Shown: piece by piece, positions 1-64,000 of the stretch
Layout: every line of letters starts with the position of its first letter
Numbering within the stretch: position 1 is the stretch's first letter
Source of the DNA: Lumbricus rubellus
Taxonomy: Eukaryota > Annelida > Clitellata > Crassiclitellata > Lumbricidae
DNA: 64,000 nt
Direction: 5' to 3'
NCBI GenBank assembly: GCA_945859605.1
Contig: OX243825.1
Coordinates: 4,310,291 to 4,374,290 of the forward strand
Translations under genes and position numbers: made by a program
The notes under the pieces: generated by a model
What the model saw: only the letters and a program-made list of their open reading frames with translations
Databases searched by the model: none
What the model was told of the DNA's origin: nothing

Positions 1-124
1 CACGTAGCCTATCCATGAAACATATTTTCAAGGTGCATTTTTAAAGACTACGGTATCAAAACTTAAAACAAAATATAAGTATACGAGTAACCAAATGAAC
101 GATTACGATGTAGGGGCTACTTGC

Positions 125-164
125 CTGTAAGACTAAGGGAGATGACGATAACGAGAAGTTCCAT
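125..164 (-). CDS. Signal-peptide exon of a fourth ITAM-Ig receptor gene, rest off the left edge
   Basis: ATG at 164-162 begins a short exon encoding [13 protein letters not shown] plus one base. This is identical in sequence to exon 1 of gene C (50775-50814) and close to exon 1 of genes A and B. It is hydrophobic, as expected for a signal peptide, and ends in phase 1 before GCAAGT, a GC-type donor. The remaining exons would lie left of base 1, because the gene reads leftward. Flanking DNA up to the GA array is also duplicated upstream of gene C, so this copy and gene C look like the most recent pair. Only one exon is visible, so whether the copy is intact cannot be judged. Confidence 0.65.
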
Positions 165-1149
165 CCTCAGAGAATTTAATATGACATCTCGTTTCAAGAC
201 CGTAGTAGGCTTTACGACTAATTGATGCTGGCCAAAAGTTATTAACCCGTCCTGTAGCCTAACTTAGCTTTTAACTATCGTCAACTGTTTGCTCCAATTG
301 CTTTGTCTGTTTGGTGGATTTAGGCTAAGTTTCCTGTGCTCACTCCATAAGCAGGGCTTTTTTAGGGAATTTTTAGAACAGCACAACTCCTGATTTCATT
401 TCCCATCATCATTGGTAAATTACATCCAATCGGAGGACAATTACCTTTTTTGCTAGTTTTAACTGTACAGAAGTGCTTCTACAACTGCACATTTTGTGTA
501 CAACTGCACGTTAAAAAGCCCTGCTACATGTCCGCACATCAAGCTTCCGTCTCAGCGCCATCATAATTTTTCTTGGTCTACCACGAATTATTATTAAGTT
601 TGTTTCAGGATGTCATTCGCATAGTTTTGTGCAAGCGCACTGAATCCCGGTTCCGAAATTTCCTAGTGCTTTTTGTGTGCTGGTCGTGTAGTCTATCAGA
701 TTGGGCAATGGCCTACGGGCTATATCAGCATAATCACATGTATAATTACGCAAATTGACTACGTTATAGTCAGGTCTAAAATATGACTTCTGCTTCCTTG
801 TCTAGGACGATAATTGTGACTAAAGTAAATAGCTGATTGGTGTGACACTGTAACAGCATTAAAGGCCTGGGAAGTCACATACAAAAACCCAGACTACTTC
901 GGTGAAAAGCGCTGCTGATATTCCTGGGAAGGCTGGGATCATATTGAATACAACACGGCAGAAATTGTTATTTTTGCACCGTGGTGAAATGATGCTGAGG
1001 AGAGAAAGAGAGCAAAACCTGGAAACGCCGAACTTGAAGGAGAGAGACAGACACACAGACAGACAGACAGACATAGAGCGAGAGCGACAGTTAGAGCGAG
1101 AGAGAAAAGAGAAAGACAGACAGGGAGACAGACATACAGAGGGAGAGAG

Positions 1150-1183
<34 letters not shown>

Positions 1184-1245
1184 AGGGGAGAGAGAGGCAG
1201 ATAGACAGACCGAGGGCCGGGAGAGAGGCAGACAAAGGGGGAGAG

Positions 1246-1330
<85 letters not shown>

Positions 1331-2480
1331 CAGACAGACATACAGAGGGAGAGAGAGAGCAAGCAATCTAGAGAGAGGGATTCATTTCCTTGGGTGAAAA
1401 CCGAACGGGAAATGATTATGTGGCAAAATAAATATTTTTAAAATGTGACACCTGAGGTTGCTTCATTGCATGAATTGTACGCATGTAGCCTTGTTTGTGA
1501 TTCAGAATGCATAATTCATGGTATGTAACGAGTTTTCGTTCGTTTCTGCAAAACATTCGCAGATGGGAGATTAGGCCCACTTCTTGGCTGAAAGCCTCAT
1601 AGTAAAAAAAAGTCAGATCAACGCAATTTTGATTTATGTTGTAAGCAAGTCAAATAAAACAACTATAATTATTCATCATCTAGACTCTAGAGTTACTGAC
1701 TAGTTCATGCATTGGTAACAAAAGTCAAAGTATTTAGTTAATCACTGTTATCTTCTTCAACTAACTATAACTCTTTTTCATCATCTAATCCTATGACATT
1801 ATTCTGCAGTAAGAAAAATAAAAACCGGACTATATTTTTCGCTAGGCCACATCAAAGTTACCAGGGTATCCACTATAGGGCCTAAGTCTCCTGTCAGTGT
1901 TTGTAGCGTAGTGCTCATTTTGGATATTGAACTGAGCACCGCGCTTGGAAGTTTGTTTGTATGTTTGTAGGCTATAAGTGCACAGTCTGTGCACTTGTTA
2001 TAGCGATGGTCTCTTATTTATTAACGTTGGTATTATGAAGATACTAAAAAAACATGAACTAAATCAAAAACTAAAACGTGTCATTAATGAAACAAAGGAA
2101 TAAAGAAGAACAGAACACATTGAGCAATATGTTAGACTGTTTTTTAAATAAATATTTTAAAAGAACACCCGTTGAATGTGCTAAAAAGCCTATTATGAAT
2201 CGTTGAATGCAGGTATGCCTAGTGCGTTCACCTGACTAACATGCCGTCACAATACGAGGCACCAATTTGGTCATCTTTCAATATAACAACTAAACATGTT
2301 TTTGCAGACCGAATAAATAAATTGGGATAGTACATGTAATACCCTCACTTAGCAATTAAGAAACATGTTGAATTAGGCTACATAGGCTATGTTATTGATA
2401 TTTCTTGTGCACTATAAAAGTGCGTAGTGCCGAAGTCTAAAATTAATATCGCTTGTAGGCCTAGTAGGCTACAACGCAGA
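165..2480. other. Intergenic region between the left-edge receptor and gene A
   Basis: Bases 165-860 are the 5' flank of the left-edge receptor gene and are nearly the same as 50815-51540. Bases 1041-1370 are a GA-rich array. Bases 1372-2480 are AT-rich and lie just downstream of the gene A stop; I see no coding exon or recognisable repeat there. Confidence 0.6.
1041..1370. repeat. GA/CAGA microsatellite
   Basis: GAGA and GACA units, becoming pure (GA)n at about 1250-1327. It sits at the same relative place as the GA array at 51597-51855, so it is part of the duplicated 5' flank. Ser/Leu-rich frames across it are low-complexity artefacts. Confidence 0.95.
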
Positions 2481-2594
2481 CTAAGGCATTGACTTTTTCT
2501 TTGGCTTGGATTTCTGTCTTTGTTCAAGCGACGCATATTCGCTGGCGTCTCTGTCTTCTCCCAAACTTGCGTAGGCTGACTCCTGATCGAGAAC
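2481..2594 (-). CDS. Gene A exon 9: third ITAM and C-terminus
   Basis: 38 codons including TAG at 2481-2483. It reads ESAYASL, then GEDRDASE, then YASL, followed by a basic end KKKSMP. This fits ITAM spacing: E at -3, YxxL, 8 residues, YxxL. The acceptor AG is at 2595-2596. The ending KKKSMP is shared with gene C. Confidence 0.85.
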   Translation of the reverse strand, partial: VLDQESAYASLGEDRDASEYASLEQRQKSKPKKKSMP

Positions 2595-5500
2595 CTAGAA
2601 CAAAATGCAAAATATTTTATGGCTCAGCCTAGCTTCACACAATAAAGGCAGAAAATCATGCCACTAGGCTACTTTTTCTTTTTGCAGTCTAAATATCGTA
2701 CGTGTTACATTGTAGATCATGGTCTTCACCTTTTCACTGACTTTCGATTTCTGGTTTTGTTCGAGCGACTCATATTCGCTGGTGTCTCTATCTTCTCCCA
2801 AACTTGCGTAGGCTGACTCCTGATCGAGAACCTAAAACAACATGCAAAATATTTTTATGGCTCAGTCTCGATTTACACAAAAAAGTAAGGCAGAAATCAT
2901 GCTACCAATGTTTCCTTTTGCGCTCAAAATAACGCATGCGTCACATTGTAAATACCTTTTCTCTGACTTTTGATTTCTGTTTTTGTTCAAGCGACGCATA
3001 TTCGTTTGCGTCTCGATCTTCTCCCAAGCCTGCGTAGGTTGATTCTTGTTCTCCAACCTATAATAACGAACAAAATAACCCTCAGATTTGCCTTGATTTG
3101 CGTAAATTAATTTTTTTAAATCAAGTTAAGTCGGACATTCTTACATAATATGTACAGTTGTACATCGGAGTCAAACAGGAAATTATTGAAAAACTAAAGA
3201 AAACAGAGCAGTCGGTAAGTTCGTATGTTGTGGATGATGTGCAAATTGTGCATTGTGCATGGAACACATTTTTTTAGCTTCTGCAAATGAGGACAGGTGG
3301 CCCAGCCTGGTCCATCCTCTCGTTCAAACTCTGATCGTCGAAATCGCAATCAAATAAACAGATTTGGGCAGAAACTACAGTATATAATTATAGGAACCCC
3401 GCTGGCTCTGAGAGTTTTGTCTTAATAATATGTCTGGCGCAACAAACGGTAAAAGGCCCAGGACTTTTACCGTTTGTTGTACCGTTTGTTGCGCCAGACA
3501 TAAGCCTGGTTTGACATGATATATATATATACATTTATATATATATATATATATACACGGTGTCCCAATTGAAGTGAGCCCCTGTTTGTTTTGGCGATAT
3601 ATCTGTTAATTCTAAATGAAACTCTATAACATTTTACAGCGTGAAAGAGGGATAAATTATAAATGTTTCCTGAAAATTTTATCAAATTCTATCAACATAA
3701 TCCGAAGTTATGCACACTTAAATTTGGGCAACGGAAATTTTAAGTTTCCAACATGTAAAAGATAGGAAATTAGTGTTAGCGCTGTTCTTCAAAGCTGAGT
3801 CAGTTGACGTTCAAAATGTCCTCCATTAGCTCGAATGCATGCTCTAAGGCGCTTTCGCCATTCATTGATTGCATTGTCAACATTCCCTTGATCAAAACGA
3901 TTCTATTCTTCCGCATTTCACTGTTTGAAGTGGTCACTGGTCAACGTCACGTATGCGAGTTTCATAAGGCTGCGATGAGCCAGTTTCTGTTATGAAATTC
4001 CTTTAAAGACCTTTTGCACCATAATTTTTTTTCTATTGATTTTTTTTATTAAACTCAAATCATCTTTGCTGAAAATCATTTTTATTATTGTCCCCTAACA
4101 TGGAAATTACGAAAATATGACGTCATATTTATTAATTTAGAAAGTAAGACGTGCTGTTGCAAACAATAATTTCCTATCTTTTACGTGTTGGAAACTTAAA
4201 ATTTCCTTTGCCCAAATTTGAACGTGCATAACTTCGGACTCTGTTCGTCGGATTGGATGAAATTTTCAGGAAACATTGACAATTTATCCCTCTTACAGTC
4301 TCTGAAATTTAATAGAGTTTCATTTAGAACTGACAAGTATATCGCCAAAACAAAAAGGGGCTCACTTCAATTGGGACACCGTGTATATTATTTACATATA
4401 ATTATAGTCAAACAGTGTCTTCTTCTATCATCGGCAAGAATCAACGAATGTCTCACTAATGGATCTTCTGTACTAGGAATTGACCGATCCACAGCTGAGT
4501 GTTTCCGAGACGAAGGACTCATCTCATGATCCTGATGCTGAGCAACGCCATCTATCAAACAGAAAACTATGGCTTCATTGTCTTTTTTGACAATTCCTAT
4601 TACGTATTGATTCGAGGTTCCTTTGAGATATTTACATGTCATTATGCTTCTGTACATTATATACAATAAGCTTATTAATTATATTATTATTTTAGTCGTG
4701 AAAGTTAAAGGGCCTGTTCAACGTACATGTATAGGCCTAGTCTACTTAGAACCGCTCCCGGATAAACATGGTTAAATAGAACAGTAGTCTATAATATTAT
4801 TAAGTGTAGCCTTTAGTATATGTACTAGAATATCTATTTTTTATAATTAAGATAACATAGTGTATGACATTTTTACATTAATAAAGAATTAAAATATGAA
4901 ATTCCAAATATGCCCACTGTTTGCACAGCACTTGAGTCTTCATAATTATAACGAATCCACAAACTATTTAATTTTAGCAGATCTAGATTCCGCATGGCGA
5001 TAACATAATAAAATTTAATAGCGTATCTCAATAGAGTAGAGTGTTTCTGTTTGATGTAGCTCTCTTACCAGCAGCTGGACATAGAATAGATAAAGCTCCA
5101 GGTATTTGTGTCGGACCAACATGGTATGGACGCGAAAAGGATGGCAGCAGTAAATTAGATTCGAACACCAATTCATGTGTTAATGCCAACTCCAGTGTGA
5201 AATCAATATTACCACAAAATATTGTTGTATCAGAATTTGTACGGTATTGAAAGTGCTAAAACGACTCAATTTTATTTCAATAGAACTGTAAAAATGCATA
5301 TGTAGGCTAAAGTAACCTTTGTCTCCTGAACGGCGCCACTTGTAGCAAGGACAGCATGGAACGCAACAGCAGATGACAATGATGAGAAGAAGGACGACAA
5401 TACCAGCACCAACACCAACCGCCATAGGTAAGGTGAAAAGAGAATTCTCTGGCGTGGTGCTTGCATCTGTAAAACCACGATTATCCTCTGACAAAGCATA

Positions 5501-8500
5501 CCACAAAAGGAAATCAGACATGCAATATTATTGCTTATCCTGAACACAAAACGCTGTGGAAAACCAATCTCTTCTTACTTCTGAGACCCAATGATACCTT
5601 AATTCGGCTAATTTGGACCCACGTCAAGCGCTGCACCCCTCCGATATGGAAGCTGGTTGTTATACGCCCCTATCTCATAGGGCACCGAACCTTTAGGCCT
5701 ACGATCGTTGAGTAGCTGTACGCCACCTGGAATGGGTTCTCATTTGAGCTGCACTTACTCCCACGGAGTTTTTTATACCTATGTTTTACCAGAAGCGTAA
5801 GTCTTTGCTAGATCGGCTAGCCGTGGTTGAGCTGGGAGCGCCCCTGAAAAGCCGACTTGAAGAGGTACTATAATTTTCTTGGAATGAACTAATGAACGAA
5901 AAGATATGGCATGGAGAAAGAATAGCTAAATGAAGACATCCTTGCCGGCATGAAGAACAAAATAGAGCTTTAAAGACGTGGTTTGAAACTAACAGTTCCC
6001 TCTAAATCGACTCAGTCTTACATTCCTCGGAGCAGCTGTGGGCGCCTAACAGGCTGTCAAGGTGTGTGTTCAAGAAGATTATGAAATTTGAAACATCAGT
6101 TTTCAATGTTCCTTACAGCGATTTGTCAGTGTGCTTGTCAACAAACATGAATGCCATAAGAAGCCTACTGACGTTACACATGCACTCGCGTTGGTTTATG
6201 TAAGAAACTAATACCGAAATGAATAATACACGAAAAATTATACCTTCAAAACGAACAGAACCGAAACTCGAATAGAACTTTGTCACTTCAACAGTAGTTA
6301 GAGTACTTTGAGTACCTTAAGTTAATAAAAGACAGAATCCCAGAGGAATTTGCTCAAAATGTCTACCTCTAACCTACAGCCTACTACAACTATACAATTC
6401 CAACTGAAATAATTATATTCACTAACTCTCCCAGTACCTTGACTTACCAAAATATGTTACCACACCCGGTGTTACCTAACTTCCCCTATCCTACCTAACC
6501 CTAGCAGGGCCTAGCTTATTTTCCAGTACATTATCTCAAACTACAATGTTGTGCCTAGGTTGACGTTCTCTAGAGTCTAGAGTAGGCCTACATCGTGCCT
6601 AGGTAACATTAACTCTAGAGTGCGTAAAGAGCATAACAGTAACAATAATTATAAAATCTGCAAAAATTACAATTTTTATTATACAGTGTACACAGCCATG
6701 TTTGTTTGTTTGTATGTGCACTTGTCATAGCACCCCTTCAAGCTCTCACTGCTCAGAGGCGCTCCCGAATGCAGAGCTGACACTGCATCGGAGTTTCACG
6801 CCGAAGAGCTGAGCAATTGTGTGTGAAGGACTTGCCCAAGGTCCTTACGCGGCGAGGTGGATTCGAACCTCAAACCTTCCGGCTCCAAGGCAACGACGCC
6901 ACTATTACACCACCGCGCCCCACATGTGCCGCTACAGAAACAACACATTACAAGTGCGAATTACGATGATGTTGAGGATTATGAAAGTCATTCAAATAGC
7001 AATAATTATATCTTTATGGGTGGCATCCGCACAACTAGCTAAAAGAAATTGAAGGAAGCAGAAAAAGCAAAAATAAGAGGCTTAACTATACCTGCGTTGT
7101 TAACTTCAAACTCAGATGAATTTGCATTATAGTTCTTGCTCCTCACAACATTCATTGCAACACATCTGTACTTCTTGGAAGAAGCATTGCTCATAGTAAA
7201 TTGATTGCCATTCTGATTCTCAATATCCATCCAAACGTCATTGTCTTCGTTTTCCTGCCATTTGAAAGTTGGTGATGGATTTCCCTTTGCATCGCAGGTG
7301 ATTCCGGATCCAGGAGGATAATTAGGATACAATGGTGACAAGGTAACGTCTCGAACTGAATCTGAAAGAAGTATGGGCACAAGGTTCTTAATTGTTTAAA
7401 GAAATTTATGTCCGAGGTGTAAAGAGGATAATAATTTATTGGAATTCAAATTTATGTAGCACCATACTGACAGAAACTTATAAAGGTCCTCGAGATGTGC
7501 AGGCTGTAGGACTGTAGGTGCTATGCGCCCACTTCTCTTGGTGTAAGAAAACAGACTTTTCTCAAACTCCATCACTTCTGCATCTATAGGTAGGCCTAAC
7601 CAGCATTGCTGTTGTTAATGAGGTGACTATAGTTTACATTAGGGAGGTTGCAGAAGGCAGTTTCGTGTAGGACCGCACGATGGGCAAAGGAAAGCATGTG
7701 ATGTTGATATTAAATTTTATTCTTTAGTCAACTATGTCTGTATTAAGTATTAAGGCAGTGCTAATAAATTTTCTTCTGACAGCTGTCGGTTGTTTGTCAT
7801 AGTAATGTAAATAACAATGCATGTATAAGTTCATCGCTAAGCAAGAATTAGAGGCTGCATTTGGCAGAAACTCTAACTTTATCTAGCTCCTTTTCAACTT
7901 CATAGTTCCCGCAAAGAGAGTCTGATATCAAGATTAGAGAGAATAGGCTACCATTGTCACGCTAATTAACGTGAGTTGGCTAGAGAAACCAAAATAAACA
8001 CGAATGAGTTCAGTCTGATTAATTTGCAAACACTGACCTAAAATAAATCGTCTGAAAATAACAAGAATGTCAAATGTTCCTTATTCCACTGAATATCTGA
8101 AGAAAAAAAGGAAAGGAATATTCTCATTGAATTTTAACATCAGAGGAATACTTACAGAGAATTTTTATGGCAGATGTTGAACAGTTGATCGTTGGAATGC
8201 TGTTTGTAGCCATACCTATAATTGGTAGGCCTACTGCTATGTCAAAAGTGTTACATGTAAACGAAGTTTCACAAGTGAACGATGGAACCTCCGGTACAGA
8301 AGCTACAAGAAAGAAAGACCGACTGATAGTGTTCCCATTGTACACAGCAGCCGGAGCTTCTGTCACTCCTTTCCATACCATCGATGCTCTGTTTGTTCCA
8401 TTGTATGTAACTTCACATCTCAACTGAAATCCATCTCCTTCAGCAGTGTTATCCTCAGACGTATTTATCGCACATTTGGGTTGATTATCTGCAAAAACAC

Positions 8501-11500
8501 ATCATACAATCATGAATATTGAAATAACTAAACTATCAGAATGTTCTTGTTAAGCTGTCGCAATCATAAATACCAACAGCCAGTTTGTTTTATGAAACTT
8601 TGATTTCACTATTTTAACGTGTAATAAAAGATTGAATCATCAGTTTCAATTCTCTTCAGATATCGGAGAGGCACGCTCTTCAAACTGAGTTTGAGAACAA
8701 TAAGTCCTTGTACATCTCTTGGATGAATTAATATTTAATAGCTAAAAAGACAAAGCCTGGGAATAAAATTACCCGCCAGGTCAGGCAATTGGTTTCAATT
8801 CCTGCTCCAGCCACAAATTCCTGCATAAAACGCAATATAGCATGCACGCACACACGTATACATAATAATTCACAAACAAAACATTCATACACGCACAATA
8901 TCATGGACTTACATGTATATTGATACATGGTCCACTCATAGTTCTGCTCATACGCATTAAAAACAGTAGTGAAGTCCTAAGAAATGAAGTGGGGAACGCT
9001 CTTTATAATAATAATATTAATAGTTGTATTATTATTATTAATATTCCATTATACCTGGCAAAAAGTGGGGGAACGGCGTTCCCCCCCCCACTACACCACT
9101 GATTAAAAACGAACCTAAGTAGCCTATCTAGAAACATGCATTGTGCCTATAATACATGTATGCCTAACCTAGCCTACATATCAAGTTCATTAAATACTGT
9201 AATTCAACCAAAAACCTTGATACTTTTTGAAACAATGAAAATTATTAGGCTACAACAGACTTTACTGAAATCACAAATAACTTGCTTAGTATTATCAGAT
9301 AGGCAGTTTTTGTAGCTTGACTTGACCACAAGATAGCCGAGCAGATGAATCGTCCGGCGTCTGTCAGTTGAACGTTTCTAATAACCAAATCACATCCAGA
9401 AGAATTGTCAACACTGTATCGATCTCTATCAACATGGCTCAGTATTGTTTCTGGACCTTTGAAAAGAGTCATCGGACTTGCACCAGGCACATACTTCTGC
9501 CAGTCAGTTCCGGTACAGTTTCTGTATGGAGATGAACATTTCAAGGTAACATTTGAGCCAACAATGCTCAATGTGTTCTGCGGTCCTTCCAATTGACTTT
9601 CTTGTGCACCTAAAAGAAAGTTAAGCTTACATGTATAGTGAATCATATTTTGAGTGTTAGGGTCAATCGTGTCACCATGCTGAACGTGTACATAATAATA
9701 TTATCACCCGGAGTTTGATGAAACATAATGGATAGTGTTGCAAAATATTCACTGTAATTAGATTGGTCCATCGCTCTCACTCTATTTGGAAGGTTAATTC
9801 TGTAATTCTGATGAGAACTTTGAGGTGCTTTACAGAACTGAGCCGACTGACTTACATTAGTGCATTAAGTGCGATGTTTTGCTTAAATTAAATTAAACAG
9901 TCTTATAATGAGCAATGACGTCACTTTGCTTGACGTGGTTAACATATTTTGTATGGTTTAGGACTACCGTTGAAAAATAAGTACCTTTCACAAAATAGAT
10001 TATGTATGTATGGTACGTGCCATCGAGCTTTGGTCGCGATACGTCTTACTTGACCGGTTAATAAATCTTATTACCCTGACGTGATCTGCAGAAATTGAAG
10101 CCTGTAGCTGTCGACGCCACTGAAAGTGCTACTCTAGCCTAAAGCTTAGCGCAGACACTAGCAGCAGTGGTTCTTAACCAGTGTTCGACCGAACCCCTTG
10201 GGTTTTCTGAGCCAGTGCCAGGGGTTCGGCAGAGGTCCTCTGAAATATATACATATTCAGTGAAAAATCATCTGCTATTTTTTAAACTTTTATTTAATAA
10301 ATTTTGTTTGAAACCTTATTGAATTTAAAGCTGCTCATCCTGTTAACCTTAGTTTTGTCTTACTGCACCAGTGCACCTCCCGATAATTAACACCGGCAGG
10401 CATCTTTCTGTGAAATAACATAAGGTATTACCGATAAGATAGGCCTATGTAATTTTTCATTGTTTTTCTGCAGAAATAGCATCGTATGACGTATGCTAAA
10501 AGTAACTAAATTACCATTTTCTTATATACTTATACTACAGAGTATGTCGAGCAAAAAAAGAACAATTATTGTTCAAACTTGAGGTGTTCGGTGAATGGTC
10601 ATAGATTTCTCTTGGGGTTTGGCTCCCTTGAAAAGGTTAAGAACCAGCTTATTCTGTGGTATCACGTCCAGCCCGTTTATTTGACTTCTTGCTGTAGACA
10701 CAAGATATTCTATGGGGCCGATGAGCAACGCTTAACTAAAGCAGTATAATTAAGTTGATTAGGCGATATGGGCATATTTTAGTGTTTGTTTCGATTGTCC
10801 CAAGATGATAATAGACAAGTTGGCCTATAGATATCAATTTAGTGACATAATTTATTGACTATTTACTGACTATTTACTCTCAAAACCTCAACTTGAGGCC
10901 CGGCAAGCAGCAACTGAAGCTATTTTAACGGGATCAACGCGTCTCTTATTCACTTCGTGAGGGATGTTACAGATAGGTGGCAGTCCAGGCCAAAATCAGT
11001 AGGCCTTTTATGTCGGACATTACACATAAGTGAAACATGGAGAAATAGTGTGCTTTTATATGGACCTTCTTACTTCAAAATTTTCCATTAGGAATAGGAC
11101 TACGATTGCAAATAATTTAAAACTGTTGTTATCAATAAGTGAACCTATAGTAAGCGAGGCCTTGTCCCCTTCCGAAGTTCCGAGTATGTCCTTTGAACCC
11201 TTAGCATGTTATCTGCACACTACATTTTACTAGGCCTATGCTATGTGTGGCTAACACTGAATCAGTGTTGTTGAAAGTATCGGGCAAATGTACTTAAGTA
11301 AAAGTAAAAGTAAAGTGGATTTTAATTACTTAAGTAAAAGTAAAAGTACTCATCACAAATTTTACTTAAGTAAAAGTAAAAAGTATCCCCTTCCAATAAT
11401 ACTTTTAAAGTAAAAAGTAAAAGTACCGAGCCTTTCTATAACTCAATTGATTATAACCTTCAAAAATACTAAATTCTCGAAATGGTTATCATTGAGTCTA

Positions 11501-11934
11501 GTACGCACGCTTCTGATTAATTTTAGCACAATGCACAGCCGAAGAGCATTTCTACTGCAGAAATGGCAATGCATCCAGCGTGCACCACCATCGAAAATCT
11601 ATTTTTAGGCATGCAAATTTTAATAAGCTGTCTTAGCTTAGCGAAACGAAATGTTAATTAACGCTGTGAAGTAACGAACATTGTAACGAGTGTCGCATAA
11701 ATTGTAACGAAGTAAAAGTACTAAAATATGGGTAAAATTTTACTTCGTTGAAAGTAAAAGTATTTTATTTTTTCGATACTTCGTTACATGTGAAAGTACT
11801 CAAACTTTTACTTAAGTACAGTAACGCGTTACTTTTACTTCGTTACTGTACAACACTGCACTGAATGACTGATGAATGATGTTAATGTACTTGCTAGCAA
11901 ATGTAAGGATGATGACCATAACGAGAAGTTCCAT
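2481..11934 (-). CDS. Gene A: Ig-domain transmembrane receptor with three ITAMs
   Basis: Nine exons join in frame to about 509 residues: 11895-11934 (signal peptide MELLVMVIILTFA), 9286-9609 (V-like Ig), 8156-8488 (second Ig-like domain), 7092-7361 (C2/I-like Ig), 5317-5466 (transmembrane), 4457-4551 (cytoplasmic linker), 2956-3057, 2730-2831 and 2481-2594 (one ITAM each, the last with stop TAG). Exons 1-5 end in phase 1; the linker ends in phase 0, matching the ITAM exons. The V exon has LKC, a DW tryptophan and DAGRFIC, plus two more Cys that suggest an extra disulfide. The C2 exon has ITC, FKWQ and KYRCVAMN. N-glycosylation sites are frequent. The TM helix runs into a Cys-rich stretch (CCCVPCCPC) that may be palmitoylated. 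By analogy with vertebrate ITAM receptors it should recruit Syk-family kinases (inference). GC donors follow exon 1 (11894) and exon 2 (9285). Ligand unknown. Confidence 0.82.
2730..2831 (-). CDS. Gene A exon 8: second ITAM
   Basis: 34 codons, phase 0 on both sides, donor GTGAAG after 2730 and acceptor AG at 2832-2833. It reads [19 protein letters not shown]. Exon and intron sequence match those of exon 9, so the two arose by tandem duplication of a unit of about 235 bases. Confidence 0.85.
2956..3057 (-). CDS. Gene A exon 7: first ITAM
   Basis: 34 codons, phase 0 on both sides, donor GTATTT after 2956 and acceptor AG at 3058-3059. It reads [19 protein letters not shown]. The opening VGEQE is nearest to the gene C exon (VGELE), so this is probably the ancestral exon of the three. 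Confidence 0.85.
3429..3502. repeat. Perfect 23-bp inverted repeat with a nested alternative hairpin
   Basis: The arm at 3429-3451 is the exact reverse complement of 3480-3502. An inner pair, 3441-3455 with 3464-3478, can form a competing stem. It lies in gene A intron 6, just beside a TA array and the foldback element at 3556. Confidence 0.85.
3556..4383. mobile_element. Mariner-like foldback element
   Basis: Long inverted termini of about 220 bases begin CACGGTGTCCCAATTGAAG and are flanked by TA at 3554-3555 and 4384-4385. On the minus strand at about 3990-3820 there is a short remnant resembling a Tc1/mariner transposase C-terminus (INEWRKRLRACIRANGGHFE). No complete transposase remains. 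It lies in an intron of gene A. Confidence 0.8.
4457..4551 (-). CDS. Gene A exon 6: cytoplasmic linker
   Basis: Starts in phase 1 and ends in phase 0 at donor GTGAGA. It encodes DGVAQHQDHEMSPSSRKHSA and then a Ser-rich stretch ending TEDPL. Genes B (15650-15744) and C (45794-45873) have matching exons with the core QEMSP or REMSP, which supports one shared gene structure. Confidence 0.8.
5317..5466 (-). CDS. Gene A exon 5: transmembrane segment
   Basis: 50 codons, phase 1 on both sides. A short Ser/Thr stalk precedes the hydrophobic run MAVGVGAGIVVLLLIIVI, then CCCVPCCPCYKWRR. The positive residues after the helix place the C-terminus inside the cell. The helix and Cys cluster differ from those of genes B and C. 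Confidence 0.8.
5467..7091. other. Gene A intron 4
   Basis: Between the C2 Ig exon and the transmembrane exon. It holds a tRNA-derived SINE (6707-6921). I recognise nothing else in it. Confidence 0.6.
6707..6921 (-). mobile_element. tRNA-derived SINE copy 1
   Basis: On the minus strand it starts GGGGCGCGGTGG, has a Pol III B box (GGTTCGAATCC complement near 6853-6863), then a conserved body with CTTGGGCAAGTCCTTCAC and GCGCCTCTGAG, and ends near ACAAGTGCACATAC. Same family as copies at 14960, 16603, 32513, 49335 and 53935. Confidence 0.85.
7092..7361 (-). CDS. Gene A exon 4: C2/I-like Ig domain
   Basis: 90 codons, phase 1 on both sides (acceptor TTTCAG, donor GTATAG). It shows [16 protein letters not shown] for strands B-C and KYRCVAMN for strand F. 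The 270-base length is the same as in genes B and C. Confidence 0.85.
8156..8488 (-). CDS. Gene A exon 3: second Ig-like domain
   Basis: 111 codons, phase 1 on both sides. It has LRCEVTYNGTNRA, a central W (MVWKGVTEAP) and SFTCETSFTC, with several extra Cys. It lacks the usual D-x-G-x-Y-x-C, so it is a divergent Ig fold whose homology is clearest through genes B and C. Confidence 0.8.
8964..9102. mobile_element. Short hAT-like MITE
   Basis: 139 bases with degenerate inverted termini (CAGTAGTGAAG and CAGTGGTGTAG) and an 8-base target duplication ATTAAAAA at 8956-8963 and 9103-9110. The TSD length fits the hAT superfamily. It lies in intron 2 of gene A. Confidence 0.75.
9286..9609 (-). CDS. 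Gene A exon 2: V-like Ig domain
   Basis: 108 codons, phase 1 on both sides. It has [30 protein letters not shown] and DAGRFICSA. The DxGxFxC motif and spacing are V/I-set-like, and the inner Cys pair is conserved in all three genes. It ends at a GC-type donor (A then GCAAGTTAT), where genes B and C have GTAAGTAA. Confidence 0.85.
10165..10655. mobile_element. hAT-like nonautonomous element
   Basis: The left end CAGTGGTTCTTAACCAG and the right end GGTTAAGAACCAGC are inverted, with subterminal CCCCTTGGGTT and its inverse. This is the hAT terminal type also seen at 54082. I could not find a clean TSD, so the ends are approximate. Confidence 0.65.
11263..11858. mobile_element. hAT-like MITE made of AAGTAAAAGTA repeats
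   Basis: 596 bases. The ends CAGTGTTGTTGAAAGTA and CAGTGTTGTACAGTAACG are inverted, and the 8-base TSD CACTGAAT is exact at 11255-11262 and 11859-11866. Both arms are filled with acttaagtaaaagta units in opposite orientation. Confidence 0.85.
11895..11934 (-). CDS. Gene A exon 1: signal peptide
   Basis: ATG at 11934-11932, then MELLVMVIILTFA, with one base left for the next codon (phase 1). The donor read here is A followed by GCAAGT. The start is chosen by alignment with the three other exon-1 copies. The upstream flank (to about 12330) also resembles the other receptor flanks. Confidence 0.7.
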
Positions 11935-14311
11935 CTTCTGAGAATTTGTAGACCTTCTGCAGCCTACGACTGACAGCAAGTTAGTCAACAGTTATTTACA
12001 CATATGCACTGCCAAACAACGTCGAACAATAAAACATCGGTTTGTTCTAATGAGCTGGGGTTTTGACAGTATTCAGTTTCCTTTTCTCACTCTATACCGC
12101 TTACAGATGAGTGTCCGTTCAGCTTCTACGACACAAAATCCTAGCGTAGGCCTACAACGATAATTCGTTCTAAACACAAGCATAATCATGGTAATCTACA
12201 TGTAGGCCTAAGCTTACACTGAATCCGGTTGTAACCATAGAAGTACATTATTTTAGCTCCTGGTCTTGTTGCCTCTGACTTAGGGCAATTAGTATACATG
12301 TAGGCCTACATACAGCGGTTATCAAATTATATTCTATTCAGGGCTTGCAACTCAACTCTACTTCCTCATCTCGGGACGAAGTTGGTGACTAAAGATACGT
12401 CATATGGTTTGGCACAGAGAGAGTCTCCGCTTGTTGACCTCTTTGGGAAAATGATCTGTAGGTTCGGGGTATGTGCATTGTGCGGGACGTTAAACAGTTT
12501 CAATGATGGGGGTTAACTTGATACTGGCATACCGGGACAACTGCAGTCACTCGATAGGCTACGCTATTTAGCCTACAATTTGCCCCCTATTATTTTTGTG
12601 CACGTCACTGTAGACATTGTATCGAATGTTTCGTCGACCTAATGTAGGATTCACTGTCTGCTGAAAATTGTTGTAAAATGCTAATTACAGCCTAACCATT
12701 AGATAAATTGGGGTAGCCTACATAATTAAATGCTAGTCAACTTACGGAAGAAAACTTTCTGAATTAAATTCTTGTGTTACCAACTTACCAGGCTGATGGG
12801 ATCGGCACAGACGAAATTCACTTATGCAACCATGCATGCATCCACATTTCAGAGGAAATTTATTCGCTGTAAGATGAGAGACAGTCTAGAACTTTAAGTT
12901 GCTTGAACAATGTCATGTCGATCTATTCTTATGCTGAGTTGATGCCTTACAACACTGCATAATGTACATAATTATGGGTTGCAGTCTTCAAAATTTTACA
13001 AACCCCGCACACTCACTTGCGACAGTTCCACTTTAACAGACCAGTTCTGTGCTCAAACAATTGCTATCGTCAGACAAGAGGTCGATCCTAATAATTGCTT
13101 ATCGCTGAAGAATCTTTAGCCAAAACAGTTGAAAACGGGAACCATTGGTAGTCTGTATACGTAGGAAACAAAGATAACGAACTGAATGTCTGCGGTCTGT
13201 AAAGTTTTGAAGACTTCAACCCAACACTGTCCAACACAGGATTCAGATTTTGATCCAACAACGTCAGTAATAATACAAATAGGTTCAAAACCCGTCACAT
13301 GTCGCTACTACCACATTTCAACTTACATGTCTGATGTCCTGCGCTGGTCTCCTATTGCCTCTCGCATCCAATTCACGGTACTGCTTTTAGTCTCAAGAAC
13401 ACACAAGGGACAAGCTCCTGAATATCTTTACGCCATGCTCAAATACGCATCACTGATCTTTCGTATACCTTTGTCTCTTACTCTTGATTGTTTCATTTCT
13501 TCGCTGTCTATTCCCACCGCTCCCCGGTCTTCTGATCGATTTGATCTCCTAATTTCCGAACAAAGGACACTTTGCCCCAACACCGAGCCTTTCCAATTGT
13601 GGGAACTTCTAAGTGGAATGACCTCCCTCTCTCTCTCTTCTGCTGTCCGTAGTAAGGTCATATTGGGGTGTCATCCTCATCCCGAGTCATCCATTCGTTG
13701 CTTGACGAATTATTTATTTCCTCGGAGTTGTCAATCTGTTGGTTTGTAGCCTACGGAAAGAGGCGCTTTATAAATTCTCGTATATTACGAATAGGATACG
13801 AATAGAGAAGTCAACAAATAACGATAAAAATATCATTGTTATCATGGCCTAATACGAGTCATTAGCATAGCTAGAACGATGAAAAAAGCTAAAGCGATAG
13901 CCTATGACCTTCTTCAGTTTCATATGCGAGCATGTATAATTGTATATTGCATAGTGCATACATTTGGATATTACAGATTTTTTAATAAATAGGCCTATTC
14001 TATTTAATTAATTTTTAACTGAATTTATTTTCGAATGTAATAATTTTGTAGACCAAGTTCGTTCAAACAAAGACGCAGTTGGCCTAGAGCCAATAAAATT
14101 TGGGGAGCATTTACTTAAGTGTATTATTTCTAATGTCAAACAAAATAGGCCCCTACAGTAAAAATATATCACCCTCCCTCCATTAAAAGACGTTACAGGC
14201 GGAAATCGGCGCAGAATTATCCCTCGCTAGATAATTAAATAAGCATTTGCTATCATGCCATTTAGCATTTCTTTGTACAACATAGAGTCTCAAGTGCGTT
14301 ACAAATTCTGA
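11935..14311. other. Intergenic region between genes A and B
   Basis: About 400 bases next to gene A are its 5' flank and share blocks with the other receptor flanks, for example GAGTGAG followed by AAAGGAAACT on the minus strand. A LINE 3' end lies at 13320-13785. The rest is AT-rich with no gene I can recognise. Confidence 0.5.
13320..13785 (+). mobile_element. LINE 3' end (CR1/L2-like), degenerate
   Basis: An open frame reads RWSPIASRIQFTVLLLVSRT, then HKGQAPEYLYAML and TAPRSSDRFDLL. This resembles the conserved end of CR1/L2/Rex-type reverse transcriptases (H.W.PV..RI.FK.LLL). It ends in GAGGCGCTTTATAAATT, a tail shared with the copies at 55760 and 60100. Confidence 0.65.
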
Positions 14312-24775
<10,464 letters not shown>

Positions 24776-25289
24776 CCTCTGAGAAGTAATTATGATTTCC
24801 CACCACTGGAGCGTAATTTAGCGACTAAGTTATGCTAGAAAAAGCTATTAACACATCCTGCTACTTATAATTATTATAGTACTTAACCCATGAAGGTTCT
24901 AGTAAACTGTTGGCTCCAATCCCTCGAGTTTCATAAACTCATTTCATAGTCCTCATGTCCAGATTCAGTTGCAATGTTATCATATTCTATAAGTGCACAA
25001 CGATTTATTACTGTCTTGTTTCAGGAAGTCGTCCACAACAATTAAGTGCAAGCGCGCTGAAAACCATTTTCGTCATTTCTGAGTGTTAGGCCTATTTGTC
25101 TGCTGGCCGTGTACTCTATTAGATAGGCTAGGCAATTCCACAGGCCTATATGCACAAATTGCACATAATTATACAACTATGCAAATAGGGTACGTTAGCA
25201 GGGCCTACAAGTAATTCTGCTTCCTCGTCTAGAACCAGAATTGTAACTAAAGTAAATAGCTGACAGTATGCAGAATAGGCCAATAATAT

Positions 25290-25406
25290 ATCAGATAGGG
25301 CGTTTTGCCATTATCTTGGCCAAAAGTTTTAGTTTGTAAATCAAATTTGACGAGCTTAAAGGAAATTCATGTTTATGTCTACAAAAACCAAATTGCAACA
25401 GCATAT
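25290..25406. mobile_element. Left remnant of the element carrying the Gypsy insertion
   Basis: GCCATTATCTTGGCCAAAAG and the following bases match the modules of the foldback element at 18730. The match resumes at 37193 (TTTCAAACAGAACAAAAG), so the Gypsy element split a pre-existing copy. Confidence 0.7.
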
Positions 25407-26941
25407 TGTAGCGTCCTATGAGGCCGCTACAATTTAACGTCCTTTTAGGCCGCTTGGCGTACTTACTTGCTAATTGATTTTATTAGATATCGCGGTTCTA
25501 TTTTTAGATCATCACATAGAAGTGATATTTTTGTGAAGGCCGGAGCCGTGTTCGGTAGGAAACTACTGTACGAGGCTTCTGTCGAGGCTTCTGAATCCTT
25601 CTGTGGTAGTCTGAGTCCTCTTGTGGTAGCCAATCGCAGTAGTTTGTCCATCCTATCAGAGGCCGAGGTTTGCGGCCGACGGTCGTTTTTGCGAGGTAGT
25701 CGTTGATTGGTCGATGCGGCCCACGTGACCGCTGCAACCGCCGAAAAGCGTAGTCGAGTCCAGGTTTCCATCAGGGTAAGAGGTCGGCTCGTGAAGACAA
25801 GAATTTGTGCAGTTTTTGGGTCTGAAATTGTTAGTTTGGTGGCTGATTGCCTGATTTTATGAATAAGAAGATATCGCCGACGGAGCAACGGGTTTTGGCA
25901 CCGTTTGCGACTGGTTCTTTGTGAATCTTTGATGACATATATGATATATTCGGCAAGAAGTGACCTGATCTTCTTTACATATTCGAATTCGAGAGTGACT
26001 CAAAATTGCACGGAAAGGAAGGGAAGTATAAAATAATCTAATTGCTCCATAACAGAATCCGAAACCAATTAGAGTTAATTAATTGAAACTAAAGATAATA
26101 TTCGATAACTGATGATAAGAATTGAAATTTATGTTGATGTGGAATAACAGTCGATACGAATCGAACCGGAATGTAATTGTTGAGCATAGTGTTAATAATC
26201 GAGCGTGATTACTAGAAACAAGGTTACGCACGCCTGTTGATTATCTGCTTTAATTCCGCTGGAGTAAAAAGACACTGAACACTTAGTAAAGATCAATATT
26301 TAGGCCTAGTCACGTATGTTAACTGTTAATCCTGTTTGTCAGTTATAATCAGTTGAATTGCTTAATTAAATATATCAAATCAGACGTTAATAAATCATTG
26401 AATGATGGAAACGTCTATAAGGCCTGAGGATGACTCTGATGAGGATTTAGAGGAATACATAACCGAGCGGGAGAAGGGAGAAACCCCTGACAGACTCGAG
26501 GAAGGTGAGGTAATGCAGGAAAAGAGAAGGGAAGGGTCGATCGCACCGAAGGCTGGGGCATTTAAAGAATCTGTTGAAGGGGAGTTGAACCCTGATGGGC
26601 TTCCATTAGGGGAAGCCGTCGTCCTCAGACCGAGGACCGCAGACATATGTCGCCACTCGACCGAAGCCATTCCTGGTACCGATAAGAGATATCCCAGTCC
26701 TGAGGTGGGAGACCCAACCCTAATCTACGACTTTACCGCAAGGAAAGCGATGGGTCCCATAGATCTTACCTACTTAGATGGACCTGTAGAATTACCTGAC
26801 GACAGAGAACCCCTTCAACAGTGCGGCGCCTCGTTTGAAATCCTAGGGCGGGCCCCTACCACTTGGGAGGCTGAAGAGCAACACCAGGGGTGGGACCCGA
26901 GGTCACGTGGTTTTCTTACGAAAGGGCAGCAGGCCGTTACA
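25407..26941 (+). repeat. 5' LTR
   Basis: 1535 bases, TG...CA ends, aligned base for base with 35662-37188. It contains the first 180 codons of an open frame starting at 26402. Confidence 0.92.
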
Positions 26942-27526
26942 ATTGGTACCAGAGCTAGTGGGGTTTTGAAATTAAGGTCAGATACAGAGGTTCAGGTCCA
27001 ATCTAGTGCAGATACAATTGATACCAGACTAAGTGGGGTAAAAGCAAGCTCAGGTACATTTGGTCCTAGACTAAGTGAGGTTTTAAAGTTAAGGTCAGAT
27101 ACAGAGGTTCAGGTCCAACCTAGTGCAAATACAATTGACACTAGAATTAGTGGGGAACAATTAAGCTCAAATGCAGCTGACGTTCAGGTCCGATTGAATA
27201 GAGACTTAAACACGATTTATGAAAGTTTTGACTATGAGTCGTATATGCGCAAGAAACAAAACAGGTTAAATAGAGATCTAACCGAACAATTGAAATGCAA
27301 TAGTGAAGACTCAGAAGTAACTGATATGCGGCCTCCACATCGATTTGTGCTCGATTCAAATGCGATAGCTATAGGGCAAGACTGTTTGAAAACATGTACT
27401 AACTCTGGAATGTTAGTTGTAGATAGTTGTACGACTGGGGTCCACGAGATGCACATCCTCGTCGTCCCATGTCAACTGCAACTCCACGGGCTGCCACCTT
27501 CCCATACTCGTCGTACCAATTCGTGA
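26402..27526 (+). CDS. Retrotransposon ORF1 that starts inside the 5' LTR
   Basis: 374 codons from ATG at 26402, acidic and hydrophilic at the N-terminus (EDDSDEDLEEYITERE). It runs through the LTR end (26941) and the PBS. The middle contains an imperfect duplication (LRSDTEVQVQ...TIDTR). It overlaps the gag frame by 100 bases in another frame, so it could be an N-terminal Gag extension reached by frameshifting, or a separate accessory protein. I recognise no domain. The 3' LTR copy is frameshifted by an 11-base deletion between GTTGAA repeats. Confidence 0.5.
   Translation: MMETSIRPEDDSDEDLEEYITEREKGETPDRLEEGEVMQEKRREGSIAPKAGAFKESVEGELNPDGLPLGEAVVLRPRTADICRHSTEAIPGTDKRYPSPEVGDPTLIYDFTARKAMGPIDLTYLDGPVELPDDREPLQQCGASFEILGRAPTTWEAEEQHQGWDPRSRGFLTKGQQAVTIGTRASGVLKLRSDTEVQVQSSADTIDTRLSGVKASSGTFGPRLSEVLKLRSDTEVQVQPSANTIDTRISGEQLSSNAADVQVRLNRDLNTIYESFDYESYMRKKQNRLNRDLTEQLKCNSEDSEVTDMRPPHRFVLDSNAIAIGQDCLKTCTNSGMLVVDSCTTGVHEMHILVVPCQLQLHGLPPSHTRRTNS
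26942..27165 (+). repeat. 117-base direct repeat containing PBS-like motifs
   Basis: Two units, roughly 26942-27058 and 27059-27165. Each contains two related motifs (ATTGGTACCAGAGCTAGTGG, ATTGATACCAGACTAAGTGG, and two diverged forms). Confidence 0.7.
26944..26957 (+). promoter_or_regulatory. Putative primer binding site
   Basis: TGGTACCAGAGC begins two bases after the 5' LTR. The TGG start and position are typical of a tRNA 3'-end complement. The tRNA is not assigned. Confidence 0.6.
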
Positions 27527-28791
27527 ACACTGAAGCTGGAGACCTTCGACGATCAACTGAAATTCCTCCACGAATCATCTCTTCGAAGAATGTGGGTATG
27601 CACGACGTCCAGGTACGTGAAATGAAACCTGAATCAGAAAAGATCGCGTTTGCTTCTGCTTCGATTCCTCGTATGCCCACCCTGACGACATCTTCGAGTC
27701 GGCCGATAATGTCAACGATGTCTTCGTCGCTAAAAACTCAGGTTACCCAGAGCTACGAATACTTACCTCCTGAGACAGTACAGCCCATCTTCGTGCCCTA
27801 CTATGGTCCAGTCTCGTACAATGAACAGGTTGCCCTGGCGAAACAATTAATGCAGTGGCCAACAGTGAAACCGATTGTCGCGGGTGGTCTCGAAGATGAA
27901 CTGCCTAATCCGTTCATACTCGGGAGCGGGGTTGCCTCTGAAAAACCGCCCACAATCGTCAGCTCTTATGCTCGAGAGTTGTCGCCGAAAAAGGACACTG
28001 TCGAACCGTCTCGATCTGAACCAATTGCTCGTGAAAGGAAAGAACCTGCTGGGAACCTACAAACTGAATATTCAAATTTTCCAGATAGAAGAATGACATC
28101 GCGAATAAAGCTGGACCGATACAACGGTAAGACCTCAGTAGAAGTGTTCCTTAAGAAGTTCGAAGTATGTTCGAAAAGTAACCGTTGGACTGAAGAAGAG
28201 AAACTGGCCCAACTGACGTGTGCGCTAGTAGAACCGGTAGACCAACTTCTGCATGAATTCGACTCGGAATCCATCACCACCTGCACCGATCTAGTCGACC
28301 GTCTACGACTACGATACGGAAGCTCGGACCAGGCAGCCTTGTACCAAACCAAACTGAATTCTCGCCGCCAGCAACCGGGGGAAGATCTCGGTCAGCTGGT
28401 ACAAGACAGCCGAAAGCTTATGATCTTAGCTTTCCCAGGACCGTCGTCCGCGCATAGTGAGACAATAGCTATTCGAGCTTTTCTTGATGCACTGTCTGAC
28501 AAGGGCCTGGCTCTGAAGGTACGAGAGCGAGAACCGACCACGTTAGATAGCGCCTACAAAATCGCTCTCCGGTTGGAAGGCTACCGCCGCGCTGATGAAG
28601 ATACCACCGGGTCTCACGACCGTCGACCGGGTCGCATCAAGACAGTGAGGGAAGTGGACTTCAACCTCGACGAAAAATTCAACCAGATGCAAGAGACGCT
28701 GACTCGACAGTTGAAAGAAATGTTCCAGAACCAGTTGAGTGCTACTTCAACTGAGGGGCAGTTTCGGCAATGGCAGCCGCAACGTTCGTAA
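27427..28791 (+). CDS. Retrotransposon Gag (capsid) ORF
   Basis: About 454 codons. The region near residues 235-390 fits the retrotrans_gag family: VFLKKFEVCSKSNRWTEEEK, then LRLRYGSSDQAALYQTKL and FLDALSDKGLALKVRE. It ends at TAA (28789-28791). The pol frame continues directly in the same frame after this stop. Gag forms the particle that packages element RNA. The true N-terminus is uncertain because of the overlap with ORF1. Confidence 0.8.
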   Translation: MYDWGPRDAHPRRPMSTATPRAATFPYSSYQFVNTEAGDLRRSTEIPPRIISSKNVGMHDVQVREMKPESEKIAFASASIPRMPTLTTSSSRPIMSTMSSSLKTQVTQSYEYLPPETVQPIFVPYYGPVSYNEQVALAKQLMQWPTVKPIVAGGLEDELPNPFILGSGVASEKPPTIVSSYARELSPKKDTVEPSRSEPIARERKEPAGNLQTEYSNFPDRRMTSRIKLDRYNGKTSVEVFLKKFEVCSKSNRWTEEEKLAQLTCALVEPVDQLLHEFDSESITTCTDLVDRLRLRYGSSDQAALYQTKLNSRRQQPGEDLGQLVQDSRKLMILAFPGPSSAHSETIAIRAFLDALSDKGLALKVREREPTTLDSAYKIALRLEGYRRADEDTTGSHDRRPGRIKTVREVDFNLDEKFNQMQETLTRQLKEMFQNQLSATSTEGQFRQWQPQRS

Positions 28792-31474
28792 CCATCCTGG
28801 GGAGGAACCGGAACCAACAATCAACGATGGAACCGAAATAGAGACAATAACTTTCCACGGGTGAAACGGGACAATCGTCGCTGCTACGAATGCAATCAAC
28901 CGGGACATTTGGCTCGCGGTTGTCCAGCACGTCCACAGAGGTCGCCAGCCGATGAAGAATTCGAAGAAACCACCGGGAATCGAGAAAGTAATGTCAGACA
29001 CGTCCAAGGTAGAAATGATGCCTACCTCTCTGTGAAACTGAATGGCAAATCTCTTCTAGCCTTGCTTGACTCTGGCTGCGAAATGACATTATGTCCTGCT
29101 TCGCTAGTAGATCCTAAAGATGTGCAGAATTCTGAACAGTCCTTGTTAGCTGCTAACGGGTCTGCTATTCGCGTTGTGGGAGAGACAATACTGAAACTGC
29201 AAATCGGCGATCACGAATTCAAGATTCCCTGTCTAGTCACAGAACAGGTCTCTGAACTGATCCTTGGACTTTCCTGGATGAAAGACGAAAATGTACTTTG
29301 GCATATCGGTCGCAACTGGATCCTGGTGGGAGGCTATAGATTCGAAGTACACTCCAAACCTCGTGCCGGGCTATGTCGTAAGATAGTGATTTCTCATGAC
29401 ACACTCGTAGTGGCAAAAAGTGAGATGGATGTTGAAAGCCATGCGCTCCTTCCGAACTTGAAAGCAATGACCGATTCCTGGGCTGTAAATCCGAAAGTGT
29501 TAGACTCCGGACTCATTCTAGCCGGAACCTTGCTCCCTAACCGGACCTTCGATCTGCCGCTTCGGGTGATGAATCCCACCGACCAACAACTCTGGCTAAA
29601 GAAAGGAGTTCAATGTACGGCCGAACCGGTTACGGTAATGGGGGAAGAAAAACACTTACTCTTGAGATCTGCGGCCGGGTGCGCAGCCGTTAACGAAACA
29701 TTACCGAAATCAACCGATGCTGAAATCGCGGCGACCCTTTCTCCTCTTTGGAGGGACATTGCCGCCGATGTACCGGACGAAGTACAGGAACGACTTCGGC
29801 AAATCATCACCGCAAATCAGAAAGCCTTTTCAATGAATGAATGGGATTTGGGTTTCACCGATGTAATCCAACACGAAATAGAAACTGGGAACGAAAGCCC
29901 TGTTCGACAACCATTACGTCGCCAGCCGCTAACGCTATTGCCCGTCATTGATGAACAAGTGAACAATATGTTGCAACAAAAGCTGATAGAACCGTCAGCC
30001 TCAGCCTGGGCAAGTAATGTGGTGATGGTGAAAAAACGAGATGGCACCCCGAGATTTTGTGTGGACTATCGAGCGGTGAACACTAAAACCCGGAAGGACG
30101 CCTATCCTCTACCTCTGATTAGCGAGAGTTTGGATACCCTTGCCGGAGCCAAGTGGTTCAGCACTTTTGATCTTCGTGCAGGGTACCATCAGGTTGCAGT
30201 TCATCCAAAGGATCGCCCGAAGACAGCTTTCATCACTAGAAGAGGAAGTTTTCAGTTTAGGGTCCTACCCTTCGGTCTCTGCAACTCGCCGGCTACGTTT
30301 TCGAGAATGATGAACCTTGTCATGGCTGGACTGAATTTTGAGGTATGTCTAATATACCTAGACGACATCATTGTCTTTGCCGAAGATCTTGAGACTCACT
30401 TGGAACGGTTAACGCAAGTGTTGGAACGGTTGGCAGCTGTCGGGTTGAAATTGAAGCCTTCGAAATGTCACCTGCTACAACGGCGAGTGTTATTCTTGGG
30501 TCATGTAGTAAGTGAGGATGGCATTATGACTGATCCGGAGAAAACCGTAGCGGTTAAAGATTGGCCAACCCCTAGGAAGCTGCGAGACGTCCGCGCCTTC
30601 ATTGGATTGTGCTCCTACTACAGAAAATTTGTGCCGAACTTCGCCAAAATCGCTAAACCGCTGCATGCGTTGACCAAAAAGGGGTTTCGTTTTCAATGGT
30701 CCACCGAATGCGAAGCTGCTTTCTCTCACCTGAAACGGCTCTTGACCGAATCCCCCATCCTGGCCTTACCCAATGATGATGGATTGTACATTCTCGATAC
30801 GGACGCATCCGGCGAGGCCATAGGAGCGGTTCTGTCACAAATCCAAGGAGGGCAAGAACGTGTAGTTTGCTACGGTAGCCGACTCTGTTCTACGGCGGAG
30901 CAGAACTACGACGTTACGAAGCGAGAACTTCTGGCCATCGTCTACTTTCTAAAGACCTATCGACAGTATCTGCTGGGGCGTCGATTCTTACTACGCACCG
31001 ATCACTCCGCCTTGCAATGGCTGAGGAGGACGCCGCTTCCTATCGGACAACAGGCCAGATGGCTGGCCATAACGGAAGAATTCGAGTTCGATATCCAGCA
31101 TCGAGCCGGAACTGCGCACCAGAACGCGGACGCCCTGTCGCGCATGCCGCAACAAGTTCAAGTCATCCGTGAAACGACGGGCCTCCGTGGGGGAGCGGTG
31201 GATCTACCGACCGATTGGGACCGAACGACCATTCGGGATGAACAACGAGCCGACCGCGAGCTGGGCTGGGTTATCCAAAAGAAGCTCAGCTCTGATGATC
31301 CTCCCTCCTATGACGAACTGCGGAGTCAGAGCGGAACTGTAAAGAACTTGGTAGCCCAATGGCCGCAGCTGGAACTCCACAGGGAATTGCTCACCCGGAA
31401 CTGGCTCCACGCAGATGATGGGCAAGTTGCGACCCGACAACTGATTCCCCCGCGTAGTCGACGATCTTCGTTAA
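28792..31474 (+). CDS. Retrotransposon Pol part 1: zinc knuckle, protease, RT, RNase H
   Basis: Open from just after the gag stop to the insertion at 31475. It shows a CCHC knuckle (CYECNQPGHLARGC), an aspartic protease DSG site (ALLDSGCEMTLCP), RT motifs (FDLRAGYHQVAV, LPFGLCNSPATF, and YLDD at IYLDDIIVF), and RNase H (LDTDASGEAIGAVLSQ, LRTDHSALQWL). Domain order and spacing are standard for Metaviridae-type elements. No upstream ATG is needed if it is made as Gag-Pol; the single TAA at 28789 could be read through or be a disabling mutation. The frame continues about 68 bases into the insertion, which is not genuine coding sequence. Confidence 0.93.
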
Positions 31475-31979
31475 CCCGTTTTGGACCATCGTTCGTTTTA
31501 CGAACATATTTTTTGAAGACGTCAATTTGGGTGACGCCATGATTTTAATCTCATGTATAGGTGTTTTTATGTCAGAAGGAAGATAGATTTGTCAGATAGA
31601 ATGAAAAAATTGCTGTTTTGAAAGTTTTGAACTTGTTTTGCATAATGCCAAAAAACTGCAAAACCTTGATAGATCGCCGTCTTTTGTTTGCAAAGTTGTT
31701 ATTTTAGTCTCATAGGTGATAACGATCAAACTGATATGCATTTTAAAACTACACATATTTGTCACAAAACACATGGCATTTGCATAATTTTCCTCTAAAA
31801 AACGGAGTTGTAAAAAATTCATATCTGTGTCATGTTCGTTTTACGAACATTGGTCCAATAGGCTACTGATGCGTCATGTCAAGTCAACGTTGATTTACAG
31901 ACGAATACATGTGTATATAAGCCTGAGCTACATGTATAAACCAACTCAAATTGTTGGCCTATGCATGTATGCACGCACG

Positions 31980-32341
31980 CATGTAGGCTATGCATATGCA
32001 TACGTGCACTTATGCGTGCATGTATGTATGCATACAAGAATGTACGTATGCATGTATACACGCATGTATGGATACATTGATGATTGTGCGTATGTATGTA
32101 CTGTATGTATGTACTGTATGTATGTATGCATGTATGTATGTATGTATGTATGTATGTATGTATGTATGTATGTATGTATGTATGTATGTATGTATGTATG
32201 TATGTATGTATGTATGTATGTATATATGTATGTATATATATGTAAGTATGTATGTATGTATGTATGTATGCATGTAGGTAGGTAGGTGTGCATGTATGTA
32301 TGCATGTATGTATGTATGTAGGTAAGTATGTACTATCTATG

Positions 32342-32375
<34 letters not shown>

Positions 32376-32410
32376 TGTATGTATGTATGTATATATGTAT
32401 CGATGCATGG
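31980..32410. repeat. (GTAT)n tetranucleotide array
   Basis: Nearly pure TATG units from about 32087 to 32400, with diverged units on either side. Long Cys/Met/Tyr or His/Thr frames across it are artefacts. Confidence 0.95.
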
Positions 32411-32512
32411 ATGTATACACACAAGTAGGCTATGCATATATTGTTATGGATGTATGTATTAGTGTATGTGCATGCATTCATGTCTGTATGCATATACATA
32501 TACATGCATGTA

Positions 32513-32728
32513 TGTTTGTATGTGCACTTGTTACAGCGCCTCTTCAAGCTCTCGCTACTCAGAGACGCTCCCGAATGCAGATCGGACACTGCATCGGAGT
32601 TTCACGCTGAAGAGCTGAGCAATTGCGAGTGAAGGATTTGCCCATTGTCCTTACGCAGCGAGGTGAATTCGAACCTTGAACCTTCCGGCTCCAAGGCAAC
32701 GACGCCACCACTACACCACAGTGCTCCA
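32513..32728 (-). mobile_element. tRNA-derived SINE copy 4, within the piggyBac-like element
   Basis: Same family as at 6707, in the same orientation, inserted between two GTAT arrays. The B-box complement is GGTGAATTCGAACC-like near 32661-32674. Confidence 0.85.
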
Positions 32729-32799
32729 CATATGCATAAGTGCATACACATATGCAGACATACATGTATGTATGCATGTGTATAATGCCTGTAATCCCT

Positions 32800-32965
32800 C
32801 TATGTAAATTGTGTATGTAACTATGTATGTATATAGTTTATGTATGTATGTATTTATGTATGTATGTATGCATGTATGTATGTATGTATGTATGTATGCA
32901 TGTATGTATGCATGTATGTATGTATGTCTGTATGTATGTATGTATGTATGTATGTATGCATTAAT
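32800..32965. repeat. Second (GTAT)n array
   Basis: TATG and TATGCATG units, the continuation of the array interrupted by the SINE. Confidence 0.9.
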
Positions 32966-33213
32966 GTATTGTATTTATGCAGTTTTTACTGTCTTTATTG
33001 TGGTGTGATGTCATTTCGTGGAAGATCGATATGGCGCATGTTGTCAGTAGCCTATTGGACCAATGTTCGTAAAACGAACATATGCAATTTTGCATATGTT
33101 ATATGAGATTTTTCCAAAAACACAATGCATACGTTCAAACATTATTTTTATGGTCCAAAATATCATCGCAGTTGATAAAAATTTTGCCTAATAAAGTTTT
33201 GGTCCAAAACGGG

Positions 33214-34416
33214 TTAATACGGCTCGCTCATGAAGGAATTACTGGAGGGCACATGGGTATCAGACGTACCCTCGCTCAACTCCAAAAGAGAGCTTACTGG
33301 CCGGGGTGGAGAGAGGATGTACGAATGGCACTTCGGCGGTGTGTCCCGTGCGCCCAGTACCACCGCAGAAAGACGCCCAGACGGGGTCGTCTCCAACCGA
33401 TGTCCGTGGGAGCCCCGATGGAGTGTTTGGGGGTAGACATCACTGGACCGCATCCCACCTCCAGTAAAGGATACCGGTATATCCTCACTGCCGTGGACCA
33501 CTTCACCCGCTGGGCGGAAGCCTATCCGATCCGCAACCAGGAGGCGACGACCGTGGCACGAGTCCTAGTCGAGGAAGTCTTCTGTCGGTTCGGATGCCCG
33601 CGACAAATCTTAACAGACCAAGGTCCCTGCTTCGAGGCGAACCTGTTCAAGGAGATGTGTCGTCACCTCCAGATCGACAAGATGAGGACCACGCCGTACA
33701 AGCCAAGTACCAATGGAGCCGTGGAGAGGTTCCACAGAACCTTGAACACCCTACTCGGGAAGGTGGTAGCCCAGAACCAGCGCGACTGGGATGTGCATCT
33801 TCCCTACGTCCTCGCCGCCTATCGAGCAAGTGAAAGTGAAAGCACCGGATTCACACCTAACCGGCTGTTCCTGTCAAGAGAGTTGTGCATGCCGATCGTT
33901 TTAGTTTTAGGAGATGTCCAAGTTGCAAATGCTTTGTCTAGTACCGATGATTTTGTTGTGAATCAAATTGAGAATGTGCAAAATAACTTTGAAATTGCTC
34001 GAAGATTTATGCAGCGCCATGTCACTAACAGAAATTTCCGGTATGATATGAGAGTGAAACCCGCTAGGTTTCCCATAGGGTCATGGGTTTGGTACTTTTA
34101 TCCAAGGAGACGCCCTGGAATTAAAGATAAGTGGAATAAACTTTACACTGGACCCTATAAGGTAATTGAACAGCTGAGCCCGGTCCTTTTTAAGATCCAG
34201 AAATCCGCACGCTCGCAAGCTAAATTGGTTTACATTGACAAACTTAAATTGTTTGTGGGAGACCCTCCGGGAGAGTGGAACGAGATAGAAGATCCAGATC
34301 CGGTAGGTCCTTTAGACTTGGAGACCCTGAATGGATTGAATAATCCTGAAGTTGAGGAATTAATGTCCGATGCGAGACCTCGCAGGAACATTGTTCGCCC
34401 CGTAAGATATAGGTAA
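33214..34416 (+). CDS. Retrotransposon Pol part 2: integrase
   Basis: Resumes at the TTAA after the insertion. It has an H-H-C-C zinc-binding module (HEGITGGHMG ... CVPCAQYHRRK) and a DDE core: D in LGVDITG, D in LTDQGPCFEA, E in AVERFHRTLN. A GPY/F-like segment follows (KLYTGPYKVIEQLSP). The stop is at 34414-34416. The last 70 residues are Pro/Asp/Glu-rich. Integrase inserts the cDNA. Here it is cut off from the rest of Pol. Confidence 0.93.
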   Translation, partial: LIRLAHEGITGGHMGIRRTLAQLQKRAYWPGWREDVRMALRRCVPCAQYHRRKTPRRGRLQPMSVGAPMECLGVDITGPHPTSSKGYRYILTAVDHFTRWAEAYPIRNQEATTVARVLVEEVFCRFGCPRQILTDQGPCFEANLFKEMCRHLQIDKMRTTPYKPSTNGAVERFHRTLNTLLGKVVAQNQRDWDVHLPYVLAAYRASESESTGFTPNRLFLSRELCMPIVLVLGDVQVANALSSTDDFVVNQIENVQNNFEIARRFMQRHVTNRNFRYDMRVKPARFPIGSWVWYFYPRRRPGIKDKWNKLYTGPYKVIEQLSPVLFKIQKSARSQAKLVYIDKLKLFVGDPPGEWNEIEDPDPVGPLDLETLNGLNNPEVEELMSDARPRRNIVRPVRYR

Positions 34417-35661
34417 CGTATAGCTAGTGTAAGATAATATCGCATAATGGCGATCGGTTTAGGCTTTGGCGAGAAGCCTGGTTTGAGTTCCTTTGGATGA
34501 AAATACATATAACGTTTTGTTTCTAGACTTGATCTAGGCTAGATCATGGGGGTAGGTAAGAATTGTTTACTTGTAGTTTTACTTGCATTGTTTTCTTTGT
34601 TGCCACAAAGAAGGGCAAGAATGCTGTGCTTGTTTGTAATATAGAATGTGTAATTGCATAACCATGATTAATTGTATAATCTATGATGAGATTATTTGCT
34701 ATTTTGAATTCTATACGGTTAGTGAAGGCAGGGTTCGGATGTAGAATAGTGGGTTGTAATTGTCCGGACAGCGTTACGGGTCTATTCTATTATATTCCGT
34801 CCTGTAAGGTGGACGTAGAAAGTCTATTGCATAAGTCAGGGAGAAATCCGTACTAGCTTCTTGGGTATGTTTCCCTGAATAGTAAATCCTTTGTTTGCTA
34901 GTTCCGGAAGGTCTGCTCTGTTATGCTCCGTCTTGTAAGGTAGACGTCGACAGACTATTACATAGGTCAAGGAGAAATCCGTCCTAGTGTGGCTTGGGTA
35001 TGCTTCACTAAGCAGTAAAGCCTTTGCTTAATAGTTCAGCCCTAGAGTAACGTGTAACGTGAGTAATGGAGTATTGACTGCCCATCGCTGATAGCGATTG
35101 TATGCTGAGTTAAGGAACAGAGTTTTCTCAGAAATCTCTTTGGTTACGGGAGAGGATAGAATTTAAAGAAATAGTCTTCTTTTATCGTGTAACGTATATG
35201 TGGCTCATAGTATTGGTAACCTGTTGAATTGAATTGTAATGTGCTGATTTGTTAGCATAATAGTATAATAAGATTTGGTGCCGGAGCAGGGAATATTGTG
35301 TTTGGAAGACATTATTTTAAGTATCCTAGTAAGTGGCTCCGTGCAAGTGATGGATTAGGAATGATGATTATAATTTGTGTTAACTGTAAATTTGATTCAG
35401 CACGGAGATTCTTTGTGATACCCTTAAATTGCTGATGTCAGTTTCGTGATGGTTATAAGTTTAGACTTGGTAATTCTTTTTGGGGCATGAACCTTTTTTT
35501 TACCTAAGCGCACCGGGGTTGTCGGTACAATTTGTATCAGTTGAGGATATTGTTCTTACGTAGTAAATTAGTTAAGGTTGCTTAATTATATTGTTTGGTT
35601 TCGGATCCTATTCTGGAAATTTTCCATTAAGGTGGAAAATTGGATTAAGTGGGGGGGGGTG
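34417..35661 (+). other. Noncoding 3' region of the retrotransposon with polypurine tract
   Basis: About 1.2 kb without a recognisable env or other long frame. It contains a diverged duplicated segment: TAAGTCAGGGAGAAATCCGT near 34831 and TAGGTCAAGGAGAAATCCGT near 34963. It ends AAGTGGGGGGGGGTG, the likely polypurine tract. Confidence 0.7.
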
Positions 35662-37188
35662 TGTAGCGTCCTATGAGGCCGCTACAATTTAACGTCCTTT
35701 TAGGCCGCTTGGCGTACTTACTTGCTAATTGATTTTATTAGATATCGCGGTTCTATTTTTAGATCATCACATAGAAGTGATATTTTTGTGAAGGCCGGAG
35801 CCGTGTTCGGTAGGAAACTACTGTACGAGGCTTCTGTCGAGGCTTCTGAATCCTTCTGTGGTAGTCTGAGTCCTCTTGTGGTAGCCAATCGCAGTAGTTT
35901 GTCCGTCCTATCAGAGGCCGAGGTTTGCGGCCGACGGTCGTTTTTGCGAGGTAGTCGTTGATTGGTCGATGCGGCCCACGTGACCGCTGCAACCGCCGAA
36001 AAGCGTAGTCGAGTCCAGGTTTCCATCAGGGTAAGAGGTCGGCTCGTGAAGACAAGAATTTGTGCAGTTTTTGGGTCTGAAATTGTTAGTTTGGTGGCTG
36101 ATTGCCTGATTTTATGAATAAGAAGATATCGCCGACGGAGCAACGGGTTTTGGCACCGTTTGCGACTGGTTCTTTGTGAATCTTTGATGACATAATATAT
36201 GATATATTCGGCAAGAAGTGACCTGATCATCTTTACATATTCGAATTCGAGAGTGACTCAAAATTGCACGGAAAGGAAGGGAAGTATAAAATAATCTAAT
36301 TGCTCCATAACAGAATCCGAAACCAAGTAGAGTTAATTAATTGAAACTAAAGATAATATTCGATAACTGATGATAAGAATTGAAATTTATGTTGATGTGG
36401 AATAACGGTCGATACGAATCGAACCGGAATGTAATTGTTGAGCATAGTGTTAATAATCGAGCGTGATTACTAGAAACAAGGTTACGCACGCCTGTTGATT
36501 ATCTGCTTTAATTCCGCTGGAGTAAAAAGACACTGAACACTTAGTAAAGATCAATATTTAGGCCTAGTCACGTATGTTAACTGTTAACCCTGTTTGTCAG
36601 TTATAATCAGTTGAATTGCTTAATTAAATATATCAAATCAGACGTTAATAAATCATTGAATGATGGAAACGTCTATAAGGCCTGAGGATGACTCTGATGA
36701 GGATTTAGAGGAATACATAACCGAGCGGGAGAAGGGAGAAACCCCTGACAGACTCGAGGAAGGTGAGGTAATGCAGGAAAAGAGAAGGGAAGGGTCGATC
36801 GCACCGAAGGCTGGGGCATTTAAAGAATCTGTTGAACCCTGATGGGCTTCCATTAGGGGAAGCCGTCGTCCTCAGACCGAGGACCGCAGACATATGTCGC
36901 CACTCGACCGAAGCCATTCCTGGTACCGATAAGAGATATCCCAGTCCTGAGGTGGAAGACCCAACCCTAATCTACGACTTTACCGCAAGGAAAGCGATGG
37001 GTCCCATAGATCTTACCTACTTAGATGGACCTGTAGAATTACCTGACGACAGAGAACCCCTTCAACAGTGCGGCGCCTCGTTTGAAATCCTAGGGCGGGC
37101 CCCTACCACTTGGGAGGCTGAAGAGCAACACCAGGGGTGGGACCCGAGGTCACGTGGTTTTCTTACGAAAGGGCAGCAGGCCGTTACA
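35662..37188 (+). repeat. 3' LTR
   Basis: 1527 bases, same TG...CA ends as the 5' LTR. The differences are about seven substitutions, an extra ATA near 36190 and an 11-base loss near 36836. Confidence 0.92.
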
Positions 37189-37192
37189 ATAT

Positions 37193-37560
37193 TATTTCAA
37201 ACAGAACAAAAGTTTTTATCACTTTTACTGAAACCGCACACTGGTTGCTGACGATTCAGCAACATAACGGAACAAAACGTAAAAAGGCAATTTTATTAAG
37301 TTTCATCTTAAATGAAGCTTATCATAAAAACTTGACACCGCTTTACAACTTGTATCCAATGCCTCTAGCATCCACACAATGTCATGTTCTGATTCTCTTT
37401 GTAAAGTCTTTGATGACCTTGTTAATGGGTTCCAGAGGTAAACCATCACATTATCAACTTCAATACAACCTCCAGTTCTCTTGTAGCAATTGGTTTTGGC
37501 CGCAGATTGCGGTAAGCTACTTCTCCAGCATAGCATCCACACGTGCTAGGTTAATCCATC
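37193..37560. mobile_element. Right remnant of the element carrying the Gypsy insertion
   Basis: TTTCAAACAGAACAAAAG, TGACGATTCAGCAAC and AATTTTATTAAG match the module order in the elements at 18730 and 59456. The right terminus is not clear. Confidence 0.65.
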
Positions 37561-37955
37561 GAGCTTAAATCCTGCGATTAAGGAGTCAATGGTTCATTTC
37601 AATGAAAAACCGAAAAATTGACATTGTGCCAATTCTTTTTCATCAACGGCATAATTTCTTACCTTCCATTAGGAAAGTCACCTACTCATTCCGTCCGCGT
37701 TCTCACAACCGTGAGATTCCTCATGCTGACGCAATTAACCAGATGAGGTTTTATAACACGGATTCTATTCTAATGACCTTAATTTTATTACCGGAACCAG
37801 CATGTGTTTCGACGAATGCCTCGTTATCAGTTCAGCAATTATAAATCATGCATCTGTTGTCACTAAGTCTTGTCAGAACGGAACAGTCTGTCGACGCGCC
37901 TAGGCCTATGTAATTCTGAGTCGAGTCTACAACAGAAATTTCGAATTTTGTCGCC

Positions 37956-38553
37956 ATGTTTTCTCATGTGGCTATTAAATTTTACTTGGCAGCTTGTGCT
38001 GTTATATTAACGCATAACATGATCTTTCCAGTGAAAGGCCAGTGCACTATACAGGGCTGTGAAAATGGAGAGACATTGATCAAGATCGTAGCAGAAATAC
38101 AGCAGATGTTTGCAGAGACAATTCGTAGGCAGCAAAAAGAGCAGGTTCAACATATGCACGAGATTTTTAATGCATCATTTCAGCTAATCAAGAACCAGCA
38201 AGACACCATCATGACAAGCCTTCAAACGCTTGACCGACGTTCGCAGGAGCAAGATATTCACATCAAGCAACTTCGAAGTATCTGTGGGTTTGCTAATGAG
38301 ACGTTACAGCAAATGAAAAATCAACAAGGAACCGTTATGACAAGCCTTCAAGCGATTGACCGGCGTTCGCGGGGTCAAGATGTTTACATCAAGCAAGTTC
38401 AAAGCATTCACGAGCTTCTTGATGCGTCGTTTCAGCAAATGAGAACTCAGCAATATACAGCTATTGGGCAGCTTGATATAGTCACCCAACTTCTCCTTTA
38501 TCACGACATCTCCATGAAAAATCAAACGCAGAATTCAACGAAACTCACAATAG
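37956..38553 (+). CDS. Fibrinogen-related gene exon 1
   Basis: ATG at 37956; 199 codons plus one base, phase 1, donor ATAG then GTAAATTG. The frame stays open 29 bases past the donor, but the phase match with exon 2 supports the splice. Confidence 0.75.
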
Positions 38554-39935
38554 GTAAATTGATCGTAATCGTAAACTCCTGATTTCTAAAGCGCCTCTAG
38601 AAAGCCAAGCGCGGGGCACCGGCTTATTCACGAGCGCTGCGTAGAGTCAAAAGGGCTATCCGTGAGAGTAGTCCATGGTGGTCTGGGTCGAGTTTCCGTA
38701 GGATCAGAGGGGTGGAAACAGCTGCTAAGGTGGGTGTCGTCTGAGCCGGAAATCGGAGGGTAGAGGATCAGATGAGACAGGGTAAGAATTCTTGAAAAGT
38801 GGTGTCTTTCGTTTAGAATGAAAAGCCCGAGGTGTGATGGATAGAGGAGCTTGAGGAAGGAGATGGTGTGTGATTAATAATGACGGTGGAGGAACTGAAA
38901 AGGATCGGAACTCAGCAGGCAGATCATTCCAAAGGCGAGGTGCTGAGTTGGATATGGATCGGTTGGAGAACTTCAGATGACTAGTGACCGGCGGTCGAGA
39001 GAGTTTAAGGCAGGCGGAAGATCGGGTAGAACGGATAGGCTGGATGGTATACAGTTCGCGAAGATATCTGGGCTAGGAACATTGCAGGCAGTTGTAGGAT
39101 AAGGAGAGAACTTTGAAGTGGATTCACTCTGGGATTTTCAACCAGTGAAGTAACTTGGGGATGGGGTGATGTGATGATGTATGGGTGTTCTGGTGACGGC
39201 TCTAGCAAAATAATTTTGAATGAGTTGGAGGCGCTTAAGTTGTGTCGAACCAAGGTTTAAGAACAGGGAATTGCAATAGTCAAGCTTTGAGTGGACGATG
39301 GACGTAGCGATGGTGGAAGCAGTTTTGAAGTCAAGCATAGGTCGGATGCGGTGGAGGTCCCGGATGTGCATAAAGCAAAAACGCGATAGGTTAGAGACGT
39401 GGTTTGAGAAGGAGAAAAAATTATGTGAATCAAACACTACACCAAGATTGCGAACAGGAGCGTCAGAAGTAAAGGTAAGAGATGAAGATTTAGTTGATAG
39501 GTGTATTGAAGGGTCGAGGATTTTCTTGATTTGGTCAGGAAGACCAAGAATAATTTACTCTGGTTTTGAGGGGTTGAGGCAGAGGAGGTTGGACGACATC
39601 CATTGAGAGATCAGATTGACCACATTGAGAAGTTTGAATTCAACGAAACTAACAATAGGTAAAGTGATGTGTGCTGATTATTTGCAGACGAATGTAATTT
39701 CTTTGTCATCCCTCCATCTTACCTCAGACAATCGCAGAATGTGTGAGACTTCGGCATGTGAGGTTCATGAATGCTAGTAACTGTTGTCTGGCGTTTCGGT
39801 CAGGACCATTAGCCTAAACGAGACTCACTGAGAATCGTATGCAGCTTACTCCGCATGTGTTATTATATATCGTTATTCTGCAGTCTGTCCACCATTCGGA
39901 TTGTCTCATCATCATCGCCATCGTCATCGTCATCG

Positions 39936-39974
<39 letters not shown>

Positions 39975-42034
39975 CCACCACCACCACCACCACCACCACC
40001 ACCACCATCATCATCTTCCTAATCGTCGTTTTTTATTGTTATTGCAGTAAATTCTGTATTATCGTCATCATTATCATCATCGTCGCCATCATCATTTAGA
40101 TAGGAAATAACTGCAGGCGCGTCATAGCTTAGGCCTATCACTTCGAGTTTTAAAGAAGTATGAAATAGTGACATTGTAACGGTAAGAGAGTAATATCTCG
40201 TCAGGAAGGGATGGAAACAGGAGAAGGCTCTTTTATTTCGCGTTCTTAATAGAGAACTACAATTATCGATTATTATTATAATCGAAACGTCTTTCCTTTC
40301 CTCGACCTTAGGATTTAGGCTATTCGCACAACAGTCTGTTGGCGGATCAAATCGACTTTTGGAAGTCACTCTTCTCCCTTTGTCCTCATTAGAATCTGAA
40401 TATAATCAAGATAAAGGATTATCCTTTATTTTATACAGCGCTATTTTTGTACAGGAGTCCCACTTCGACCAGAGGTTATCATTGACCTGGGAGAAGGTCC
40501 CGTTCTGTTGCCCAGCGTAAACAAATGGATTGTCATAATGAACCGTTTTGACGGATCTGTGAACTTCAACCGAGGATGGGCCGAATACAGGAATGGATTC
40601 GGAGCTTTCGAGCGAGGTGAATTTTGGCTCGGAAACGAAATTGTCCATCGTCTGACCAACAGAAGCGAACTCGTCCACACACTTCGCATAGAGGTATTTC
40701 TATAACCATGACCTCAATTAAAATACATAGACGCTGTGGTGTACTTGCGGTGCCATGTGACCGAATGGTTTTAGGTTCGAATCTACCCCCCCCCAGACCA
40801 TTGCGTAGAGACCTTGGACAAGTTCACACCCACAATTATTGTCTGAGAGGAAGGCAATGGGAAACCACCTCACTCTTCTCTTCCCAATTGGCATGAAATC
40901 CAAATAACCTGTCTTCGGGCAGAGAACTCATCATAATCAAACTCAGTTAATTACCGCTGTGTAATATTGTATAATTATAGCCTAATTATAACGAGTGTGA
41001 GAGCCGCGTAATGTCCCACGCGTGCATCTCTGGACCACCCCTCTGACTCAACGCAGCCCTCATGAATAAACTGGTTTCCAATAATTATAGGCCTACGCTG
41101 GGGATAGTATGGTTTAACCTCCTTCGATACTCTATGCCCGGTGTATTCCATCCTTGAATAGATAAATTCACTTCCCCGGATTGCTTTAGGGGATAAAATA
41201 TCCCGCGACGACTTGTAACGGAAACAACGCTATGTAGGCCCCATGTCTCGTCACTTTTTCGCATGCTTCAACTCGTCGTCCATAAGCGTTTTAGGCCTAC
41301 ACTTCAACAAGGAGATCTGATGGTTTCCCAGCAGGTAACCTACAAGTGCACATCACACCGTCAAAGTGCTAACGAAATAGAAATGAAGAGAAACGCGGAG
41401 AAAAAGCTCAAATAACGCATCCTGTATGACATTGTTGACGAAATGTAGACCTATTGTTACTGGAAATTACAGATGAAAGATTTTAGTAGCGTAATAAATA
41501 GGATTAATGATGAGCACGAGTATAGGTTATTACTGCCGCCATCATAATTTTTTATGTTGACACGTCGTGGCTGAGGTCGCGAGTCTGTAGATAGAGTGCA
41601 TCAAAAAGTGTTTATTGTAAATATAGCTTTGACCCAGGAGGACATAATTTATTTTACTAATGCAACAGGTGAACGTAAACGGTACTTGGTTCTACGCCGA
41701 ATATGCCACATTTTCTCTTGATTCGGAAAACGACAAATACGTTCTTCACCTCTCAGGATACAGCGGAAATGCCGGTGATTCGCTTATTGACCCTTCCCTT
41801 CCGAGGAATGGTTTCCACGGTGGAATGAGCTTCTCAACCAACGATGTCGACAACGATATTTGCTCAAACGTCTGCGGTTTAAGTTATCGAGCAGGATGGT
41901 GGTTCAGTTGTTGCGATACTTCCTGTCTTACTTGTCCGTTCGGTGAATATTACTTCAATTGGTATCCATTGAGGCTTTTGTCATCTAATGGCAGACTTCG
42001 AGCAGCGCGGATGATGATCAGAAGCAGCAACTAA
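37956..42034 (+). CDS. Fibrinogen-related secreted protein (coiled coil plus fibrinogen C domain)
   Basis: Three exons join in frame: 37956-38553, 40455-40693, 41669-42034, about 400 residues. Exon 1 has a signal peptide (MFSHVAIKFYLAACAVILTH), a short Cys segment, then a Gln-rich coiled coil with about three repeats of a 43-residue unit (MTSLQTLDRRSQEQDIHIKQ / MTSLQAIDRRSRGQDVYIKQ) and several N-glycosylation sites. Exon 2 has WIVIMNRFDGSVNFNRGW and FERGEFWLGNE; exon 3 has SFSTNDVDND and AGWWFSCC, the calcium-site and ligand-pocket region. Such proteins (ficolins, FREPs) act as oligomeric lectin-like recognition molecules. About 40 residues normally found at the start of the domain are missing, so an unseen exon or a defect is possible. 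A LINE sits right after exon 1. Confidence 0.78.
38531..39668 (-). mobile_element. 5'-truncated LINE (CR1/L2-like) flanked by a 33-base duplication
   Basis: A minus-strand frame at 39437-39138 reads FMHIRDLHRIRPMLDFKTAS, then HSKLDYCNSLFLNL and LQLIQNYFARAVTRTP, typical of CR1/L2-type RT. The 3' end lies toward 38585, with the GGCGCTTTAGAAAT tail shared by other copies. GAATTCAACGAAACT...GGTAAA is present at both 38531-38563 and 39636-39668 with two mismatches, so it is probably the target duplication. It includes the exon 1 splice donor. Confidence 0.75.
39900..40017. repeat. (ATC)n/(ACC)n trinucleotide array
   Basis: CATCGT, then (CAT)n, then (CAC)n, much like the array at 15327. It is in intron 1 of the fibrinogen-related gene. 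Confidence 0.95.
40455..40693 (+). CDS. Fibrinogen-related gene exon 2
   Basis: Acceptor TACAG at 40454. Phase 1 in and phase 0 out, donor GTATTT. It encodes the A/B part of the fibrinogen C domain from VNKWIVIMNRFDG to HTLRIE. Confidence 0.8.
40730..40925 (+). mobile_element. Second type of tRNA-derived SINE
   Basis: Begins GCTGTGGTGTACTTGCGGTG and has a B-box-like GGTTCGAATCT near 40772. The body GAGAGGAAGGCAATGGGAAACCAC differs from the main SINE family. It is in intron 2 of the fibrinogen-related gene. Confidence 0.65.
41669..42034 (+). CDS. Fibrinogen-related gene exon 3 (last)
   Basis: Acceptor CAACAG, phase 0, 121 codons and TAA at 42032-42034. It contains the Asp-rich calcium site (STNDVDND), two Cys near AGWWFSCC, and a final LRAARMMIR matching the conserved end of the family. 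Confidence 0.85.
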   Translation: MNVNGTWFYAEYATFSLDSENDKYVLHLSGYSGNAGDSLIDPSLPRNGFHGGMSFSTNDVDNDICSNVCGLSYRAGWWFSCCDTSCLTCPFGEYYFNWYPLRLLSSNGRLRAARMMIRSSN

Positions 42035-42957
42035 AGAAACTCTTTGCGACCGAATGTATCGGTCATTTAGAAGTTTTAATTTGTAAAGAATTCTCTTGTT
42101 AACCCAGACACTTATAATAAGCTCTGTAAGAAGCTATCAGCAAATTATTTAAGCACTTTGCTTAGCGCTATGGACTTCTCTTTTTCGCGATGTTCTTCAT
42201 CTGCCGAAGCAGAAATTGCACAAACTCGTCTCCCTTTGATTTTAGGCTTAGGTTACTCATAAGATAACTGAAGAAAAATTATACGAATATTTGTACTTTA
42301 AAAGGCAGGGTAGGGTGGGGCAGAACGCCCCCTTTAACGTTTGACATCACCCACTGTAAAGTAGCGCAATCCGAAGTCAACCAAAATTGGTGACGAGTAG
42401 CTGCATTATATGCACTATTCAGAAGAAATATTGATTTTACTTAACGTAAGTCCAATTTTAGAAAACAAACTCAATTTTTCATCAAACTGCCCAAAGGCAA
42501 TACAAAAATTAGAATTACGAAAACTTACAGAATGGATGACAGAAATAGGCCTAAAATGACTGAAATGGCTTATAGATTTAAATGAGCTTTAGGCTATATA
42601 ATATTGTATTGTTATTGTATTATTATATTGTTCTATCCTTCTGTAGATGCCTAATTATTATTAAAAGTCCATTGAAAATGTGCCAAATGAAGAAAAAACA
42701 AAAGAGACATAACTGTCTCACACTGCCAAATTTCGAAAGAAAATGCTAAAATCAATGTGTAGGCCTAAACTGTCCAGATTATGTGTTCTTTAGTACCTTA
42801 GGCTTGTGTGATCTTTTATGATATTTAATTACTGTCGATTCATTCTTTTATATAGGCTTATGTGCTCTTATATGAAAGCTATTTTATTGCAAGTATTTTT
42901 GACTTTTTATATCTATTACAGTGGAAATTTTATAGGATTAAATTTTTTAAATTTCCG

Positions 42958-43395
42958 TCCATTGGGATGAAACGTCCTGGGATGAAACTAAGGCCGTAGA
43001 CAGGGAGGTGTTTTGGGTGTTTGAACACCCCCCCCCCAAATGGAAAATGCAGAAAAAACACCCCCGAAATTAAAGAATAGATTAAATTTCGATCAGAAAA
43101 ATTAAAGTTGACGACTAAGAAAACGTCATCAGAAAATGTTTTCAGATAAAAATGGAAATTTTTCAGGAAATTCGTCAAAACATCCCCCGAAATAAAATCC
43201 TGGCTACGGCCTTGGATGAAACGTCCTGGGATGAAACGTCCATTGGGATGAAACGTCCGGAGATGAAACGACCTGGGATGAAACGTCCACTGGATGAACC
43301 GTCCACTGGATGAACCGTCCGGGGATGAACCGTCCGGGGATGAAACGTCCACTGGATGAATCGTCCGGGATGAACCGTCCGGGGATGAAACATCC
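42958..43395. repeat. GATGAAACGTCC minisatellite interrupted by a small MITE
   Basis: 12-14 base units GGGATGAAACGTCC and variants (TGGATGAACCGTCC) at 42958-42985 and again at 43213-43395. The 42990-43213 piece has inverted ends TAAGGCCGTAGACAGG and CCTGGCTACGGCCTT, so it is an inserted element within the array. Confidence 0.8.
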
Positions 43396-43661
43396 GGATA
43401 CCAATATTTTGTATTCACCGGTTCATATAATTATATGTAAAGCCTATCAATTAGGCTACTATTTAAACCATCTTACACAGCGTGGTCAAGTTTTCGTTAT
43501 GTTGGCCTCGCTGAACTATTATCGCAAAAGTTCCATTAAAGGAAATAAAACTTAGGTCTTAACACATAGGCAAGGCCTATATCAAACTTTTTTCATTAAG
43601 GGGCTCTTCTGTCTTAACGGTTCGACATTGTGGACTTTGATCAGAGGCTGGTTCGCTACTA

Positions 43662-44641
43662 CACCGTGAGGCATAAAAAACCAAGCCCCCAGAAAAATTG
43701 TTATAATTTTAACAATATTCAAGCAATCTCAATGAAATTCAGGAAATTTATAGCTAAGTAGCAGACAATGTAAACAGATTTTCAGTTTGGGTTCAAACTG
43801 TCCGCCTTTAGCTTCTACGCATGCGCGAAGTCGCTTGCGCCAAACACGGACCGCCGAGTCAATAATTCGCGGATCAAGATCGTTCCGAGCTTGCATTAAT
43901 CGCTTACGAAGATCTTCAACATCACGGACCTTTGTTTTGTACACCATTTCCTGCATGCATCCCCATACTTTTTAATCGACGGGATTTATGGGCCATAGCG
44001 AAGGAATTATGAAGTCAAGAGTTTCATTCGCCAGAAGTGTAGCCGTTTCTCGAGCTCTGTGCGCTACAGTAGGCCTACCATCTGGCTTGAAAATGTAAAA
44101 TTCAGAGCTCTCAAATTTCAAGTAGAAGGCCGTTCGTGAGTAAAGCATCTCTGTAGTATTGGCCGTTGATTTTTGCCCCCGGTTTAACAAAGTGAATTGA
44201 CGTGCGCCCCAGAGAAGAAACACCGGGATTTCCTAAACGTCGGACGTGTGCGTAAAAGACCGTCGGCTGCAATATCTCTTTTTCCAGCATCATGGCCCCT
44301 AACAGCCTAGATCTGAATCCCGTTGATTATAAAAATATGGGTATGCATGCAGGAAATGTTGTACAAAACAAAGGCCCGTGATGTTGAAGATCTTCGTAAG
44401 CGAATCGTGCAAGCTTGGAACGATCTTGATCCGCGAATTATTGACTCGGTGGCACGTGTTTGGCGCAAGCGACTTCGCGCATGCGTAGAAGCTAAAGGCG
44501 GACAGTTTGAACCCAAACTGAAAATCTGTTTACATTGTCTGCTACTTAGCTATAAATTTCCTGAATTTCATTGAGATTGCTTGAATATTGTTAAAATTAT
44601 AACAATTTTTCTAGGGGCTTGGTTTTTTATGCCTCACGGTG
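43662..44641 (-). mobile_element. Mariner-like element with inverted duplication of the transposase 3' end
   Basis: 980 bases. The termini CACCGTGAGGCATAAAAAAC are inverted and flanked by TA (43660-43661, 44642-44643). The minus strand from 44293 to 43729 encodes degenerate transposase pieces: SSLGRTSIHFVKPGAKINGQ, HRARETATLLANE, then WRKRLRACVEAKGGQFE. The same C-terminal part is repeated on the plus strand at 44323-44574. The catalytic core is incomplete, so it cannot move on its own. Confidence 0.85.
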
Positions 44642-45029
44642 TAGAAAGACGACCGATGAAGAAAAGACAAATACAGATAATAGTATATAATAGGCCTACT
44701 GTAACACTGCTATTTTTATAGGAACATCCGTCGGATGCTCTCAGTTGTTACCGATTTTAAAAAATAAATATACTAAACAATTTGTATTATGGGAGTTTGT
44801 CATCGAATATAAACTAGTTCGTTCTCATAAACACGCTATCGGATAAATTTTGGGCATTTACACCTACTTGGATGCAACATAACGCAGTAATACCAATCAG
44901 TTCTTAACAGAAAGTTACAGACGGAAATTGGGGTAGAAATATCCAAGGATTATCATACCACTGGTGTCAAGCGATTTATATTACATTGATGACTTTCATG
45001 TCAAAGTATTGCATATATCATAACATTGA

Positions 45030-45143
45030 CTAAGGCATTGACTTCTTCTTTGGCCCGTCTTTCTGGCTTTCTTCGAGCGACGCGTATTCGTTGGCGTCTC
45101 TGTCTTCTCCTAAACTTGCGTAGGCTGACTCTAGTTCTCCAAC
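45030..45143 (-). CDS. Gene C last exon: ITAM and C-terminus
   Basis: 38 codons with TAG at 45030-45032 and acceptor AG at 45144-45145. E at -3, YASL, 8 residues, YASL. The C-terminus KKKSMP is the same as in gene A. Confidence 0.87.
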   Translation of the reverse strand, partial: VGELESAYASLGEDRDANEYASLEESQKDGPKKKSMP

Positions 45144-48100
45144 CTATAACAAAAGGAAGCCTAGTTTTAGATCTGCGTTGATTTGTGCAAATTAGTAGAA
45201 ACGAAAATCTATTTGACTTGCATTTTTGTTCAGACGTACGGGTAAGACAGAGACAGATGTAGAATTGGTGAACTAGCCTATATAAGTCTACTCCTGAAAA
45301 TGATTTAATTATTAGCATATTGCTGTGTTTGATTCCTATGCGTCTTGGCTAGGTTACAAAAATCTGCAAATCCTAAAATCAACCAAAATTATAGAGTTTC
45401 AAAAAGCGTATTCGTCTGCTGAACGGTTAAATATAGCTCTTTAGCCAAGAGTTTTATCACGAGGGCTGCTGCAAGAAAGTTTGATTATACAAGAAACAGG
45501 ATATTGAGATCGGCTATTCAAACCGCTAGAGATCAAACAGAGAGAAGTATCCAAATCGTAAAATGCATCCGATGAACGCAATTTCTAACAATGCACTACC
45601 TCGCTAGCTCTCTGAGTTTTGTCAATGGACTCCGAAGTAATAAGTTCCTGTCGTCTATTATCAGCCTCGGAGTAGGTACCTTGAAGGGGCGCATATTATT
45701 AATTCTGATTGACTGGTTGTTACGCTAGACAAAGTTTGACTTGGTCAATGCAATGCTTGATTCTATTCAGGAATAAATAAAAGAATGGCTTACTAATGGA
45801 GCTTCTGTCTTCGGTGATCGCTGACGAGACGATTCAGACGAAGGACTCATCTCCTGATCCATATGCTGCGCATCTGTGAAACAGGAAACTGTAATGGCTG
45901 CAATGTCTGCAATAGCATTTCTATTACTCCGTGATTCGAGGCTCTTCTGATAATTATTTGCTGCTGAACAAATTGTATTATAATTATGGAATACTGTTTT
46001 ACTACTAGGCCGTGTGAAGATATGACGTACCAAGTTAAAGACATAATAATATTATGATAGTAATAGAGGCAGTCTTCTTCTTTCTGTTCTCTGCCCTTAG
46101 GCAGGTTCGAATGTTTGACGTCTCCATTCTTCCCTGTTCTGTGCATTCTTTTTCAGCTTCTGATAACCGTCTTTCATCATCCAGTCCAACAGTCTTTGTC
46201 TTGGTCTTCCTCTCGTTCTTTTCCCCTCCAGTTTCCCCTCTATGATTGTTCTTAGCATCGAGTCTCCTCTGAGTGTGTGCCCTATCCATCTTCTTTGTCT
46301 TTCTCTAATTGTGTGTATCATCGCTCTCTTTTAGAGGCAGTACATGTATGTAATACATCATCATTGGCCATTAAAACTTGAAATGAACTGGTGATTGGTG
46401 ACTAAGTAACTTGTGTTATTATGAACGTGTTTGATAACATGACTTGTAGACCTCTTACCGTGAGACCTTTTAGCTGGCATTGGATGGACCTCTAGGCATC
46501 TGACTTTGACCAAGATGACAATGACGACCGTTGCTAATAGGATGGCGACGAGAAGACCGACTCCAAAGCCGATTCCAAAGCGATCTATAGTCAATATTCT
46601 ATCGAACCATTAGTAAACATAATCTATGCAAACATTAAAGTGTGAAGGCAGAAAAATCATTGGCTGCAGGGAAAGGAATAACTGATGGAACGTAGTTCCA
46701 TCTTGACGAGGTTACCCATTGTTCAATTCCATAGTCTTGAAAAATTGATCGATATATAGGCCTATAATTATACCTAAAACCTTAGCAGCATTTACGTGGC
46801 ATGTCTGCATATTGTTTACAGTACACAATTAACAAACAGAACGTTTACGATTCCGAGCCTAATGGAGTATACCTGTAGTTATTTCGGGGATATTGATAGC
46901 TTATTCAGTGTAGACCATTGTTTACATTCAGAAGTTCTGAGTTGGACCAATTGACGCAAAAAGACTATGCTCTGAGTTTTCAATTTGCAATAAGTACCTT
47001 TCTGAATGGTAAATTTAAGTGAAGAGTAGGCTGGTGCACAACAGTTACTGTAGCCTACCTGTGTTGTTAACCAGGATCTCATGCGATGTCGCATTGGAAC
47101 TCTTGCCTCTGGCGACATTCATTGCAACGCATCTGTACCGCTTGGAAGGAACATCCGTCATAGTAAATCTAGAACCATGTTGATTTTGAATGTCCATCCA
47201 AGTGTTATCATTTTTCATTTCCTGCCATTTAAAAGTGGGTGATGGATGTCCATTTGCCGCGCAGGTAATGGTGGTTCCAGGGGGATATTTAGAAAGTGAT
47301 GGCGACAAAGTAACATCCCTGACTGGATCTGAAAAAGATCCCCAAGGCGTATATAGCCTATATATTATATATATATTATATATTATATTATATATATATT
47401 ATACCCTGAAATTTGGGCATATGAAGTTTAAATATTCATAATTATATTTGTATCCGTTGATCTTTATCTCATAAAATTTTAAAATCATATTCTTGGTCCA
47501 ATTCTCTAAATATTTGATTTTTTAAGCATGATATGTTATCAGGTATTGGAGATATTTGAAAAACATTTTGCCCTAGTTTTTTTGAACCACGGTGTTTAAG
47601 CTTACAAATGAATGAAGAGTGCTGTAATAATTATACCAAACAAATTTTTGTCGACGCCAACGGCCTCTATTGTCATGAGCCCTCGTCAAATCTGGTTTCA
47701 TCCATCCAATGAATTGTTGTTCGAATTTTCTATTTTCAATATCTATAATTATTTCTATTTGCTGAAGAAGTTAAGAGTAGACAGAGCTATTATAATGGTA
47801 CCTGTGTTATCAAACTGAATCTCATCTGAAGTAGCATCGTAGCTCTTGCCTCTCACGACATTCATTGCAACACATCTGTGCCGCTTGATCGAAACCTCGG
47901 TCATAGTAAATTTAGAGCTGATATGATTCTGAATATCCGTCCAAGTTCTCTCGTTTTCCATTTCCTGCCATTTGAAAGTTGGTGGTGGATTTCCCATTGC
48001 CACGCAGGTTACGATGGTTCCAGGAGGATAAATAGAAAGTGATGGTGACAAAGTAACATTCCTAACTGAATCTGAAACAGAGTTTCAGACAAGGATCGTA

Positions 48101-50814
48101 GATGTGTATATATATCATCAAGAGCCTGCAGATCTAAACACTAGGGGTCAAACTGCTACAGATTGATCTGCACGCGCTTCTGAAAAAAGGCTGAGATTCT
48201 GTTGAGTCTAATGTCGCTAGGTGCTATACATGTAACTTATCCCCGAAAGATGGATGGACAGACCACAGATTGGTGGATACGCCAAGTCACTTTGACCACC
48301 AGATGGGCGAAATCTGTGACTATAGTGACTCAGAAACAGAGCCTCCCTGAGATGTGAAGGTGCGTAATCCACTGAAAAGCTGTACACAAGCATCTAGATC
48401 TCAAATCCGATCTACTCTAGTATAGGTAAGTGTAACGTCAGACTAGGCTATAGTCTCAGTTCCCTGCTGTTTCCTTTTTTGTAAAATGCAAATTGCATAA
48501 TACTATTGCCACGAGCGAAATCTAGGCTGCCTCCTGCATAAACCTTAGTTTTATTCTAGCTTTTTAAAATACAGCGCAAGTGAATGTACTTCACGATCAT
48601 AATCCACTAGAAAGATGATCATCTGCTGACTACTGATTGTTTACCGGACAAAGTTATAGTCGCATTCTTCAACCAAATCTCGCAAACGGTGATGGAAATA
48701 AATTTGCTCGAACATTGTTACTGACCATCTGTTGAAAATAAAGGGAAAGGAATTTTGCTTACGAGATTCTAACATTATGAATAAAAACTTACGGAAAATT
48801 GTGATGACCGGTGTTCCACAAGAGGCTGCGGGGATTCGGTTTGTAGCCAAGCCTTCCAGCGGTCTCCAATCATAATCCGCAGTTTCATATGCAAACGACG
48901 CTTCACAAATGAATGATGGAACCTCAGGTGCAGAAGCCACAACAGAGTAAGATCGACTGATAGTGTTCCCAATTTTCACAGCAGCAGGAGCATCTGTCAC
49001 TCCCTTCCAGTTCATCGATGCATTATTCGTTCCAATGTATGTCACCTCACATTTTAATTGCACTACATCTCCTTCAACTGCGTCACCCAGCGACACATTT
49101 AACGAACATTTAGGTTGAGTCTCTGCAATCAAAAATTAAATAATTACGCTGGAGGCTGGAGCGCCTCTGAGTAGTTTTTTACTTGAAGGGGCGCTATATA
49201 AATGTCCGAATGAATGAATACATGCATGCACACATCTTTTATGTGCAAACATGTATGCGCCTACATGTATGCGACTACATACGTATTTGCATGCATACAT
49301 CACGCACGCACAGTTATGCACTCATAGTTTGTTTGTTTGTATGTGCACTTGTTATGCACGGTAGCACCCATTCAAGTTCCATACTTAGACGCTCTCCCGA
49401 CTACAGAGCGGACACTGCATCGGAATTTCACGCCGAAGTGCTGAGGAATTGCGAGAGATGGACTTGCCCAAGGTCCTTACGCGGCTGATTGAGGTGGATT
49501 AGAACCTGCAACCCTTCGGCTGCATGGCAACGAACATACCCACTACACCACCGTGAGTTAATACAATACGTACACTATTTACCTGTAAAAACATTCAGAC
49601 AAACGTGAATGCATGGGTATAGCCTAATAGGCTAATAATAATTATGTAGACAGCACGCATGAAAAAACAAGCCGACATTGATGCTTAATCCTATATAATG
49701 CATCAGCTTAGCCTACATCTGAAAGTTAATCACGGCACTAAGGCTCAACAGACAGTAATCTTTACCGTCACTGTCTAAAAAATGAAGAACTATTTCCACA
49801 GACTTTTAAATAACAAATTACTTACCCAGTACAATGAGATGAGCAGTTTTTGTAAATTGACTCGATGACATAATAGCTGAACAAATGAATCGTCCGGCGT
49901 CTGCAAGTTGAACGTTTCTAATAACTAAATCACATCCAGATGAATTGTCGACACTGTATCGAGCTTTATCAGTGACACTGTTGTTCAGCATTGTTCTTGG
50001 TCCTTTGAAAACAGTCACTGGACTTGCACCACGGACATATTTCTGCCAGTCAGTTCCGTTGCAGTTTCTAGATGGAGATGAACATTTCAAGATAACATTT
50101 GAACCAACCACGCTCAATGTGTTCTCAGGTCCTTCCAATTGACTTTCCTGTGCACCTAAAATTAAGCAAAATGTCCAGATAGCCTATTGAGTGGTTGTGA
50201 ATATTATGACAGAGCGTGAAAACATCGAAAGTTTATAATGTATGTGAGCCTATTATCGACAGTATAATTTTTATCGATAAAAAAGAAAATGATCTGCAGA
50301 ATTTCGAGTGGCAGAAATTTACCACAGTGCATTTGCTGACGATATGCAGCATCATTGTCGTAAAACCAAATTTGTAAGGGTCTGCTCTATAGCTAAGAAC
50401 ATAGGCCCTACATGTAAGCTTAATATAGACTATACACGAGTGCTTTACTAATCGCGAGTATGATACTAATCTAATTTACAGTAACTCCCATCGGTAACCG
50501 TGTTTGGCTACACCTGTTACACCTGATTCCTGTTAAACGAATAGGCCTACATAGAATTATATTATTTATATATAAATAGATATATGTAAGGTGTCTTCAC
50601 GGAAGTGCTGTTCATCAACATTAATAAATTATTTGAGCCTGTCACATGTAGGCCTATCCATTAAACAAAATATTGTCACTCTGCATTTTTAAAGACTATC
50701 AAAACTTAAAACAGAATATAAATATAGGCCCCATGAGTAACAAAATGAGCGATTATGGTGTAGGATTTACTTGCCTGTAAGACTAAGGGAGATGACGATA
50801 ACGAGAAGTTCCAT
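45030..50814 (-). CDS. Gene C: Ig-domain transmembrane receptor with four Ig domains and one ITAM
   Basis: Eight exons join in frame to about 519 residues: 50775-50814 (signal peptide [13 protein letters not shown]), 49826-50155 (V-like Ig), 48793-49122 (second Ig-like), 47802-48071 and 47059-47328 (two C2/I-like Ig, 270 bases each), 46459-46584 (transmembrane, [20 protein letters not shown]), 45794-45873 (linker [13 protein letters not shown]), 45030-45143 ([23 protein letters not shown], then KKKSMP and TAG). No internal stop is seen, so this is the best candidate for a functional single-ITAM member. The transmembrane exon is short, with almost no stalk. Intron 1 has a GC donor. Expected role: activating cell-surface receptor signalling through Syk-like kinases (inference). 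Confidence 0.83.
45794..45873 (-). CDS. Gene C linker exon
   Basis: 26 codons plus two bases, phase 1 in and phase 0 out (donor GTAAGC). It shares QEMSPSS with gene A but lacks about five codons. Confidence 0.8.
46068..46330 (-). mobile_element. LINE C-terminal fragment
   Basis: Reads [20 protein letters not shown], then [19 protein letters not shown] and [12 protein letters not shown]. This is the common end of endonuclease-reverse transcriptase LINEs. It sits between the linker and transmembrane exons of gene C. Confidence 0.75.
46459..46584 (-). CDS. Gene C transmembrane exon
   Basis: 42 codons, phase 1 on both sides. [20 protein letters not shown], then [15 protein letters not shown], parallel to gene B. 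Confidence 0.8.
47059..47328 (-). CDS. Gene C second C2/I-like Ig exon
   Basis: 90 codons, phase 1 on both sides. [16 protein letters not shown] and [14 protein letters not shown]. The product of duplication of the neighbouring 47802-48071 exon, or the reverse. Confidence 0.85.
47802..48071 (-). CDS. Gene C first C2/I-like Ig exon
   Basis: 90 codons, phase 1 on both sides. [16 protein letters not shown] and [14 protein letters not shown]. The F-strand position reads H-R-C where others have Y-R-C. Confidence 0.85.
48793..49122 (-). CDS. Gene C second Ig-like exon
   Basis: 110 codons, phase 1 on both sides. [37 protein letters not shown] and [12 protein letters not shown], matching gene B. 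Confidence 0.82.
49335..49557 (-). mobile_element. tRNA-derived SINE copy 5
   Basis: Body with CATCGGAATTTCACGCCGAAG and CTTGCCCAAGGTCCTTACGC; head ends in CACTACACCACCGTGAG. Located in intron 2 of gene C. A second tail fragment lies at 49148-49210. Confidence 0.85.
49826..50155 (-). CDS. Gene C V-like Ig exon
   Basis: 110 codons, phase 1 on both sides. [39 protein letters not shown]. Donor GTAAGTAA. Confidence 0.87.
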
Positions 50815-51540
50815 CCTCAGAGAATTTAATATGACATCTCGCTTCAAGACCGTAGTAGACTTTACGACTAAGTTATGCTGGCCAAAATTTATTAACCCGT
50901 CCTGTAACTTAACTTTTAACTATCGTCAACTCTTTGCTCAAATTGCTTTAGGCTAAGTTTCCTTTGCTCACTCCATAAGCAGGGCTGTTTTTAGGGAATT
51001 TTTAGAACTGCACAACTCCTCATTTCATTTCCCATCATCATTGGTCATTGGTCAATTACATCCAATCGTAGGACAATTACCTTTTTTGCTAGTTTTAACT
51101 GTACAGAAGTGCTTCTACAACTGCACATTTTGTGTACAACTGCACGTTAAAAAAGCCCTGCTACATGTCCGCACATCAAGCTTCCGTTTCAGCGCCATCA
51201 TAATTATTCTTGGTCTACCACGAATTATTATTAGGCCTACGTGTAAGTTTGTTTCAGGGTGTCATTCGCATAGTTTTGTGCAAGCGCACCGAATCCGGCT
51301 TCCAAAATTTCCTAGTTCTGTTTGTGTGTTGGTCGTGTTGTCTATCAGATTGGGAAATGGCCTTCAGGCTATAATAATATTATGAACATAATCACATCTA
51401 TAATTACGCAAATTGACTACGTTATAGGCAGGTCTAAAATATGACTTCTGCTTCCTTGTCTAGGACGAGAATTGTGGCTAAAGTAAATAGCTGATTGGTG
51501 TGACACTGTGACAGCATACATGGATTGACAAATAATATTA
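50640..51540. repeat. Duplicated receptor 5' region (pairs with about 1-860)
   Basis: Very similar to the left edge of the window across intron 1, exon 1 and about 700 bases of upstream flank, with small indels. Weaker matches occur upstream of genes A (11880-12330) and B (24730-25265). It likely holds the promoter of each receptor. A GAGTGAG...GGAAACT block is shared by three copies. Confidence 0.75.
50775..50814 (-). CDS. Gene C exon 1: signal peptide
   Basis: ATG at 50814-50812; [13 protein letters not shown] plus one base, then GCAAGTAAAT (GC donor). Identical to the exon at 125-164. Confidence 0.72.
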
Positions 51541-51596
51541 GGCTTATGGACATGAATATCAGTCGGAAGTCAAACGATAGAGAAGAGGAGAAAGGC

Positions 51597-51599
51597 AGC

Positions 51600-51633
<34 letters not shown>

Positions 51634-51732
51634 CAAGAGAGAGATAGAGAGAGAGAGAGCTAGAAAGAGAGAGAGAGAGCGAGAGAGAGAGAGCGAGAGA
51701 GAGAGAGCGAGAGAGAGAGAGAGGGAGAGAGC

Positions 51733-51768
<36 letters not shown>

Positions 51769-51813
51769 GAGAGAGAGAGAGAGCAAGAGAGAGATAGAGA
51801 GAGAGAGCTAGAA

Positions 51814-51855
<42 letters not shown>
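51597..51855. repeat. GA-rich microsatellite
   Basis: (GA)n with GCGA, GCAA and GATA variants, the counterpart of 1041-1370. Confidence 0.95.
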
Positions 51856-51858
<3 letters not shown>

Positions 51859-53258
51859 CGATCACATACGAGAAATGCTCCTTGTCTATTCAGAATAATT
51901 GTTTCCCGGGATGACTTAGTTGCCTTGTTTTCGTATATACCTCGCCTAGTCGTATTCCCCTCCTTCAATTTCGACTTCTCCTCCTTAAATTTCGAGTTCT
52001 CCACCTTCAATCTCGAATTATCCTCTTAACCTGACCAGAACAATGTCTCTCTTCATTATAATATTATCACGTGACACGAGCAGTGACTCTTCCGCTTTTG
52101 AATAACATTTTCTGTTTTCGATTCGATTCGAATCGATCCGATTCGACGAGTGTACCTTATTAATTACTTTTAATGTTAATTTTGTCATTTTCAGAAGTAT
52201 TGTTTGATAGGCCTTTATATTTAGTGTCATATCAGACATCTGTCTACGATCACCGCATTTTGTAAGTATTATATTAACTTTCGTAAAACTTTCAGTTAGC
52301 TTTGTGGTCTGACTAAGAAACGGAAAGTACTGTTTTAATAGTGTAAATAATAACCCACGTATTGGATTAGGTTCAAAACAGTGCGTACAAATAAAGACTA
52401 TAGGCCTACACGCATTGTTTAAGCGAGGTGAATTATTCGTCATTGCATGGGTTTAGCGTAGATCGAATACAGGGTGCATTGATGAAAAGCTTTCATGCTT
52501 AATAAAAGTCGGTTACGGCCCGAAACCCAAGCGAATTTTGGCCGTATCCCCTAAATCAACATTCACAGAATCTAGTGATTTATAGACCCTATAACTCTCT
52601 TATCAATAAATACTTAATTTCCCCTTTATGCCATGTCTTCAATTTGACTGAATAATTTTCGGGAATTCGGCCGCTTTCTATTATAAAACTGTTTAAGGGG
52701 AATCGGACTTAATGTTCGGTGTTTTTGATTTTCGGGGATTCTGGTTTATGGACTGCCAACCGTCCCGCTTTGGCCGGGACAGTACCGGAATCGGCTCTGT
52801 GCGTCCCGTGTCCCGGATTGATCCCAATTTCCAAATTGTCCTGGAATTTGTGGCAGAGATTAAATGCATTTTTATAGCGCGTCTTCATAAAATGTTGTTA
52901 TTTTGCACATGCACTAAACTTGACAAGTTGTACGAATTTTTTCTTCTGCGCTCAATTAGACCTAACGTTGTTGGTTGAATATTGAATGTTGGACAATGCT
53001 ACACTGAAGTCTTTAGAAATTGATTAAAAAATATGATAGTGCTACTATGGGCAAGTAATTTACAATGCAAAGATACACGTTGACCTGAAGAATAAAAACT
53101 ATTCTAAAACTTAGTGCATATGGATTCAATTCAGAACATGTATCTCGACCATTAATTTAGCACTCACATTCATGGCTGAGAATAATTTTTTTATCGTACC
53201 CGGTTGTTAAATGTACGGTCATTAAAATATGCCGATTTTATAATGTTTTAAATTAGTG
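51856..53258. other. Upstream region of gene C, nothing recognised
   Basis: AT-rich DNA with scattered open frames of up to 141 codons and no family resemblance I can see. A CCGTCCCGCTTTGGCCGGGAC inverted motif near 52759 may be a transposon end. Confidence 0.4.
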
Positions 53259-53572
53259 GGTACTCCCGAAGACTGGCTGCCCGTACTCCAAACAATATGG
53301 CTGCCAACGATTGCAATAAAATAGAGCGCAGCGACCTATGGCGCAGCTACCTAGCGACGACATCTATCGACTGCATTCCAATACAAATCGAATGGCTGCT
53401 TGCCGATAGTAGCATACGCCCGGCGAAACATAATTATAGCTTCCAAAGCGATCAGTTCGTTTACAAAGCGCAGGTTTATTTACTTTCCAACTAGGTCGCT
53501 GCGCTCTATTTTTATTGCCATCGTTGGCAGCCATATTGTTTAGAGTACGGGCAGCCAGTCTTCGGGATTACC
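53259..53572. mobile_element. MITE with long inverted repeats and 8-base TSD
   Basis: 314 bases. The termini GGTACTCCCGAAGACTGGCT and inverse extend about 75 bases. The TSD AATTAGTG is exact at 53251-53258 and 53573-53580. The 8-base TSD fits hAT or Merlin; the GG start leans toward Merlin. No coding capacity. Confidence 0.85.
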
Positions 53573-53691
53573 AATTAGTGTCAACTGATTTAACATGAAA
53601 TTTAACAGGTTTTATGAAAATAACTGTTCTCTGTTAAACTTTGCCTTTATTATTCATTTGGTCTTTGCTGACTTTTAAGTATGTATAGGCA

Positions 53692-53930
53692 ATTGTTATA
53701 GCGCTCCTTCAAGAAACTTCTCAGAGGCGCTCCCAACTACAGCACGGACACTGAATTGGAGTTTCACATCGGGTAGAATGGGAACACCATGCAAAGAATG
53801 GTTGCAGGACATAGAAGAGTGGTGCGAGATGAATATGCAGGAACTGACACACCGAGCACAAGGTAGGGAATAATGGAAGAGAGTAGTCAAATGCGCAGTG
53901 GACAGCCCACAGATCATTAAGAAGAAGAAG
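53692..53930 (+). mobile_element. SINE tail joined to a LINE C-terminal fragment
   Basis: 53692-53769 matches the SINE tail in minus orientation. 53773-53930 on the plus strand contains a LINE-like end with EEWCEMNMQELTHRAQ-type spacing, broken by frame changes. Confidence 0.55.
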
Positions 53931-53934
53931 ATGA

Positions 53935-54946
53935 GCCATTGTTATAGTGCCTCTTCAAGTATCTTTTCAGAGGCACTCCCGACTACAGCACGTACACTGA
54001 ATAGTAGTTTCACACCAAAGCACATTTATGACCAATTGCAAGTTAAAGACTTGCTTAGGGTCCTTATGCGGTGGCTTAAGGCAGTGGTTCTCAACCTTTT
54101 CAGACTCACGGACCCCCTTTTAATTTTGCGTCCCGGTCACGGACCCCCAATAAAATTTGATGCCTTTTGGCGCATTACCGTATCGCGACTGTGCGACTCT
54201 ATTATCCTATATAATAATAGGCCTACATACATGTATGTGTGTTATAATATAGCCCATATAATGGCATATAGGCTTATGCCTCTGCACTCCTTGTAGGCCT
54301 AGTACAAATTTATTTAACTAATAAGATTATATAGAATTTATTTTTAAAAGCTTGTAAATGTAAGCTTTAGGCATGTATAGGCCTATTAGAGCACAGTTTA
54401 TCTTTTTCTCTAAGAAACTCTCTCAAAAGAATCCCGAAATCTATTCTAGAGAGTCTGTTACAAACTTTTCCCCATTGATAGCCAGTGAAATGCGGCTGGC
54501 CTATATGTGCAAAGTGTGCATGATTTCCACATCCGAACCTAATGTAACAAAAAGAGGAGAGTTAAGTGGACGTGCCTTGATGAAAAATTAATTAGCCTTA
54601 CCATTTTTATACCCTGATCGAAAATAGATTTAAGTCTGCACTTTAGCGATTAAAACAAACCGACCCATCTAAAACAGATGAATGTGTCATTGATCAGCGT
54701 GCTATAAGTTTCATATCGCCATTGAAAAGGGGAAAATTGAAAAATTCACAAAATTTATCTGTTTCTATGTTTTTAACTAAGAAATGTATAATTTTCAGGA
54801 CTTGCTCGCGGACCCCCAAACAGATCGCCGCGGACCCCCAGGGGTCCGCGGACCCCCGGTTGAGAACTGCTGGCTTAAGGTGGATTCGAAACATACAGCC
54901 TTCCATCACCAAGACACCGAACATACCCTTCCACCATAGCGCACCA
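53935..54946 (-). mobile_element. tRNA-derived SINE split by a hAT-like element
   Basis: SINE sequence runs 53935-54081, is interrupted by the element at 54082-54872, and resumes at 54873 (GCTTAAGGTGGATTCGAAAC) through to 54946. The interruption lies between the SINE body and its tRNA head. Confidence 0.8.
54082..54872. mobile_element. hAT-like nonautonomous element
   Basis: 791 bases. The ends CAGTGGTTCTCAACCTTTTC and CAGCAGTTCTCAACCGGGGG (inverse) are the classic hAT/Charlie type, with CGGACCCCC subterminal repeats. The TSD GCTTAAGG is at 54074-54081 and 54873-54880. Confidence 0.9.
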
Positions 54947-55084
54947 CAATACATCATGCGATTGCGTATGGATGGATTCCTATGCATGGGTTCTGTTTAG
55001 TTTTTTCCAATGCAACTGCAAATGCATATATCTACATATTGCCCCTATAACAGATTTTTATTACTATTATTATAAGTATTATTA

Positions 55085-55435
55085 TATTAAGATGCAAATA
55101 TTATTACATGTTACAGGATAACGAATGAATGCATCAGAGAAAGCATGGGTCAGGAGAAACTGGAGAGTAACATCAGGAATAGGCGACTAAAGTGGATGAG
55201 ACACGTTATAAGAATAGATCAAGACAGAAGAGCCAAACAAGCAACGACGTGGGTCCTTGAAAAGGAGACACGGAAGAGGGACACCCTGGAAAAACTGTAT
55301 GCAGACTCCAGATGATTTTCAATCTCTGTATATGACGTGGTACGACACTGTTGGGATGGCAATGGACATAGAGAAATGGAGAAACTGTGTTGCCCGATGT
55401 GCAGCTCTTCACGGGAAGGTCTAAGGTAAGGGTTA
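55085..55435 (+). mobile_element. LINE C-terminal fragment
   Basis: Fragmented frames resemble RRLKWMRHVIRIDQDRRAKQ and then a Trp/Arg-rich end, as in the last part of endonuclease-RT LINEs. Heavily mutated. Confidence 0.55.
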
Positions 55436-55759
55436 CGTAAATTTGTAACAAATGCAAGATCACATTGAAATTTGAATTTGAGTTATCAGGAGAAGATGGA
55501 GTTCAGTATCTTTGTGCTTGAAAGCCAGGGATAAATTTTTAGTGAGTTTGAGCCACTTTTGGAAGGAAGGAAATAAATTTGAGCTACATTCCATTATCTG
55601 TGTCTAGATACTTGATGAACATAGGCAATGAGGAGGAATTATAGCTCTAGTTGTTAGTGACTGAAGGTAGGGTGTTGTACTTGTGCTGATGGATCCGATT
55701 TGTAGGTCAGACATGCCAATTTAAATTTGATCTTGAACTGAACAGGAAGCCAATGCAGC

Positions 55760-56050
55760 TGATTTAGCCGTACTCTTAGTGCTCACCACTTCTGCTCCCT
55801 TCGTTCAACTGAACTTAGTCCGCTCTCAGTTCCTTTTGTTCGTGCTTCACTATTAAGAGTCTGCTGGTAGTACCGTCAAACTTTAATTCCCCTTTGACGC
55901 TATGCTCCCTTTCTAAAACTTCTTCTCAGTCAAATATCTCTCATTTTAAGACAGTTTTATATTGCCGTTTTGGGGTTGGGAGAGCCTGTGAGCATTACCT
56001 TTGAGGAGGCGCTATACAAATGCATTTAATGATCGAATGAATGATAGAAT
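55760..56050 (+). mobile_element. CR1/L2-like LINE 3' end
   Basis: Matches 60130-60470 in order: CACCACTTCTGCTCCCTTCG, then GTCCGCTCTCAGTTCCTTTT, CGCTATGCTCCCTTTCT and GAGGAGGCGCTATACAAATG, with a (GAAT)n-like end. Confidence 0.7.
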
Positions 56051-56489
56051 AAGACTGACGAACTAATTCTAGTGTAATACGCATCACTACCCTGACTAAG
56101 GACTTTTTGAATGTGTTACAGTCTATGGATCTCAAGGTCTGAGAGGCCAACAAAAACCAAATTAGTATAATCAAAGTGACAGAACACAAGAGAACAGGTT
56201 ATGATATGTGGCATATTCATAGTCAGGGCCTACCTGATGTGATTATAGCTGTAATGTAATTATAGCTGTAATGTGATAGAAACAATGTTTGCAAATGCTT
56301 GTTATGTGTGGCTGGACTGTGAACTTTACTGTCCACAGTTAGCCATTAATAATAATAATAAATATTTAGTAATTATAATGACAATTTATTTGGTGCCGTA
56401 ACATAGCCACGCCATTACAAGGGTACCCATAGAGCCTTAGAAGTGTTTTGATAGTGTCTGATATGTGCACTACTGCATGGTCTATACTA

Positions 56490-58342
56490 CAGTCATGGCC
56501 AAAAGTTTGCGACCACTATAATTTAATGAACCAGTTTTCTTCGTAACTGGAATAAATCAGTACTTGACAACAACACACAGAAAATGCCAAAAATCAATCA
56601 TTATTTCTAATGTTTTGACTATTTTGGGGTCACTTAATGTCACCACATTAAGAAATAACACTGATGATTAGTATTTCCAGTGATAAGCTGTGTTTTTGAT
56701 AACAGTTTGAATGTGCTGTTCGACATCGATTTGGCCAGTTCTCAGCAGAACTCGGGTGTTATCTCGTGCACCCACACAGTCTTGATCCAGTTGATCAAGT
56801 CAGCCTCAGAAGTTGGATTATGAAATGAGAGATTCTGCTTCATTACGCCTACTGTCCACGAATTTTCAATAGTGTTCAAGTCTGGGCTGCCACCAAGTTT
56901 TTGGTTTCAGCAGTGGAATGCCCTTCTGCTTCAGGAAGGACTTGGCAACCTTTATGCCATGTCATGGTGCCCCATTCTGTTGGAAGTGGCTGATGTTTTC
57001 AGATGAAAGCACATTCACACAATTTAACAGTTTCTACAATTCTACAGTTCCTGCAGGCATGTGAGACAAATGCCTAATAAAGACCATAACCCCTTGAAGC
57101 ATGTCATACCGAAGCAGGCATCGAATGTCATGGTGTGGGGGAGCAGTGTTGGTTGCTCAAAAGAATGGACTCTCGATAATGCCAGAATGCCAGAGATCAC
57201 TAGGATAAATGGAAACATGTATCTTAACATGTTAAAAGAGATACAGCGCAGCTTAATCACCATCCAAGACCTCAGCCACTTCCAACAGGATGGGCCACCT
57301 TGCATTGGTAAAAGTCCATCAACTCCTGGCTGAAGGAGAACGGAATTCCATTGCAGGAGTCATAACCTGGGCGCAGTCCAGACTTGAATATCATTGATAC
57401 TGTGAGCAGAAGGTCTCTACTCATGAATTCAACTCTTGAGGCTGACCTGATCAACTGAATCAAAACTGTGCGTGTGGGTGCACGAGGTAACACCTGAGTT
57501 TTGCCAAATGTGGCCAAATCGATGTCGTTTAGCACATTCAAACTCACATCAAAAACACAGGTTATCACTGAAAATACTAAACCTCAGTGTTTCTTCTTAT
57601 TGTGGTGGCCAAAAATGATCCAGAGATAGTCAGAACATTTAGAAATAATGATTGATTTTTGGCACTGTCAGTGTGTCGATGTCAAATCACTGATTTATTC
57701 CAGTTAGGCCTAAAAAAAGTTGTGTTTCCGGTAACAGAGCTAAAAAAAATTGGATAGGTAGGTCGGAAAATATTTTTATTTTGGTAAAATATTTGTATGC
57801 AGTGACTATCCAAAAAAGTATACCCCACTAGTCTTTTTTGCACGCTGAAACAAAGTACGTGTTCTAAGCAAGTATAAACTGCCTATTTCCCGACTGTCTG
57901 CACCTAAAACTGCTCTAGAAACAGTCCCATTAATTTCATTTTGTTGACGTCTCTTATGTTATGTCTATATAAATGCTAAAAAAATTGTTTAATTTTTTGG
58001 GGGAAAATTTAAAAAAAAAATTTTTTAATAACAATTTTTTACAAAAATATTTGAGTCGCGGCCGTGAAAATGGGTCGGTTGGGTTACCGGAAACACAACA
58101 ATTTTTTTACGCCTTACGAAGGAAACTGGCCAAAATCAACACTTTCACACAAATAAACCATAATTTCTGAAAAAAATATTCATTTGCAAGTATTAATTTT
58201 TGTTAACAGTAGTGTGTGATGACATTAAACATCGAATAGGCACTTCAGACAGTATAAATAATCAGTATTTTTCAAAATTTGCATGTTTCTCAGTGAATTT
58301 ATTCATCAAAATATAGTGGTTGCAAACTTCTGGCCATGACTG
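56490..58342 (+). mobile_element. Tc1-like transposon, degenerate
   Basis: 1853 bases. The inverted ends CAGTCATGGCCAAAAGTTTG and CAGTCATGGCCAGAAGTTTG are flanked by TA (56488-56489, 58343-58344). Transposase remnants: SNVMVWGSSVGC, ITRINGNMYLNMLKE and HFQQDGPPCIGKS near 57130-57310, followed by a broken GRSPDLNIIDTV. Frameshifts and stops make it inactive. A second element is inserted at 57707. Confidence 0.88.
57707..58113. mobile_element. PIF/Harbinger-like MITE nested in the Tc1-like element
   Basis: 407 bases. The inverted ends GGCCTAAAAAAAGTTGTGTT and GGCGTAAAAAAATTGTTGTG are flanked by TTA (57704-57706, 58114-58116). The host Tc1 sequence CCAGTTACGAAG is continuous without it. A 3-base TTA target is typical of PIF/Harbinger. 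Confidence 0.8.
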
Positions 58343-58724
58343 TAGAAAGTGAAGCGAAAGAGTGCAGAGTCACAGCTGCTGGTTTCAACCAAACAAAACT
58401 GACTCGGACTTGTTGGAGTTTAAGGCTAAACCGTTTAAACAGATGTACCCAGTACCTATACCACAACTGGGTATGCCCCTACAATGCTCCAGTTGTTCTC
58501 ATGCATGTTCACCTATACAACTTGTACTATGTAAATAAATAGGCCTAATCAAATACGTCTTCTAATGTATTTCTCTTAGTTGCTTTGCTTTTCCGGAACA
58601 ATTGATTAAATTTTTTGGTTGTAATTTGCTGGTTTTGTAAGGATAATCAAGTTTGGATCTCGCTTGCAACCAAAGCCAAATATAAGGCAATATACATGTA
58701 TGTTAAGTTATTAACCGCAGAGCG

Positions 58725-58965
58725 GAAGGTTGCGGGTTCGACTCCGGGTAACGACCTTGGGCAAGTTGTTCACGCACACGTGCCTCTGTCACCAAGCAGT
58801 ATAATTTGGTACCAGCGCAAGCTGGGAAGTAAACAGCAAGTCCTGCGATACACTGGCCCCGTGTCCAGGACCTTGGGATTCGTCCATTGCTGGCTCAGGG
58901 CCATGGAAAAGGAGATGAGCGCCTCCCTGTGTTCCTCATGGAACGGGATGGGACTTTACTTTACT
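58725..58965 (+). mobile_element. SINE-like element with Pol III B box
   Basis: GGTTGCGGGTTCGACTCC contains a B-box consensus (GGTTCGACTCC), followed by ACCTTGGGCAAGTTGTTCAC and a tail of TTTACTTTACTTTT. The 5' tRNA part is truncated. Confidence 0.65.
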
Positions 58966-59455
58966 TTTAAGTTATTAACGCTTCAGGTGCTCATGCATTC
59001 ATCCATTTGAGATCATGTTGTCTGATAAGCATAACATCTTTCACTGTCTTTATATACTGCTAGCAACTGCATAATGGTGAACTTGCATTGTCATTCTAGA
59101 TTGGTGTGAAACTCAAATAATGCCAGATTCAACTTTCAAGACTCTCTGACAATGCCACCTGGACCAGTTGAAGCATCAAGAGTGAATGACCAGATCAACA
59201 GTCTTTCAGGGATGCACGTCCGATACCGACTGCCACTCCGTTCTTGCCCGTTGTTTTCCAAGCTCAACACACCGTAACATAACAACAGGGTGGTCGATTT
59301 TCCGAAGAGTCGGAGTCAATCTACGCGCTACAGTGGATACTTGTCTAATCCATCAATGCCAGCGTCGTCCAAAGATCCGGTGCTGGTCCATCCTCGTACG
59401 TGGTCAACACCTCAGTACATCATCAGAATATATCATCGTTTGCCGATGATACATA

Positions 59456-59710
59456 CAGGTGGGCCATAAAAAATACAGTCCCATACGGTTTTTTGCCAAT
59501 ATCTTGGCCAACAGTAAGAATTTTTATATCAAATTTTACAGGCTTAAACGGAAACTATGTTTACACATGATGGCCAGATTTAATCAAAATATTTCAAAAC
59601 AGAGCAAAAGTTATATTAATTAGTCGGACTGCCCTCTGTTTTTTGACGATTCAAAAACATGATACAGCAAAAAGTAGCAAAAACTTATTTTTATTAAGTC
59701 ACGTCTTAAA
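59456..59710. mobile_element. Partial foldback element of the 18730 family
   Basis: Starts ACAGGTGGGCCATAAAAAAT and follows the module order (GCCAATATCTTGGCC, GATGGCCAGATTTAATC, GACGATTCAAAAAC). Only one arm is present. Confidence 0.7.
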
Positions 59711-59908
59711 TATAATTTGCGTTGAGCAGAAATGTAGCATGTGTGGCTTTGTGTGCAGTGAAAGACTGTTCCAAGAGTAAAGTTCCAGCACAGGAGAAGA
59801 CGTGAAGGGCCTGGTGATTGCCAGGCTCACCAGCAAATCTGTCATGTAATTAAACCTATTGTAACAAGCTCTTCAGATAATGTGTCTTTGTTGTTTTTCT
59901 TGTTGAAG

Positions 59909-61720
59909 TCGATGAAGCGATGGTGGCCATGTTGGATTCCGGTGATCGTGAGTTGGTGTTTGCCGCGTGTAGCGTTCTCATTAATCTGATGGCAGACGAA
60001 GACAAAAGGTCACTCCTCAGTCGCGAAGGCAGCATCACAAAGTAAGATCTGCATCTCCCTCTGAAGTCTGCTTTCATTTCGCTTCTGTATAAGATGTGCA
60101 ATCGAGTATAGGAGCACTGCTCTAGTCCGGCCCAGCCTCCTAGGCCTTGCTCCTGTCTACCTTTGCAAGCTCTGTAGCTTGTTAATACTCACCACTTCCG
60201 CTCCCTTTGTTTGGCTGAACAAAGTCTGCTCTCAGTCCTTTTTGCTTGTACCTCCACTATGCAAAGTCAACCGTGTTGGTGGTAGGACCTTCGACCTGGA
60301 ATGGCCTCCCCTTGACCCTCCACTCCCTCTCTAGAACTTCTTCTCAGGCATTCCTCTCTCATCTTAAGACAGAAATGTTTTGCCTTGCTGAGTTTGAGAG
60401 CACCTCTGAGTTTTTTCTTGAAAAGGTGCTATACAGATTCATTTAATGATGAATGAATGAATCTAATGTAGCACGTTGCTTGAAGCATCATCAAATTAAA
60501 ATCAGAATTGCAGTCAACCTCTCGTAATTTGTTTGGAAAACTTAGATCAAAGTCAGTGAAATTGGAAGCCAGGTTCTGGTGGATGATATAAAAGTGGAAA
60601 GAGATTTGTGTTGAGTTTAGACTGGAATAACATCAAAGATACAAAGATTATCATTTTCAAAGTCATAATTCATCTCTGATAGGCGCAACAAGACCTCGAC
60701 TCCTGAAGTTCTAAACTCTTGAATAGGATACCAATCGCTATTCAACAAGGTGGCATTGTCTAGCTGTTTTTTTTACCATTTACAGAGACCGCTGCTTATA
60801 TGTTTTACATTTCCCTTGGACGCTATGATAAGTGTACTGTCGGTGGGAAGATGAGACGGCAAGGGAGACTTTCCCCATGTTGATATTCCGAGACTTAGAA
60901 AATAAAGTCGTTGACACTTCACACCACGTATGGATATTGAAATCTGCTTCTTATGCTAGCTTAAGTGACCTCTTTTCTTTGCCATCTCTTCTATATTTAG
61001 TGGTGAACGTTAATTTTATGAAATGTTGTACAACACGTTCTCTGCATTTTTCTGCAGGTTGATTGGAGTACTGCAAGAGTTTGGCCGTACGGATTGGCAG
61101 TTGGCTGGTATGGTTTGTCAGATGTTGTGGAACTTCAGTGCTAAGATCACAAGTACAGCGTCCTGTTTCGGCGAGGAAGCAGCACAGGAGCTTGTCGACA
61201 TTTTTGTCGATTACCTGGGTATAGTTTTTATCCACTACTAAAGTTTGGCTGGTGTACAATGTTTATTTTGAATTCCATTCAATTTTGTGAGATGTCCATA
61301 GAATTGGCAGTAGGAGTATTGTAGGACAGAAAATTAATGGCAATGAAATTCAATCTTTTGCTCCTGTTGAGTATTAAATTTGAACTGTGCTTAACTGCTT
61401 GGTAGCCTGCAATACTGATGATGATGATGATGATGATCTAAAGCAACTTGTCATCTCAGTTTCCAGTGCTTATGTGCCGTGGCCTTCCATGTTTCTTTTG
61501 TCTAACCAGAATTATTCGAATAATAATAATAATAATAATAATAGCAATATTATATTGTCATTTGGTAGATGACGATCTTGTTGCTGAAGTTGGTGAACTC
61601 GACGAGGAGATGAGAGACTACTTCCAGGATGCGTGGAAAACGGAATTCTGTCCAGTGGCATCCGACCTTCTCTGTCGAATGAAGGAACATCAATCTGACT
61701 TGGAAGCTATCTTGTCGTGA
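59909..61720 (+). CDS. ARMC2: ARMC2-like armadillo repeat protein, last three exons
   Basis: Exons 59909-60041, 61058-61218 and 61569-61720 join in frame (phase 2, then phase 1). They encode an armadillo repeat (MVAMLDSGDRELVFAACSVL, INLMADEDKRSLL), then GRTDWQLAGMVCQMLWNFS with ITSTASCFGEEAAQ, then EMRDYFQDAWKTEFCPVASD and a short end with TGA at 61718-61720. The DWQL...LWN..E/AKIT..SSCFG pattern and the final W-x-T-E-F-x-P-V-A block match the C-terminus of ARMC2, as recalled from the vertebrate family, a protein needed for sperm flagella and axoneme assembly. Earlier exons should lie upstream but I could not find them within 58350-59900. It is unrelated in function to the receptor cluster. 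Confidence 0.78.
60100..60475 (+). mobile_element. CR1/L2-like LINE 3' end in an ARMC2 intron
   Basis: Same module order as 55760-56050, ending AAAAGGTGCTATACAGATTC and (GAAT)n. Within the frame, LGLAPVYLCKL resembles the conserved G-x-AP-x-YL motif of CR1/L2 reverse transcriptases. Confidence 0.7.
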
Positions 61721-62383
61721 AAAACTCGTCATTCCTTTACTTCTTTTTCTGCTGCCAACAGCATTGGTCTGAACAGATGGAAATGATTTCGGCAGTGCGT
61801 CTAACGTCCGTCCTACCACGAGCACCTCTGTGTAGTTTGATCGGCTAGAGGCAATATGTAAAATTGTTTTTTTAAACGATCTCTGGCGTAATCTGCTTTG
61901 TGAATCGGATTCTAATCGGTGTTTGGTGCAGAGGTGTTGTGGGTTGAATAGTGACTGCAATGGTGGTGGAAAATCCCCCCGAGATTTTTTAAATGTTGTC
62001 TTGTCAATGAAAAGTCTGGAAATGTGTATTCTGTTGAGGTAGTCTGATTTATGGAACTTTTAAGAACTTTGTTGTTAACTCTGGTTCTGAAGTCTGCCTT
62101 GAAGACATTGCACTTCAGTCTAAGTTGAAATTCGTTGCTAATCATTTATGTACAGCAGTCTATATTAAAGTTTCTGAAGCATAGCGAATTTCGTACAGAT
62201 TTTCAAAACTTCTCAAAGCACAGTCTGTATCTATTGCAAAGTTTCTGAAAACAGTGCTTAGTGGAAAGTTTTTTTAAAGCACAGCATGTACTGCAAAACT
62301 TTTGAGTTCATATTGCAAGAGGACTGCATTTATTGCACTGTGTTTTTGGGGTCTTGAATGGTACTTTATAAATGTTCACCTGG

Positions 62384-63275
62384 TCACCTGGTGCCGTCAG
62401 CTACTGGAGCTCTGGCGAAAGCCCTGGTGCATCTTCTCCAGTTGATCCTCTCCCTAGTCGCCTCTCTTAGTTCCTCCAGTCTCATGCCAGACTTTTCCTG
62501 TACTTCATCCAACCATTTCTTCCTTGGTCTTCCGCATCTTCTCCGTCCCTCACCGCATGCCGTCATCAGCTCCTTTTCCAAACCGTTAGATCTCATCACA
62601 TGGCCGAAGTAGCTCAATTTCCTCCAAGTTGCTGTTTGCTGCAGTGTCTCCTCCCTCTCTATTCCGAGCTCCTCGCGCACCGATTCGTTAGTTCTCTTCT
62701 CCGTCCATGAAATCCTTAGCATCTTTCTCCAAATCCACATCTCACACGCGTTGATTTTCTTTTCCATATCCCGTGTCTTTGTCCATGTCTCGCATCCATA
62801 TAGGACGACTGGGAAGATCAGTGCTCTTACCAGTCTTTTCTTTGTTTCCCTGCTCACGTATTTGTCCTTCCAAATCTTTTCCAGACCGTTCATTGCCGTT
62901 TTCTCCATTGTTACCCTCCTCCTTATTTCCATATCACTTCTTCCCTCCTTCTCTATCATAGATCCCAGGAATGTGAAGCTCGATACTACCTCTATCGTTT
63001 CTCCATCCACCTCAAAGTTTTCCCATGTTGCAGTTGTCATAACCTTTGTTTTCTTTACATTGAAGTATAGTCCCGCCTTTTCGCTTTCCTTCCTGACTCT
63101 TCTTATTAACTCGACTAGGTCGTCCCTCTTACCCGCCAATAATGTCGTATCATCGGCGTACCTCAGATTATTCAGTATTTTCCCCGCTATCCTTACCCCT
63201 TCTGTTGCCTCCTCCAATCCAGCCCTCCTCATAACTCTCTCGGCATACAGATTGAACAGATTGAAATAAATGTTA
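62384..63275 (-). mobile_element. LINE reverse transcriptase C-terminal half
   Basis: A clean frame of about 300 codons. It holds the RT catalytic motif in LRYADDTTLLA, then FTFLGSMIEKEG, LYGCETWT, RISWTEKRTNE, FGHVMRSNGLEKEL and CGRPRKKWLDEV. This is the pattern of the widespread endonuclease-reverse transcriptase LINEs (RTE-like). The 5' part, with endonuclease and fingers, is missing. The intact frame suggests a fairly recent insertion. Confidence 0.85.
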
Positions 63276-63304
63276 TGCTTCGTAAATGCAGGGTTGCTGA
63301 ACAA

Positions 63305-64000
63305 TAATTTAATGCATTGATTGCCTGCTTTACTCGATTACAAATCATTTGCTATGGATTAACTTTCCATCGCAGACCTAGAAGGCGATGATTGTTGGTA
63401 TCAAACAAAGGAATGCATCTGTACAATTAGAGAAATTGAATTCAGTTGGAGTCATTAGGTTCTTCTTCATATCTGAACTGCATTTCAGTCAGTCGGTCAG
63501 ACAGGTTTCTTATTTCTCTAGTTTTCTTTTCTACAATTTCTACAGTATTGTGGACATGGCTTCCAATGGTGGCATGGCGATTACGCGTGAAAGATAAGAG
63601 GTACACGAGAAATTGTAAACTTGCATAATTCCTCCGTGCCATTTGTGTGTTTTCGCAGTTTTCCTTTACTGGATCAGGCTGTAAATACTTTAGAGATGGA
63701 AAACGTATTAAATTTACAATGCACTTGGTAGTCAGTATTATTGAGACACACATGGTTTTGTAGCCGACCTCGAACTTCCTCAGTGGAGGTTCAAATCGTC
63801 TTTGTAACGGCAGTGTCATTAAACAGTAACAAGCTCCACACCCCATAGTCAATTCGGTGGCATGTCTGACCAGCCCAGTTCACCCCATAAATTTCTGGCT
63901 ACGGTCTTGGCAGCGGGGTTTGGCTGAAACTTGACAACTGATACTACCATATATAGTATATTACACGGGGTGAGAATTGCCGGGTGGGTTGGGGGAGGGG
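63305..64000. other. Right edge, nothing recognised
   Basis: No supported gene. The words TTCTGGCTACGGTCTTGG near 63894 recall the CCTGGCTACGGCCTT end of the small MITE at 42990, so a transposon end may lie there. Confidence 0.4.

Follow-up and report, generated by a model that had tools for sequence, protein, structure and literature searches.

A tandem array of predicted single-chain Ig receptors with built-in ITAMs

Does this locus encode receptors that unite recognition by Ig domains and activation through an ITAM on one chain? We built gene models for the window, the whole 64,000-base stretch of DNA analyzed here (G+C content, 40.7%), by self-comparison and inspection. Three complete, related receptor genes lie on the minus strand, at 50814-45030 (gene 1), 24775-14312 (gene 2), and 11934-2481 (gene 3), and an LTR element of 11.8 kb sits between genes 2 and 1. 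The genes comprise 8, 7, and 9 exons and encode predicted chains of 519, 444, and 516 amino acids (aa), respectively, none with an internal stop. In each, the order of exons is signal, V-set Ig, second Ig-like domain, one or two C2/I-type Ig domains, transmembrane (TM) segment, tail, and one (genes 1 and 2) or three (gene 3) ITAM exons (Table 1). A sequence-only reading of this DNA had proposed at least four tandem receptors. All four of the signal exons that it noted were located, and three of the receptors stand as complete genes, but the fourth is represented by its signal exon only (164-125), which suggests that the array extends leftward beyond the window. Scans of the window with Rfam (at the gathering threshold) and for tRNAs gave no match. 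A search with a reverse transcriptase fragment gave 2,701 matches; among the 120 listed, the closest were 96% and 91% identical, and those from named organisms, including Lamellibrachia, lizards, cattle, and a sea cucumber, reached at most 49%, which points to no particular species.

Table 1. Positions of the predicted exons in the window
Feature	Positions	Strand	Evidence or remark
Fourth gene, signal exon (remainder off the left end)	125..164	-	First 14 residues same as gene 1; 7-859 87% identical to 50652-51517
Gene 1 signal exon, GC donor	50775..50814	-	Exon model
Gene 1 Ig1, V-set	49826..50155	-	Pfam V-set 3.8e-09, 37.2 bits, cut-off 26
Gene 1 Ig2, four-cysteine Ig-like domain	48793..49122	-	Pfam Ig_2 below cut-off (14.5 and 16.2 of 27)
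Gene 1 Ig3, C2/I-type	47802..48071	-	Pfam Ig_3 5.7e-04, below cut-off
Gene 1 Ig4, Ig3 duplicate	47059..47328	-	80.6% DNA identity to Ig3
Gene 1 TM exon, TM without charged residue	46459..46584	-	Exon model
Gene 1 tail exon, phase 1 to 0, no tyrosine	45794..45873	-	Exon model
Gene 1 ITAM exon and stop	45030..45143	-	Motif
Gene 2 signal exon, GC donor	24736..24775	-	Exon model
Gene 2 Ig1, V-set	22163..22492	-	Pfam V-set 1.8e-07, 31.7 bits
Gene 2 Ig2	20243..20569	-	Exon model; alone no Pfam match
Gene 2 Ig3, acceptor 6 nt downstream of homologous site	17917..18180	-	Pfam Ig_3 2.3e-06, 28.4 of 30 bits
Gene 2 TM exon	16160..16324	-	Exon model
Gene 2 tail exon	15650..15744	-	Exon model
Gene 2 ITAM exon and stop	14312..14425	-	Motif
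Gene 3 signal exon, GC donor	11895..11934	-	Exon model
Gene 3 Ig1, V-set, GC donor	9286..9609	-	25.5 bits, just under cut-off 26
Gene 3 Ig2	8156..8488	-	Weak Pfam Ig_2, 15.4 of 27 bits
Gene 3 Ig3	7092..7361	-	Pfam Ig_3 1.5e-06, 29 of 30 bits
Gene 3 TM exon, cysteine-rich end, donor GTTACT	5317..5487	-	21-22% identical to other TM exons
Gene 3 tail exon	4457..4551	-	Exon model
Gene 3 ITAM exon a	2956..3057	-	Motif
Gene 3 ITAM exon b	2730..2831	-	Motif
Gene 3 ITAM exon c and stop	2481..2594	-	Motif

We placed the exon ends manually, choosing AG/GT or AG/GC sites that left the reading frame intact, and the phase agreement at 21 of 21 introns across the three models is thus partly by construction. 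Independent of this setting, homologous exons of the three diverged genes end at homologous places and in the same phase, the sole departure being gene 2, where the Ig3 acceptor is displaced. With this qualification, the three complete exon chains with matching phases reported by the sequence-only reading were recovered. Phase 1 marks the ends of the signal, Ig, and TM exons; the tail exon leads from phase 1 to phase 0, and each spliced ITAM exon end is in phase 0. With phase 0 at both spliced ends, an ITAM exon can be copied and the frame is still kept. The donor is GT in 17 of the introns and GC in the other 4, namely, the intron after the signal exon in each gene and, in gene 3, also the one after Ig1. 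The isolated signal exon at 164-125 shows this GC donor site too, so a first intron of the GC-AG class seems characteristic of the family.

Two sites in the models raise the question of whether the array is decaying, with some copies being pseudogenes or ITAM-less forms. In gene 2, an in-frame TAA follows the homologous Ig3 acceptor, and the frame is open only via the downstream AG that we used. The donor after the TM exon of gene 3 is far from the consensus, and if it were unused, the frame would continue to a stop without reaching an ITAM. Gene 2, by its shifted acceptor, or gene 3, by its weak donor, may therefore yield an impaired or ITAM-less form. The LTR element that separates genes 2 and 1 would also fit decay. 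Against it, all three frames are open over 444 to 519 codons, and pairwise dN/dS is below 1 in every computed pair, two saturated TM pairs being uninformative. The values were 0.07 to 0.42 for the ITAM exons (10 pairs) and, with three pairs each, 0.24 to 0.57 for Ig1, 0.34 to 0.88 for Ig2, 0.48 to 0.80 for Ig3, and 0.39 to 0.68 for the tail; one TM pair gave 0.65, and the two saturated ones (dS of 2.76 and infinite) were left out. The genes look real, and we regard decay as improbable.

Six-frame translation placed the motif Y-x-x-L-x8-Y-x-x-L on the minus strand at 45122-45075, 14404-14357, 3036-2989, 2810-2763, and 2573-2526. All five ITAM exons read E-x-x-Y-x-x-L-x8-Y-x-x-L, with a spacing of 8 and the glutamate at −3. 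Over the six frames of the window, the strict pattern (acidic residue at −3) had six matches, namely, the five ITAM exons and an unrelated one at 11378-11331, within intron 1 of gene 3; by chance, as judged from 200 first-order Markov sequences, 0.06 would be expected on average, with no sequence exceeding 2. The ITAM with 8-residue spacing that had been claimed for every tail is thus borne out. E, Y, L, Y, and L are invariant in the five exons, in which 16 columns are invariant overall, and silent changes occur in three of the four Y/L codons. Searched against the PDB, the ITAM profile returned a single chance match (E = 0.12). The cytoplasmic part of gene 1 has no tyrosines besides the two in the ITAM, and genes 2 and 3 each have one more, near the membrane and outside the ITAMs.

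Paired tyrosines of this kind could serve other purposes. Yxx-phi is an endocytic sorting motif, and since every YxxL here satisfies it, the pairs could be read as sorting rather than signaling motifs. To our knowledge, however, sorting signals need no fixed-distance pairs, no acidic residue at −3, and no three tandem copies. We consider that function very improbable. Alternatively, the receptors could be inhibitory or dual, with the tyrosines acting as ITIMs that recruit SHP-type phosphatases or the whole motif acting as an inhibitory ITAM. Six of the 10 tyrosines in the motifs lie in sequence that agrees with the ITIM consensus S/I/V/L/T-x-Y-x-x-L/I/V as well, so a dual ITAM/ITIM role may exist, and Botryllus FcoR and lamprey NICIP are, in the excerpted accounts, Ig receptors that signal via ITIMs. 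By the same consensus, however, gene 2 has no ITIM-type tyrosine. Moreover, the excerpt of PMC5071834 gives 6 to 8 residues between the YxxL/I motifs of an ITAM and 17 between those of the NICIP ITIM pair. The spacing here, exactly 8 in five of five exons, falls inside the ITAM rule and therefore favors an ITAM; an inhibitory role seems unlikely.

The cytoplasmic tails are 80, 85, and 151 aa long in genes 1, 2, and 3, each with its own ITAM, and none of the three TM segments, delimited by hand, contains a charged residue. An uncharged TM combined with an ITAM on the same chain suggests that an adaptor chain of the DAP12/CD3 type would be unnecessary. On these two features, the genes do not match a receptor of the adaptor-dependent antigen-receptor type, for which a charged TM and no motif of its own are expected.

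On the strength of the motif and its conservation, the layout of the tail, and the lack of charge in the TM, we think it likely that the genes are a tandem family encoding single-chain activating receptors of the Syk type on immune cells. An extracellular ligand would cluster the receptor via its Ig domains, and a Src-family kinase would then phosphorylate both ITAM tyrosines. On the phosphorylated pair, a Syk-type tandem-SH2 kinase, which we infer from the motif alone, would dock and could lead to phagocytosis, aggregation, or other effector responses in hemocyte-like cells. Exon gain between copies would set the length of the ectodomain (Ig exons) and the strength of the signal (ITAM exons).

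The extracellular part is composed of recognizable but diverged Ig domains. Ig1 belongs to the V-set, above the Pfam cut-off in genes 1 and 2 and close to it in gene 3, and has two cysteines beyond the usual pair that are invariant in the three copies and in P0002, a relative from outside the window. In the PDB, the strongest matches of the Ig1 profile were to adhesion Igs, with contactin-1 at the top (2.4e-07, a sum of weak stretches), and antibody and T-cell receptor V domains matched weakly; the predicted structure of Ig1 was of low confidence (pLDDT, 50). Ig2 is Ig-like, with each window copy singly below the Pfam Ig cut-off. It had no match among PDB sequences, no Pfam sushi match in its exons, and no significant similarity to the Ig1 and Ig3 profiles (E = 0.11 and 0.65, respectively), and a fold search with its predicted structure, a low-confidence model (pLDDT, 54), gave no match at E ≤ 0.001. 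Ig3 and Ig4 are C2/I-type domains whose single copies lie below the Pfam cut-offs and whose joint profile, built from four copies, matches Robo1 at 5.1e-15. The predicted exon chains join V/I-type Ig domains to canonical ITAMs, which supports the single-chain Ig receptors with ITAMs of the sequence-only reading. A rearranging V(D)J receptor was also considered and rejected. Sites resembling recombination signals (three mismatches or fewer) numbered 0, versus a mean of 0.6 in 30 simulated sequences, and the J-type motif F/W-G-x-G is missing from genes 2 and 3 and occurs twice in gene 1, both times in the TM.

We searched for relatives outside the window with alignment of the three predicted proteins, scoring the 7,998 candidates that shared the most words, and obtained two, P0002 and P0003. 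P0002 (256 aa, on a contig of 985 bases) is a single open frame running from signal through Ig1 and Ig2 straight to the TM, with no Ig3; the TM is similar to those of genes 1 and 2. Its identity to gene 1 is 47% across 247 aligned columns for P0002, and the whole protein contains two Ig_3 stretches (in total 39.2 bits against a cut-off of 30; second domain alone, 18.4). Introns after signal and Ig exons in the window measure 473 to 2,285 nt, and the contig is too short for introns of this size at three places; judging by this length, P0002 is a transcript or processed copy. It would thus bear out the signal-Ig1, the Ig1-Ig2, and an Ig2-TM junction in the family. P0002 ends after the TM, placing the joining of the ITAM outside its reach. 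P0003 contains a single domain of the Ig3 type, with 65% identity to Ig4 and 61% to the Ig3 region of gene 1, flanked by apparently unspliced DNA. The sole match of a protein search with gene 1 alone, P0001, reads as an unrelated, bacterial-looking Ig-like protein and was set aside.

Differences among the copies reside in the numbers of domains. The analysis supported the proposed tandem family in which the number of Ig domains (4, 3, and 3, and 2 in P0002) and the number of ITAMs both vary, with dN/dS below 1. Amino acid identity among the three genes is 76 to 80% for Ig1, 59 to 69% for Ig2, and 56 to 64% for Ig3. Of the Ig exons, the V-set Ig1 varies least from gene to gene, which argues against strong V-domain diversification, or a diversified recognition repertoire, among the three copies, and the idea of a family diversifying its recognition was not upheld. 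The trend is reversed between P0002 and gene 1, where Ig1 is less conserved (46% identity) than Ig2 (52%).

What the receptors recognize is a separate question, and one alternative, compatible with an ITAM, is that they sense self or kin (allorecognition or adhesion) rather than microbes, as in Hydractinia Alr and Botryllus FcoR. The conserved V-set exon would fit, as would the Ig3 profile, which is nearest adhesion molecules such as Robo and the contactins. FcoR of Botryllus schlosseri is also alike in broad architecture and multigene arrangement: as excerpted from PMC12065747, it is a type I protein of 520 to 610 aa from a large family (53 loci), with a V-type Ig domain first, then a sushi domain, two C2-type Ig domains, a TM, and a tail bearing ITIM, hemITAM, or core tyrosine motifs. 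By description, the window genes differ in having full ITAMs (one or three) rather than hemITAMs or ITIMs, although six of the 10 tyrosines fit an ITIM too, and in showing no sushi match in their Ig2 exons; the missing sushi match led us to reject identity with the sushi-bearing FcoR. In two of the three haplotype regions, FcoR genes have a member of the fester family beside them (PMC12065747), whereas no fester-like neighbor was found among the 30 of 147 listed open frames of the window that were scanned against Pfam, which is a weak point against kinship sensing. Overall, we consider self or kin recognition possible but doubtful. Hydractinia Alr receptors have V-set/I-set domains, with 41 members in one complex, and both ITAMs and ITIMs are reported on candidate allorecognition genes in the excerpts of PMC11999971 and PMC12065747. 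Set beside the window genes by description only, they are alike in V-set/I-set domains, multigene organization, and the ITAM.

Among activating receptors, a counterpart in design and a functional precedent is CgIgIT2 of the oyster Crassostrea gigas, which, in the excerpt of PMC11999971, has five Ig domains, a TM, and a classic ITAM in one chain and signals through ERK. As in the window genes, Ig ectodomain, TM, and ITAM are on the same chain; by description, the two differ in the number of Ig domains (five versus 4, 3, and 3), and the genes here have 1, 1, and 3 ITAMs. A hemocyte membrane glycoprotein of Halocynthia roretzi, which has two ITAMs and acts in phagocytosis and aggregation (excerpt of PMC5465252), is likewise, by description, an ITAM-bearing blood-cell membrane protein, in this case of an ascidian. 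Given CgIgIT2, the Halocynthia glycoprotein, and the Hydractinia Alr candidates, built-in ITAMs are already known from published invertebrate receptors, and the view of this kind of receptor as little described is not supported. The name NICIR stands for ITAM-containing Ig receptors. In the hagfish, NICIR is a variable-domain, polymorphic multigene family of leukocytes, going by a title cited in PMC5071834. Its likeness to the window genes is drawn from that description only, and it differs in being from a vertebrate. A tandem family with one or three ITAM exons per member was found for none of the literature matches listed, which is no proof of novelty. We tentatively suggest, although we think it somewhat unlikely, that the window holds a lineage-specific family, orthologous to none of Alr, FcoR, CgIgIT2, and the Halocynthia protein, in which ITAM exon duplication (from one to three, in the manner of CD3-zeta, though placed on the chain that recognizes) would tune activation and Ig exon duplication would tune reach, within an immune gene complex also holding a fibrinogen-domain lectin. 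If the activating reading is right, the locus would be a further case of recognition and activation on one Ig chain outside vertebrate antigen receptors, and its three close paralogs, differing in ITAM number on a single chain, would form a natural series for relating ITAM dose to activation.

A self-comparison of the window matched positions 7-859 to 50652-51517 with 87.0% identity over ~860 bases. The match spans the signal exons of the fourth gene (the lone signal exon at the left end) and gene 1, respectively, together with upstream DNA. Its identity is similar to that of the closest exon match between the Ig receptor genes (Ig1 of gene 1 versus gene 2, 86.5%); we read the two signal-exon regions as a fairly recent duplication. 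In genes 2 and 3, the motif TTCTCAG occurs 3 bases ahead of the start codon (signal exons at 24775 and 11934). This motif looks like a splice acceptor, which would point to an intron in the 5′ UTR or to the addition of a spliced leader.

The transmembrane (TM) exon of gene 3 (5317-5487, minus strand) shares just 21 to 22% identity with those of genes 1 and 2, unlike the remaining exons of gene 3, which align well with their counterparts. On this sequence comparison, the TM exon appears to have been swapped or to be fast changing.

Other features of the locus are listed below.

Features accompanying the Ig receptor genes
Feature	Position	Strand	Remarks
Short interspersed repeat	6689-6929		
Short interspersed repeat	14958-15172		
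Short interspersed repeat	16603-16818		
Short interspersed repeat	32495-32735		
Short interspersed repeat	49327-49555		
Gypsy-type LTR element	25407-37190	+	Terminal repeats 98.7% identical
Fibrinogen-domain gene	37920-42034	+	
N-terminal frame	37920-38582	+	Signal-like, coiled-coil-looking
First Fibrinogen_C exon	40415-40702	+	Pfam, 4.1e-18
Second Fibrinogen_C exon	41648-42034	+	Pfam, 2.2e-21
Reverse transcriptase fragment	62384-63337	-	Pfam RVT_1

The fibrinogen-domain gene lies between genes 2 and 1, on the strand opposite to theirs. A Pfam scan of its N-terminal frame returned no match; we infer that this frame and the two Fibrinogen_C exons form one gene.

The gypsy-type LTR element is young and contains a TATG-type microsatellite. 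The short interspersed repeat, listed above in five copies, looks tRNA derived to us; an ARAGORN scan detected no tRNA. We read the reverse transcriptase fragment as RTE type, and among the matches listed in a search with this fragment, its identity to relatives on other contigs reaches 96%.
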